From Bacteroidales bacterium (GTDB taxonomy: Bacteria; Bacteroidota; Bacteroidia; Bacteroidales; P3): 49,181 nucleotides of DNA. The stretch covers positions 1-49,181 of the forward strand of contig JAKSMP010000011.1 of the NCBI GenBank assembly GCA_024400505.1. Reading direction: 5' to 3'. Below are positions 1 to 49,181 of this stretch, in pieces. Below the pieces are notes generated by a model. It made no database searches, was not told the origin of the DNA, and was given only the letters and a program-made list of their open reading frames with translations. The translations under genes and the position numbers were made by a program. The stretch's first letter is position 1; each line of letters starts with the position of its first letter.

Positions 1-164
1 ACTTTATTTGATGAATTTTAATAACAGTGCGATTTTATCGCATCAGTACTAATTTGACATCAATAAACAAATCATACAAAGGGGGAATAATAAGGAAAGA
101 ATCCTGTAAAGTACAGGCAAGCCTAACAAAAGATGATTTTTTTCGATATATCAAGAAAAATGTG

Positions 165-172
165 TAACTTTG
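165..172 (+). promoter_or_regulatory. Bacteroidota -7 promoter box
   Basis: The sequence TAACTTTG fits the Bacteroidota sigma-ABfr consensus TAnnTTTG. It lies 24 bp before the ATG of the exported protein at 196. The rest of positions 1-195 shows no gene. Confidence 0.6.
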
Positions 173-195
173 CAATTTGAAATATAAAACGCATT

Positions 196-792
196 ATGAA
201 GAAGTACCTCGTAATAATAGCTCTATGCTTTGCTGCAATAAGCACTAATGCTCAACAGGTTAGTTCCAAGGCAAAAGCCGTAAGAATGCTGGCATACGCA
301 CGTCCCGAATATCAAGTGAAAGACGTAAAAGTATATGCAGACACCATGACAGTGTTCTCTTTGGCCGATTATCCCATCTATCCTCTTGGCAAATGGAGCA
401 GTGTGGAACAATATATCACCAACAACCAACTGCAATGGTATCGCGAGAGCGGCTATAAGAGATTCTTCGACACAATGACTGTGGCCGTGAACACTCTCCG
501 TCGCTTGGATGGTACCAATATTAATGTTTACCGCAGCATCTGGACCAATAAGTTGGAGATGGTTGCCGCCAAGATCACCGACACCGCTGTGGTGCTCGAT
601 AACGGCATCAAAGTGGGCATGAGCAAAGAAGAGGTTTTCAAAGTAATCTTCAAGAGCTACCCCAAATCATACACCGCCGAAATCAACGTGCTGAAAGTAA
701 TGGCCGGCACCTCCGAGGTTGGCGAGATTTACACTTTCAAAGGCAACAAACTACGCCACATACAAATCATCAGCAAATACAAATACTATTGA
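196..792 (+). CDS. Exported protein of unknown function, possible BamE-like C-terminal fold
   Basis: This is a 198-residue protein with a clear N-terminal signal peptide (a lysine pair, then a hydrophobic stretch to about residue 18, ending ...TNAQQ). There is no lipobox cysteine, so it should be released into the periplasm. I do not recognise the family. Near residue 138 the stretch IKVGMSKEEVFKVIF resembles the start of SmpA/BamE-type domains, where a GMSkeEV turn is common; this is a weak inference. It has its own -7 box at 165-172, and nadD follows after 20 bp, so the two are probably co-transcribed. The next minus-strand gene ends beyond nadD. Confidence 0.8.
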   Translation: MKKYLVIIALCFAAISTNAQQVSSKAKAVRMLAYARPEYQVKDVKVYADTMTVFSLADYPIYPLGKWSSVEQYITNNQLQWYRESGYKRFFDTMTVAVNTLRRLDGTNINVYRSIWTNKLEMVAAKITDTAVVLDNGIKVGMSKEEVFKVIFKSYPKSYTAEINVLKVMAGTSEVGEIYTFKGNKLRHIQIISKYKYY

Positions 793-812
793 TTTGACAG
801 CCTCCTACTGGC

Positions 813-1391
813 ATGAACAAGAAAGTAGGCCTCTTTTTCGGTTCCTTTAATCCGGTGCACATTGGGCATCTGATAATTGCCAATGCCATGCTTCAGCATA
901 GCGCATTAGACGAAGTGTGGTTTGTTGTATCGCCCCAAAACCCCCTCAAAGAACGCAAAACATTACTGGACGACCGACAACGCCTTGAAATGGTACGACG
1001 AGCCATTGACGACAACTATCGGCTCAGAGCCTGCGATATCGAATTCAGTCTTCCTATTCCATCATACACCGCCACCACGCTGGCCTTCTTGCAAGAAAAA
1101 TACCCATCCAAAGAGTTTTGCTTGATAATGGGATCCGATAACCTTGCCACCTTTGAACGCTGGCGCAATTGGGAGCACATACTAGAGCACTATCACCTCT
1201 TTGTATATCCCCGCCCAGGGAGCGAAAACTGTGCTCTGAGCAGCCATCCCCATGTACACATGGTAGAAGTGCCCATGATGGATATTTCTTCCACCTATAT
1301 CCGCCGCCAGGTACAGCTCCACCACGACATTCGCTACCTCGTACCCGATAAAGTATTCCAATACATCACCGAGATGCACTTCTACGAATAA
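813..1391 (+). CDS. nadD: Nicotinate-nucleotide adenylyltransferase
   Basis: The enzyme joins nicotinate mononucleotide and ATP to give nicotinate adenine dinucleotide, the penultimate step of NAD synthesis in the cytoplasm. The 192-residue length is normal for NadD. The nucleotidyltransferase signature GLFFGSFNPVHIGH is at residues 6-19, MGSDNLATFERWRNW lies in the middle, and ISSTYIRR is near the C-terminus, matching the ISSTxIR motif that binds ATP phosphates. The ATG at 813 is 20 bp after the preceding gene. In many Bacteroidales a guanylate kinase gene precedes nadD; here an unknown exported protein does. Confidence 0.96.
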   Translation: MNKKVGLFFGSFNPVHIGHLIIANAMLQHSALDEVWFVVSPQNPLKERKTLLDDRQRLEMVRRAIDDNYRLRACDIEFSLPIPSYTATTLAFLQEKYPSKEFCLIMGSDNLATFERWRNWEHILEHYHLFVYPRPGSENCALSSHPHVHMVEVPMMDISSTYIRRQVQLHHDIRYLVPDKVFQYITEMHFYE

Positions 1392-1443
1392 AGAGCACCC
1401 AAGCCCACCCACCCCTCACAACTTCCCCTCTTCTGTAAACAAT

Positions 1444-1480
1444 AAAAAAACCGCCCCAATTGCTCAGGGCGGAAAAAAAA
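1444..1480 (-). terminator. Rho-independent terminator of the AT-hook gene
   Basis: The stem CCGCCC/GGGCGG (1451-1456 with 1467-1472) is followed, read on the minus strand, by a run of seven T. On the plus strand the flanks are A-rich on both sides, so it is a canonical terminator only for the minus-strand gene ending at 1495. Confidence 0.8.
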
Positions 1481-1494
1481 CTTATGAAAAAAAA

Positions 1495-2265
1495 TTATTC
1501 TTCAGGATTTTTGCGGGGGCGACCTTTCTTCTTGGGCACTACAGGCACAGCAGATACCTCTTTGCGAGGACGACCCTTTTTCTTAGGTACTGCGGGCTCC
1601 ACCGGAAGAGGATTCTTGCGGGGGCGACCCTTTTTCTTAGGTGCAGGAGCAGCTTGAGCCTCCATACGAGCCAACTCCTCTGGAGGGATTTCGGCATTGG
1701 CCAGATAGAAATCGCTGTCGATATCGTTGAGATCCTCATCCGAAGGCTCAAACTCGTTATCCAAATCCTGGCCTTCCTCATCCAAGTCTTCGTCTGCATC
1801 ATCATCGAAATTGTCGAAATCATCATCAAAGGCATCTGAGAGTTCTTTGCCAAGATCATTCAGTTCGCCCGACTTTTTAGACTTGCGTTTGGGCATACCC
1901 TCTTCGTAGTCTCCGTGGCGGATAGAGCGTTCGGTATGGGATGAGCCAGACTCTTCTTTGTCGATGGCTTCCTGCAGAGGAGCAAATTCTTGATCGGCCT
2001 TGTCCACCTCTTCATCGAAGAAATCCTTCTCGATATCCTCATCGGTGAGCGTGGTGTCAATTTTGACATCAAATTTCACCATATACACGGTATCCTCAGT
2101 TTCCATGGGCACAACAAAAATTGTGTCGCCATTGGGCTTATCAAAACGCTGCAGATAGTCCTCGTATCCCTCTGGATACAATTCTTTGAAGGTTAATTTG
2201 AGTTCGTCAGAAAGGTTTTTGTAGCTGACTATCAAGTTCTTTTTATGTATTCTACGTGAATTCAT
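1495..2265 (-). CDS. Acidic protein with three C-terminal AT-hooks
   Basis: The protein has 256 residues from the ATG at 2265. A longer reading from 2310 would add 15 residues with no support. The first ~90 residues form an ordered-looking domain (YPEGYEDYLQRFDKPNG, then VYMVKFDVKIDTTLTDEDI). Next comes a long Asp/Glu-rich stretch (DDDFDNFDDDADEDLDEE), and the tail carries three copies of KKKGRPRK spaced 18 residues apart. GRPRK cores are AT-hooks that bind the minor groove of AT-rich DNA. A nucleoid-associated or transcription role is inferred. The three repeats are also visible in the DNA, near 1507, 1561 and 1615, with a 54-bp period. It is transcribed alone and ends at a terminator. Confidence 0.85.
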   Translation of the reverse strand: MNSRRIHKKNLIVSYKNLSDELKLTFKELYPEGYEDYLQRFDKPNGDTIFVVPMETEDTVYMVKFDVKIDTTLTDEDIEKDFFDEEVDKADQEFAPLQEAIDKEESGSSHTERSIRHGDYEEGMPKRKSKKSGELNDLGKELSDAFDDDFDNFDDDADEDLDEEGQDLDNEFEPSDEDLNDIDSDFYLANAEIPPEELARMEAQAAPAPKKKGRPRKNPLPVEPAVPKKKGRPRKEVSAVPVVPKKKGRPRKNPEE

Positions 2266-2365
2266 TGGCTTTCTTATTTTTTGCAAGTATAACAACTTTA
2301 TTTCAAACAAAACATTTTTGAAGAAAAAAAGTTTTCAACATTCGTTATTACTCATATTTCGATCG

Positions 2366-2373
2366 TATCTTTG
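2366..2373 (+). promoter_or_regulatory. -7 promoter box that decides the DMT start
   Basis: TATCTTTG fits TAnnTTTG perfectly. It lies inside the upstream-extended reading frame that begins at 2318, so the true start must be downstream, which supports the ATG at 2441. Confidence 0.65.
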
Positions 2374-2440
2374 CAGGCGTGTTGCAGAACATCATACAAT
2401 ACATAAAAAACTAATTAGAAACAAAATATTATACAAGCGC

Positions 2441-3421
2441 ATGTACACAGGCGAACTCATTTCACTCGGAGTAGCATTTTCATGGACCATCACAGCCCTT
2501 TTTGCCGAAGTGGCATCCAAACGCATCGGTTCGCTCCCGCTCAATGTCACCCGCATGGCCATGTCATTGGCCCTGTTGGCTCTCATCTTGTGGGGCACCA
2601 CCGGCTCGCCGTATCCACTATATACCGATGGGCAAACATGGCTCTGGCTGTGCCTCTCGGGGCTGGTGGGATATGTGTTTGGCGACTATTGCTTATTCAA
2701 TAGCTATATTCACATAGGATCACGCTTTGGCCAGCTGTTCATGACCCTCTCGGCCCCCACTGCCGCCATCGTTGGACGGCTGATGCTGGGCGAGGATATG
2801 AGCCTCCTGGCCTATGCCGGCATGGTGGTCACACTAGCGGGCATCTGCATCACCATTCTGGGCAAAGAAGACACCACAGGCAGCATCAAGCTGCGATTGC
2901 CGCTCAAAGGCATCCTCTTTGCCATTGGAGCTGGTGTGGGGCAAGGTTGCGGCCTTGTGCTGAGCAAGGTGGGCATGCAGCACTACGAGCAATCCATTGC
3001 TGCTGCTGGCATCGCCGACCTCCATTCCTTTGTGCCCGATGGAGCTTGGCTAACCCTGCCTCTGGGCACCACCATGCCTTTTGCGTCCACCATGATCAGG
3101 GGGCTGATGGGCATTATCGGATTCAGCATTGCTCTGCTCGCATTCAGTCCCAAGGGCGGCCAGCAACTAGTGCATGCCATCTGCGACCGCAAAGCAATGC
3201 TTTGCGCCCTGTGCTCGTCGTTTTTCGGCCCTTGCGTGGGTGTGAGCCTCTCTCTCATGGCCACCCTCTACACCAGCACCGGCATTGCCCAAACCATCAT
3301 GTCACTCACCCCCATCCTCATCATAGCCCCCGCCGCCCTGCTCTTCCACCAAAAGGTGACCTTCCGCGAGGTGCTAGGCGCCATCATCAGCGTGGTGGGT
3401 GTGTGCCTATTTTTTCTGTAG
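2441..3421 (+). CDS. DMT-superfamily (EamA) metabolite exporter
   Basis: This 326-residue integral membrane protein contains two EamA-type halves of about five transmembrane segments each. The first begins MYTGELISLGVAFSWTITAL and the second follows a short loop near residue 160 (KLRLPLKGILFAIGAGVGQG). DMT proteins move amino acids, nucleosides or other metabolites across the inner membrane; the substrate cannot be read from the sequence. The frame is open from 2318, but a promoter box at 2366-2373 and the start of the first membrane segment favour the ATG at 2441. The DUF362 gene follows after 21 bp and is probably co-transcribed. Confidence 0.9.
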   Translation: MYTGELISLGVAFSWTITALFAEVASKRIGSLPLNVTRMAMSLALLALILWGTTGSPYPLYTDGQTWLWLCLSGLVGYVFGDYCLFNSYIHIGSRFGQLFMTLSAPTAAIVGRLMLGEDMSLLAYAGMVVTLAGICITILGKEDTTGSIKLRLPLKGILFAIGAGVGQGCGLVLSKVGMQHYEQSIAAAGIADLHSFVPDGAWLTLPLGTTMPFASTMIRGLMGIIGFSIALLAFSPKGGQQLVHAICDRKAMLCALCSSFFGPCVGVSLSLMATLYTSTGIAQTIMSLTPILIIAPAALLFHQKVTFREVLGAIISVVGVCLFFL

Positions 3422-3442
3422 AACATTAAACAATATCGCAAT

Positions 3443-4465
3443 ATGAAGAGACAAATCATCACCCTATTGGCACTCTGCTCACTTATGACCGGATGCCACC
3501 ACAGCAACCATCCTAACCTGGCCGCCAAACTAGAGGCGGAGCCCGTGAAGGCCGACAGCGTGGCCACCGTTTATCTCACCCATGAAATCACCCCCCAGTC
3601 TTTGGTGGACATCTACCATGCCCTAGGAGTGGAAGCCACGGGCCGAGTGGCCGTGAAAATCTCCACCGGCGAGACTGGCAAAACCAACTACCTTCGTCCC
3701 CAACTCATCGGGCAACTAGTGAAACTGGTGGACGGCACTATCGTGGAATGCAACTGCGCCTACTGGGGCCACCGCGACAACAGCGAGGAACACTGGGCCG
3801 AAATCCGCGAGCGCGGTTTCTTGGACATTGCTTCGGTGGACATCATGGACGAGCAAGGCGAAATGGCCATTCCTGTGCGCGACACCACACATATCCCTCA
3901 CAACCTGGTGGGCGCACACTTGAAGAACTACGACTTTATGATCAATCTGGCCCACTTCAAAGGCCACCCCATGGCCGGTTATGGCGGAGCCATCAAAAAT
4001 CAGTCTATCGGTGTTTCGTCGGCCAACGGCAAACTGCTGCTGCACTCAGCCGGCAAAAAGGCAGACAGCGACCACAAACTCTCTGGCTGGGTATCGTCGG
4101 TGGGCGGCACCAAGCAAGACCACTTCCTTGAAAGCATGGCGGCTGCGGCGCAATCGGTGGCCGACTATATGCAAGGGCGCATCATCTACATCAACGTGAT
4201 GAACAATCTCTCGGTAGATTGCGACTGCATACCCAACCCTCACGAGCCCAAAATGCAAGATGTGGGCATACTGGCATCCACTGACCCTGTGGCTTTGGAC
4301 AAAGCCTGCCTGGACATAGTATTCAACACCCAACCCTCCGAGGGCAACGACCCCAAACCGCTCATCCGCCGCATCAACAGCCGCCATGGCACCCACACCG
4401 TGGACTATGCAGCACAAATAGGACTGGGCACCAAGAAATATCGGATAGTAGAGATTGACAAATAA
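3443..4465 (+). CDS. DUF362 domain lipoprotein
   Basis: The 340-residue protein starts with a lipoprotein signal peptide ending in the lipobox LMTGC (Cys18), so it should be anchored in a membrane facing the periplasm or surface. The rest matches DUF362, with characteristic stretches such as FMINLAHFKGHPMAGYGGAIKNQSIG in two adjoining blocks and GILASTDPVALDKACLD near the C-terminus. The function of DUF362 is unknown; some members carry extra 4Fe-4S domains, but none is present here. Cysteines in VECNCAYWG and SVDCDCIPNP could be functional. The gene ends at a strong bidirectional terminator. Confidence 0.88.
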   Translation: MKRQIITLLALCSLMTGCHHSNHPNLAAKLEAEPVKADSVATVYLTHEITPQSLVDIYHALGVEATGRVAVKISTGETGKTNYLRPQLIGQLVKLVDGTIVECNCAYWGHRDNSEEHWAEIRERGFLDIASVDIMDEQGEMAIPVRDTTHIPHNLVGAHLKNYDFMINLAHFKGHPMAGYGGAIKNQSIGVSSANGKLLLHSAGKKADSDHKLSGWVSSVGGTKQDHFLESMAAAAQSVADYMQGRIIYINVMNNLSVDCDCIPNPHEPKMQDVGILASTDPVALDKACLDIVFNTQPSEGNDPKPLIRRINSRHGTHTVDYAAQIGLGTKKYRIVEIDK

Positions 4466-4485
4466 AAGCTATAGTTGCAAATAAT

Positions 4486-4515
4486 AAAAAGCGGGGCCGA
4501 TAAGCCCCGCTTTTT
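4486..4515. terminator. Bidirectional rho-independent terminator
   Basis: A perfect stem GCGGGGC/GCCCCGC (4491-4497 with 4504-4510) is flanked by five A on the left and five T on the right. It serves both the DUF362 gene (plus) and the lipoprotein gene ending at 4537 (minus). Confidence 0.92.
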
Positions 4516-4536
4516 ATATCAATATTATTGTACAAC

Positions 4537-6156
4537 TTATTTACTAGAGGAGGTAGTGGTGGTAGTGGTTCTCATCAGTCGGACAGAATAGCCAGCGCCA
4601 TTATGTGCGTTTTGATCAAAACTAGGGGAATTAGCACAATCAAAAATCATAACTGTAGATGTGTTTCCTCCTGAATTAGTAGCAAAAGTACGATAATGAC
4701 CCTTTCCATCATCATTCCATGTTCCATTTTTACCAGTATGATCAGCCCAACCTGCTGCTGGTAGGAATATTGCGCCCCGAGTCTCCAATGCCTCAAAATC
4801 TGCAGCCGAGATCACTGGAACAGTATTTGGCCACACCACAGTCTGATTATTACCCGAAACATCGTATGTTTGTCCTAGTGCAATAGTTGAAGGGCAATCA
4901 GTTCTATTGGGGAAAATAATCATACCGTTAATGTGTGTACCATTATCGTTAATTTTCACGTATGCCCATTTCGCAGTACTTTGATTATCCAAACTTCCCA
5001 GAATCGATGTCCACTGTGCTTGACTAGGAACCTTCCAATTATTAACAAGCGAAGCATCTTCACCAAGCAAAGTAGCATATCCAGCCTCGCTCATAGTACC
5101 GCTAATATGATTATTCAGGGCTGCAGGATTGGCCGTAGTACTAACCATCAGTGCCAGTGAGCCCGACACACCCGTTGGTTGTCCATCAGCATCTTTGCCA
5201 GTGACACCATACAAAGTATAGTCCCATTGATTCGACTCTAATCGCCATTGAGGGTTAGCGTCATGATTATAGGTCATATTACCTTTTCCGAAATAATATG
5301 AATTGCTGCCGTCACTAATAGGATAGGGCAAAAGGTCTCCAGCAATATCTGTTTCAGGAGTAGCAGGAACTGTGCTGATAGGGTAATAACAACCGGGATT
5401 AAAAGTATAGTTTTCGCCTTGTTGCAGAGCCTTAAAAACATCATTAATCCGAATATTGAGCTTGTGGGGACCTGCTGGGATAGGTATATAAATCTTTGTT
5501 TCGGGAGTATTGTGAGTAATGGTCAACTGATAATTATTAGTATTGCCAACTGCTGCGGTAGTGACCCAAGCAGAACCATTATAGGAAGAAGTGAAATCGC
5601 CAGAAAGGGGTGTAGCCTGATTCACATCGGTAATAGTAATGGTATAGGACACATTGGCCGAGGCCTTAGGCACCTCCAACTCCAACAAGCTGAAGAGGTT
5701 GTAGAAGTTGAGCACGACGGTGCCACTATTGTCGGCAGCCATGGCAGCCATGGGGCTGTGGAGGTTGTCGGGATTATAAGTGTAGGTGCTGGGCATGGTG
5801 AAGTTGAACTTCTGCTCAGTAGCATCGATGCTGGCGCTCACGATGGTCGCATCGCCGGCATAGAAGGCATAGTAGTTGCCATTGATTGGGGTGATAGAAA
5901 GGCCTTCGGTGGAAGCCCATGTATATTGATTGCCAGCTGTTCCGATAGTGAGTATATCATTTGCGGTAGTGCCGTTGATATACACTTGGTCGCCAACCTG
6001 CCAATTGGTGGTATAACCGTCACCCAAAGAGGTTTTGTGTTGAGGTTGGTCAGCAATCACAAGTTTAAAACGCTGATCTTGATCTTTCTTACATCCAGTC
6101 ATCAGCATTGCACATGCACAAAGCAGCATGGGAAAGAGAAAAAACGATTTTTTCAT
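4537..6156 (-). CDS. Fimbrillin-like surface lipoprotein with FISUMP-type C-terminal domain
   Basis: From the ATG at 6156 the product has 539 residues and starts with a lipoprotein signal ending LMTGC (Cys22). The open frame extends to 6297, but that region is leader sequence. Residues ~30-290 resemble fimbrillin/Mfa-like domains, with an alternating hydrophobic beta pattern and motifs such as TNWQVGDQVYING and LNFYNLFSLLELEV. The C-terminal ~200 residues (WKVPSQAQWTSILG, AIFLPAAGW, GYSVRLMR) match the major-paralogous-domain type of Bacteroidota surface lipoproteins. It shares its N-terminal layout with the lipoprotein at 8899. It is probably surface-exposed; adhesion or pilus tip roles are possible but unproven. 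Confidence 0.85.
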   Translation of the reverse strand: MKKSFFLFPMLLCACAMLMTGCKKDQDQRFKLVIADQPQHKTSLGDGYTTNWQVGDQVYINGTTANDILTIGTAGNQYTWASTEGLSITPINGNYYAFYAGDATIVSASIDATEQKFNFTMPSTYTYNPDNLHSPMAAMAADNSGTVVLNFYNLFSLLELEVPKASANVSYTITITDVNQATPLSGDFTSSYNGSAWVTTAAVGNTNNYQLTITHNTPETKIYIPIPAGPHKLNIRINDVFKALQQGENYTFNPGCYYPISTVPATPETDIAGDLLPYPISDGSNSYYFGKGNMTYNHDANPQWRLESNQWDYTLYGVTGKDADGQPTGVSGSLALMVSTTANPAALNNHISGTMSEAGYATLLGEDASLVNNWKVPSQAQWTSILGSLDNQSTAKWAYVKINDNGTHINGMIIFPNRTDCPSTIALGQTYDVSGNNQTVVWPNTVPVISAADFEALETRGAIFLPAAGWADHTGKNGTWNDDGKGHYRTFATNSGGNTSTVMIFDCANSPSFDQNAHNGAGYSVRLMRTTTTTTSSSK

Positions 6157-6450
6157 TAATACGCTCTTAATTTTAATTATTGGAAAAAACAGTATTACGA
6201 AATGGTTCATCTGGGGTCCAAGTGGATGTAGGAGTGTTGGCCTCACACTCGAGTAGAGGGAGTGGCTGGGGTCCCGACCCGGCAAAGCCACGTTCAATCT
6301 TGAACTTTACCACACGCACACATGGTGCTAAATAATTTTCCTTTTTCTTAATTTAAAATTGATAATAGAATATTAAAACTACTGTTAAAAATTATATAAT
6401 TATTTATAAATAATACAATTACATATACAATGCAACAAATTTTAAAGATG
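6157..6450 (-). promoter_or_regulatory. Long structured leader of the fimbrillin-like gene
   Basis: Between the -7 box at 6451-6458 and the ATG at 6156 lie about 290 nt. The upstream half is AT-rich. The downstream half (6190-6330) is clearly richer in G and C and can fold: GTGGCT pairs with AGCCAC (outer arms within 6261-6291), with GGGT/ACCC inside. A nine-codon reading frame beginning ATGTGTGCG (about 6333 downward) ends just before this hairpin. The word GACCCCAG occurs twice in the leader. A cis-acting RNA role is inferred only from length and folding. Confidence 0.4.
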
Positions 6451-6458
6451 CAAAAGTA
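6451..6458 (-). promoter_or_regulatory. -7 promoter box for the fimbrillin-like gene
   Basis: On the minus strand this reads TACTTTTG, fitting TAnnTTTG. It is the nearest such box upstream of the lipoprotein ATG at 6156. I see no gene from here to the queF terminator at 6718; that stretch is AT-rich without evident structure. Confidence 0.45.
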
Positions 6459-6717
6459 CAATTATTTTTCAATTAAAATGCTACCTAAGTGGCATTTAGC
6501 ATTATTTAACCAACATAACGCAATTTTAGTATATATATGAATATCAGAACATTATCACCATAAACATTACACAGGCATCCCTTCAATCAATCATTTGAGA
6601 GGGATAATAGTTTAGAAAAAACGGGACATGCAATGGTTCTCATGCCAGTATAGGCTAGGCTACATCTGCCCTATAGCCACTATAGCATTGGGCATCATAG
6701 GCACTAAGCCCAAAAAT

Positions 6718-6752
6718 AAAAAAGCGCAACCCGAAGTAGCGCCTTTTAAGGG
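6718..6752 (-). terminator. Terminator of queF
   Basis: Read on the minus strand, GCGCTAC and GTTGCGC form a hairpin with a TTCGG loop, followed by a run of six T. It lies just after the queF stop codon. Confidence 0.7.
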
Positions 6753-6771
6753 ATTGATGGCCGCAAAGCAC

Positions 6772-7230
6772 TTACTCATGCGTGGCAAAACGCTGCACAG
6801 CCAGCTGTTCATATTTGGTGCCAGGACGACCGTAGTTGGCATAAGGATAGATGCTGATACCGCCACGAGGCACAAACAAACCAGTCACTTCAATATACTT
6901 AGGATCCATCAAACGGATGAGGTCTTTCATGATAATGTTGACACAATCCTCGTGGAAATCGCCATGATTGCGAAAACTGAAAAGATAGAGTTTCAAACTC
7001 TTGCTCTCCACCATCTTGTGGTCGGGTATATAGCTGATACGTATCTCAGCAAAGTCGGGCTGGCCCGTGATGGGACAGAGGCTGGTGAATTCAGGGCAGT
7101 TGAATCGCACCCAATAGTCGTTGTCGGGGTGGCGGTTCTCAAAAGTCTCCAGCACCTCGGGGGCATAATCGTCACGATAGGTAGTTTTCTGGCCCAGCTG
7201 CTGCAGGCCTTCATTTTCGCGATTGCTCAT
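6772..7230 (-). CDS. queF: NADPH-dependent 7-cyano-7-deazaguanine reductase
   Basis: QueF reduces the nitrile of preQ0 to the amine of preQ1 in queuosine biosynthesis, a tRNA wobble-base modification made in the cytoplasm. The 152-residue product is a single-domain (type I) QueF. It contains the catalytic cysteine in [19 protein letters not shown], the QueF signature [13 protein letters not shown] and the substrate-binding FHE. Its ATG overlaps the stop of the upstream transporter gene (ATGA, 7227-7230), so the two are translationally coupled. It ends at a hairpin terminator. Confidence 0.96.
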
Positions 7231-7931
7231 AAATCGAATATTTTAAACGGATTGTAGGAAATATTGGTATCAAAAATATCTATTTGCTCAAGTTTTTTGA
7301 TTTTGGCAACCACCCATTGGGTGACAGGCAAAATGGCAATCTCATACAGCACCTTGGCCAATACCTGGCACACCACCATCATGGCCACAGCATGCCACCC
7401 CATGGCCCAGAACATGATGGGGATGAAAATCAGCGAGTCGGCATATTCGCCCACCAGGGAGGACACAATGGCACGAAGCCAGAAATGTTTGCCATTTTGG
7501 CTCACCTTCATGCGGCTCATCACCCAGGCATTGAGGGTGCTGCCCGCCAAGAAAGCCAACAGCGAAGCGATAGCAGCTCGTGGCGTGACACCAAAGATGG
7601 CACGAAACGCCTCATCGGCATGCCAAAACTCCGCACCCGGCAGCAAAATGGCCAATTGCGAAACCATCACCACAAAGAAATTCATCAAGAAACCCAGCCA
7701 TATCACCAGACGGGCACGCCGGTAGCCATACACCTCGGCCAAACAGTCGTTGAGGATGTAAGACACCGGAAACACAATAACCGCAGCGGGCAGCGTGATG
7801 CCCAGCACCACAAACACCTTGGAGGCAATGAGGTTGGAGATAATCAGGCAGGTGCAGAACAGCACAGCCATGAACAGATAAATGGGCGAGAACGAAACAC
7901 GCTGTTTTCGGTCGTTTACTAATTCATTCAC
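7227..7931 (-). CDS. yhhQ: Queuosine precursor transporter (VUT/DUF165 family)
   Basis: This inner membrane protein has about six hydrophobic segments and matches the VUT/DUF165 (YhhQ) family, which imports preQ0/preQ1-type precursors. Typical stretches are [26 protein letters not shown] and [13 protein letters not shown]. Overlap with queF supports the substrate. The frame is open up to an ATG at 8027, but a good promoter (TTG, 19 bp, TATCTTTG at 7998-8005) lies inside that extension, so translation must start later. A GTG at 7931 (234 residues) precedes the first membrane helix with the fewest extra residues. A GTG at 7964 or an ATG at 7871 are alternatives, the last cutting into helix one. 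Confidence 0.88.
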
Positions 7932-7997
7932 TTCCTTCTTGTTTTTTAAGTGGTTAGCAAGCACACTGGCGCAACAATACCTGTTGCACACAAATTG

Positions 7998-8005
7998 CAA
8001 AGATA
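7998..8005 (-). promoter_or_regulatory. Promoter of the yhhQ-queF operon
   Basis: On the minus strand this reads TATCTTTG, with a TTG 19 bp upstream, close to the Bacteroidota -33/-7 arrangement. It rules out the ATG at 8027 as the start of the transporter. Confidence 0.65.
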
Positions 8006-8066
8006 CAATTTTTTTCTGATTCAACAACAGAACACTCTATTTTCACCACCTCCACGTCCCCCCCAT

Positions 8067-8306
8067 CCTACCCATATATTTTTTTCACCCCCAGGGTTGA
8101 ATATTTTTGTGGGTAATACTTCATTTTTCAAAACCCCACCCTTAATTATTCTCAGACCCGGGTCTAAATATTTTCAAACCCGGGTCTAAATATTCTCAGA
8201 CCCGGGTCTGGATATTTTCAAACCCGGGTCTGAAGAAATCCAAACCCGGGTTTGGAGAAATTAAAACCGGGGTCTGAGTAAATTAAAACCCCGGTTTTAG
8301 AAAATA
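8067..8306. repeat. Tandem array of 22-bp palindromic units
   Basis: Seven clear units of exactly 22 bp begin at 8153, 8175, 8197, 8219, 8241, 8263 and 8285. Each has a core close to the palindrome AGACCCGGGTCT, then an AT-rich spacer such as AAATATTTT. About four weaker copies extend leftward to 8067. Conservation is highest in the middle and decays on both sides; the last two units read ACCGGGGTCT and ACCCCGGTTTT. The period is not a multiple of three and there is no stop-free frame of gene-like composition, so the array is noncoding. Confidence 0.9.
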
Positions 8307-8331
8307 TAACTATACCATCAAAGAAAAAACA

Positions 8332-8397
8332 CCATACCCTAGAAAATAAAAAACCATAGTGTAGCACAAATCCAACCATGACCTGCGAATCCTCTGC
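8332..8397. repeat. Three weak 22-bp direct repeats
   Basis: Units starting CCATA or CCATG begin at 8332, 8354 and 8376, with spacing of exactly 22 bp; only the first ~5 bases and general A-richness are shared. They directly follow the palindromic array and keep its period but not its sequence. Confidence 0.4.
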
Positions 8398-8456
8398 AGA
8401 AACACAATTTAACAAAACGACCAAAACAGCAACCCAATCATTATTCAAGAAATTCG

Positions 8457-8464
8457 TATATTTG
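8457..8464 (+). promoter_or_regulatory. -7 promoter box for the small protein and BspA-like lipoprotein
   Basis: TATATTTG fits TAnnTTTG. It implies a leader of about 220 nt (8470-8693) before the ATG at 8694. That leader is A-rich and shows no coding frame I can support. Confidence 0.5.
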
Positions 8465-8693
8465 CACACGGATAAACTAAAACACATAATACCATAATAA
8501 ACAGTATAGCACAATATACCACAAAGTTAGAAGCGAACAGCCATTAAAAACTACAAGCCCAAACACATGGAAAAGTGAGGTTACCGGATACTGACAAAAC
8601 ACCAAAGTAATAGAAATTACCGCCGACAGACACAGTTTGAAATAAAAAAAAGAATAAATAAGAATTAAAAATATATAAAAACATTCATAATTC

Positions 8694-8879
8694 ATGAAAA
8701 AGGCATACACAGCACCCAGAATCATCGTGGTGAAAATAGACGTAGAAGCTGGATTCCAAAGCAGCAACTTCACCACCAAAACCATCTATGAGAACACATT
8801 ACAAGAAAGCATGCAAACCGAAGGGCTTTTCCACCAAAAAACCTCTAACAACGAAGAGCAGCACTTTTTCCTCCGATAA
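8694..8879 (+). CDS. Small conserved-type protein preceding a fimbrillin-like lipoprotein
   Basis: This 61-residue protein begins MKKAYTAPRIIVVKIDVEAGFQSSNF. Short proteins with the same layout (MKK-x-Y-x-x-P, then hydrophobic alternation and an E-x-GF motif) are common in Bacteroidota just before surface lipoprotein genes; their function is not known to me. It has no signal peptide. The lipoprotein ATG at 8899 follows after 19 bp, so the two probably form one transcript from the promoter at 8457. Weak composition and short length limit certainty. Confidence 0.7.
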   Translation: MKKAYTAPRIIVVKIDVEAGFQSSNFTTKTIYENTLQESMQTEGLFHQKTSNNEEQHFFLR

Positions 8880-8898
8880 CCCACAACACATTAGCACT

Positions 8899-10593
8899 AT
8901 GAGAAGAACATCCATCATCAAAGCCATAATCATATTTATCGCCATGTGTTTCACCTCTTGTCAAAAGGAGGAAGACGGAACCACCACCTTCAAGGCTAGA
9001 CTGGAAAGCAACGAAGGGAAAATAGAACTCCGAGACGACGGATATTTCAATTGGCAGAACAGCGACCGCGTGGATATCAACGGACAAACGTTCACCGTGA
9101 TACCCAACACAAACAACACCACGTCCGCCACCCTCACTGGCCCGTCAGTGGGCGGACCCTACACCGCCATCTACCCGGCCAGCATAGTTGATAACGGGCA
9201 GTTTACCCTTCCCACGCACCAGCATACCGCAACAGGCAATCTGCAAGATTTTCCTATGCGCGCTGTGTCCAACAACCACGAGCTGCAATTCTATAATCTC
9301 TGCTCAGCAATACGCATCCACATGCCTAGTTGCCAGCACCCAATTAGCCGTATCGAGGTGGTGTCAAACGGAACCCCAATTAGTGGAGCATGCACCATCG
9401 ATGAGGGCAACTGGCTATATACAAGCCACCCAGCCTTGAGAGCTAATGCTGTTAATAATGGCGGCATGAAGCGAATCACACTCGATATATCCAACCCACA
9501 GGTTTACAACACCAACGAAGGCCACGACTTCTATATCACCATCCCCTCACTGTGGTACAACGGTGAATTCACATTCTACTTTTTCACCAACGAAGGCCTC
9601 GTTTGCACTAGAAGACTTAATGTAGATGGAGGATTTGGTCTCATGCGTAGCCAAGTGACCACACTAGATTTTGATGGCGAAGTGCCCATGGTATTTGAGC
9701 AAGGTACAGCTCAACTAAAAGAATGCGCCTTCAACGGGAAACCGACCATCACAAAAATCATATTCCACTACAATTCTGACGAATACTCCGAAGAGCACAT
9801 CGAAGCCGAAAACTCCATACCCATCTATATTATAATGGATGGCACAGAATGCCATGTTCACACCTTGGCCAACTTCATTGAGTGCCCTGCCGGATGCAAT
9901 AGTTTGTTTGCCAACTGTCTGCAATTACAAAGCATTGAATTCAACAACGACGACGAAAACAACCGAGGATTCCGAACCACCAATGTCACCAATATGTTTC
10001 GAATGTTTGAAGCATGCCAATCCCTCACATCGATCGACTTGTCTAGCTTCAACACCTCTAATGTGACAAACTTTAAAGAAATGTTTAAAGACTGCGCTGC
10101 GCTCACATCATTAAATCTCAGTACTTTCAACACAGGCAATGCAACTACCATGAGCAATATGTTTCACGGCTGCACTAGACTTACTAACATCACATTCCCG
10201 ACCACCTTTACCACTAACAATGTAACCAATATGGAATTCATGTTCTACAATTGCAACGCACTCACCAGCCTGAATTTATCTCACTTCAACACAACAAATG
10301 TCACCACTATGGAGAGCATGTTCCTCAATTGTCAGAGCCTCACCAGCCTTAACTTGACCAACTTCACAAGCAGCAACAATTTGAACATCAGTTCAATGTT
10401 CAGACAGAGTGGGCTTAGGGAAATCCGCTTAAGCCAATCATTCAGTCCCGCCATAGTGACAGGAGCATGCAACGGACTGGGAACGCAAACCGAGCACTGC
10501 CACATCTACTGCAGTCCCACTTTAGCAAGCCAACTAAGAACAGATGGGGAAGCTAGAGAGACAGTTGAGTTTCACACCACTACCACAGAATAG
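8899..10593 (+). CDS. Fimbrillin-like lipoprotein with BspA/DUF285-type repeats
   Basis: The 564-residue product starts with a lipoprotein signal ending CFTSC (Cys21). The open frame reaches 8788, but that extension overlaps the small gene at 8694 and lacks a signal peptide. Residues ~25-290 form a fimbrillin-like domain related in layout to the lipoprotein at 4537 (FNWQNSDRVDING against TNWQVGDQVYING). Residues ~360-515 hold about six repeats of ~24 residues of the form NVTNMxxMFxxCxxLTSLxLSxFNT, typical of DUF285/BspA-like leucine-rich surface repeats. A surface-exposed binding role is inferred. A terminator follows at 10623. Confidence 0.88.
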   Translation: MRRTSIIKAIIIFIAMCFTSCQKEEDGTTTFKARLESNEGKIELRDDGYFNWQNSDRVDINGQTFTVIPNTNNTTSATLTGPSVGGPYTAIYPASIVDNGQFTLPTHQHTATGNLQDFPMRAVSNNHELQFYNLCSAIRIHMPSCQHPISRIEVVSNGTPISGACTIDEGNWLYTSHPALRANAVNNGGMKRITLDISNPQVYNTNEGHDFYITIPSLWYNGEFTFYFFTNEGLVCTRRLNVDGGFGLMRSQVTTLDFDGEVPMVFEQGTAQLKECAFNGKPTITKIIFHYNSDEYSEEHIEAENSIPIYIIMDGTECHVHTLANFIECPAGCNSLFANCLQLQSIEFNNDDENNRGFRTTNVTNMFRMFEACQSLTSIDLSSFNTSNVTNFKEMFKDCAALTSLNLSTFNTGNATTMSNMFHGCTRLTNITFPTTFTTNNVTNMEFMFYNCNALTSLNLSHFNTTNVTTMESMFLNCQSLTSLNLTNFTSSNNLNISSMFRQSGLREIRLSQSFSPAIVTGACNGLGTQTEHCHIYCSPTLASQLRTDGEARETVEFHTTTTE

Positions 10594-10622
10594 AAAATTC
10601 CCGCCCATCCAATATTGATAGC

Positions 10623-10655
10623 AAAACCCCAGGCTCCAAAGTCTGGGGTTTTTGC
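10623..10655 (+). terminator. Terminator after the BspA-like lipoprotein
   Basis: A perfect 10-bp stem AAAACCCCAG/CTGGGGTTTT (10623-10632 with 10643-10652) ends in a T run. Confidence 0.9.
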
Positions 10656-10711
10656 ATTGAAATAGTTGGAAATAGACTGATAAATAATTATGATATGTCA
10701 GAAAAAATTCG

Positions 10712-10719
10712 TATCTTTG
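10712..10719 (+). promoter_or_regulatory. -7 promoter box for the EFR1-xylE genes
   Basis: TATCTTTG fits TAnnTTTG and lies 37 bp before the ATG at 10757. Confidence 0.65.
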
Positions 10720-10756
10720 CAAAATAATAACATATATTGAAACAATACATAATAAT

Positions 10757-11521
10757 ATGATATTCTACTTTTCAGGATTGGGCAACAGCCAATATGCGGC
10801 CAAGACTATTTTGAATGAAGGAGAACGCCTTTTCATCATCCCCGAAGTGGAGCGCAACCACTGCTACGAATTCACACTAGACAAGGATGAGCGGCTAGGA
10901 TTTGTATTTCCGGTCTATTCTTGGCGCGCCCCTCGGCTGGTGAGTGAATTCATAGAAAAGATGCAACTCAATGGCAAACCAAGCTACACATTCTTTGTGA
11001 CCACCTGCGGCGACGACTGCGGCAAAACCGAACAACATTTCCGCCACGACTTGCAACGCAAAGGCATCACACTGGATGCCGCCATAGCCATACAAATGCC
11101 CAACACCTATGTGAACCTGCCAGGAATGGACGTGGACTCCGAGGAAATTGCAAAAGAAAAACTGAGGAAAGCTCAGATCCGCCTAGCAGAGATCAAAGGG
11201 ATATTGGAACGGAAGGAAAAAGTGTCGCAGATGATTATTACCGGAGCAGCCATGCTGAAGAGCGATATTATACAGCCTTTGTTTTATAAGTACTTGGTGA
11301 CCGACAAAAAATTTCGCACAACTAATGCATGCGTGGGTTGCGGCATCTGCGCCCAAAGTTGTCCGCTGGAGAACGTGACCATGATTGACGCACGCCCCCA
11401 TTGGAACGGACACTGCACCACATGCATGGCATGCTACCACCACTGCCCCCACCACGCTATCCAATTTGGCAAAGCCACTGCAACCAAAGGACAATATTTT
11501 TTTAAAGACTCAAAAAAATAA
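10757..11521 (+). CDS. EFR1-family ferredoxin (flavodoxin-like plus two 4Fe-4S clusters)
   Basis: The 254-residue cytoplasmic protein begins with a flavodoxin-like domain (MIFYFSGLGNSQYAA, the phosphate-binding loop that reads SGTGNS in most relatives). It ends with two 4Fe-4S sites: CVGCGICAQSC near residue 193 and CTTCMACYHHC near residue 219. This fits the EFR1 family of electron-transfer proteins, whose partners are mostly unknown. The stop is only 6 bp before xylE, so co-transcription is likely. A link to sugar metabolism is only positional. Confidence 0.9.
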   Translation: MIFYFSGLGNSQYAAKTILNEGERLFIIPEVERNHCYEFTLDKDERLGFVFPVYSWRAPRLVSEFIEKMQLNGKPSYTFFVTTCGDDCGKTEQHFRHDLQRKGITLDAAIAIQMPNTYVNLPGMDVDSEEIAKEKLRKAQIRLAEIKGILERKEKVSQMIITGAAMLKSDIIQPLFYKYLVTDKKFRTTNACVGCGICAQSCPLENVTMIDARPHWNGHCTTCMACYHHCPHHAIQFGKATATKGQYFFKDSKK

Positions 11522-11527
11522 GAAAAT

Positions 11528-12988
11528 ATGAACACCACCCAGACTCAAGGCAGCAAAGGCTACCTATTCTCGATTGTTTTGGTTGCCGTGATCGGCGGCC
11601 TGCTTTTCGGCTACGACACCGCCGTGATCAACGGCGCAGAGAAAGGCCTCCAAGCATTCTTTATGCAAGGGGGATTCAACTACTCAAACTTCATGCATGG
11701 CATCACTTGTTCATCGGCGTTGATTGGCTGCGTGATAGGCAGCGCCCTGTCGGGCCTGTTTGCCAGCCGACTGGGGCGCAAACGGTCGCTTTTCTTTGCC
11801 GGAGTGTGCTTCTTCTTGTCTGCTGCAGGCTCTTTCTACCCCGAGTTCTTGTTCTTCAACAAGGGCGAAGCATCTATGGGGCTGCTCGTTGCATTTAACC
11901 TCTACCGCATACTGGGCGGCATCGGTGTGGGCATGGCATCGGCTATCTGCCCCATGTACATTGCCGAAGTGGCACCCAGCAACATGCGTGGCACCCTGGT
12001 GAGCTGGAACCAATTTGCCATCATCTTCGGCCAACTGGTGGTGTATTTTGTCAGTTTCCTTATTGTGGGCAACCACGTTATTCCCGCCATAGAAAGAATG
12101 GTGGTGGTCAATGCCGCTGAGGCGCAATGGAGCATACAGGAGGGATGGCGACTGATGTTTGTGAGCGAATGTGTGCCTGCCGGACTGTTTGCGTTGCTCA
12201 TCCTCTTGGTGCCCGAAACCCCACGCCATCTGGTAATGACCGGCAAAGACAACAAAGCCTTGGAAGTACTCACCCGAATCAACGGCGAAACTAAGGCGAA
12301 AGAAATCCTCGCCGAAATCAAATTAACCACAGTGGAGAAGAAAGAGAAATTATTCACATACGGTTTTCTGGTGGTATTCATCGGCATCATGCTGAGCGTA
12401 TTCCAGCAAGCGGTGGGCATCAACGCAGTACTCTACTATAGCACCACCATCTTTGCATCCATGGGCATGGAAAATCCGATGGTGAACACCGTGGTGATGG
12501 GTGTGGTGAATATCCTTTTCACCCTAATAGCCATCTTCACAGTGGAAAAGTTGGGCCGCAAACCGCTGCTTATCACAGGCTCGATAGGAATGGCCTTGGG
12601 TGCGTTTGGAGTTGCCCTTTGCAGCATTTTTCCCACAATGCCACCAATCTTGAATGTTATCAGCATCATTTTCTACTCGGCATGCTTCATGTTCAGCTGG
12701 GGACCCATCTGTTGGGTGCTTATCAGCGAAATTTTCCCCAACACTATCCGCGGAGCAGCCGTGGCTATCGCCGTAGCATTCCAATGGATTTTCAACTTTA
12801 TCGTGAGCAGCACCTTCGTGCCGATGTACAACCTTGAGCTTGGCTCAATGGGCAGCAACTTCGGTCACCTACTAGCCTACGGCCTGTATGGAGTGATGTG
12901 CGTGGTGGCAGCCATATTTGTGTGGAAACTTGTGCCAGAGACCAAGGGCAAAACCCTGGAAGAGATGAACAACTTGTGGAAGAAGTAG
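11528..12988 (+). CDS. xylE: D-xylose:H+ symporter, MFS sugar porter
   Basis: The 486-residue inner membrane protein has the sugar-porter signatures: GGLLFGYDTAVINGA in helix 1, RLGRKRS after helix 2, PETPRHL at the end of the first half, QQAVGINAVLYYST in helix 7, EKLGRKPLL, and PETKGKTLEE at the C-terminus. It imports a sugar with protons. Xylose is assigned because xylA and xylB lie downstream on the same strand and because of overall similarity to XylE. Two unrelated genes separate it from xylA. The stop codon region carries a short direct repeat, GCTTAGTAGTTG (12988 and 13004). Confidence 0.9.
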   Translation: MNTTQTQGSKGYLFSIVLVAVIGGLLFGYDTAVINGAEKGLQAFFMQGGFNYSNFMHGITCSSALIGCVIGSALSGLFASRLGRKRSLFFAGVCFFLSAAGSFYPEFLFFNKGEASMGLLVAFNLYRILGGIGVGMASAICPMYIAEVAPSNMRGTLVSWNQFAIIFGQLVVYFVSFLIVGNHVIPAIERMVVVNAAEAQWSIQEGWRLMFVSECVPAGLFALLILLVPETPRHLVMTGKDNKALEVLTRINGETKAKEILAEIKLTTVEKKEKLFTYGFLVVFIGIMLSVFQQAVGINAVLYYSTTIFASMGMENPMVNTVVMGVVNILFTLIAIFTVEKLGRKPLLITGSIGMALGAFGVALCSIFPTMPPILNVISIIFYSACFMFSWGPICWVLISEIFPNTIRGAAVAIAVAFQWIFNFIVSSTFVPMYNLELGSMGSNFGHLLAYGLYGVMCVVAAIFVWKLVPETKGKTLEEMNNLWKK

Positions 12989-13090
12989 CTTAGTAGTTGA
13001 GTGGCTTAGTAGTTGCGGCAACAGTTAAACTAATAAGCAATTGAGCCGTCGCACACTCCGCATTAATGCAGTTAATAATAACAGCCTCAG

Positions 13091-13357
13091 ATGAAACAAA
13101 GCACCCTCACAACAAACAAGTTGGCGATAATCTACTTCGCCACCTATTTGATTACCACGATAATGCTTTCGACTCCGGACTTCTTGCAACTCCCACATGA
13201 TTTCTATGGAAGTATGCAATACATTGCCCCAGCAGCCTTTGTCTTGTCGAGTGTAATCATGCTTGGCGTAGTTATAGCAGATATGATCAAACTGCATAGA
13301 GCAGAACCAAAATCGAGTAGAACAGCAATAACCCATCGCGATGCAAGACCCATTTGA
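13091..13357 (+). CDS. Small two-helix membrane protein
   Basis: This 88-residue protein has two predicted membrane segments, about residues 11-27 (LAIIYFATYLITTIML) and 43-65 (YIAPAAFVLSSVIMLGVVIA), and a basic C-terminal tail. I do not recognise the family. Its end overlaps the start of the fic gene by 17 bp, which suggests co-translation. It could be a partner or anchor of Fic, but this is only positional inference. The overlap also leaves some chance that it is not translated. Confidence 0.6.
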   Translation: MKQSTLTTNKLAIIYFATYLITTIMLSTPDFLQLPHDFYGSMQYIAPAAFVLSSVIMLGVVIADMIKLHRAEPKSSRTAITHRDARPI

Positions 13358-14501
13358 AGAATATCTGAGACAAGGCGAACCCGATAGTGCCAAACGTGCC
13401 GAATTATGGCAAGTGGCCATCGGCCTGCAAGCCGTGGATGGACTCAAACCGTCGAACTACCTCATTGAAACCGCACAAAAACACATTGCCTGCGAATATA
13501 CAATTGATGAGGTGGAAAGCCGCATCAGTGCCTATTACAAATCGGCAGAAAGCCGCAAAGAAGTAGAGGGCACGGATGAAGCAGACATCGTGGCATCGCG
13601 TATCACAAGACTGCTGTCTGAGAAAAAGTTCAGCTTCACACCAGCCATGCTCGCCTCAATCCACCGAGAACTCTTTGTGGGAGTGCTGACCAGGGCAGGC
13701 AAATACCGCCAATTCAATATCACAAAAAAAGAATGGGTGCTAGACGGAGACACCGTGCTATATGCACCATGCGACATGTTGTCGGCAACACTCGACTACG
13801 ACTTCTCGCAAGAAAAAGCTTTCTCATACAAAGGCCTCTCAATCCAAGAATCAATAGCCCACATTGCCAAATTCATTAGCGGTATTTGGCAGATACACCC
13901 CTTTGCCGAAGGCAACACTCGCACAACGGCAGTGTTCACCATCAAATATTTGCAATCGCTAGGCTATGATGTGAACAACGACCCATTCAAGCAACACTCC
14001 TGGTATTTCCGCAATGCCTTGGTGAGAGCCAATTATCGCAATTTGGCTAAAGATGTAGAGCGCACAACAGAATACCTAGAACGATTCTTCCGCAATCTAC
14101 TGCTAGGCGAAAACAACGAACTCAAAAACCGATATCTCCACATTAGATGGAACACCACCGACGACAACAACATCGTACAAGAAAACTACATACCCTTCAA
14201 CAGTATAGAAAGTTCGGTACAAAATGAGAAAAACACGGTAAAAACGAAGAAAAGTTCGGTAGAAAACAGAAAAAGTTCGGTACAAACACCCAAAGATTCG
14301 GTAGAAAAAGAAAAAAGTTCGGTAGAAATCATTCGCATGATGGCAGAAAATCCCAAAATAACGGCAGCACAAATAGCCAAGAGACTGGGAATAACCATGA
14401 GGGCGGTAGAAAAGCAGATTGCAAAACTTCGGACCAATGGGATCATCAAACGTGTGGGACCCAACAAAGGCGGAGTGTGGGAAATAATAGAGAAACAATA
14501 A
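13341..14501 (+). CDS. Fic-family protein with heptad-repeat linker and winged-helix tail
   Basis: Fic proteins usually transfer AMP to hydroxyl groups on target proteins. This 386-residue protein has a Fic core with the motif HPFAEGNTR (186-194), which keeps the catalytic His and acidic Glu. The canonical GNGRxxR becomes GNTRTTA, a variant I know from Bacteroidota Fic proteins. An RKEVEG stretch (72-77) sits where class II proteins carry the inhibitory S/TxxxEG, with the Ser/Thr out of register. Residues 291-332 are six heptads of the form SSVxxxK, encoded by 21-bp repeats. Residues ~333-380 form a winged helix-turn-helix (ITAAQIAKRLGITMRAVEKQI). It sits inside the xylose cluster. Confidence 0.9.
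   Translation: MQDPFEEYLRQGEPDSAKRAELWQVAIGLQAVDGLKPSNYLIETAQKHIACEYTIDEVESRISAYYKSAESRKEVEGTDEADIVASRITRLLSEKKFSFTPAMLASIHRELFVGVLTRAGKYRQFNITKKEWVLDGDTVLYAPCDMLSATLDYDFSQEKAFSYKGLSIQESIAHIAKFISGIWQIHPFAEGNTRTTAVFTIKYLQSLGYDVNNDPFKQHSWYFRNALVRANYRNLAKDVERTTEYLERFFRNLLLGENNELKNRYLHIRWNTTDDNNIVQENYIPFNSIESSVQNEKNTVKTKKSSVENRKSSVQTPKDSVEKEKSSVEIIRMMAENPKITAAQIAKRLGITMRAVEKQIAKLRTNGIIKRVGPNKGGVWEIIEKQ
14211..14336 (+). repeat. Six 21-bp tandem repeats within fic
   Basis: Units start at 14211, 14232, 14253, 14274, 14295 and 14316. Four start AGTTCGGTA; the other two read AACACGGTA and GATTCGGTA. Each encodes one heptad of the linker between the Fic core and the DNA-binding tail, so copy-number change would keep the frame. 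Confidence 0.9.
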
Positions 14502-14540
14502 AATAGATAATTTAATGAATAATATATAATAAGCACAACT

Positions 14541-15854
14541 ATGAAACAGTTTTTTCCTAACATCGAGAAAATCAAATACGAAGGACCCGAGTCTAAGAAT
14601 CCCATGGCATTTCGCTACTATGATGCCGAGCGTGTGGTCAACGGCAAGAAAATGAAAGATTGGATGAAATTTGCCATGGCTTGGTGGCACACCCTTTGCG
14701 CTGAAGGCACCGACCAATTTGGCGGAAACTCCAAGGTTTTTCCCTGGAATGCAAAACTTGCCACCGACCCCATTGCTGCCAGCAAGGAAAAAATGGATGC
14801 CGGGTTTGAATTCATGACCAAACTGGGTATTGAATATTTCTGTTTCCATGATGTGGATCTGGTACCCGAAGCAGAGACGGTGGAAGAATACGAAAAGAAC
14901 TATGCCACAATGCTAGAATATGCTGAGCAAAAAATGCACGAAACCGGCATAAAGTTGCTTTGGAGCACTGCCAACGTTTTCGGTCATCGCCGCTACATGA
15001 ATGGTGCGGCAACCAACCCCGACTTTGATGTGGTGGCCCGTGCTATCGTGCAAATCAAAAACAGCATAGATGCCGCTATAAGATTAGGAGCCACCAACTA
15101 CGTGTTCTGGGGTGGACGAGAGGGATACATGTCACTCCTAAACACCGACATGAAACGCGAGAAAGACCACCTGGCCATGATGTTGCGCATGGCTCGCGAC
15201 TACGGCCGCGCTCATGGTTTCAAAGGCACTTTCCTTATTGAACCCAAGCCCATGGAACCTACAAAACACCAATATGATGCCGACACAGAAACCGTCATTG
15301 GTTTCCTACGCCACTATGGTCTTGATAGAGATTTCAAGGTGAACATTGAAGTCAATCATGCCACATTGGCTGGCCACACTTTTGAGCACGAGTTGGCATG
15401 TGCTGTAGATGCCGGTATGCTAGGGTCGATTGATGCCAATCGTGGTGACTATCAGAATGGCTGGGACACCGACCAGTTTCCCATTGACCATTATGAACTG
15501 ACTCAAGCATGGATGCAGATATTGCGCAACGGAGGATTCCACGATGGCGGGACCAACTTTGACGCCAAGGTGCGACGCAACTCCACCGATCTCGATGACC
15601 TTTTCATCGCTCATATATCGGGCATGGATGCAATGGCCAAAGCTTTCTTGGCAGCAGTAGAGATTGCCGAGAATTCGCCCATTCCCCAGATGGTGAAAGA
15701 TCGCTACACCAGTTTTGACAGTGGCATGGGCAAACGTTTTGAGAATGGAGAACTCACCCTTGAAGACGTTTACAACTACGGGAAGCAGGTGGGCGAACCG
15801 AAGCAAACTAGCGGTAAGCAAGAGTTGTACGAAACTATCGTCAACATGTACTAA
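14541..15854 (+). CDS. xylA: Xylose isomerase
   Basis: XylA interconverts D-xylose and D-xylulose in the cytoplasm using two divalent metal ions. The 437-residue product is a class II enzyme of normal length. The catalytic His is in CFHDVDLVPE (around 101-110). Other marks are NYVFWGGREGY, the metal-binding IEPKPMEPTKHQYD, IEVNHATLAGHTFEHEL and IDANRGDYQNGWDTDQFP. All expected active-site stretches are present. xylB starts 2 bp after the stop, so the two are one operon. No clear -7 box is visible in the 39 bp after fic. Confidence 0.98.
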   Translation: MKQFFPNIEKIKYEGPESKNPMAFRYYDAERVVNGKKMKDWMKFAMAWWHTLCAEGTDQFGGNSKVFPWNAKLATDPIAASKEKMDAGFEFMTKLGIEYFCFHDVDLVPEAETVEEYEKNYATMLEYAEQKMHETGIKLLWSTANVFGHRRYMNGAATNPDFDVVARAIVQIKNSIDAAIRLGATNYVFWGGREGYMSLLNTDMKREKDHLAMMLRMARDYGRAHGFKGTFLIEPKPMEPTKHQYDADTETVIGFLRHYGLDRDFKVNIEVNHATLAGHTFEHELACAVDAGMLGSIDANRGDYQNGWDTDQFPIDHYELTQAWMQILRNGGFHDGGTNFDAKVRRNSTDLDDLFIAHISGMDAMAKAFLAAVEIAENSPIPQMVKDRYTSFDSGMGKRFENGELTLEDVYNYGKQVGEPKQTSGKQELYETIVNMY

Positions 15855-15856
15855 TC

Positions 15857-17347
15857 ATGAAATATCTATTAGGATACGACATAGGCAGTAGTTCGGTCAA
15901 GGCTTCACTCGTTGAGGCTTCGACTGGGCGCTGCCATGCCTCCGATTTCTATCCAAAGTGCGAAGCTCCAATCAAAGCTTTGCAGCCAGGCTGGGCAGAG
16001 CAAGACCCAAATGACTGGTGGGAATATCTCAAAAACGCCACACACGCTGTCTTGTCCTCTAGTCAGATCAATCAATCAGAGATTGAGGCCATAGGCATTT
16101 CATGGCAGATGCACGGTCTAGTATGCGTAGGCAAAGATTTGAAGCCACTGAGGGATGCAATTATCTGGTGCGACAGTCGCGCCGTTCCTTACGGACAGAA
16201 AGCTTTTGAGTCTTTGGGCGAAGATTACTGCCTCGGTCATTTGCTTAATAGTCCAGGCAATTTCACTGCCGCAAAACTCGCATGGGTAAAAGAGCACGAG
16301 CCACATAAATATGAGAAGATTTACCGCATCATGCTCCCAGGCGACTATATTGCGATGAAACTCTCCGGCGAATGCACTACCACCATTGAGGGTTTATCAG
16401 AAGGAATGATGTGGGACTTTGCAGAGAACAAAATTGCTGACGAACTGCTAGACTACTACGGATTCCCACTCTCAATTATTCCCCCATTGGTACCCAACTT
16501 TGGACTTCAACAAAGAGTTAGCCAACAAGCAGCATCTGAGCTCGGATTGGAAGCTGGAACTCCCATCACATACCGCGCAGGCGACCAGCCCAATAATGCA
16601 CTCTCGCTCAATGTGCTCAATCCAGGAGAAATTGCTGCCACGGCTGGCACTTCGGGTGTTGTATATGGTGTGAGTGACAAACTGAATTATGACCCACAGA
16701 GCCGAGTGAACACCTTTGCTCATGTCAACCACACACCTACTCGACCTCGACTAGGTGTATTACTTTGCATTAATGGCACAGGCATTCTCAATTCATGGAT
16801 GAAGCACAATATGATGCCCGACACAATAACCTATGCCCAAATGAACGAATTGGCTGTTCAAGCGCCAATCGGTTGTGAGGGATTGAGTATTCTGCCATTC
16901 GGCAATGGAGCAGAAAGAATACTGCGCAACCAGGATAGAGGCTGCACCATTCATGGATTATCTTTCAACACTCATGGGAAAGCACATCTATTACGCGCAG
17001 TACAAGAAGGTATTGCATATTCCTTCTGCTATGGCGTGGATATCATGCGGCAAATGGGGATGAAAGTGAATACCATCCGAGCAGGGCAAGCCAATATGTT
17101 CCTTAGTCCACTCTTCACTTCCACACTAGCATCCGTGTGCCATGCAGATATCGAACTGATGAATACAGATGGGGCATTGGGAGCTGCAAGAGGTGCAGGA
17201 ATCGGTGCCGGAATATATAAAGATGCCGAGGAAGCATTTTCCACACTCAATATCATCCAAACGATTCATCCTGACAAGGCCAACGATGACCTACATCAGC
17301 AAGCATATCAGCGCTGGTTATCTCTACTCAACCAAATGGAGAAGTGA
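15857..17347 (+). CDS. xylB: Xylulokinase
   Basis: XylB phosphorylates D-xylulose with ATP to xylulose 5-phosphate, which enters the pentose phosphate pathway. The 496-residue product is a FGGY-family kinase of usual length: N-terminal phosphate loop GYDIGSSSVKASLVE, substrate loop WQMHGLV, WCDSRAVPYGQ, the GDYIAMKLSGECTTT block and TAGTSGVVYGV in the second domain. It follows xylA after 2 bp and ends at a strong terminator shared with mreB. Confidence 0.96.
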   Translation: MKYLLGYDIGSSSVKASLVEASTGRCHASDFYPKCEAPIKALQPGWAEQDPNDWWEYLKNATHAVLSSSQINQSEIEAIGISWQMHGLVCVGKDLKPLRDAIIWCDSRAVPYGQKAFESLGEDYCLGHLLNSPGNFTAAKLAWVKEHEPHKYEKIYRIMLPGDYIAMKLSGECTTTIEGLSEGMMWDFAENKIADELLDYYGFPLSIIPPLVPNFGLQQRVSQQAASELGLEAGTPITYRAGDQPNNALSLNVLNPGEIAATAGTSGVVYGVSDKLNYDPQSRVNTFAHVNHTPTRPRLGVLLCINGTGILNSWMKHNMMPDTITYAQMNELAVQAPIGCEGLSILPFGNGAERILRNQDRGCTIHGLSFNTHGKAHLLRAVQEGIAYSFCYGVDIMRQMGMKVNTIRAGQANMFLSPLFTSTLASVCHADIELMNTDGALGAARGAGIGAGIYKDAEEAFSTLNIIQTIHPDKANDDLHQQAYQRWLSLLNQMEK

Positions 17348-17372
17348 AGACATTGATGGATGTCAAAAAGCG

Positions 17373-17402
17373 AAAGCCCCGGCTGCAGCCGGGGCTTTTT
17401 TA
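17373..17402. terminator. Bidirectional terminator between xylB and mreB
   Basis: The palindrome AGCCCCGGCTGCAGCCGGGG, continuing with CT, has a T run on the right and an A run on the left, so it can end transcription from either side. Confidence 0.92.
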
Positions 17403-17426
17403 TAGCATATTTTCTTATCGAGAATA

Positions 17427-18452
17427 CTAGCGAATAAGGAATGAGAACTTGTTGAAGTTCTTGAGGGCAATACCTGTACCACGAGCAACTGCGCGAAGAG
17501 GATCTTCGGCAATATGGACCTGAAGTTTGGTTTTGGAAGAAATACGCTGATCCAAACCACGGAGCAATGAGCCACCACCTGCCAAATAAATACCAGTGCG
17601 ATAGATATCAGCAGCCAACTCTGGAGGTGTGGCAGAAAGGGTGTCGAGGATAGCTTGCTCGATACGGGCAATAGATTTGTCAAGTGCATGAGCAATTTCC
17701 TTGTAGTTGACGGAAATCTCCTTGGGCAAGCCAGTGAGGAGATCGCGACCAAGAGTAGGATAATCTTCTGGTGGCTCATCGAGTTCGCTAATGGCTGCAC
17801 CCACTTTGATCTTAACCTGCTCAGCGGTGCGCTCACCGATGACCATGTTGTGCTGTTTGCGCATATATTCAACCACATTCTCGTTGAATTCATCACCAGC
17901 CACACGGATGGAATTGTTGCATACGATGCCACCAAGCGAGATGACAGCGATTTCGGCAGTACCACCTCCGATATCCACAATCATGTGGCCTTCGGGTTCA
18001 AGTACATCGATTCCGATACCGATGGCAGCAGCCATAGGCTCATGAATCATGCGAATCTCCTTGGCGCCGGCCTGCTCGGCAGATTCTTGTACTGCACGCT
18101 GCTCGACGTTGGTGATACCAGAGGGAATGCACACAACCATGCGAAGCGAAGGAGGCATGAACGAACGATTGATTCTGGTCATGCCAATCAATTCGCGGAT
18201 GAGGTGCTGAGCCATCTCGAAATCAGCGATAACGCCACCACGGAGGGGTCGAATGGTCTCGATGTTTTTGTTGTCGGTTTTACCAGCCATTGACTGAGCG
18301 CGCTTACCCACAGCAATGATGCGATTGGTGTTGCGATCCACAGCCACAATGGAGGGTTCATCAATGACTACTTGGTCATTGTAAATCACAATGGAGTTGG
18401 CGGTGCCCAAGTCCATTGCTACCTCTTTGTTGAAAAAGGAAAAAAGTCCCAT
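17427..18452 (-). CDS. mreB: Rod shape-determining protein MreB
   Basis: MreB is the bacterial actin that organises side-wall peptidoglycan synthesis beneath the inner membrane. The 341-residue product has the actin-fold marks: phosphate 1 loop MDLGTANSIVIY, SIVAVDRNTN, phosphate 2 loop MIVDIGGGTAEIAVISLGG and IYLAGGGSLLRGL. The N-terminal MGLFSFF may act as a membrane-binding helix. It follows purH after 81 bp, as in other Bacteroidales, but mreC and the rest of the mre/mrd cluster do not follow; a terminator and the convergent xyl operon do. Confidence 0.97.
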   Translation of the reverse strand: MGLFSFFNKEVAMDLGTANSIVIYNDQVVIDEPSIVAVDRNTNRIIAVGKRAQSMAGKTDNKNIETIRPLRGGVIADFEMAQHLIRELIGMTRINRSFMPPSLRMVVCIPSGITNVEQRAVQESAEQAGAKEIRMIHEPMAAAIGIGIDVLEPEGHMIVDIGGGTAEIAVISLGGIVCNNSIRVAGDEFNENVVEYMRKQHNMVIGERTAEQVKIKVGAAISELDEPPEDYPTLGRDLLTGLPKEISVNYKEIAHALDKSIARIEQAILDTLSATPPELAADIYRTGIYLAGGGSLLRGLDQRISSKTKLQVHIAEDPLRAVARGTGIALKNFNKFSFLIR

Positions 18453-18533
18453 TTTTATATATTATACTTTATTTATATTTCTCTGTTGAAATGATGAGCC
18501 TAATTTGGTCATTCGGACATCATCAAGATTTGA

Positions 18534-20060
18534 TTAGTGTTTGAAATGGCGGAAACCGGTGATGGCCATGCCCATTTTGTTGGCCTCGCAGTAGTCGATA
18601 GACTTCTGGTCGTTGATAGAGCCACCAGGGTGAGCCACCGCCACGATACCTGCTTCGTGTGCAATCTCCACACAATCGGGGAAGGGGAAGAACGCATCGC
18701 TAGCCATCACTGCGCCATTGAGATCAAACCCAAAAGATTGAGCCTTGGCGATGGCTTGGCGGAGAGCATCCACGCGAGAGGTTTGACCTGTACCACTTGC
18801 ACAAAGCTGACCATTCTTGGCCAAAACGATGGCATTACTCTTGGTATGTTTAACCAATATGGTAGCGAAAGCCAAGTCTTGAGCCTGTTGTTCGGTGATG
18901 GGTGTAGAAGTGACGCTCTTGGCCATATCGGCTGCAGTTGGAACTACGATGTCGCGATCTTGAACAAGAATACCATCTAGCACGCTGCGGAACATCTTGT
19001 CGTGCATCTTGAAAGCATTACGCTTGAGAATGATACGATTCTTCTTGCCCTTGAGTATGGCGAGAGCTTCTTCATCATACTCGGGAGCAATGCAAACCTC
19101 GAAGAAAATCTTGTGCATTTCCTCAGCCACCTCTTTGGTGATAGTGCGATTGGTGATAAGGATACCACCAAAAGCAGACACAGGGTCACCTGCCAAAGCG
19201 TCTTTCCATGCATCAAGAAGATTAGTACGGCAAGCCAAACCGCAGGCATTGTTGTGCTTGAGAATAGCGAAAGTAGTGTCGGAGAAATCGTCAATCAAGG
19301 AACATGCAGCATCGATGTCGCCGATATTATTGTAAGAAATCTCTTTACCATTGAGTTTAGTGAAGCATGCATCTAGGTTGCCATAATAATAACCCTTCTG
19401 GTGAGGATTCTCACCATAACGGAGCACATTGGACTGCTGACAGCTCTGTTTGAAAGCGGGAATCTGCTCCTGTTGGTTGAAATAATTGAAGATGGCAGTA
19501 TCGTAGTGAGAACTGACATTAAATGCATAGCCTGCAAAGTGGCGACGCTGAGCCAATGTGGTGGATCCGTTCTGCTCGGTGTAGATCTGAAGGAATTCAG
19601 CATAATGGTCAACTGCGGGCACAATCACCACATCATTGAAATTCTTGGCTGCTGCACGGATGAGTGAAATACCTCCAATGTCAATTTTTTCAATAATATC
19701 CTGCTCAGCTGCGCCGCTAGCCACTGTGGCTTCAAAAGGATAGAGGTCCACAATTACCAAATCAATTTCGGGAATCTCATATTGAGCCAACTGTTCGCCA
19801 TCGGAAAACATATCTCTGCGGCTGAGGATACCGCCGAACACTTTGGGGTGAAGAGTTTTGACACGGCCTCCGAGGATGGAGGGATAGCCAGTGAGGCTCT
19901 CAACGGCCACAGGCTTGATGCCCAGGCCTTCAATAAATTTCTGTGTGCCGCCAGTGGAATAGATGGTGACGCCTTGTGCGTCTAACGCTCTTACGATGTC
20001 TTCTAACCCATCTTTATAGAAGACGGAAATTAATGCAGATTTAATCTTCTTGGTATCCAT
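18534..20060 (-). CDS. purH: Bifunctional AICAR transformylase/IMP cyclohydrolase
   Basis: PurH carries out the last two steps of IMP synthesis: formylation of AICAR with 10-formyltetrahydrofolate, then ring closure. The 508-residue length is normal. The N-terminal MGS-like cyclohydrolase domain shows TIYSTGGT and GYPSILGGRVKTLHPK. The transformylase domain shows RYGENPHQKGYYYG, KHNNACGLA, DPVSAFGG, KHTKSNAIVLAK and AGIVAVAHPGGSI. It lies 44 bp after pfkA and 81 bp before mreB on the same strand. Confidence 0.98.
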   Translation of the reverse strand: MDTKKIKSALISVFYKDGLEDIVRALDAQGVTIYSTGGTQKFIEGLGIKPVAVESLTGYPSILGGRVKTLHPKVFGGILSRRDMFSDGEQLAQYEIPEIDLVIVDLYPFEATVASGAAEQDIIEKIDIGGISLIRAAAKNFNDVVIVPAVDHYAEFLQIYTEQNGSTTLAQRRHFAGYAFNVSSHYDTAIFNYFNQQEQIPAFKQSCQQSNVLRYGENPHQKGYYYGNLDACFTKLNGKEISYNNIGDIDAACSLIDDFSDTTFAILKHNNACGLACRTNLLDAWKDALAGDPVSAFGGILITNRTITKEVAEEMHKIFFEVCIAPEYDEEALAILKGKKNRIILKRNAFKMHDKMFRSVLDGILVQDRDIVVPTAADMAKSVTSTPITEQQAQDLAFATILVKHTKSNAIVLAKNGQLCASGTGQTSRVDALRQAIAKAQSFGFDLNGAVMASDAFFPFPDCVEIAHEAGIVAVAHPGGSINDQKSIDYCEANKMGMAITGFRHFKH

Positions 20061-20104
20061 ATATTGATTTTTTCTTTTTATTATTCTTCGTTAATATAAT
20101 TTGA

Positions 20105-21205
20105 TTAGTCACCGAACTCAATCCCGAGACCTTTGGCTGTGTGCACCAGACGGCTATTGGGATCGACTAAGTTTTGGGCACGAACTGCCTCTTCTAGCGA
20201 AACAGCCACAATCTCAGGATGGCGATAGGCCACCATTTGACCATACTGACCTTCGATTACCAATTCCATTGCTCTGACACCAAATTCGGAAGCCAGAATA
20301 CGGTCGAAGGCAATGGGGGTGCCACCTCGCTGGAGATGCCCCAAGATGGTGCAGCGAATATCGTGTTCCACACCAACAGCCTTAAGCTCGGCGGCCAACT
20401 GATTGCCGATTCCGCCCAGCTTTACGTGCTGATAGCCTACCTCGCCTGTCTCGACGCCCACCACGGTACCGCCTTTGGGTTTTGCCCCTTCGGCCACAAC
20501 AATGATACAGAATCCACGGCGTTTGTTGTAGCGTTGCTCAATTTTTTCTTTAATTTTGTTGACATCGTAGGGAATCTCGGGTATCACACACACATCGGCA
20601 CCACCTGCAATAGCACTATGGAGCGCAATCCAACCTGCATCGCGCCCCATCACTTCCATGATGAACACGCGGTTATGGCTGGCTGCAGTAGTCACCAATT
20701 TGTCGATGGCTTCGGTGCAAATCTGAACAGCAGTTTGGAATCCGAAAGTATAGTCGGTTGAAGAAAGGTCATTATCAATTGTTTTGGGGACGCCCACAAT
20801 ATTCAGACCTTTTCGAGACAGACCCAGAGAAATACGCTGAGAGCCATCGCCGCCGATATTGATTACCGCATCCACGCCTAGATAACCAAGTTTGCGGATC
20901 ATCTCATCACTACGGTCAACCGTTGTCCAACTGCCGTCGGACTGGCGCATAGGCCATTCGAAGGGACCACCTTTATTGGTTGTGCCAAGTATGGTGCCAC
21001 CCTGAATCTGCAGTCCTTCCACTGTTTTCTCGGTCAGTTCCACCACCTCGGTAGGCTCGCGCAACACACCGTTGAACGACTCGATGCAGCCTATTACCTC
21101 CCAATCTTTTTCTTGAGAAGCACGCTTGACAATGCCGCGAATCACGGCATTCAATCCCGGACAATCGCCGCCGCCAGTCAGAACCATTACTCTTTTAAGT
21201 GCCAT
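20105..21205 (-). CDS. pfkA: 6-phosphofructokinase with mixed ATP/PPi-type residues
   Basis: The enzyme phosphorylates fructose 6-phosphate at C1 in glycolysis. The 366-residue protein has the family marks GGGDCPGLNAVIRG (11-24), GGDGS (118-122), PKTIDND (140-146) and GRDAGWIALHSAIAGGADV. In E. coli numbering, Gly104 (GGDG, not GGDD) is an ATP-type residue, whereas Lys124 (PKTIDND, not PGTIDND) is the type seen in PPi-dependent and actinobacterial-like enzymes. It therefore falls in the mixed group III, and ATP use is likely but not certain. A -7 box lies at 21271-21278. purH follows after 44 bp. Confidence 0.95.
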   Translation of the reverse strand: MALKRVMVLTGGGDCPGLNAVIRGIVKRASQEKDWEVIGCIESFNGVLREPTEVVELTEKTVEGLQIQGGTILGTTNKGGPFEWPMRQSDGSWTTVDRSDEMIRKLGYLGVDAVINIGGDGSQRISLGLSRKGLNIVGVPKTIDNDLSSTDYTFGFQTAVQICTEAIDKLVTTAASHNRVFIMEVMGRDAGWIALHSAIAGGADVCVIPEIPYDVNKIKEKIEQRYNKRRGFCIIVVAEGAKPKGGTVVGVETGEVGYQHVKLGGIGNQLAAELKAVGVEHDIRCTILGHLQRGGTPIAFDRILASEFGVRAMELVIEGQYGQMVAYRHPEIVAVSLEEAVRAQNLVDPNSRLVHTAKGLGIEFGD

Positions 21206-21270
21206 AATTATATATATATATTATTGACAAACACAAAATTGTACATCAAGTACAACTTTGATAAAACGTA

Positions 21271-21278
21271 CAAATATA
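21271..21278 (-). promoter_or_regulatory. -7 promoter box for pfkA
   Basis: On the minus strand this reads TATATTTG, fitting TAnnTTTG, 65 bp before the pfkA start. Confidence 0.55.
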
Positions 21279-21309
21279 CAAATATTTTTTTATATATTGC
21301 ATTTTCAAA

Positions 21310-21530
21310 ATTCAATTTAGAATGTCAGAACTTGCAATCGAGGGCCGCTATTGCATCGCAACTAAGGGCGCAGCCTGAGCGAAGGTATGGCGAATGTATG
21401 GTGGTTATACTACGGCCATTATGGATGGACGTGGGAAACACGACCTTGATTCTAATTTAGAAAGCACAAGCCTAAGCGCGGCAATAAATAGGACGAATCC
21501 CGACGACAAACCGAAAAACAATACCTTTTA
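21310..21530. other. Gene-free stretch with unexplained GC-richer block
   Basis: Between the pfkA promoter (21278) and the next promoter (21562) I find no supportable gene. The block at about 21340-21510 is clearly richer in G and C than normal intergenic DNA here, and includes CGTGGGAAACACG, a short hairpin. All six frames have stops. It lacks the landmarks of RNase P RNA, tmRNA, SRP RNA or a tRNA. It could be a small RNA or a decayed gene. Confidence 0.4.
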
Positions 21531-21561
21531 TTTATCATTCTTCTTATTACAAAAAAAGTTG

Positions 21562-21569
21562 TATCTTTG
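21562..21569 (+). promoter_or_regulatory. -7 promoter box for the beta-CASP nuclease gene
   Basis: TATCTTTG fits TAnnTTTG and lies 87 bp before the ATG at 21657. Confidence 0.6.
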
Positions 21570-21656
21570 CTGATACATTATTCCGCCCAAGACAACTTGC
21601 GTGGACAATATATAGTACTAAGAATCATTGATTAACGCAAAATAGTTATCAAAATT

Positions 21657-23057
21657 ATGAAACTATCATTTTTAGGCGCAGCCCAAGAGGTGACGGGAAG
21701 CAAGCATCTTATCACCACCAAGAAAGGATTGAAAATATTGCTTGACTGCGGCATGTACCAAGGCAAAGGCATGGAAACCGACGAGATGAACCGTGACTTG
21801 GGATTCGACCCCGCAGAAATCGACTATTTGATTCTCTCCCATGCCCATATTGACCACTCTGGACTAATCCCTTATATCTATCGCCAAGGATTCCGCGGCA
21901 CCGTGCTATGCACCCCTGCCACGCGCGACCTATGCGCCATCATGTTGGCTGACGCTGGACGTATCCAAGAAGCCGACGTACACCAGTTCAACAAGAAACG
22001 TAAAGCCCAGGGCGAAGAACCCGTAGAGCCCATCTACACCGAGAAAGAAGCACAAGAGTGCATGAGTTGCTTCATCAGCGTACCTTACCACAAACAGTTC
22101 AACATTGAAGGGGAAGTAACCGTGGAATTCTTTGATGCTGGCCATATTTTAGGCAGTGCCTGCGTCTATCTAGAAATCAAAGACGGTCGCCGAACTATCA
22201 AGCTGGGTTTCACAGGCGACATCGGCCGATACGACAAACACATCCTGCGCGACCCCGAGCCATTCCCCCAAGTGGATTATCTGATAATGGAATCCACCTA
22301 TGGCGACCGCCTTCATACCACCCTCGACAATGCCGAGCAAGAGTTGCTGATGGCCGTACTAGACACCTGCACTAAAAAGAAAGGAAAACTCATCATCCCA
22401 TCCTTCGCCATAGGTCGCGCACAAGAAATCATCTATGCGCTGGATCGCTTGAGTAATGCCGGATTACTACCCGACATCGACGTCTATGTGGACAGTCCCT
22501 TGAGCGTATCGGCCACTAACATCATGCGCATTCACCAAGAATGTTTTGGAGACCCCATCTTGGAATACATGAAACAGGATCCCGACCCATTTGGATTTGA
22601 CCGTTTGCAGTACATTCAGTCCGTAGAAGCATCTAAGGCATTAAATATCAGACATAAGCCTTGCGTCATCATCTCTGCCTCTGGCATGATGGAAGCTGGG
22701 CGCGTGAAACACCATATCGCAAACCACATTGAAGACCCAAGCACCACCATCTTGTGCGTGGGATATTGCGAACCTAAAACTCTGGGTGCAAAAATAATGC
22801 GTGGAGATAGCGAAGTTTCTATCTTTGGACACATGTACAAGGTTCGCTCTGAATTACGCCGCATTGAGTCACTCTCTGGCCATGGCGACTACAACGAAAT
22901 GATCAACTATATAGGTTGCCAAGAACAGCGCAAACTGAAAAAAATATTCTTGGTTCATGGCGAAGCTCAAACCCAAGAGCACTTCAAAGAAACGCTTAAT
23001 AGCCAAGGTTGGAAACATGTAGTGATACCCGAGTTCCGTCAAGAAGTCGAACTCTAA
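21657..23057 (+). CDS. Beta-CASP metallo-beta-lactamase RNA nuclease
   Basis: The 466-residue cytoplasmic protein joins a metallo-beta-lactamase fold to a beta-CASP insert, as in RNA-processing exonucleases and CPSF-like nucleases. The zinc motif HAHIDHSG is at 62-69, followed by the later ligands in GHILGSACVY and TGDIGRYD. The beta-CASP part includes ESTYGDR and SASGMMEAGRVKHH. The C-terminal RMMBL-type stretch is SGHGDYNEM and FLVHGEAQTQ. All metal ligands look intact. cstA follows after 35 bp. The substrate is not deducible. Confidence 0.92.
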   Translation: MKLSFLGAAQEVTGSKHLITTKKGLKILLDCGMYQGKGMETDEMNRDLGFDPAEIDYLILSHAHIDHSGLIPYIYRQGFRGTVLCTPATRDLCAIMLADAGRIQEADVHQFNKKRKAQGEEPVEPIYTEKEAQECMSCFISVPYHKQFNIEGEVTVEFFDAGHILGSACVYLEIKDGRRTIKLGFTGDIGRYDKHILRDPEPFPQVDYLIMESTYGDRLHTTLDNAEQELLMAVLDTCTKKKGKLIIPSFAIGRAQEIIYALDRLSNAGLLPDIDVYVDSPLSVSATNIMRIHQECFGDPILEYMKQDPDPFGFDRLQYIQSVEASKALNIRHKPCVIISASGMMEAGRVKHHIANHIEDPSTTILCVGYCEPKTLGAKIMRGDSEVSIFGHMYKVRSELRRIESLSGHGDYNEMINYIGCQEQRKLKKIFLVHGEAQTQEHFKETLNSQGWKHVVIPEFRQEVEL

Positions 23058-23092
23058 TGCAATTTTTGATTTGTAAATTAAAACCTTAAAAA

Positions 23093-24541
23093 ATGCTCTC
23101 ATTCATCATATCGATAATTGCCCTCCTCTTGGGGTACTTCTTATATTCCAAATTAATCGAACGTATCATCGAGGTAAATCCATCCGTGCAAACTCCCGCC
23201 GTGAGCCACCCTGACGGGGTGGACTACGTGCCTATGAAACCTTGGCGCATATACCTCATACAATTCCTCAACATTGCTGGAGTAGGCCCCATTTGCGGCG
23301 CCATAATGGGTGCACAATTTGGCACAGCCTCATTTTTGTGGATTGTTTTCGGATCCATATTTGCAGGAGCCGTGCACGATTTCATCGCTGGGTTCATTTC
23401 CATTCGAAAAGACGGAGCTTCGCTGCCCGAAATACACGGCGAATATTTGGGCAATGGAATGAAAACTTTTATGCGCATCTTCACCATTGTGCTGATGGTA
23501 TTGGTTGGTGCTGTGTTTGTCAACACTCCTGCCGTATTGCTCAACGCCAACTTCACACCCGAATGGAACATCTTCATCTGGGTCGCCATCATCTTTGCCT
23601 ATTATCTAATTGCCACCCTGTTACCCATCGACAAACTGATTGGTAAGATATACCCCATTTTTGGTATTCTGTTGCTGGCTATGGCCGCAGCTATTGTTGT
23701 GGCATTCATAGCTTTCAAGCCCCACATTCCCGAACTCTGGGACGGACTTCAAAATGCCCACCCCGACGCCGCCCACAACCCAATCTTTCCCATGATGTTT
23801 ATCAGCATCGCATGTGGTGCCATCAGCGGATTCCACGCCACTCAATCACCTTTGATGGCACGCTGTATGACCAATGAGAAGCAAGCACGCCCAGTGTTCT
23901 ACGGATCGATGATTACCGAAGGCATTGTAGCCCTTATTTGGGCTGCTGCTGCTGCATATTTCTTTGGTCCCGAAAGCCCTGTTGACACCACAGGCAAAGG
24001 AGGCCCCGCGATGGTGAGCATCATTGCCAACACATGGTTTCCTGGCATTATAGCGGTTATCTGTGTGCTCGGCGTCATCTCCGCCGCTATCACATCGGGT
24101 GACACGGCCCTGAGATCGGCACGCTTAATAGTAGCCGACTTCATGGGTTACGACCAAAAGCCTATCAAAAATCGGCTTTTTGTGGCCGTGCCCATTTTTG
24201 CTGCCACCGCTGGAATCTTGGTATATTCACTTCTCGATGCCAAGGGATTCGACGTCATCTGGCGATACTTTGCTTGGAGCAACCAGGTGCTGGCAACCGT
24301 CACATTGTGGACTCTTTCGGTATTCCTTTTAATCAAGCACAAGCCCTACATTATCACACTCATCCCCGCCATATTCATGACCATGGTTACTGGCTGTTTC
24401 CTCTTTGTGGCTGAGAAAGAAGGTTTGGGCACACTTCTCCCCCACTGGCTTGGATACACCATCGGCGGAGCCATCACTTTGGCCGTCACGATTATCTTTT
24501 TTGCCGCCACCCGCAAGCACAGAAAATCTTGTGAGAAATAG
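23093..24541 (+). CDS. cstA: Carbon starvation protein A, peptide transporter
   Basis: CstA-family proteins are inner membrane transporters for peptides or pyruvate. This 482-residue member is the short form, lacking the long C-terminal region of the E. coli protein. It has many membrane helices and the family stretches GVDYVPMKPWRIYLIQFLNI, GPICGAIMGAQFG, SIFAGAVHDFIAGFIS and AAITSGDTALRSARLIVAD. It starts 35 bp after the nuclease gene. An 88-bp gap without a visible terminator separates it from the next gene. Confidence 0.95.
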   Translation: MLSFIISIIALLLGYFLYSKLIERIIEVNPSVQTPAVSHPDGVDYVPMKPWRIYLIQFLNIAGVGPICGAIMGAQFGTASFLWIVFGSIFAGAVHDFIAGFISIRKDGASLPEIHGEYLGNGMKTFMRIFTIVLMVLVGAVFVNTPAVLLNANFTPEWNIFIWVAIIFAYYLIATLLPIDKLIGKIYPIFGILLLAMAAAIVVAFIAFKPHIPELWDGLQNAHPDAAHNPIFPMMFISIACGAISGFHATQSPLMARCMTNEKQARPVFYGSMITEGIVALIWAAAAAYFFGPESPVDTTGKGGPAMVSIIANTWFPGIIAVICVLGVISAAITSGDTALRSARLIVADFMGYDQKPIKNRLFVAVPIFAATAGILVYSLLDAKGFDVIWRYFAWSNQVLATVTLWTLSVFLLIKHKPYIITLIPAIFMTMVTGCFLFVAEKEGLGTLLPHWLGYTIGGAITLAVTIIFFAATRKHRKSCEK

Positions 24542-24629
24542 CACAACAAAAAAAATATTCATCTTGTGCAATAATATTAAATAAATAACGTTAATCAGCA
24601 AGTTTTAGAAATATAATATCATTAGATTA

Positions 24630-25460
24630 ATGAAGACAAGAATTATCACCTTTGCACTTATGCTACTTGTGATGGGCAGCGCATTTGCAGGAAACAAGCC
24701 CCGCAAATCATCCCGCCAAGAGATGGGCATCAACGGCAATGCAGTCTATGTGATTGAATACACCTATGACATCCACGGCGGTCGCAATGGAGGTCGCCAA
24801 CTTATCTGCATCGACTCTATCACCTTCGACAAGCGCGGAAACTTCCAAGACAAATATCGCACAAAGGATGGCGAATACACTTGGTACTCATACTATTTCG
24901 ATGTTCATGGTTATGCTCTTGGTTGGAATGAATACAACCGTGCTAAGCAACTTACCGGACGTACCGCTTACCGCAACGACAAGAACGGCAATCGAGTGGA
25001 ACGCACCGTTTACATGGCTGAACACATGACCAAGAAAGAGACCTCTCGTTACGACAACAACCGCCTCGTAGAAGAGCAATCCTTTGCCCCCGATGGAACC
25101 ATGACCGAGCGCCGCGTGTACAAATACGATGCTGCTGGCAACAATACAGAGATGGAATTCTACGACCGCGATGGAGAACTCATGCAGCGCTACCACTACG
25201 AATACGACAGCCATGGAAACCGCACCGAATGGAGATTCTATGATGCCGACGACTTCCTCGTAGCTCTTACTTCATACTACTACGACGACCATGACAACCT
25301 CATTGAGTTATCCTCCTTCAACTACGACGAGCACCTCAACTGGAAGCACACCTATGTATTTGAATACGACGAAGACGACAACTGGGTGAGACAGACTATC
25401 TACCGCAACAACGTAGCTTACCAAGTAATTGAACGAGAAATCGCATTCCCCGTATATTGA
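24630..25460 (+). CDS. Secreted YD-like repeat protein
   Basis: The 276-residue protein has a signal peptide (MKTRIITFALMLLVMGSAFA) and no lipobox. Most of the mature part is a run of short repeats of the type YxYDxxGNxxExxFYDxDG, about eight copies rich in Tyr, Asp and Asn. These resemble YD/Rhs wall-associated repeats, but the protein has no Rhs core motif. It is probably a periplasmic or exported beta-structure protein of unknown role. A strong terminator follows at 25484. Confidence 0.82.
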   Translation: MKTRIITFALMLLVMGSAFAGNKPRKSSRQEMGINGNAVYVIEYTYDIHGGRNGGRQLICIDSITFDKRGNFQDKYRTKDGEYTWYSYYFDVHGYALGWNEYNRAKQLTGRTAYRNDKNGNRVERTVYMAEHMTKKETSRYDNNRLVEEQSFAPDGTMTERRVYKYDAAGNNTEMEFYDRDGELMQRYHYEYDSHGNRTEWRFYDADDFLVALTSYYYDDHDNLIELSSFNYDEHLNWKHTYVFEYDEDDNWVRQTIYRNNVAYQVIEREIAFPVY

Positions 25461-25483
25461 TTATAAGCAATAAAAATAACTAG

Positions 25484-25541
25484 GGCTTAAAGCTTGAGGT
25501 AATCAGGACTAACAATCTTCACCAAGCTTTAAGCCTTTTTT
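25484..25541 (+). terminator. Terminator with 13-bp stem
   Basis: GGCTTAAAGCTTG (25484-25496) pairs perfectly with CAAGCTTTAAGCC (25523-25535), followed by a T run; the loop is 26 nt. Confidence 0.88.
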
Positions 25542-25563
25542 CTAATCCACAAAAAATACCATT

Positions 25564-26298
25564 ATGAAAAAAGCAATCATTTATTCTGTATCCATTTTCA
25601 GCATCGCTATGGTTATCTGCGTATTCCTGGGTGGGAAATACTTAGTAAAAGCCAGAGGCCATGAGCGTACAATCTCTGTTGTGGGCAAAGCCGAACGCGA
25701 CTTTGTATCCGACCTTATTGTATGGGATTTTTCCTACAATGTGCTCGATTCCGAAATGAAACAAGGATATGCTTCCATCAAAGAAATCAACAAAACCGTG
25801 TCCGACTATCTTGCAAGCAAAGGTGTTGATACAAAAGACATCCAGTTCCGCACTCTCGACTGCAACAAAGAGAACGAATACCATTACAATAATGGCAATT
25901 CCTATTACACATTCCTGGGATACCGTCTCAACCAATATGTGCGCATAGAATCCAACGATGTAGATAAAGTGGAAAAAATCTCTCGCGAAATGGCAGAACT
26001 ACTCGACCGAGGAATCAACCTTGAAAGCAATTCCTTATCGTACTACTATACCAAACTTTCCGATCTCAAGATTGAAATGCTTTCCGAAGCATCCTCCGAT
26101 GCACACAACCGAGCTGAGACCATCGCCAAAAGTGCTGGTTCACATCTGAGCGGCCTCAAAGAAGGCAACATGGGAGTGTTCCAAATCACCGCTCCAAATT
26201 CGGCTGACGAGGACTACACTTGGGGTGGCGCGTTCAACACTACTTCAAAAATCAAACGAGCCAGCATCAACATGCGACTCACTTATTATGTAAGATAA
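25564..26298 (+). CDS. SIMPL (DUF541) domain protein
   Basis: The 244-residue protein has an N-terminal hydrophobic segment (IIYSVSIFSIAMVICVFLGG) that acts as an anchor or signal. A SIMPL/DUF541 domain follows: ISVVGKAERDFVSDL near the start, QFRTLDCNKENEY, and AHNRAETIAKSAG in the C-terminal half. SIMPL proteins are envelope proteins of poorly known function, in some bacteria tied to oxidative stress. It starts 22 bp after the terminator and is followed 10 bp later by the 5'-nucleotidase, suggesting a pair. Confidence 0.9.
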   Translation: MKKAIIYSVSIFSIAMVICVFLGGKYLVKARGHERTISVVGKAERDFVSDLIVWDFSYNVLDSEMKQGYASIKEINKTVSDYLASKGVDTKDIQFRTLDCNKENEYHYNNGNSYYTFLGYRLNQYVRIESNDVDKVEKISREMAELLDRGINLESNSLSYYYTKLSDLKIEMLSEASSDAHNRAETIAKSAGSHLSGLKEGNMGVFQITAPNSADEDYTWGGAFNTTSKIKRASINMRLTYYVR

Positions 26299-26308
26299 TT
26301 CCCACTTT

Positions 26309-27895
26309 GTGAATAAGAAATACCTTCTATGGCTGTTCCTTGCCTTTTGCATTCATGGCTGGGGGCAGCCATTAACGTTTTCCGGCAACGACGTAGTGAT
26401 ACTCTTCGATAATGATGTTCACGGAGCTATCGAAGGCTATCCCAAAATGGCCAAAATAAAAGATAGTATTAGCGCTTTATGCCCTAACACCATTACCATT
26501 TCTTGCGGAGACTTCCTATCTGGCACACCACTTGGCACTTATTCAAAAGGGGGCTACATCATACGTCTAATGAACGCTGTGGGCTATGACATTATCACCC
26601 TGGGGAATCATGAATTTGACTATGGTATTCCTCAGTTGATGAACCGCATGAGGCAGCTAAATGCTACCACCATCTGCTGCAACTTTCTGCAAACAAACAA
26701 TCGCAATATTTGCAGGAATGGAATTCAAAAAAAATATGGGGAACTCAAAGTGGCATTTATTGGTGTCACCACGCCACACGTACCCACTACTAGCACCCCA
26801 CAACATTTTCAAGACTCTTCAGGCAATTGGCTCTACACCTTTGCACCAAACAACCTACATGAGATCATTCAACACAATATTGATGGGGAAAAAACGATGG
26901 GAGCAGATGTAGTAGTGCTGGTTTCGCATGTGGGCTCTTCTGATTTGCCAGAATTAATATCCAAAATCTCGGGTATTGATGTTGTACTTGACGGACACAG
27001 TCACGACATTATTCCTCATGCGACACTTAAAGACCGAGACGGCAAAGAGGTGATTTGGTGTTCAACAGGATCCCATTTCAAACACATCGGGCAAGTAGTA
27101 ATCACACCTCAAGGAGAGATAAATACAACCCTCATAAACACCAATTCTATCCAAGCCACGAACCATCCTACATACGACACGCTAACCAAAATAAAACAAG
27201 AGTATGACTCCATTGGCAATCGGCATGTTGGATTCAGCGAATATACACTTTCACGAGACCCAACCAATCCCAACCATGCAGACTCTCCTGTGGGAAATTT
27301 CTTTGCAGATGCTTACCGCATCATGGCCAAAGCCGAGATTGGAGTGGCTAACGGAGGTGGACTACGGGCAGATTTACCTGAAGGAGAATTACTTTTTTAC
27401 CACCTACATTCCATCACTCCTTTCAATAACAAACTAGCGGTAATCAGGGTTAGTGGCCAATGTTTGCTGGACGCATTGGAAATGGGATGCCACCAATGGC
27501 CCCAAAGTAGAGGTGCATTTCTCCAAGTGTCAGGCCTTAGATATCAGATAGACACAACTTTGGAGAAAAGTCCAACCATTCTAGACTCAAATGGAATTCT
27601 ATTGAAGATAGAAGGGGCTCGCCGCATTTGCCATGCACAAGTGTTTGACACATCTATGCATCTGTGGACAGACATCGTCCCTCAGCAATATTACTCAATA
27701 GCCGGATCAGACTATGTACTTATTAAACACGGCGATGGGCACAACTTCTATGATGCACAGATCATTCAATCTGATGAAATGCTTGACGTACAAGTATTGG
27801 AAGAATACCTTCATAAGATGCTATGCGACCACATACCCGCAGAATACAAACACTCTATTGGGCGCATATACAAAACCGGAGCCCAAAGTCAATAA
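26309..27895 (+). CDS. Exported 5'-nucleotidase/UshA-family metallophosphoesterase
   Basis: The 528-residue product starts with GTG at 26309, 10 bp after the SIMPL gene, and has a signal peptide ending near GWGQ. The metallophosphoesterase domain shows the metal ligands in FDNDVHG, GDFLSG, TLGNHEFDYG, SHVGSSDLPEL and DGHSHDI. The C-terminal 5'-nucleotidase domain shows GNFFADAYRIMAKAEIGVANGG, ITPFNN and AGSDYVLIKHGDG, which form the nucleotide-binding site. It likely releases phosphate from nucleotides in the periplasm. Confidence 0.93.
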   Translation: MNKKYLLWLFLAFCIHGWGQPLTFSGNDVVILFDNDVHGAIEGYPKMAKIKDSISALCPNTITISCGDFLSGTPLGTYSKGGYIIRLMNAVGYDIITLGNHEFDYGIPQLMNRMRQLNATTICCNFLQTNNRNICRNGIQKKYGELKVAFIGVTTPHVPTTSTPQHFQDSSGNWLYTFAPNNLHEIIQHNIDGEKTMGADVVVLVSHVGSSDLPELISKISGIDVVLDGHSHDIIPHATLKDRDGKEVIWCSTGSHFKHIGQVVITPQGEINTTLINTNSIQATNHPTYDTLTKIKQEYDSIGNRHVGFSEYTLSRDPTNPNHADSPVGNFFADAYRIMAKAEIGVANGGGLRADLPEGELLFYHLHSITPFNNKLAVIRVSGQCLLDALEMGCHQWPQSRGAFLQVSGLRYQIDTTLEKSPTILDSNGILLKIEGARRICHAQVFDTSMHLWTDIVPQQYYSIAGSDYVLIKHGDGHNFYDAQIIQSDEMLDVQVLEEYLHKMLCDHIPAEYKHSIGRIYKTGAQSQ

Positions 27896-27900
27896 CCAAT

Positions 27901-27933
27901 AAAGCTGGGCAGATTGGTCTCTGCCCAGCTTTA
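27901..27933. terminator. Bidirectional terminator between the 5'-nucleotidase gene and dacB
   Basis: A perfect 12-bp stem AAAGCTGGGCAG/CTGCCCAGCTTT (27901-27912 with 27921-27932) carries A and T ends that suit both convergent genes. Confidence 0.92.
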
Positions 27934-27951
27934 TAATAAGGGAAGTACTGA

Positions 27952-29388
27952 TTACAGCTTCACAATTTCCTCTATAATATTGCGAATGAGACGATCCATC
28001 GTCAGATCATCACAATCATAATTATTGCACATTATCGCGAAAGAGAACATTTCATCATCATCGTTTGTGAAATAGCCCACAAAGTTTCGCACACCAGGCA
28101 TAATACCGCTCTTTACTTTAAGTGAACAACCTCCAGGAATGTCCGGAATAACGGCATACTCTGGCATTTTTTGACTAATACCAAGAGCACTCGCAAAGTC
28201 CCAGAAGAAGGGCTGACGAGCCACAGCATCCAGAAACTGAGTGACAAAATAGGCCGACACATAATTGTTCCGCGACAGACCACTACCATCCACCATCTTT
28301 ACATCTTTAGTGTTTAAATTGAGTTCTTTAAAATAGTCATAGAGGCTTTTTCTACCAGACTCGTAGCATCCATGACCATCGCGGATATAGCCAAGCAATT
28401 TAAACAAGCTTTCTGCCGCCAGAGTGCTATTTGTCTGGGTAGTAAGAGCTGTGATTGTAAAGAGGTTAAATGAAGTATCTATGCAGATTTTCTTAATCTG
28501 TTTAGGCATCTCAAAATCAGTTGAGGGCTCGCCCGTAACATAGATACCATGGCTACGAAGGTACTGAGTAAAGGCCTTTCCCATAAAAAGAGCTGGATGC
28601 GGGAGCGAGGCACGGAAATGCGTGTCAGCAGTTCCTAGCGGCACTACGCCACGACAAATACGGCCATCCTCATAAGGCGACCCGAAAAAGGTGACACTAA
28701 AAGAAGTATCACGAGACCCAGTAGTAAGATGATTTGCAATCTTGATTTCTGGGCTAATCGATGTGATAATGGCGGGATCGCCTACTCGGCGACCTGCCCT
28801 GACATGTACATCAACAGAGTTTTCATTATAATTAAGGCCACAAGCTCCGCTGCCGAGAGCATTACCAATATCAGACCATTGCCAAGATGGATGCATCATC
28901 TCATCCTCATAAAGGGTTGTATCAACATAAACACGGCCAGACACCTTGCGGATGCCCAACTTGCGCATATTGGCAGCCAAACGGTGGAAAGTAGAGTCCG
29001 TATGAGGGAAACGGTCGGAGCAGAAGAATGGATCGCCCGAACCCACAATAATCAAGTCGCCATTGAGGGTTCCTTGGTTGTCGATATTGCCCGAATAATA
29101 GAGGTAATTCTCGAAAGTGAATTTAGGGCCTAGATGCTTGTAAGCTGCTGCCGAAGTAAAAAGCTTGTTAATTGCAGCAGGCATCACAGCCAAATTCTCG
29201 TTTCTAGCATATACCAAACTATCTTTGGTAATATTGTGAATACATACCGAGAAGGCTGCATGTTTGACATCCTGACGGCGAGTGATGCGACGAACCACAA
29301 AATCCACCCGGTCAGTATTCTGAGCCCAAAGGGACATACCCGATAAGCCCAAGCATAAGAGAAGCAGAATCTTTCTGCAAGCGTTCAT
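27952..29388 (-). CDS. dacB: PBP4-type D-Ala-D-Ala carboxypeptidase homolog lacking the catalytic serine
   Basis: The 478-residue exported protein (signal peptide ending LWAQ) is a full-length PBP4/DacB, S13 family. Members cleave D-Ala-D-Ala bonds in peptidoglycan. The SxxK motif, normally PASxxK, reads PAAINK here: residue 72 is Ala (codon GCA at 29173-29175) while Lys75 is kept. The SxN motif is intact (SRN, 372-374) and KTG is present as KSG (426-428). There is no frameshift or stop. So the fold is kept but acylation looks impossible, suggesting a pseudoenzyme or binding role. It is last in the glsA-glsB-engB-dacB operon, 10 bp after engB. Confidence 0.93.
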   Translation of the reverse strand: MNACRKILLLLCLGLSGMSLWAQNTDRVDFVVRRITRRQDVKHAAFSVCIHNITKDSLVYARNENLAVMPAAINKLFTSAAAYKHLGPKFTFENYLYYSGNIDNQGTLNGDLIIVGSGDPFFCSDRFPHTDSTFHRLAANMRKLGIRKVSGRVYVDTTLYEDEMMHPSWQWSDIGNALGSGACGLNYNENSVDVHVRAGRRVGDPAIITSISPEIKIANHLTTGSRDTSFSVTFFGSPYEDGRICRGVVPLGTADTHFRASLPHPALFMGKAFTQYLRSHGIYVTGEPSTDFEMPKQIKKICIDTSFNLFTITALTTQTNSTLAAESLFKLLGYIRDGHGCYESGRKSLYDYFKELNLNTKDVKMVDGSGLSRNNYVSAYFVTQFLDAVARQPFFWDFASALGISQKMPEYAVIPDIPGGCSLKVKSGIMPGVRNFVGYFTNDDDEMFSFAIMCNNYDCDDLTMDRLIRNIIEEIVKL

Positions 29389-29398
29389 TGTGATAGTA

Positions 29399-30004
29399 TT
29401 AGTTGATATTCAATGATTCGTTAATTTCTTCTATTCGGTTGAGTACCTGTTCGCGGCCATAGTGCGAAACAGAAGATGTAAGAAGCATCTCAGGCAAATC
29501 CTCCCACGTCTCAGCCAAAGTACGCTTATAATTGGTGACCGTTGCAGCCACATCGCGTTGCTTCTGTTTATCAATCTTCGTGAAAATAATACTCAGCGGA
29601 ACACCATTCATGCCTAGGAAATTGATAAATTCCAAATCAATTTTTTGGGGCGGGATACGACTGTCCACCAGCACAAACACATTGATGAGAGCTTCGCGGT
29701 TCAGGAGATAATCAGTTATCATCTTTTGCCACTTCTCACGAGAGGTTTTGGAAGTCCGGGCATATCCATAGCCAGGCAAATCCACCAAATACCATTTCTG
29801 ATTGATCAAAAAATGGTTGATAAGCTGGGTCTTACCCGGACGCACACTGGTTTTAGCCAAACCTTTATTGTTGGTGAGCATATTAATGAGGGATGATTTT
29901 CCCACATTGCTCCTGCCAATAAAGGCATACTCCGGCAATCCCGTGTCGGGGCATTTACGATAGTCTGTATTGCTTACTACAAATTCGGCACTCTTTACAT
30001 CCAT
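29399..30004 (-). CDS. engB: Ribosome biogenesis GTPase EngB/YsxC
   Basis: This 201-residue GTPase of the YihA/YsxC family is needed for large ribosomal subunit assembly. G1 is [12 protein letters not shown], the G3 region is DLPGYGYA, G4 is TKIDK and G5 is TSS. Its length is typical. It lies 26 bp after glsB and 10 bp before dacB, within one apparent operon. Confidence 0.97.
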
Positions 30005-30030
30005 CTTTTCGACTTAATCAGTATCTGTGA

Positions 30031-31158
30031 TTACTTATTACTATTACGGTAACGTTGACGCATTTTCCTGCGTTGAAGACGAACATCTTTGGCTGCCTGC
30101 TGTTTAAGCATACGCAGGCGCTTGAGCTCGGCACGTTCGCTTTCGTCAATCTTCTTCCACCAAGGCATCCGCTTCATGTTGATACGGAAGAGACGGATGC
30201 GATCAAGCACTTGGTTGCGTGTATCATATGACTCCATATATCGGGCACGCTTTTCTGGAATAATATCGTTGATGGTTACCAAGATACCCGTTTCATCGGT
30301 ATCGCCAAACTCTTTATTCATAGCCGTGCCAAAGGAGCGCATAGTTGGAGATAGACCCATATAGGCATTGATCATAGCTGGCACATAGCTGCCCAACTCT
30401 CGCACACTACGTACTAGTATTTGATAGTCTTCTTTATAATTACGACCATTAAAAAGGGCATGGAGCTTATTCAAATCTGTCTCAATTGGCAGTTTCTCGT
30501 ATGGCCACACCAAGCCATCGCGGTCGGGGAAATGCTTTTGCATGAAGAACAGGATGAAATCTTTGGCCTGGCGATTCATCTGAGGATACATGGTTATCTT
30601 GCCAAAGAAATAGCGAGTTTCTGGAATCTCCAATGCAATAGCACCCAAACCATCCCATAAGTTGTCAAGTGAATAAAGGCCTTTACGGAGATTGTTTCCT
30701 GGTTGATAATCGGGTTGCACAAAAGCACGACCGAGTTCAACTGTATATGGAAGATAATTGTTGACAAAATCTTCGGAATACTGAAACAACTCAGCTGTGG
30801 GTGTAGCAATAGGGCCATCATCCAAATGCATCATGTTGCTACCATGTATGAAACGATATCCGCCTACGATTTCCTCGTCTTCGGGGCTCCATACAAAAAG
30901 TTGCTTGAAGCAATAAGGCTCGGGGAGCGTATCGAACTGGTCGATATCGCAATCCTTGCCTGTTCCACCGCCATCAAGGGCAAAACTGAGTTCGCGAAGG
31001 CGTCCAATCTCGCGCATAATGTTGGGTGAAAGGTGCGCCGTGGTGATATAGATTTCTTTATTGCCGCAATTGGTCTTTCGAAGGAAATTACGATGTTTGA
31101 GCTCAGAACGGATGAGCTCTCTGGGAACCTTGGGGATAATGTATGAAGTGTCAATCAT
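30031..31158 (-). CDS. glsB: GlsB-like N-acyltransferase for glycine lipid synthesis
   Basis: The 375-residue protein belongs to the OlsB/hemolysin-like acyltransferase family with a GNAT-type fold. In Bacteroides, GlsB transfers a 3-hydroxy fatty acid to the amino group of glycine, and GlsA then adds a second acyl chain to give a glycine lipid. Visible family stretches are REIGRLRELSFALDGGGTGKDCDIDQFD, VGGYRFIHGSNM and YTVELGRAFVQPDYQ. The C-terminal ~40 residues are very basic. It follows glsA after 39 bp, which strongly supports the assignment. Confidence 0.87.
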   Translation of the reverse strand: MIDTSYIIPKVPRELIRSELKHRNFLRKTNCGNKEIYITTAHLSPNIMREIGRLRELSFALDGGGTGKDCDIDQFDTLPEPYCFKQLFVWSPEDEEIVGGYRFIHGSNMMHLDDGPIATPTAELFQYSEDFVNNYLPYTVELGRAFVQPDYQPGNNLRKGLYSLDNLWDGLGAIALEIPETRYFFGKITMYPQMNRQAKDFILFFMQKHFPDRDGLVWPYEKLPIETDLNKLHALFNGRNYKEDYQILVRSVRELGSYVPAMINAYMGLSPTMRSFGTAMNKEFGDTDETGILVTINDIIPEKRARYMESYDTRNQVLDRIRLFRINMKRMPWWKKIDESERAELKRLRMLKQQAAKDVRLQRRKMRQRYRNSNK

Positions 31159-31197
31159 ATTGTTGATTTTCAGTAATGAGGAATGGATTATCTGTAA

Positions 31198-32070
31198 TTA
31201 TGCTATAAATTCAGCCCGAGGATTATCCTTGAGGCGATAACAATGGTCTTGCAGCAGTTGAGCCCACTCTTTTGCTGTATGTCGTTGGTCAAAAGTGTCG
31301 TAGGGGATTGGCCGACCTACGATGAGGTGCACCTTCTTGCCTCGTTGGGCAAACATCTCGCTAGGGAGAAGAGCCATTTCAAAATTGAACTTCACACCCA
31401 GCCACTGGCGGAAACGAGCAATGTTATAAAAGCGTTTACGATTATTTGCATCGAAATAAAAAGGCACAATATCGCGCTGATAACGAATAGCCTTCTTCAC
31501 GAAAGTGGGCTTCCATTCTAAATCGCGGATGCCACCACCCTTCTGCTTACGCGAGCAAAGGCCTGCTGGGAAATAAAGAAGTGCATTTTCGCCACCAAAA
31601 GCAGCTTCCAGCATACCCGCATTGGCCGAAGTGCGATGGACTTTATCAATCGGAATGAAAAGCGGAGCCAATGCCGGAAGGTGAAGCAGAAAATCATTAA
31701 CGGGGAACTTTATGTCCTTACGATAACGCCCAATTGCACCCATTAGCACCAATCCATCAGGCCCGCCAAGAGGATGATTGCCCGCAATGATGGGATAGCC
31801 TTCGGTAGGGATATTTTCTGGGTTTGTCACTTCCACTTTTATGTCGAGATCTTCATTGTGAGAATCGCCCAATATAGCGTCCACAAAGTCCAGTCCGAAC
31901 TTATGGCGATAGCGATAAATACCAGAATTGATTTCTGGAAGGTGCAACAATCGTTCCATGAGTCCCACCAATAGACGCGGAAGTTTAACGTTCTTCTTGG
32001 ATAGAATATTTTGAATATCAAGAAATTTCTCTGATATTGATTCGGGGTCGATATGATCGTATGTTTGCAT
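31198..32070 (-). CDS. glsA: GlsA-like O-acyltransferase (PlsC family)
   Basis: The 290-residue protein is a 1-acylglycerol-3-phosphate-type acyltransferase. The catalytic motif is NHPLGGPD (His99, Asp105), a form of the HxxxxD motif with one extra residue. The FPEG-equivalent is FPAGLCSRKQKG, and a later block is VPFYFDANNRKRFYN. Next to GlsB it is expected to add the second fatty acyl chain to N-acyl glycine at the inner membrane. Its promoter box lies 24 bp upstream, giving a short leader. Confidence 0.87.
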   Translation of the reverse strand: MQTYDHIDPESISEKFLDIQNILSKKNVKLPRLLVGLMERLLHLPEINSGIYRYRHKFGLDFVDAILGDSHNEDLDIKVEVTNPENIPTEGYPIIAGNHPLGGPDGLVLMGAIGRYRKDIKFPVNDFLLHLPALAPLFIPIDKVHRTSANAGMLEAAFGGENALLYFPAGLCSRKQKGGGIRDLEWKPTFVKKAIRYQRDIVPFYFDANNRKRFYNIARFRQWLGVKFNFEMALLPSEMFAQRGKKVHLIVGRPIPYDTFDQRHTAKEWAQLLQDHCYRLKDNPRAEFIA

Positions 32071-32093
32071 CTGGCTCCATTATTATGAGTTTG

Positions 32094-32101
32094 CAAAGAT
32101 A
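32094..32101 (-). promoter_or_regulatory. Promoter of the glsA-glsB-engB-dacB operon
   Basis: On the minus strand this reads TATCTTTG, fitting TAnnTTTG, immediately before glsA. Confidence 0.65.
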
Positions 32102-32235
32102 CGAAAAAAAATTTAATACTTTAGCAATTTATTATATATTGTTGATTATTGGTAAAGTTCACTCTTCTTTTCTAGTGTGGGTGCATGCGGCAAAAGGCAA
32201 CACACCTAGACTGCTTTAACCGATTTCATAAAGTC

Positions 32236-32264
32236 ATAAAAAAAGACGCCCATAGTAGGGCGCC
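32236..32264 (-). terminator. Terminator of the small heat-shock gene
   Basis: The hairpin CGCCC/GGGCG (32247-32251 with 32258-32262) is followed on the minus strand by TC and a run of T. It lies 25 bp after the stop codon of the gene at 32289. Confidence 0.75.
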
Positions 32265-32288
32265 TTTTCGGTTAGGTCTTATATACCA

Positions 32289-32729
32289 TCATTTGATTTC
32301 AATCCGTTGAAGGAGATTCTGCTTCTCCTGTTCGGTGAATTTGGGCAACGTGATGATGAGAATGCCGTTTTCAACGTTAGCTGAGATAGCCTCTTTTTTC
32401 ACATTGTCGGGGAGCGATAGCAGTTTCTTGAACTGCAGCTGGCTGAATTCACGGCGAATGTAGCGGCGATTGGGTTGTTCGTTTTCTTCTTTCTGTTCGT
32501 GCTGTGCCAACTCCACAATCAGCGTATTGTCGCTATCTATGCTCAGACGCAAATCGTCTTTGCTGAGCCCCGGCACAAGCAGTTCAAGTTGATAGTCGGT
32601 TTCCGACTCGCTCACGTTCATCTTTGGGGTTGCGTGCGCTTCAGTCACTTCGTTGCTCCAGGTGTTCCAATTCAGCAATTCATTAAGCAATGAAGGCATT
32701 ACATCTTGATTTCTTTTAGCTACTAACAT
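32289..32729 (-). CDS. Small heat-shock protein, Hsp20/alpha-crystallin family
   Basis: The 146-residue chaperone binds unfolding proteins and prevents aggregation. The alpha-crystallin domain spans about 38-132 (MNVSESETDYQLELLVPGL, RRYIRREFSQLQFKKLLSLP, then ENGILIITLPK near the end). The final IEI is the I-x-I motif that joins subunits into oligomers. An AGGAG sits 9 bp before the ATG, a rarer Shine-Dalgarno for this genome. No CIRCE-type HrcA site is visible upstream. Confidence 0.95.
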   Translation of the reverse strand: MLVAKRNQDVMPSLLNELLNWNTWSNEVTEAHATPKMNVSESETDYQLELLVPGLSKDDLRLSIDSDNTLIVELAQHEQKEENEQPNRRYIRREFSQLQFKKLLSLPDNVKKEAISANVENGILIITLPKFTEQEKQNLLQRIEIK

Positions 32730-33103
32730 TTTATTAATCTCCTATTTTTTGTTTTGTTTATTATTTTTTTGTCTTTGGCTTTTGTCTCAACCGCCGACGC
32801 CCTATATATTATCAAGCACCATGCCGCCATCTTTTCCCTGTCAAAATTACCGATTGTGAGTTATTTTAACCAATCCGATATTGCCAAAATTACCGAACTT
32901 AGATAAAGCCGAGCCATCACGATAGCTATATCCTCACATTTTAGGTCCCTAATAATGACGTGCCGAGAAAGGGGAAACGTTATTATTTTGCTACACAAGA
33001 AGGACTTTGGGCCTAATGACGACAATTTTTAATTGGCGGCTAGACAAGGAATCCATAACTGATGCCAAGCAAAACACCTAGCATCTGCCCCCAAACACAG
33101 CCC

Positions 33104-33218
33104 AAGTTAAGGCCTCCTTGGATCATAAGTTAAGCCAACCCGCAGCCATAAGTTAAGGCTTGCCTTGGTCTTAACTTACGCCTCGCCTCAGTCCTAAGTA
33201 ATGACGAGAAGCGGCTTA
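33104..33218. repeat. Five 23-bp tandem repeats, AAGTTAAG type
   Basis: Units start at 33104, 33127, 33150, 33173 and 33196, with spacing of exactly 23 bp. The first three begin AAGTTAAG and the last two diverge to AACTTACG and AAGTAATG. The rest of each unit varies but is G/C-rich. Confidence 0.8.
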
Positions 33219-33314
33219 TCCCAACCCTCAAACCAACCCGCGCCATCGCAATAAATATAATTTGATAACAAAGCACATACAGAATTGTTTGTTGGTTATT
33301 CACTTTTCCTCAGC

Positions 33315-33403
33315 AGATATATGGTTTACGTTCGTCAGGTATATGGTTCCTCGTCGTCAGATATATATCTCCCGACCATCGAGATATATGGTTGCTGCGC
33401 GTT
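33315..33403. repeat. Four 22-23 bp tandem repeats, AGATATATGG type
   Basis: Units start at 33315, 33337, 33359 and 33382 (spacing 22, 22, 23). The first ten bases are AGATATATGG with one or two changes, followed by variable C/G/T-rich sequence. The array ends 46 bp before a promoter box. Confidence 0.8.
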
Positions 33404-33448
33404 AAAGATTATATCTATCTTAAATCACAACGAACCAATAATTATTCG

Positions 33449-33456
33449 TATCTTTG
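33449..33456 (+). promoter_or_regulatory. -7 promoter box for the small lipoprotein gene
   Basis: TATCTTTG fits TAnnTTTG and lies 23 bp before the ATG at 33480. Confidence 0.65.
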
Positions 33457-33479
33457 CAAACTATTCAAACTAAAGAAAA

Positions 33480-33887
33480 ATGAAAAGGAACAATTATTAT
33501 TCGGCATTAATTGCCTTACTAACGCTCGCAATGCTAGGCTCATGCCAACGCGAGAAAACCACTTATATAGTAGAATATGAGTATGACAACACAGATATGA
33601 AAACTGAGTTGATGAAAGTATTTGAGTGCGATTCTCAAGGTTTGGCCAACGGCAAATGGCGCGCCAGCCACCATAGCTACGACACCATCAACACCTCCGA
33701 AGGCCAGCGAATAATAGCAAGCGGCAAAGTGGACGAAGTGGCAAGAGAGGGGTGCACAACCTTGGAAGTGTTTGCTGAGAACTTTGGAGGCTCCAACACC
33801 TGGGAACTGGACACCATCTTCGAGCTAAAAATAAACGAAGAGAACCACTTCTATATCAATTCTGATATGAAATGGAAGAAACGATAA
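33480..33887 (+). CDS. Small lipoprotein of unknown function
   Basis: The 135-residue product has a lipoprotein signal ending LGSC (Cys22). The mature ~113 residues show alternating beta-type hydrophobicity and no motif I recognise. It has its own promoter box and ends before a very strong terminator, so it is a single-gene transcript. It lies directly downstream of the repeat arrays. Confidence 0.8.
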   Translation: MKRNNYYSALIALLTLAMLGSCQREKTTYIVEYEYDNTDMKTELMKVFECDSQGLANGKWRASHHSYDTINTSEGQRIIASGKVDEVAREGCTTLEVFAENFGGSNTWELDTIFELKINEENHFYINSDMKWKKR

Positions 33888-33934
33888 ATGGGCAAAAGTG
33901 ATCATCCACACCTTTTGACTTTTACCACAAAACT

Positions 33935-33972
33935 AAGAAAGGCGGCAACCTTGCGGTTGCCGCCTTTCTTTT
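33935..33972. terminator. Bidirectional terminator with 16-bp stem
   Basis: The left arm 33935-33950 and right arm 33955-33970 are perfectly complementary (AAGAAAGGCGGCAACC and its complement) around a TTGC loop. It serves the lipoprotein gene and, on the other strand, the M16 protease gene. Confidence 0.94.
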
Positions 33973-33984
33973 CGCCCAAATCCA

Positions 33985-36864
33985 CTAGAACTTGAAAAGT
34001 TGATTATACTTATATTCTGTGATAGTGGTTCCGGGACCCAAAATATTGGCTAGTTCTTTCACTTTAAATCGTTTTGCATTGCCCGATATCACCACAGTAA
34101 TGGGACGACCCTTGATGTACTTGGCATGGAAAGCCTGCAAGTCTTCAATCGTGAGTTTGCTGATTTTGTTGGTAATCTCGGCACGGCGGTCGGTTTTCCA
34201 ACCTTCATGTTCCATGGCGTTGAAAACAAAATCGGGCAAATTGCGGAAAGTAAGATAAGAGCTATTGCGAGCTGTCACCTGATGCTCAGCAGCAGGAGCA
34301 AACTTGTCGGGGCGGACAGGGAAATTCACCATAAGGTCTTTCATGGCCTGCACACCATCGTTGGTCTTGTCGCATTGGGTACCTAAGAAGCAGTACTGCA
34401 TGGCTGGGTTGAGGTTACGGGTATCACAACGGAAATGGCCGTAGGTAGAATAGCCCAGCGAACGGAACTCGCGAATTTCTTGAAACACCACACTATTCAT
34501 TCCGCTTCCAAAATATTCATTATAAAGATTAGCAACAGCAACATCAGCAGTATCAAAGTCAATTGATGTTTGCATGAAAGCAATGTCGGACTGAAGGAAT
34601 TTCTTGTTGTGAGCATAGATAATACGAGAATTAGGAGCAGACAATTCTTTGCGATCACGGAAACCGACCACTTCCACATCGTCGCGAACCAAACCATGCT
34701 GACGAATCTTTGCGCAAAGATCCTCTGGAGAGGTGTTGCCCACAAAGGTAGCATGTCCATTGCGGCCAAATATCTTCAACACCTTGGCATGCAAACTCTC
34801 GCCCGTGCAAGAAGCAAGTTCTTTATAGCTCATACGGTTGAGTGCTCTAGATTGCTGCCCGTAACTGACAATCTCGGACAAGGCATCAAACCATTCATCA
34901 GAAGAAGATTTAGAAGCCTTCTTCTCTGTTTTAATGCCTTCAACCAGTTTGCCAATCTGTTTGGAATCATGCGTGGGGTTGAACATCATTTCAGTAGCAA
35001 TAGATAGTATGGTATCAATATTCTCTTCCAAGCCCGAAATCACAATGGCAGAACTGCTCATGCCAGCAGAAAAATACACACTACCGCCAAACTGATCAAG
35101 AAGTTGATTGAGCTGCTGAGGATCCATACCTGCTGCACCAACAGCACTCATATATTGATCTGCATAAGGCAGATTGGGGTCATCCAAGACGCCATAATTG
35201 TAATGGAGTTTAAGCTCGAAAAGGCCGTTCTTGGGATTATTCACGCTATAGAGTTTGGTGCTGGGCGAAAGCTGCGTGATGGCAACATCTTTCTCGAAGT
35301 CGATACGCTGAGGCTGAATAGGATCTGGCTGGCTAGCAAAAATCATTTTAGCAAAAACGGATTGTTCGCCTTGATTCTGTGCTTCCAGGTGATCCCAGGC
35401 GGGCTTCACAGCTTCGTCGTGCTTGGGGAACCCCATCTTGGAGCGGACAATGGTGCAATGGTTGCGGTTGAAATATTTATTGGCCACTTCAATAATTTCG
35501 TCGCGAGTAAGGTTTTTCCAACGCTCGCCGTCGCGCAGCCATTGTTCATAGCTGCTGCCTTCCATCTCCAGTTGCAGAAGGAGTTGAGAAATGCTGGAGA
35601 TACCCTCTATACGACGTTGGAGGCTCACCAATGCGGAGTTCTTAACACTCTGCAACAGTTCGTCGGAGAAAGCACCCTGCTTGATGCTGTCAATACAATC
35701 CCACACAATTTGTTCAGCAGCCTCATGGCTTTGACCAATAAGGTTGGGCACGTAAAGAACCACATTGGTGCCAGCATCCTCCAACTCAAGAGGCATAAGC
35801 TCGGCAGCAAAAAGGCGTCCATCGGTCACAGCCTTATCCAGCAATCCGCTGCCGCCGCCCAAAATGCTTGCAAGCATACCCAAGGGAAGGCAGTCGGGGT
35901 CGGAATTCTTGACACCCGGGAAACTAATGATACCCATCTTGATGGGAGTTTGGTTCACCTCCACAATTCGCTGTTGGTCGAAAGTAGGCAGCTTGTAGGC
36001 TGGCTGCTGGGGGAGCGGAGCACTACGCCAAGTGGAGAATTTCTGGGCAATGAGTTTTTTTGTTTCAGCGGTATTGAAGTCACCCACCAAGATGAGCACC
36101 ATATTGTTGGCCACATAGTATTTCTGGAAGAACTCTTCCATCTTACTCGGCTGTGGGTTTTTGAGGTGTTCGCCCAAGCCTATCACATCACGGCTGTAGG
36201 GGTGCTCGCCAAAAGCCTCTTTTAAGATATTGGTTCTAAAGTCGTAGCCCATCTGATTCTCATACATGTTTTTCTCCTCATACACGGCTTCCAACTCCGA
36301 CTGGAAAAGACGAAAAATAGGACGACGGAAACGCTCCACATACACATCCATCCAGTTGTTGAGTTGGTTAGATGGCAGGGTGTTGTAATAGACCGTGTAG
36401 TCATAACTGGTTCCCGCATTGAGGCCCGTGCAGCCCATCTTCTGCAATATGGCGTCAACCTCGTTGGGTATTGCATACTTGGAAGCAGCAATATTGAGTC
36501 GATTGATCTCAAGCTGGATGGCCTGGCGTTCGGCAGGATTCTTGGTGGCGTGCAGGCGGTCGTAGGCTTCGGAGATGGAGTCAAGATAAACCTTCTCGGC
36601 TTTCCAGTTAATGGTGCCAATTTGGTCGGTACCTTTGAACATGATGTGCTCAAAATAGTGAGCCACACCAGTAAAGTTTGGATCCTCGTTCTTGCTGCCA
36701 GCATGAACCATCACACACCCATACACCTTGGGCTGGCTGTGCTCTTCGCAAAGGATCACCTTAAGACCATTGTCCAGGTGGTAGGTTTCCACCTTCAACG
36801 GCTGCTGAGCCCACAGACTCACTACTGCAGCCAGCATCAATGATAGAAATAATGTCTTCTTCAT
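33985..36864 (-). CDS. M16-family zinc metallopeptidase, exported
   Basis: The 959-residue protein has a signal peptide ending LWAQ and a two-half M16 (insulinase/pitrilysin) layout. The inverted zinc motif HYFEH lies in GVAHYFEHIMFKGT near residue 68, and the third ligand lies in ELEAVYEEKNMYENQMG. The second half (from about residue 480) lacks the zinc motif, as usual. Such enzymes degrade peptides in the periplasm. It follows the gntR gene after 71 bp. I see no clear -7 box in that gap, so it may share the gntR promoter. Confidence 0.93.
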   Translation of the reverse strand: MKKTLFLSLMLAAVVSLWAQQPLKVETYHLDNGLKVILCEEHSQPKVYGCVMVHAGSKNEDPNFTGVAHYFEHIMFKGTDQIGTINWKAEKVYLDSISEAYDRLHATKNPAERQAIQLEINRLNIAASKYAIPNEVDAILQKMGCTGLNAGTSYDYTVYYNTLPSNQLNNWMDVYVERFRRPIFRLFQSELEAVYEEKNMYENQMGYDFRTNILKEAFGEHPYSRDVIGLGEHLKNPQPSKMEEFFQKYYVANNMVLILVGDFNTAETKKLIAQKFSTWRSAPLPQQPAYKLPTFDQQRIVEVNQTPIKMGIISFPGVKNSDPDCLPLGMLASILGGGSGLLDKAVTDGRLFAAELMPLELEDAGTNVVLYVPNLIGQSHEAAEQIVWDCIDSIKQGAFSDELLQSVKNSALVSLQRRIEGISSISQLLLQLEMEGSSYEQWLRDGERWKNLTRDEIIEVANKYFNRNHCTIVRSKMGFPKHDEAVKPAWDHLEAQNQGEQSVFAKMIFASQPDPIQPQRIDFEKDVAITQLSPSTKLYSVNNPKNGLFELKLHYNYGVLDDPNLPYADQYMSAVGAAGMDPQQLNQLLDQFGGSVYFSAGMSSSAIVISGLEENIDTILSIATEMMFNPTHDSKQIGKLVEGIKTEKKASKSSSDEWFDALSEIVSYGQQSRALNRMSYKELASCTGESLHAKVLKIFGRNGHATFVGNTSPEDLCAKIRQHGLVRDDVEVVGFRDRKELSAPNSRIIYAHNKKFLQSDIAFMQTSIDFDTADVAVANLYNEYFGSGMNSVVFQEIREFRSLGYSTYGHFRCDTRNLNPAMQYCFLGTQCDKTNDGVQAMKDLMVNFPVRPDKFAPAAEHQVTARNSSYLTFRNLPDFVFNAMEHEGWKTDRRAEITNKISKLTIEDLQAFHAKYIKGRPITVVISGNAKRFKVKELANILGPGTTITEYKYNQLFKF

Positions 36865-36935
36865 GTTTTGTATAATATTAATTGGTATTTATCAACTAAC
36901 GATAATAACTCGAATCCTCTCGGTTTATTATCTTT

Positions 36936-37286
36936 TCAATCATCCTGGAGCTGACGAAGGTCGTCAATGGTTATGCCCAGCAATTTCATCCGTTGAAAGA
37001 AGTAGGGCAGCTCCTCGGAGATAAAGTGTTGGCGGTTCAAGGCCAAGATGCGCTCTTTGGCATCAGCCGACACAAAGTATCCCACGCCTCGACGGTTGTA
37101 AATGATACCTGACTGCTGCAGATGATCAAATGTGCGCATCACAGTATTGGGGTTCACACCCAACGAACCTGCCACTTCGCGCACCGAGGGAATCCGCTCA
37201 TCCACAGCCCACTCGCCAGCCATAATTCGCTGACTCATCGTATCTGCTATCTGCAAATATATTGGTTTCTGCTTATTAAAATCCAT
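36936..37286 (-). CDS. GntR-family regulator, YtrA type
   Basis: The 116-residue protein has an N-terminal GntR winged helix (KPIYLQIADTMSQRIMAGEW, then IPSVREVAGSLGVNPNTVMRTFDHLQQSGII) and a very short C-terminal part. That is the YtrA subfamily, which usually represses a linked ABC transporter operon. Two AGTGTA-type inverted repeats lie at the promoter of the upstream ABC operon. A separate -7 box (37301-37308) and a hairpin (37334-37368) suggest it can be transcribed apart from the ABC genes. Confidence 0.92.
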   Translation of the reverse strand: MDFNKQKPIYLQIADTMSQRIMAGEWAVDERIPSVREVAGSLGVNPNTVMRTFDHLQQSGIIYNRRGVGYFVSADAKERILALNRQHFISEELPYFFQRMKLLGITIDDLRQLQDD

Positions 37287-37300
37287 AATTCATACAATCG

Positions 37301-37308
37301 CAAAAGTA
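37301..37308 (-). promoter_or_regulatory. Possible separate promoter for gntR
   Basis: On the minus strand this reads TACTTTTG, fitting TAnnTTTG. The gap to the ATG at 37286 is only 14 bp, so the leader would be very short. Confidence 0.4.
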
Positions 37309-37333
37309 ATCCACTTGTATGTTACTCGATACT

Positions 37334-37368
37334 ATTGGCAACGACATTTCTTTCTTGCCGTTGCCAAT
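37334..37368 (-). other. Ten-base-pair hairpin between the DUF4097 gene and gntR
   Basis: ATTGGCAACG (37334-37343) pairs perfectly with CGTTGCCAAT (37359-37368) around a 15-nt loop. No T run follows on the minus strand, so it may be an mRNA-stabilising end or a weak terminator. Confidence 0.6.
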
Positions 37369-37394
37369 CGCATACTTGTTGCATTCATGATTGG

Positions 37395-38162
37395 TTATTC
37401 AAAGCGCACATCTCCGTCTATGGCTTTCACATCCACCACGCATTCGTAAACTCCCCTCACAACAATATCTCCACTAACAGTATTGGCACTTATTGCATCG
37501 CAACCAACAATATTCTTCAGAAACACGTCGCCGCTAATATTATCAACCGACAGTTTCTTGCATCGAGCATCCAATATCTCTACATCGCCACTAACGGAGG
37601 TCAGCTCGGCTTTGTCAAATTCGCCTTCCTCGATATCCGAATCACCAGATACAACATTAATCTTCAACTGTCCACAATTCATATTCGACAATTTGACATC
37701 AGAATCCACACCATTGATATAAATGCGATCCAACTTGACCTTTGCCGGTACCCGCACAATTAGTTCCTTTTCACAGTTTTCATCGGAGAATGGCACCTCG
37801 CCCGGGCGACAGAAACGTACCTGCAGTTTGCCATCGGAATCAAGCTTGCGGCACATCTGCTGGATACTGTCCAACACATCATGTCCTTCATTCGATTCTA
37901 CCAACTGCACTTCTTGTCCATCCCAGCTTTGCAAAACCACGTTGCCAAACAGCCAATCAATATCAAGCGACCGCACAGGCTCGGAAAGCGTACCGCCGCC
38001 TAGCACATAGGATTGGGCATCATAGTCGTCAATCGAATATTCTATGCCAGTAAAATGCGTATCACCTCGCTCCGAATCCGAATTGTAAACAACCCTCACG
38101 CAGCTCTCCAACCCCAGCATCAAGGCCAAGGAAGCCATCAAATAAAACACAACATTTTTCAT
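37395..38162 (-). CDS. DUF4097-type putative adhesin lipoprotein
   Basis: The 255-residue protein has a lipoprotein-like signal ending LESC (Cys21). From about residue 60 it consists of repeated short beta segments with the motif VSGDV or VSGDI (SVSGDVEILDA, NISGDVFLKN, TVSGDIVVRG), which define DUF4097 and form a beta-solenoid-like sheet. The family often lies beside ABC transporters with GntR or sigma-factor control. It is the third gene of the ABC operon, 24 bp after the permease gene. Confidence 0.88.
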   Translation of the reverse strand: MKNVVFYLMASLALMLGLESCVRVVYNSDSERGDTHFTGIEYSIDDYDAQSYVLGGGTLSEPVRSLDIDWLFGNVVLQSWDGQEVQLVESNEGHDVLDSIQQMCRKLDSDGKLQVRFCRPGEVPFSDENCEKELIVRVPAKVKLDRIYINGVDSDVKLSNMNCGQLKINVVSGDSDIEEGEFDKAELTSVSGDVEILDARCKKLSVDNISGDVFLKNIVGCDAISANTVSGDIVVRGVYECVVDVKAIDGDVRFE

Positions 38163-38186
38163 AATTCCAACTACAATATTTTATTT

Positions 38187-39008
38187 TTAATAAGTCATCT
38201 TTTTGATTCTGTGTCCGCTCCACCAAATCAACAGAGCCGAAAACACCATATTGGCTCCGATATTTGCCCATATAATGTTCTTCACCAGTAGTGCCGGATC
38301 AGCATCACTCAATCGAATCACCCATTCTTCCAAAGAGCCATTTATTAAGCCTAAAGAAATCAATGGAGTTACCACTATCTGTAAAGCAAAAGAAATAATC
38401 CATACCCAAAGTATTGTCTTCCAAAACTTATGTTTCTTGAAGATAGTATTCGTAAAGATGAAGGTTGACGACATACAAATCAGTTCCGACACGAAAAGCA
38501 TAAGCCACATGCTAGGACTGAGCAAAATGTCCAGTAACGCATCACTATCCACCTGAGCAGGGTCCAGAGTGATAACAGGATTCCATACCCACTCTTTATA
38601 AGGGCCAAAGGGCAGAATCGTAAGGATTGTATCTGCCACCAATCCACCCACCAAGATCATCAATGGGCACACCACAATGCACATGAGCAGCATGCTCAAG
38701 TATTTTTCCAACTTCGAAGCTGGCAACATGGCAAAATACACACCCTCCTTGGGTCGATTGCAGCTGCCATACAAGCTCGAAGGAGCCAATATCGAGGCGA
38801 GGACAGACATACTCAACATCACCCCCCAGCGGAAGAAAGGATTAATATCGCTAATATAAGTCATATTATTGATAATACTCCAGAAAATCCATACTGCCAG
38901 AGGCATCAATGCCAGAATGAGCATCGTAACGCCAAAACGATGCCAAATATCCATTATATCTTTGCGGACAAGGTTTCCGAAACGGGTCCAATCAAATGTA
39001 TTATTCAT
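38187..39008 (-). CDS. ABC transporter permease-type membrane protein
   Basis: The 273-residue protein has about six membrane segments (VTMLILALMPLAVWIFW, MLLMCIVVCPLMILVGGLV, ILWVWIISFALQIVV and others) and no conserved catalytic motif. It lies 49 bp after the ABC ATPase gene on the same strand and is the natural membrane partner. The substrate is unknown. YtrA-regulated transporters in other bacteria are often tied to envelope stress or cell-wall antibiotics. Confidence 0.85.
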   Translation of the reverse strand: MNNTFDWTRFGNLVRKDIMDIWHRFGVTMLILALMPLAVWIFWSIINNMTYISDINPFFRWGVMLSMSVLASILAPSSLYGSCNRPKEGVYFAMLPASKLEKYLSMLLMCIVVCPLMILVGGLVADTILTILPFGPYKEWVWNPVITLDPAQVDSDALLDILLSPSMWLMLFVSELICMSSTFIFTNTIFKKHKFWKTILWVWIISFALQIVVTPLISLGLINGSLEEWVIRLSDADPALLVKNIIWANIGANMVFSALLIWWSGHRIKKMTY

Positions 39009-39057
39009 TATATATTGTTTTATATTGTTGATTACTACTTATGGCTGATTTCTATTC

Positions 39058-39891
39058 TTAATTATTTTCAAACAACCTTTTGATTGTCTCGCGGTTGCGC
39101 AAAACAGCATTGAACAATCCCTCGATATTCACTTGAGTCTCGCGACCATCATGGTTTACGCACACATTCAGGCACCCGCCAGGCAATTGCTCGGAGTACA
39201 ACGCCTGTGGATTGGGCGACAAATCATAATCGAAACTGAGCTTGCGAGTGATGGTGTCGATATCGGCGTTTAGCAACACATCATCTTGGGTGAGAATGAT
39301 GATGGGATCAATCAAATTCTCCACATCTTTCACCTGATGGGTGGAAATGATGATGGTGGTACCCTCGGACACACGCTTGGACAACAAGGTGCGGAAGTCG
39401 GCTTTCGAAGGAATGTCCAAGCCGTTGGTAGGCTCGTCCAGCAGCACATAATCAGTACCCAAAGAAAGCGCACAAGCGATGAGCGACTTTTTCTGCTGAC
39501 CATAGCTCATCTCTTTAAATTTGCGTTCGGGGTCAACCTCCATCTCTTGCATCAGATGAAGGAATGTGCCATAAGCATAGTTGGGATAGAAAGGGGCTAA
39601 TTCATTTATATATTGCATGGGAGAGGCATAATCGGGCAACTGAACCGCATCGGGCAGAAATACCAGATTCTCCAAAAACTGGGGCTCACGCTCAAAACTG
39701 ACGCGACCATCCACCATGCAAGAGCCCATCTGAGGGCGTTGAAGGCCACTAATGATTTTCAAAAGGGTGGTCTTGCCCACTCCGTTTTCGCCCAAAAGTC
39801 CGTAGATACTCCCCTTTTCAAATGTCATGCTGATGTTGTGAAAAACAGGAGTCTTTTTGTACCCAAAGTCCAAATTCTTTATTTCAATCAT
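39058..39891 (-). CDS. ABC transporter ATP-binding protein
   Basis: The 277-residue ATPase has Walker A GENGVGKTT (residues ~34-42), a Q-loop region near LPDAVQLPDY, the signature MSYGQQKKSLIA (a variant of LSGGQ), Walker B YVLLDEPTNGLD and the switch histidine in ISTHQV. A C-terminal tail of ~60 residues follows. It is first in the operon, with a promoter and operator-like repeats just upstream. Confidence 0.95.
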   Translation of the reverse strand: MIEIKNLDFGYKKTPVFHNISMTFEKGSIYGLLGENGVGKTTLLKIISGLQRPQMGSCMVDGRVSFEREPQFLENLVFLPDAVQLPDYASPMQYINELAPFYPNYAYGTFLHLMQEMEVDPERKFKEMSYGQQKKSLIACALSLGTDYVLLDEPTNGLDIPSKADFRTLLSKRVSEGTTIIISTHQVKDVENLIDPIIILTQDDVLLNADIDTITRKLSFDYDLSPNPQALYSEQLPGGCLNVCVNHDGRETQVNIEGLFNAVLRNRETIKRLFENN

Positions 39892-39934
39892 ATTTTGTTG
39901 TTTTTTTGCTTATTTTCTGCTCACAATCGTCATA

Positions 39935-39956
39935 GTGTATTAGCTTACTAAGACAC
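39935..39956. promoter_or_regulatory. Operator-like inverted repeat at the ABC operon start
   Basis: GTGTATTA and TAAGACAC flank six bases (one mismatch in the palindrome). With one more base on each side it reads AGTGTA-N12-GACACT. It begins 2 bp downstream of the -7 box (39959-39966, minus), over the expected transcription start, a good position for repression by the GntR protein. Confidence 0.65.
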
Positions 39957-39958
39957 TG

Positions 39959-39966
39959 CAAATATA
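39959..39966 (-). promoter_or_regulatory. Promoter of the ABC operon
   Basis: On the minus strand this reads TATATTTG, with a TTG 19 bp upstream (39986-39988), fitting the Bacteroidota promoter layout. Confidence 0.65.
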
Positions 39967-40176
39967 CAACCATTTTTTCAATCAGCAAGAAAAAAGTTAG
40001 ACATATCCCTCTTTTAAAACGCACACGAACCGCAGCACGACACATAATCACACTATTCTACAATCACTTATAATACGAACAATAACAAGAAAAAAATTCA
40101 ACCAACATACCCAATAAACGGATAACTATTGCCATTTTCAGCCATCAAAAACACAAAATTCGACACATTAAGCCTA

Positions 40177-40198
40177 GTGTATTAGTGCAATAATACAC
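40177..40198. promoter_or_regulatory. Perfect operator-like palindrome
   Basis: GTGTATTA-N6-TAATACAC is a perfect 8+8 bp inverted repeat, and its left arm is identical to that of the site at 39935-39956. It lies 242 bp further upstream of the ABC operon with no gene start next to it. Confidence 0.65.
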
Positions 40199-40270
40199 CT
40201 ATTTTCTACCAACAAAGTGCCTCCCATCATGTTACCTTATTGACGAGACACAAAGGCCCTAGTAACAAAC

Positions 40271-40336
40271 CTATACTTTAGCACCCTCAACCCAATACTT
40301 TAGCACCCGCTAACCTATACTTTAGCCTCTGCCAAA
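40271..40336. repeat. Three 22-bp tandem repeats, ATACTTTAGC type
   Basis: Units start at 40271, 40293 and 40315, exactly 22 bp apart. The shared core is ATACTTTAGC at position 3 of each unit (the last ends GCC), followed by variable C-rich sequence. Confidence 0.82.
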
Positions 40337-40364
40337 CATTACCCCACACTTCACATTCTTTTTG

Positions 40365-40501
40365 CCCTACCCTAAAACTCATCTTATCCCTACCCATAAA
40401 CAACTTTCACCCCTACCCATGAATACCTTTTATCCCTACCCTACGATAAAACTTATCCTTGCTTACGATAAAGCTCACCCCTACCCTACGATTGGAGATG
40501 G
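40365..40501. repeat. Six 22-23 bp tandem repeats, CCCTACCC type
   Basis: Units start at 40365, 40388, 40411, 40434, 40457 and 40479 (spacing 23, 23, 23, 23, 22). The core is CCCTACCC; the fifth unit is degraded to CCTTGCTT. Units 4 to 6 also share TACGAT. All G are on one strand, so the array is strongly strand-asymmetric. Confidence 0.82.
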
Positions 40502-40548
40502 CCGAAACAGGCATTGCCCGACTAAGGTTCCTATGAGTCGCGCCCACA

Positions 40549-40588
40549 TATAAACAAAGCGAGCCGAGGCAAAGACCTCGACTCGCTT
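40549..40588 (-). terminator. Terminator of the Oar-like gene
   Basis: AAGCGAG and CGAGG pair with CCTCG and CTCGCTT around CAAAGA (40557-40587), with one bulged base on each side. On the minus strand the hairpin is followed by TTTGTTTATAT. Confidence 0.75.
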
Positions 40589-40614
40589 ATGAAGATCTAC
40601 TATTCTAAATGGAA

Positions 40615-43600
40615 TTAGAAGGAGTAGCGAACGTGCAGGAGAATGCTCCAAGTGGAAACGAAGTTGTTGTAGCTGTTCCAAGTGGGTTCGGTGAATTTGT
40701 ACAGGCCAGCTTTGTAGGAGAGGATGTTCTCGCTGCTGAGCTGCTTGTAAACGCCCCAACTGCTGTTGAAGAGGTTGAGCAGATTGTTGACATCGGCACC
40801 CACTTCAAGAGTGGTCTGGCGACCACCGAGGTTGAAGTAGAATTCCTGATCAACTTTGAAGTTGATGCGGTTGACCCAAGGAGCGATGGCACCATTGCGC
40901 TTGCTGTACTCACCACGATGTGTGCTGAGGTAGCTGTCGCCGCTGATGAATGCTTCGTAAGCATCGCGGTTTTCATCGGAAGCGAAAGGCATGGCGGCCA
41001 GTTCTTCGGCGGTGGGGATGTAAACGAGGTTGGAAGCGCTAATGCTGGTGCTCTGGTCGGTGGTCATAGTGTAGGAATAGCGAGCCTGGGTGTAGCTGCC
41101 CACGTAGCAGAGGTTGGTACCTTCGTAGAAGAGACCGAGCTTGGTGGCGGTACGAGGACCTTCATAGATGGTGTAGCTTGCGTTGGCAATCAGGCGGTTG
41201 GGGGTAACATAGTAGGAGTAGCCAAGTTCAGGGCTGTTGTCGCCATGTACGTTGGTGATCTGAGCGAGGTTGTAAACCTGGTCGCCAGCACCATCGGTAG
41301 CAGAGACGGAGAAGCTATGGGTGTAAGCAGCCATGAGGTCGAGGCCATTGAAGTTCTTGGAGAGCTGAGCGGTAAGTGAGAAATACTGGCCGTGGATGTC
41401 TTTTGCATTGTGCATGTAGTAGCCACTCATCTTGCCGTTGTTCATGTTCTTGATGTTTTCGCTAGCATAAGCTGCGCGTTTCTCGGGTTCGCCGGGGAGA
41501 GCCACAGAGTCGGCAAGTTTATAGCCGAGGGTAGAAGCCACAACCTCGTTGAAGTTGTAGGAGTAGATGCCTTCGAGGGTACCTTTGATGCCGAAGGGGA
41601 GCTTCACGTCAACAGCAGCGGAGGTCTTCCAGCTGGTGGGCATGCGAAGGTCTTTGGCAAGGATAGTGGTGGAGGTGGGAGCAGCCAAATCCTGTTTTAC
41701 GAAAGGATCGTTGGCATAGATGCTGTTGATGATGTCGGTACGGTCGGCTGCGAAAGGCATGACGGCGGAACCGGTGGAGAGGTTGGCAATGTACTGATAC
41801 TGGAGAACATTGGCATTACCTGCTGCGCTCACAATCCACACATTGGGGATACGGCCGGTGAAGAGACCAGTACCACCACGAACAACCACTTTGCGGTTTT
41901 TGGTCACATCCCAGTTGAAACCAAGGCGAGGAGAAACGTTGACGGTAAGACCGGGAAGGTCAGCTGTGCTCAAGCCTGCAAAAGAGCTCTCGGGGTTGGC
42001 AGCTGCCACAGCCTCGAAATCCTTGTTGAGGTTGTCGTTGGGGAAAGAGATGATGGGCATCTCAAGACGGAGACCTGCGGTGAGTTTGAAATATTTGCTG
42101 AACTCGATTTCGTCCTGGCCATAGATGGAAGCCTGCATATAGTCGTAGGTGGGATAGAGGGTCTCGGTAGGATCGTCGCTATTGGCGTGGGTGATCATGA
42201 AGGAGAGAGGAGCGGCATTGTTGACAAAGCTGTTCCAGCTGTCGAAGATGTACCAGCCAGCACCACCCTGCATGAAGCCGTTGACAATACGGTTGAACTC
42301 AAACTGAGCACCACCAATGAAGGTGTGACGGCCAGTAGTATAGGTAACTTCGTCGGTAACGTTGATGGTGTTCACACGGCGGAGGTTGCTATAGGTGAAG
42401 GGGTCGATACCGAAGGTGGTGTAGATAGCATACTGGGTCTCGGTGTTGGCATCGGTATAGGGCTCGAGAATATCCACGCAGGGGAACACGTCGCCATAAT
42501 GGCTGCGGGGTTCGTTCTGGTAGGACCAAGTGGCACGGAGAGCGTTAGCACCCTTGCCACCAAAGAGACGGCTGTTCAACTCAGCTGCCACAGAGGTGAA
42601 GTTCTGCTCCTGATAGTAGCGAGCGGACTCAAAGAAGAGAGCATAATCGCTCTGACGGCCCTGAGAGTTGCGGTTGAAGGTGTAGTTGGTGCCGCCAATA
42701 TTTACGGTAGTATTGGTGCCGCCGATGGGGCTCATGGAGCTGGAGGGCATATTAGAACCGTAAGTGTGGGTGTGGCTGAAACGGATGTTGAACTTATTGT
42801 TGGGGTTGATGTTCCAGTCCAAACGAGCAAGGAGTTTGTAGTCGGGAGTGGAGAGGGAGTAGTCCTGATAACGGCCGGGATCATAGCCATAGGTGGACAT
42901 GAGGTGATCTCTGATAGCGTCCATCTGGCCCTCGGTGGGACGGTTGAAGCTGGTGCTGCCGCCAAATTCGTCGGAGTCGCTGGTGCGAGCGCGGCGAGTG
43001 CTGCCGGCCACATCGTCCATGGTGTATTCAGCATTCAAGAAGAAGAAGAGTTTGTCCTTGATAATGGGGCCGCTGAGGGTCATGCCAAGCACATTGTTGA
43101 GCACTTTGCTGTTGGCCATTTCGTTGGTGTCAACTTTGATACCACGGGTTGCGCTGCTGGTGTAGTAGTCATAGACAGATGCGTGCCATTCGTTGGAGCC
43201 CTGCTTGGTGACCACATTGATGGCACCACCTTGGAAACCGCTCTGACGAACATCAAAGGGAGTGAGGTTGATAGAAATCTGGTCGATAGCGTCAAGCGAG
43301 ATGGGGCTGCCGCCGCCAGGGAGGTTGGAGCCGATACCGAAAGCGTTGTTGAAGGATGCACCATCAACAGTAACGGTAGAGCCACGATAGTTGCCGCCGC
43401 CAGCCGCAAAACCGCCACCAGTAACAGATGCCTGAGGGGTGAGCTTCATGACATCGTTCATGCTACGAGAGGTGGTGGGCATTTTTTCGATTGCCAAATT
43501 GCCCACATGGGTGCCAGCACCAGAGTTTTCAACATTCATGTTGCTGTTCAAACCTTCTGCGGTTACCACAACTTCTTCAAGCACGTTGGCCACAATCTTC

Positions 43601-43932
43601 AGCACGGGGTCAACCACAACGGTTGAAGCCAAAGGAGCCTTAACGTCCTTGATGACGAGGGTTTGGTGTCCCATCATCTCCACCTTGAGGGTGTAGGGGC
43701 CGCCGGCCACCACGCCGTTGATGCGGTAAGAACCATCCTTGTTGGTGAAGGCGTGATAAACGATGCCCGAAGGGGTGTAGATGGCTGTGATCATTGCATC
43801 TTGCAATGCGCCATCAGCATCGGTCACATGTCCTGCAATGGACGAGGTTGTCGATTGAGCCATGGCTGTGGTGGACAGCAACAAGCCGAAAACGACAACG
43901 AGAAAACTTTTAAGAGTCTTACTCATAATCAT
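40615..43932 (-). CDS. Oar-like TonB-dependent outer membrane protein
   Basis: The 1105-residue protein has a signal peptide ending TTAMAQ, then a carboxypeptidase-regulatory-like beta domain (SIAGHVTDADGALQDAMITAIY, about 30-115). A plug-like region follows (EVVVTAEG, RSMNDVMKLTPQASV, GGGNYRGSTVTVDG), then a long beta-barrel ending in the C-terminal aromatic RYSF used for outer membrane insertion. This is the Oar family. The ligand is unknown. The start could be the ATG at 43932 or, two codons later, at 43926. It follows the nucleoside symporter gene after 43 bp, so it may be co-transcribed with it. Confidence 0.92.
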   Translation of the reverse strand: MIMSKTLKSFLVVVFGLLLSTTAMAQSTTSSIAGHVTDADGALQDAMITAIYTPSGIVYHAFTNKDGSYRINGVVAGGPYTLKVEMMGHQTLVIKDVKAPLASTVVVDPVLKIVANVLEEVVVTAEGLNSNMNVENSGAGTHVGNLAIEKMPTTSRSMNDVMKLTPQASVTGGGFAAGGGNYRGSTVTVDGASFNNAFGIGSNLPGGGSPISLDAIDQISINLTPFDVRQSGFQGGAINVVTKQGSNEWHASVYDYYTSSATRGIKVDTNEMANSKVLNNVLGMTLSGPIIKDKLFFFLNAEYTMDDVAGSTRRARTSDSDEFGGSTSFNRPTEGQMDAIRDHLMSTYGYDPGRYQDYSLSTPDYKLLARLDWNINPNNKFNIRFSHTHTYGSNMPSSSMSPIGGTNTTVNIGGTNYTFNRNSQGRQSDYALFFESARYYQEQNFTSVAAELNSRLFGGKGANALRATWSYQNEPRSHYGDVFPCVDILEPYTDANTETQYAIYTTFGIDPFTYSNLRRVNTINVTDEVTYTTGRHTFIGGAQFEFNRIVNGFMQGGAGWYIFDSWNSFVNNAAPLSFMITHANSDDPTETLYPTYDYMQASIYGQDEIEFSKYFKLTAGLRLEMPIISFPNDNLNKDFEAVAAANPESSFAGLSTADLPGLTVNVSPRLGFNWDVTKNRKVVVRGGTGLFTGRIPNVWIVSAAGNANVLQYQYIANLSTGSAVMPFAADRTDIINSIYANDPFVKQDLAAPTSTTILAKDLRMPTSWKTSAAVDVKLPFGIKGTLEGIYSYNFNEVVASTLGYKLADSVALPGEPEKRAAYASENIKNMNNGKMSGYYMHNAKDIHGQYFSLTAQLSKNFNGLDLMAAYTHSFSVSATDGAGDQVYNLAQITNVHGDNSPELGYSYYVTPNRLIANASYTIYEGPRTATKLGLFYEGTNLCYVGSYTQARYSYTMTTDQSTSISASNLVYIPTAEELAAMPFASDENRDAYEAFISGDSYLSTHRGEYSKRNGAIAPWVNRINFKVDQEFYFNLGGRQTTLEVGADVNNLLNLFNSSWGVYKQLSSENILSYKAGLYKFTEPTWNSYNNFVSTWSILLHVRYSF

Positions 43933-43975
43933 GTGTTTTTTAGGTTAATAATTATTATTTTGATTTTTTCTTGAT

Positions 43976-45250
43976 TTACGCATTTACTTGCTCCGAGTTT
44001 CGCTCTTTGAAAAGGACGGCAAACAGCAGAGTCACGACCATGGCATAAGCTGCAAAGATGAGCCAAGCCGTGCTCCACGAAGGCGAATCAGAACCATAGA
44101 CAAAATGGTTGACAACCATGCCTGCCGCCCAAGTGCCGAAGGTGGCACCCAAGCCGTTGGTCATAAGCATGAACAACCCTTGCGCCGAAGAGCGCATCTT
44201 GGAATCCGTGTTTTGGTCAACATAAAGCGAACCGGAGATATTGAAGAAATCGAATGCCACACCATAAACGACACAGCTCAACATCAGCATCCACAATCCG
44301 CTGCCCGTGTCGCCCAAGCCGAAGAGGCCGAACCTGAGCACCCATGCAAACATCGACATCAACATCACTTTCTTGATTCCAAATTTCTTCATGCAGAAGG
44401 GGATGAGCAGGATGCAGAGCGTCTCAGATATCTGGCTTAGCGATATCAAAGCGTTGGCATTGTGAGCGCCCCAAGTGTTGGCAAATTCGGGCACAGATTC
44501 AAAATGGGTGATAAACGAGTTGGCATAGCCGTTGGTGATTTGGAGAGAGGCACCCAAAAACATGGAAAAGATGAAGAATATGGCAAACCGGGGCTCGCGG
44601 AAAAGCTTGAAAGCGTTGAGTCCCAAAGTCTCGGCAAACGATTGTCCCTTTACCCCCCTACCATTACAAGGGCAGTTTGGCATGGTCAAAGCATAGACAC
44701 ACAACACCAAACTCAATGCTCCAGAAAGGAAAAACTGCTCATAAGAGTGCTGGAATTGCACCCCTTGTCCATTCTTGATGAAATTGACGGCCAACATGCA
44801 GCAGATGAAACCGATGGTGCCAAACACACGAATGGGAGGGAAATGCTTGACCGGATCCAGCTGCGATTTCTCAAGCGCGTTATACGCCACAGAATTGGAG
44901 ATAGCAATAGTGGGCATGTAGAATGTGACGCTAACTGTGTACAACAGGAAGAATGTGCCAAACTGAATAGCCTCACCAGTTGCCATAGCATACACCCCAG
45001 CACCTATCATAAAGAGGCCTGCCAAGGCGTGGCTGAGCGAGAGCACTCGTTGAGCAGGCATCACCTTATCTGCAAAGATACCCATGATAGCCGGCATGAA
45101 AATGGAAACTATGCCCTGGATGGCAAAGAAGAGCCATATTTTCTCTCCCAAACCAACCTGTGCCAGATAACCTCCCATGGAGGTGAGATATGCACCCCAC
45201 ACACCAAATTGGAGGAAATTCATCAGAATCAGACGTGGTTTTATACTCAT
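43976..45250 (-). CDS. NupG-family nucleoside:H+ symporter (MFS)
   Basis: The 424-residue inner membrane protein has 12 likely membrane segments and matches the NupG/XapB nucleoside:H+ symporter family: MNFLQFGVWGAYLTSMGGYL at the N-terminus, FMPAIMGIFADK, RVFGTIGFICCM, and SETLCILLIPFCMKKFGIKK in the second half. It imports nucleosides with protons. The Oar-like receptor gene follows after 43 bp. A -7 box (TATTTTTG) lies 22 bp before the start. Confidence 0.92.
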   Translation of the reverse strand: MSIKPRLILMNFLQFGVWGAYLTSMGGYLAQVGLGEKIWLFFAIQGIVSIFMPAIMGIFADKVMPAQRVLSLSHALAGLFMIGAGVYAMATGEAIQFGTFFLLYTVSVTFYMPTIAISNSVAYNALEKSQLDPVKHFPPIRVFGTIGFICCMLAVNFIKNGQGVQFQHSYEQFFLSGALSLVLCVYALTMPNCPCNGRGVKGQSFAETLGLNAFKLFREPRFAIFFIFSMFLGASLQITNGYANSFITHFESVPEFANTWGAHNANALISLSQISETLCILLIPFCMKKFGIKKVMLMSMFAWVLRFGLFGLGDTGSGLWMLMLSCVVYGVAFDFFNISGSLYVDQNTDSKMRSSAQGLFMLMTNGLGATFGTWAAGMVVNHFVYGSDSPSWSTAWLIFAAYAMVVTLLFAVLFKERNSEQVNA

Positions 45251-45272
45251 GACATTAACATATTATAAAATG

Positions 45273-45280
45273 CAAAAATA
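45273..45280 (-). promoter_or_regulatory. -7 promoter box for the nucleoside symporter gene
   Basis: On the minus strand this reads TATTTTTG, fitting TAnnTTTG, 22 bp before the start codon. The remaining 45281-45425 shows nothing else of note. Confidence 0.5.
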
Positions 45281-45425
45281 CAAAAAAAATCTTAAAAAAC
45301 AAGTTTCATATTATTAGTCTTATCATAAGTATAATAATAGCAACCACATGCAATCGCACAACGCCACCTCCGCACCCCAGCATTAGGCGTGCAGACCTAT
45401 GTCAATTCACAAAAAAAGCAGCTGG

Positions 45426-46967
45426 CTACTGTCCAAGGACAACAATTTCGCTCACGCAGAGGAGGTTGGATTTAGCGCCTGGAGTCTGCTCCATGATTTG
45501 GAGGTGGATTTCGCTAATTTTGGGAGAACCATATTCGCCACTATAGGGGTAATGGTAAGGTCCTTCGGGAAGTCGGACATTCGTCTCATCGGAAAGGGGT
45601 ATTTCTATGGCGTTTCTTTCGCGTGTGAGGGTTGTCAGGTTGAGCGGATATTCCGTGGAGGTTTTCAGCGGATTGTAGGCTTTGTGGTTTGTTGCCCAAG
45701 GAAATGCTTCTTTGAGCGGTTTGCCATTTTCATCAAACACCACCATCTTGATTGATGCGATGCGGCCGTTGTTAACCCATGTGTCGCGGTTTTTGGCATA
45801 TCCGCCAACAATTACCAGTCCCGAGAGCACTTGAGGCTCACGCAGTTTGATGCAGATGTGGGTGCGACCTTTGCCGTCGGGGTGGATGACAGCCGCGGTG
45901 GCCACATTGGTGTCGGAGAGGTTGGTGATGGGGTACTGGGCGTCTGCGCAGCTGAGCGACAGCACGTAATTGTCTGGCGAGAGTCGTCGTTTTCGGTAGT
46001 TGTGCCAGTTACGCCGCCAATATGGAAATCTTATATCCAAGGGCTGGGCGCTGGCCAGGTCGAAGTTGTCGGCCGTGTATTGCCAGTCGTCGCCGACAAA
46101 TGCCGTCTTTATAAAGTTGTAGTTCTTATCGTAAACTCCGCTGTTGCCCGCAACGCAAAGGTGTGTGTGGCAGTTGATTTCTATGTGGTTGGCCTTGCCG
46201 TTGCCCCAATAGGCAGCCGGCGAAAAGTCGTAGTAGAGGCCATAATACACTTCTATAGGCACAAAGATGGTATGTGCAACCTCTTCTTCGAGACTCCCAT
46301 TGTTGATAATCTGATAGCGCACAAGCAGTTCCACCTCTTGCCGCGGGCCGATGCAGAATGTGGTGTAGTACCAGCGTCGGTAGATTTCGCTCTCGTAGCT
46401 GAAGATGTTATGTTCTGGTATAGCAAGATAGCGAAGGGCGGTGTTGGTATCGAATCCGTTTTCCCAAATATAATCTTCAGCAAAGTCATCCATCAAAGAG
46501 TCTTTCATCGCCTGTGTGACTTGAATCTCGTCGAAGGAGCGCTGCGGGCGTATTAGCGAGTCGGCCGAGCATTGGTAGGGGAGCTGCGCGCCGTTGAGGG
46601 CAAACGATACTTTCCGCACATAGGCGTCGCTCCAGCCTTCGACCATGGAGGCCTTGTCCCACCAGAAATCGCGGTATTCGACCGAACGGCAAGCACCAGA
46701 TCCATAGTAATCTACAGGGAAACCGTAGTGTATGTTGCTGAAATTTTTGTCGCTTTGGTTGCGCAGGGTGTAGCGCACCTCGATGAGCGAATATCTGCCG
46801 AGAGGAGTGATGTCGAGTTTCTCATTCACCAGCTGCACCTCGGGGATATGCTGGCCGGCGGGGCAACGCGAGTAGGCGAGTGAAGAAATAGGGCGTACAG
46901 GGCCGCCGTTGGCCCAAACCATTGTCAAAGTCAAGCATGCCAGAGTGAAGAGAACTAATCTTTTCAT
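45426..46967 (-). CDS. Exported protein with C-terminal discoidin-like (NADase-type glycan-binding) domain
   Basis: The 513-residue protein has a signal peptide ending MVWA and no lipobox. The N-terminal ~330 residues contain LIEVRYTLRNQSDKNFSNIHYGFPVDYYG and RQEVELLVRYQIIN, reminiscent of DUF4424-type exported proteins. The C-terminal ~150 residues (LSGLVIVGGYAKNRDTWVNN, IASIKMVVFDENGKPL, then KISEIHLQI) resemble the discoidin-like glycan-binding domain found on some NADase toxins and many exported proteins. It is transcribed alone from a box at 47022-47029. The function is unknown. Confidence 0.82.
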   Translation of the reverse strand: MKRLVLFTLACLTLTMVWANGGPVRPISSLAYSRCPAGQHIPEVQLVNEKLDITPLGRYSLIEVRYTLRNQSDKNFSNIHYGFPVDYYGSGACRSVEYRDFWWDKASMVEGWSDAYVRKVSFALNGAQLPYQCSADSLIRPQRSFDEIQVTQAMKDSLMDDFAEDYIWENGFDTNTALRYLAIPEHNIFSYESEIYRRWYYTTFCIGPRQEVELLVRYQIINNGSLEEEVAHTIFVPIEVYYGLYYDFSPAAYWGNGKANHIEINCHTHLCVAGNSGVYDKNYNFIKTAFVGDDWQYTADNFDLASAQPLDIRFPYWRRNWHNYRKRRLSPDNYVLSLSCADAQYPITNLSDTNVATAAVIHPDGKGRTHICIKLREPQVLSGLVIVGGYAKNRDTWVNNGRIASIKMVVFDENGKPLKEAFPWATNHKAYNPLKTSTEYPLNLTTLTRERNAIEIPLSDETNVRLPEGPYHYPYSGEYGSPKISEIHLQIMEQTPGAKSNLLCVSEIVVLGQ

Positions 46968-47021
46968 ATTATTGTAATTCTGTGGATGTTGTGCTGTCTT
47001 GGATATTATTTTTCAAAAATG

Positions 47022-47029
47022 CAAAGATA
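47022..47029 (-). promoter_or_regulatory. -7 promoter box for the discoidin-like gene
   Basis: On the minus strand this reads TATCTTTG, 55 bp before the start at 46967. Between it and the box at 47254 (about 220 bp) I see only AT-rich sequence. Confidence 0.6.
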
Positions 47030-47253
47030 CAAAAAACTTATAGATTTTTCGAGAATCGCTAAGAATTTTTGGCTTTAATGCAAAAAATGTATGTTAGAAA
47101 GGCTCCCCATTGGCTGAATATTGGATGGACGACACTGCGAAGTCGAAGTTTGATATAATCTTAATATCCATATTTTCAATATTTTATTTCAATTATCATG
47201 TAATGTCTTGGATTTGCAAGATAACATTTTTTGTGTAATACTCAGAAAAATAG

Positions 47254-47261
47254 TAATTTTG
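47254..47261 (+). promoter_or_regulatory. Promoter of the first Rhs fragment
   Basis: TAATTTTG fits TAnnTTTG, and a TTTG lies 20 bp upstream (47230-47233), which matches the -33 element and spacing well. Confidence 0.6.
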
Positions 47262-47350
47262 CAGCGTGAAAAGAACAACGACAATCCTGCGCCCAGAAGC
47301 GTTCGGCAATTATTATTGTCGAAGTTTTTTTCGACACCTTTTTGTCAAAA

Positions 47351-48196
47351 ATGCCATATATGGGTTTGTCGCATATCTCAACAATATCAGACACTTCCGT
47401 AATTTTGGGGTGCTGTTCTTTCACCGGCAAGGAGAAGGACTATGAGTCTGGCTATCATTACTTCGGTGCGAGGTACTACGACAGCGAGGTCTTGGCGGGT
47501 TGGCTGAGTGTGGATCCGATGAGTGACAAGTATCCTGGTATCTCACCCTATGCTTATTGTGCATGGAACCCAATAATATGGACAGATCCTACAGGTGATA
47601 CTTTAGACTTGCGAGGCGGCGAGTTGGCGCAAAATGATATATTATCAATTGTGGCAGAACAATACCGAGAACGTGTTTCTTTTCACAACAATCGTGTATA
47701 CGTGAACACTGTAGACTTATCTAGCGAGGAAGTCGGGCAGGACGCAGGTCTCTTTTTATTGTACAGGCTGACGAAAAGTAGTAACCGATATTTATACCAA
47801 GCAGAAGAGATACTGAATAAAACGGGTGAACCAATAGATTTATGGAATAATAGCATAACACCTTTTGGAGAGTTTCAGAAGAAAGGAGACCCCCTCCCAG
47901 ACGGATATCAAGGTTGGGTTGTTCTTCATCCCGGACTTGTTTTTAATGGTTCCGATGGAGGGGAATATTATAGCAATCGTCCGTCTACAGTTTTTCACGA
48001 GCTTGAGGAGAATTATCAAAGAACTGATGGGAAGCATCCTTACAAATATCTTGATCCAAAAGATCGAAGAAGGGAGGATCCAGATAGACTTGGGGCTCAT
48101 GGAATAGCTATTCAAAAAGCGGAGAGACTGACCCCATCAGCAAGAAGCGTTTTCGGCACAGAAGGTTCTGCCTATAGTAAAAAAATAATTAAGTAA
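47351..48196 (+). CDS. Orphan Rhs core fragment with variable tip domain
   Basis: The product has about 281 residues from the ATG at 47351; a TTG at 47342 and an ATG at 47360 are alternatives. After ~25 residues it has a complete Rhs-associated core: FTGKEKDYESGYHYFGARYYDSE, then WLSVDPMSDKYPGISPYAYCAWNP and DPTGD. The remaining ~200 residues are a tip domain unlike that of the second fragment, containing FHELEENYQRTDG and, ~35 residues on, GAHG, which could form a metal site. No long Rhs/YD repeat region precedes it. The base composition becomes AT-rich after the core. A candidate immunity gene follows after 6 bp. Confidence 0.85.
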   Translation: MPYMGLSHISTISDTSVILGCCSFTGKEKDYESGYHYFGARYYDSEVLAGWLSVDPMSDKYPGISPYAYCAWNPIIWTDPTGDTLDLRGGELAQNDILSIVAEQYRERVSFHNNRVYVNTVDLSSEEVGQDAGLFLLYRLTKSSNRYLYQAEEILNKTGEPIDLWNNSITPFGEFQKKGDPLPDGYQGWVVLHPGLVFNGSDGGEYYSNRPSTVFHELEENYQRTDGKHPYKYLDPKDRRREDPDRLGAHGIAIQKAERLTPSARSVFGTEGSAYSKKIIK

Positions 48197-48202
48197 ATAA
48201 TC

Positions 48203-48679
48203 ATGAGAGGAATATTGCTATTTATAATTATCCTACTTACAATTGTCATCAATGAATCTTGTTCATGTGCAAAAGAGGTTACGGGAAGCTATCATATTTC
48301 GCGTTTCGATTCGTGTGTGGTTGAGGAAGATATGTTTTTTGTCGGGCATTATGAATTAGGGGAAAGGCAATTTGTATTTTCCATAGATTCAATATCAAGA
48401 GTAGGCAATGTTTTTACGATAAAAGGGACGACTATTGATAGTTTAAATCAAGATGTTGTACCATACCCGTGTCTATATTTGGTTTCAAAAGATGGTTTAA
48501 AGTACCGAATCAAGAAAGAATTATGCATGGGAAATGTTTCCGGGAACATTGATTGTTGTTTTGAATGGAATATTCAAAAGAGCAAACCCCTAATTGCAAT
48601 TAAAGCAATAGGATATTGTGGAAGTATTTATAAAATTGAGACAGAAAGCGAAGATCCATCTCACAGTGAAGTTGATTGA
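48203..48679 (+). CDS. Candidate immunity lipoprotein next to the Rhs tip
   Basis: The 158-residue product has an N-terminal hydrophobic signal (ILLFIIILLTIVINESCSC) with cysteines suitable for lipidation at position 20 or 22. The remainder has no family I recognise; it contains several more cysteines. It lies 6 bp after the Rhs tip gene and shares its AT-rich composition. By analogy with Rhs toxin loci it could neutralise the tip domain in the periplasm; this is inference from position only. Confidence 0.7.
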   Translation: MRGILLFIIILLTIVINESCSCAKEVTGSYHISRFDSCVVEEDMFFVGHYELGERQFVFSIDSISRVGNVFTIKGTTIDSLNQDVVPYPCLYLVSKDGLKYRIKKELCMGNVSGNIDCCFEWNIQKSKPLIAIKAIGYCGSIYKIETESEDPSHSEVD

Positions 48680-48710
48680 AGAAACCGCATAGGGATAAAA
48701 TCGATTAAGC

Positions 48711-48735
48711 AAACCGCACGAAACAGGTGTGGTTT
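48711..48735 (+). other. Hairpin after the candidate immunity gene
   Basis: AAACCGCAC and GTGTGGTTT pair over nine positions (one G-U) around a 7-nt loop. No T run follows, so its role as a terminator is doubtful. Confidence 0.4.
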
Positions 48736-48840
48736 CACTCCGTTGCTTCCGCCCATACAGATCGTTGACTTGTGATGCAATATGTTGACTCGCCAAGCAT
48801 CCAATTGCAATATATTTTCAATCATTTGCAAAAAAAATCG

Positions 48841-48848
48841 TATCTTTG
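48841..48848 (+). promoter_or_regulatory. -7 promoter box touching the start of the second Rhs fragment
   Basis: TATCTTTG fits TAnnTTTG and ends only 4 bp before the ATG at 48853, so the transcript would begin at or after that ATG. Confidence 0.6.
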
Positions 48849-48852
48849 CACC

Positions 48853-49149
48853 ATGAATCGCCCAAGTTCTACATGTTGCCCAATTTCATTGAATGCCACT
48901 TTTAGCAGCACTTTTGTTGGTATGCATTTCACCGGCAAGGAACGGGATGAAGAAACGGGGTACGGCTATTTTGGCGCCAGATGCATGGACCACGAACTGA
49001 TGACCATTTGGCTGAGTGTTGACCCTAAGGCGGATAAGTATCCCGGCATCAGTCCGTATACCTATTGTGCTTGGAACCCAGTGAAGTTGGTGGATCCAGA
49101 TGGGTGTGAATTTGGGGATTATTATGATCAATGGTTCGGTAGAAAATAG
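48853..49149 (+). CDS. Second orphan Rhs core fragment, short tip
   Basis: From the ATG at 48853 the product has 98 residues; an ATG at 48922 (75 residues) begins exactly at the core, MHFTGKERDEE. It carries the same Rhs core as the first fragment (GYGYFGAR, WLSVDPKADKYPGISPYTYCAWNP, DPDG) but then only 15 more residues before a stop. So it is either a remnant whose tip is lost or a minimal cassette. The promoter box just before 48853 makes the ATG at 48922 the safer start unless the mRNA is leaderless. Confidence 0.7.
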   Translation: MNRPSSTCCPISLNATFSSTFVGMHFTGKERDEETGYGYFGARCMDHELMTIWLSVDPKADKYPGISPYTYCAWNPVKLVDPDGCEFGDYYDQWFGRK

Positions 49150-49181
49150 TTAACAATTAGGCGGCAGGAGCCGCAATATTA

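Follow-up and report, generated by a model that had tools for sequence, protein, structure and literature searches.

Repeat arrays in the window

The window, i.e. the whole 49,181-nt stretch of Bacteroidales DNA that was analysed, carries five intergenic tandem arrays. All five were located at the positions given by the initial annotation, and in each of them, as also described there, the units measure 22 or 23 bp and combine a conserved core with a variable remainder (Table 1). The arrays at 8.1 kb, 33.3 kb (with one unit of 23 bp) and 40.27 kb have 22-bp units, while 23-bp units build those at 33.1 kb and 40.36 kb (the latter with some of 22 bp). Of the five, Tandem Repeats Finder reports those at 8.1, 40.27 and 40.36 kb and misses the two at 33 kb. 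The A element at 8.1 kb extends beyond the limit first assigned to it, as degraded 22-bp units continue to about position 8372.

Table 1. Repeat elements of the window and their parts (positions are those of the window).
Feature	Position	Strand	Remarks
A element: imperfect inverted repeat with a 22-bp period, its core array flanked on either side by degraded end units	8067..8372	.	homologous elements on contigs C2, C55, C56, C67
C-like unit preceding the first A core by one 22-bp slot	8128..8147	+	in register; scores 11.8 with the C matrix (single-position p 3e-5)
A core array: seven cores ACC[CG][CG]GGT, near-palindrome CARACCCGGGTYTG, spacing exactly 22 bp	8155..8297	.	
D array: units of 23 bp whose core CTTAAGTTAAG, in near-palindromic surroundings, gives way gradually to TAAGTAA cores	33101..33218	.	
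Middle segment of the dispersed 275-bp BD element, between D and B arrays	33219..33314	.	copies on C5, C34, C36
B array: four 22/23-bp units, core AGATATATGGTT	33315..33403	+	
F array: three 22-bp units, core ATACTTTAGC	40273..40336	+	in this genome only here
C array: 23/22-bp units, core ACCCCTACCC	40363..40501	+	
D-prime-type unit (TAAGC core) occupying one C-array slot	40452..40470	-	score 17.9, single-position p 4e-6

The cores of the five arrays had been described as completely different. This is only partly right: some arrays hold in-register units that belong to another family, and the 33.1-kb and 33.3-kb arrays form the two ends of one dispersed element; the B family showed no such in-register link. 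Of the 29 forward flank matches to the D-prime core AAGCA, 16 are in register (p 6e-15, in a test framed after the units were seen). The core ATACTTTAGC was considered as a diverged D core and rejected, its matrix matches being only weak; likewise, the arrays L013, L023 (at 283), L076 and L082 gave no strong cross-family matrix match.

Period, dispersal and host range

A sample of 778,645 bp, 37% of the genome to which the window belongs, contains 63 tandem arrays, and 22 or 23 bp is the primary period of 23 of them. The periods peak at 22 bp (15 arrays) and 23 bp (8 arrays), with zero arrays at 17–20 and 25–32 bp, rather than spreading broadly, in line with the common period first noticed in the window. 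As a chance control we used composition-matched random sequence, generated as five Markov surrogates of this sample, in which no array at lag 22/23 was detected, as compared to 33 in the genome. The 22/23-bp period is not explained by chance. Overall, this one uncultured bacterium has about 50 short intergenic repeat arrays, belonging to several sequence families with a 22- or 23-base pitch. Four of the five window cores are also spread over the rest of the genome, with ACCCGGGTCT present at 5 places, AGATATATGG at 17, the C core at 8 and the D core at 18, while the F core has no occurrence outside the window in the genome searched.

The arrays are dispersed, non-coding intergenic copies, as are those of BrickBuilt, a MITE of Porphyromonas gingivalis. 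By context, 42 arrays divide into 19 between tandem genes, 12 convergent, 5 divergent, 4 at contig ends and 2 within short ORFs (128 and 159 aa); two others among the 42 extend by 49 and 157 bp into the end of a predicted ORF, and we take these ORFs to be mechanical. Neither a constant orientation (judged by eye) nor a constant gene context was seen among the 42. A promoter or terminator role was rejected, since the context bias is not clear: of the sampled gaps of at least 200 bp, arrays occupy 13 of the 57 tandem, 3 of the 28 convergent and 4 of the 35 divergent ones. Homology between solo arrays is often confined to the array itself, with the exceptions of C6, C18 and C28, which share 165–242 bp, and of C15 and the C array of C24, which share 131 bp away from the arrays.

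B and D arrays are absent from the congeners searched (0 of 119). On viral contigs, stretches matching the patterns numbered 0 for B, 2 for D, 1 for A and 32 for C; none of those inspected (both D, the A and 6 of the 32 C matches) was taken as the same element, and viral carriers were rejected. The match on viral contig L152 consists of TTAAGTTAAGG-based repeats that advance by about 11 bp at a time, that on L184 has a GGGGTAGG/AAAATTTTT make-up and a different unit length, and the other inspected ones likewise differ from the window elements.

The 21-bp repeat inside fic had been attributed to the same process. It looks separate: among three congener fic linkers read, the same in-frame 7-aa repeat is present in G031 and G081, neither of which has a match to the B or D patterns, and absent in G018; moreover, 21 bp is not a special repeat period inside open frames.

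One alternative is that the arrays are passengers or ends of non-autonomous, MITE-like mobile elements such as BrickBuilt, their pitch being inherited from a common ancestor, with no cellular reader beyond a transposase that needs the cores. This would agree with the many solo arrays homologous over the array only, the uniform length of the BD copies (274–275 bp), the absence of B and D from congeners, the inverted-repeat layout of the A element, the hybrid units and the 22-bp size of TnsB sites, described as several per end (PMC9371665). On the other hand, neither terminal inverted repeats nor target-site duplications are clearly visible by eye in the A and BD alignments, and the cores remain conserved after dispersal in both families tested (see below). 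The genome contains three DDE_Tnp_1 matches and only one Y1_Tnp (RAYT) match, at L109 842-1330; the palindromes flanking this single RAYT are its own and unlike the array units, and we rejected it as the mover. We regard such a purely mobile origin as possible, if rather unlikely.

Conserved cores, free spacers and fixed spacing

Among the four copies of the BD element, 8 of 75 core columns are variable, as compared to 49 of 85 in the spacers (Fisher 3e-10) and 61 of 116 in the middle segment. In the four copies of the A element the figures are 3 of 56 for the core and 53 of 105 for the spacer, a difference biased by the fact that the A units were delimited by their cores. Between contigs, spacer sequences mismatch at 40–55%. 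The length of the spacers is kept in three of the four families: counted on one strand per locus, D cores being near-palindromic, near-period core-to-core intervals measure 22 bp in 28 of 28 cases for A, and 23 bp in 32 of 33 for D and 21 of 23 for C. The B family fails, with 33 of 43 intervals at 22 bp and a fraction of unequal lengths of 0.40, as against 0.39 expected for neutral drift (these expectations rest on few indel events). Furthermore, the four BD copies have zero indels in the arrays and 9 pairwise gaps in the middle segment. The core conservation could also stem from gene conversion or from a mobilising enzyme that recognises the cores.

Arrays of one family have a similar number and order of units at many loci, and the BD loci suggest that units at the same position of different copies are more alike than neighbours within one locus. 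Ordinary minisatellites, made by replication slippage in the absence of selection and sharing their period by coincidence or through a polymerase quirk, would have the tandem layout seen here, and BrickBuilt copy number is described as varying between strains (PMC4596501). However, slippage duplicates whole units, whereas here mainly the cores are kept; the similar unit number and order within a family and a period common to several families also argue against this origin, which we consider improbable.

The A element folds far better than its shuffles (z -9.0 and -6.6), as expected if the arrays were long RNA hairpins acting as structured RNA or transcription-end elements. Yet the covariation terms are unfavourable (+0.12 and +0.56), two-sided changes affect 4 of 44 pairs in one set of four sequences and 3 of 60 in the other, folding of the BD and F/C regions is weak (z -1.3 to -2.5), and the window has no Rfam match at gathering score. 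Covariation giving no support, we rejected an RNA element and hold it to be very improbable; the folding can be read as a by-product of palindromic DNA sites.

Known repeat systems and a putative reader

The closest known systems are BrickBuilt, whose hosts are also Bacteroidales, and BIMEs. The initial annotation had mentioned 22–23 bp direct repeats in P. gingivalis. BrickBuilt is described as a MITE/minisatellite that occurs only in P. gingivalis and P. gulae, its 23-nt tandem units being conserved in some parts and less so in others, with 19 always intergenic copies in ATCC 33277, 10 of them flanked by predicted terminators or polyadenylation sites, and with predicted long stem-loops (PMC4596501). 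It forms one sequence family of 1–22.8 units with leader, tail and IS5-like terminal repeats (PMC4596501). By this published description, the present arrays resemble it in their dispersed, intergenic, partly conserved tandem units of about 23 bp, and differ in having several families on one pitch, short arrays and hybrid units, with no such terminal repeats seen (PMC4596501).

REPs are described as palindromic repeats of 20–40 bp (PMC3733652), and REP/BIME clusters as intergenic, regularly spaced, mosaic and hybrid, species-specific and bound by host proteins (PMC2817692). Our arrays resemble these in part, being intergenic and regularly spaced and including hybrid units, with cores that are near-palindromic in A and D but not palindromic in B and C. 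Unlike REP/BIME, the pitch is exact to the base in three families, and the palindromes around this genome's RAYT are not array units.

In elements of the Tn7/Mu type, one 22-bp site consensus is common to both ends; in the BD element, unlike these, the D array at one end and the B array at the other differ in sequence. The likeness lies in several sites of about 22 bp, each partly conserved: Tn7-type ends are described as having several 22-bp TnsB sites, each conserved in one part and not strongly so in another, all sites of one element being bound by one transposase (PMC9371665). Finally, the TAACTGA direct repeats of Beggiatoaceae, Cyanobacteria and five Bacteroidetes, proposed as binding sites, likewise form many short intergenic sets, but of 7-nt units of one sequence (PMC4679880); the heptamer arrays in our sampled congeners have sequences other than TAACTGA. 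Among the matches listed from the open-access literature, we found no report of several repeat families on a common 22/23-bp pitch.

We give an even chance to the reading that these are dispersed intergenic binding-site arrays, with one bound unit per 22–23 bp, spread as cassettes and recognised by a putative reader. Each unit would consist of one recognised core and a spacer that is merely spanned, so that sites would adjoin at a fixed pitch. Arrays of 3–7 units, solo or as the 275-bp D+B composite, would have been copied to many intergenic places within the species, presumably by an enzyme acting on them. Cores would drift or be swapped unit by unit while the register is maintained, and families with different cores would therefore share one pitch. 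The reader may be a protein or several related proteins; a search for two transposase families yielded no reader gene.

The initial annotation had suggested a reader or copier that measures length, for example a protein covering two helical turns. The first part fits the period peak in the sampled genome, the conserved cores, the free spacer sequence and the spacer length fixed in three of four families. The second survives only in a loose version, because 22 and 23 both lie above 21, and helical phasing at exactly two turns was rejected. Indeed, neither number is a whole multiple of 10.5, and over several units the sites would gradually leave the same face of the helix. A broader proposal, which we find doubtful, is that a process making or keeping intergenic arrays in the genus counts DNA in steps of roughly one helical turn (11 bp), whatever the sequence; periods of 11, 22/23, 33, 44 and 55 would recur with unrelated units across species, and the window's 22/23-bp system would be one species' expansion. 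Periods near 11-bp steps occur at 14 of 31 loci from 31 other genomes of the genus, and at 1 of 6 loci, not significantly, in the independent test set alone.

Repeat elements are usually classed by sequence. Here the length is shared while the sequence varies, which suggests a reader or copier that carries its own ruler, and the binding-site reading offers a concrete route to a protein, namely whatever binds once per 22–23 bp. In eukaryotic satellites, monomer length can outlive monomer sequence; these arrays may be a bacterial case of the same kind, and the 22/23-nt repeats reported in Porphyromonas gain a wider setting.

The 22/23-bp period and its families

Period statistics were obtained from 41 stretches, the window among them, covering 778,645 bp or 37% of a genome of 2,087,488 bp (81 contigs, completeness 73.48%; the window is contig C3), while the array families were also studied in extra stretches around arrays and by whole-genome pattern searches. 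In this sample, places with at least three units numbered 24 at lag 22 and 9 at lag 23, with none at lags 13, 17, 19 and 20; lags 14, 21, 28 and 35 take in multiples of a heptamer repeat, and part of the lag-22 places are doubled 11-mers. Most of these artefacts disappeared when one primary period was assigned per array. This period was 22 bp in 15 of 63 arrays, among which one (L087 at 738) was still heptamer-like when inspected, and 23 bp in 8; the next peak was 7 bp (11 arrays), and one array of family B received a primary period of 44. In a 400-kb draw not chosen for arrays, 8 of the 13 noncoding loci with a period of at least 10 had 22 or 23. Markov surrogates (n = 5) of the 778,645-bp sample yielded 0 arrays at these two lags vs 33 observed. 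The common 22-23 bp period proposed in the initial annotation is thus borne out in the sampled part of the genome.

Whole-genome core patterns (up to three mismatches, places counted by hand from match listings) located core A, ACCCGGGTCT, at 5 places, core B, AGATATATGG, at 17, core C, ACCCCTACCC, at 8 and core D, CTTAAGTTAAG, at 18. The patterns missed a handful of diverged arrays, among them those of B on contigs C4 and C52 and that of D on C34. Core F, ATACTTTAGC, had no place beyond the window in the search of its own genome. With one strand per locus, the consensus is TTTCAaACCCGGGTCTGAA for A, including the near-palindromic CARACCCGGGTYTG, and gGtCtTAAGTTAAGaC for D; the wider symmetry of an earlier consensus arose in part because both strands had been counted. 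Neither B (AGATATATGGTT) nor C (TTTTACCCCTACCCAAAAA) has a palindromic core.

Coordinates of the arrays and of other repeats encountered (L numbers denote analysed stretches)
Feature	Stretch	Coordinates	Remark
Array A	window	8067-8372	
Array D	window	33101-33218	
Array B	window	33315-33403	
Array F	window	40273-40336	
Array C	window	40363-40501	
11-bp CTTCGCTGCTC-like arrays	L021; L077; L084	10790-10885; 13712-13776; 8101-8274	doubled unit looks like a 22-bp period
(AGGTAGT)n heptamer arrays	L069; L072; L087	5458-6353; 394-440; 74-785	own genome
Other heptamer arrays			congeners, e.g. (CTCAATT)n
11-bp array	L094	1491-1637	genome G119
Adjoining 11-bp array pairs	L143; L041	10499-10581; 10010-10082	congeners; inverted relative to each other
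Y1_Tnp (RAYT-type) gene	L109	842-1330	contig C34; the sole one; own palindromic repeats on either side
Palindromes related to the RAYT-flanking repeats	L109	~1540-1870	
In-frame 21-bp (7-aa) repeat	window	14209-14328	linker between Fic and winged-helix domains
78-bp repeat	window	10200-10366	within gene 8788-10593; product matches Pfam DUF285
TTAAGTTAAGG-based repeat	L152	5786-5898	viral contig; ~11-bp steps; reminiscent of D core
23-bp direct repeats, CACCCCTGCA/CACCCCTACC core	L154, L156, L159, L174		viral contigs; distinct from the arrays here

Conservation of cores and of spacing

B and D arrays occur paired at a fixed distance, as the ends of a dispersed element (BD) of 275, 275, 275 and 274 bp on contigs C3 (window), C5, C34 and C36, with pairwise matches 76-82% identical. 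From the last D core to the first B core these copies measure 142-143 bp; elsewhere the distance is 163-166 bp in three loci and 176 bp in one. Many of the B, C and D arrays that stand alone are homologous only over the array. Exceptions are C6, C18 and C28, with 165-242 bp in common, and C15 and the C-array locus of C24, with 131 bp in common away from their arrays.

Across the four BD copies, 8 of 75 core columns vary, compared with 49 of 85 in the spacers (Fisher p 3e-10) and 61 of 116 in the middle segment (spacers vs middle p 0.57). Four A copies showed a like contrast, 3/56 variable core vs 53/105 spacer columns, a comparison biased by the use of the cores themselves to delimit these units.

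Core-to-core spacing, counted for intervals within 3 bp of the family period and on one strand per locus, was 22 bp in 28/28 intervals of A, 23 bp in 32/33 of D and 21/23 of C, and for B 22 bp in 33/43 and 23 bp in 5, mostly between the third and fourth unit in BD copies. Core pairs 12-39 bp apart outside this tolerance numbered 1 (A), 0 (D), 7 (C) and 4 (B). Spacer pairs of unequal length made up 0% in A, 6% in D and 17% in C vs 40% in B, the neutral expectation (0.041 indels per substitution, from the BD middle segment) being about 35-57%, figures based on few indel events. A constraint on spacer length is thus supported for A, D and C, and not for B.

Relatives and multiples of 11 bp

The B pair pattern (2 mismatches) occurs in 6 of 120 genus genomes, with 33 matches in the genome of the window and one two-mismatch match in each of the five others; the D pattern occurs in 1 of 120, and the A pattern only in the window's genome among 31 genomes (18 congeners and 12 from other families of the order being the rest). 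Period 22/23 was found in 0/18 arrays of the nearest congeners (11 genomes, 363,008 bp; 59-67% identical in one protein), in 1/50 of ten other congeners (341,926 bp) and in 0/7 of other families of the order (271,684 bp). The named matches to one window protein (n = 4) are all Bacteroidales MAGs, one labelled horse faeces. In G119 the B-pattern match is part of an array of 11-bp period, in which a B-like core, GACATATGGCA, comes first and grades into GACAAGTGGCA and GATAAGAGGCA; here, in a different species, the core seems to have drifted while the 11-bp register stayed fixed. Congener G011, singled out via the control column of the B-pattern search, has its own arrays with different units (32 in 321,515 bp), among whose periods are 22 (3), 23 (2), 33 (5), 44 (1) and 55 (1).

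Multiples of 11 were counted among noncoding arrays with a period of at least 10, dropping those in open frames of at least 250 codons with a period divisible by 3 (own genome 4/63, nearest congeners 5/18, others 7/50, G011 11/32, order 2/7). They comprised 22/37 in the own genome, plus 8 at 23, 7/10 in the nearest and 9/19 in other congeners, 9/14 in G011, a genome picked post hoc, and 0/2 in other families of the order. Ten genomes fetched later as a test gave 2/7 (p 0.13), loci of four named MAGs 0/2, and a handful of other congener loci 2/2, one being the G011 array again. With neighbours merged, the 31 genomes of the nearest, the other and the test congeners reached 14/31 loci (p 1.6e-7) and the test set alone 1/6. 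Since this p value draws on the same data that prompted the idea, 11-bp quantisation of array periods in the genus counts as a lead rather than a result. Bacterial genomes are known to carry an 11-bp signal in the form of a base-composition bias, described in a paper whose abstract does not mention array periods (PMC4132750). The inverted array pairs of L143 and L041 could each form one hairpin with 11-bp steps.

Among the other repeats, the RAYT palindromes have no sequence kinship with the 22/23-bp arrays. The fic linker repeat is also present in the fic genes of congeners G031 (92% identical) and G081 (89%); another window protein is only 66% identical in G031, which suggests that fic was recently transferred.

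Register, hybrid units and possible readers

Of 29 forward matches to the D-related core AAGCA beside D arrays, 16 stand exactly in the 23-bp register (1.3 expected); for reverse TGCTT, 3 of 10 share this offset. The test was devised after the units were seen, and a few loci are copies of one another. A unit of this D-prime type occupies one slot of the window C array, with a single-position p of 4e-6; L014 10533 is an array that mixes D and D-prime units. Outer slots of two A arrays hold C-like units, one array being that of the window (p 3e-5) and the other lying on C55 (p 9e-5); weaker C matches are also present there out of register. A search of eight regions with five matrices found no cross-family link for B and four other arrays. 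The view that the cores differ completely is only partly right, the C and A arrays carrying D-prime and C-like units. Given the in-register AAGCA and the hybrid units, with no such link for B, the arrays are not all unrelated, yet they do not form a single simple family either, and the register seemingly persists longer than the core.

RNA folding was strong for A (z -9.0, -6.6) and weak in the other arrays, and covariation analysis gave no support for RNA structure. The nearest described counterpart that we found is BrickBuilt of P. gingivalis, whose authors point out that repeats of 41, 23 and 22 nt had previously been reported in P. gingivalis W83 (PMC4596501); this bears out the statement of the initial annotation on 22-23 bp repeats in that species. 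TnsB sites are described as 22 bp long with one part conserved and the other less so (PMC9371665), a division shared by the units here. Conserved cores, free spacers and a fixed pitch look like side-by-side binding sites, which may be read by a regulator, by a transposase or by a protein that organises the chromosome.
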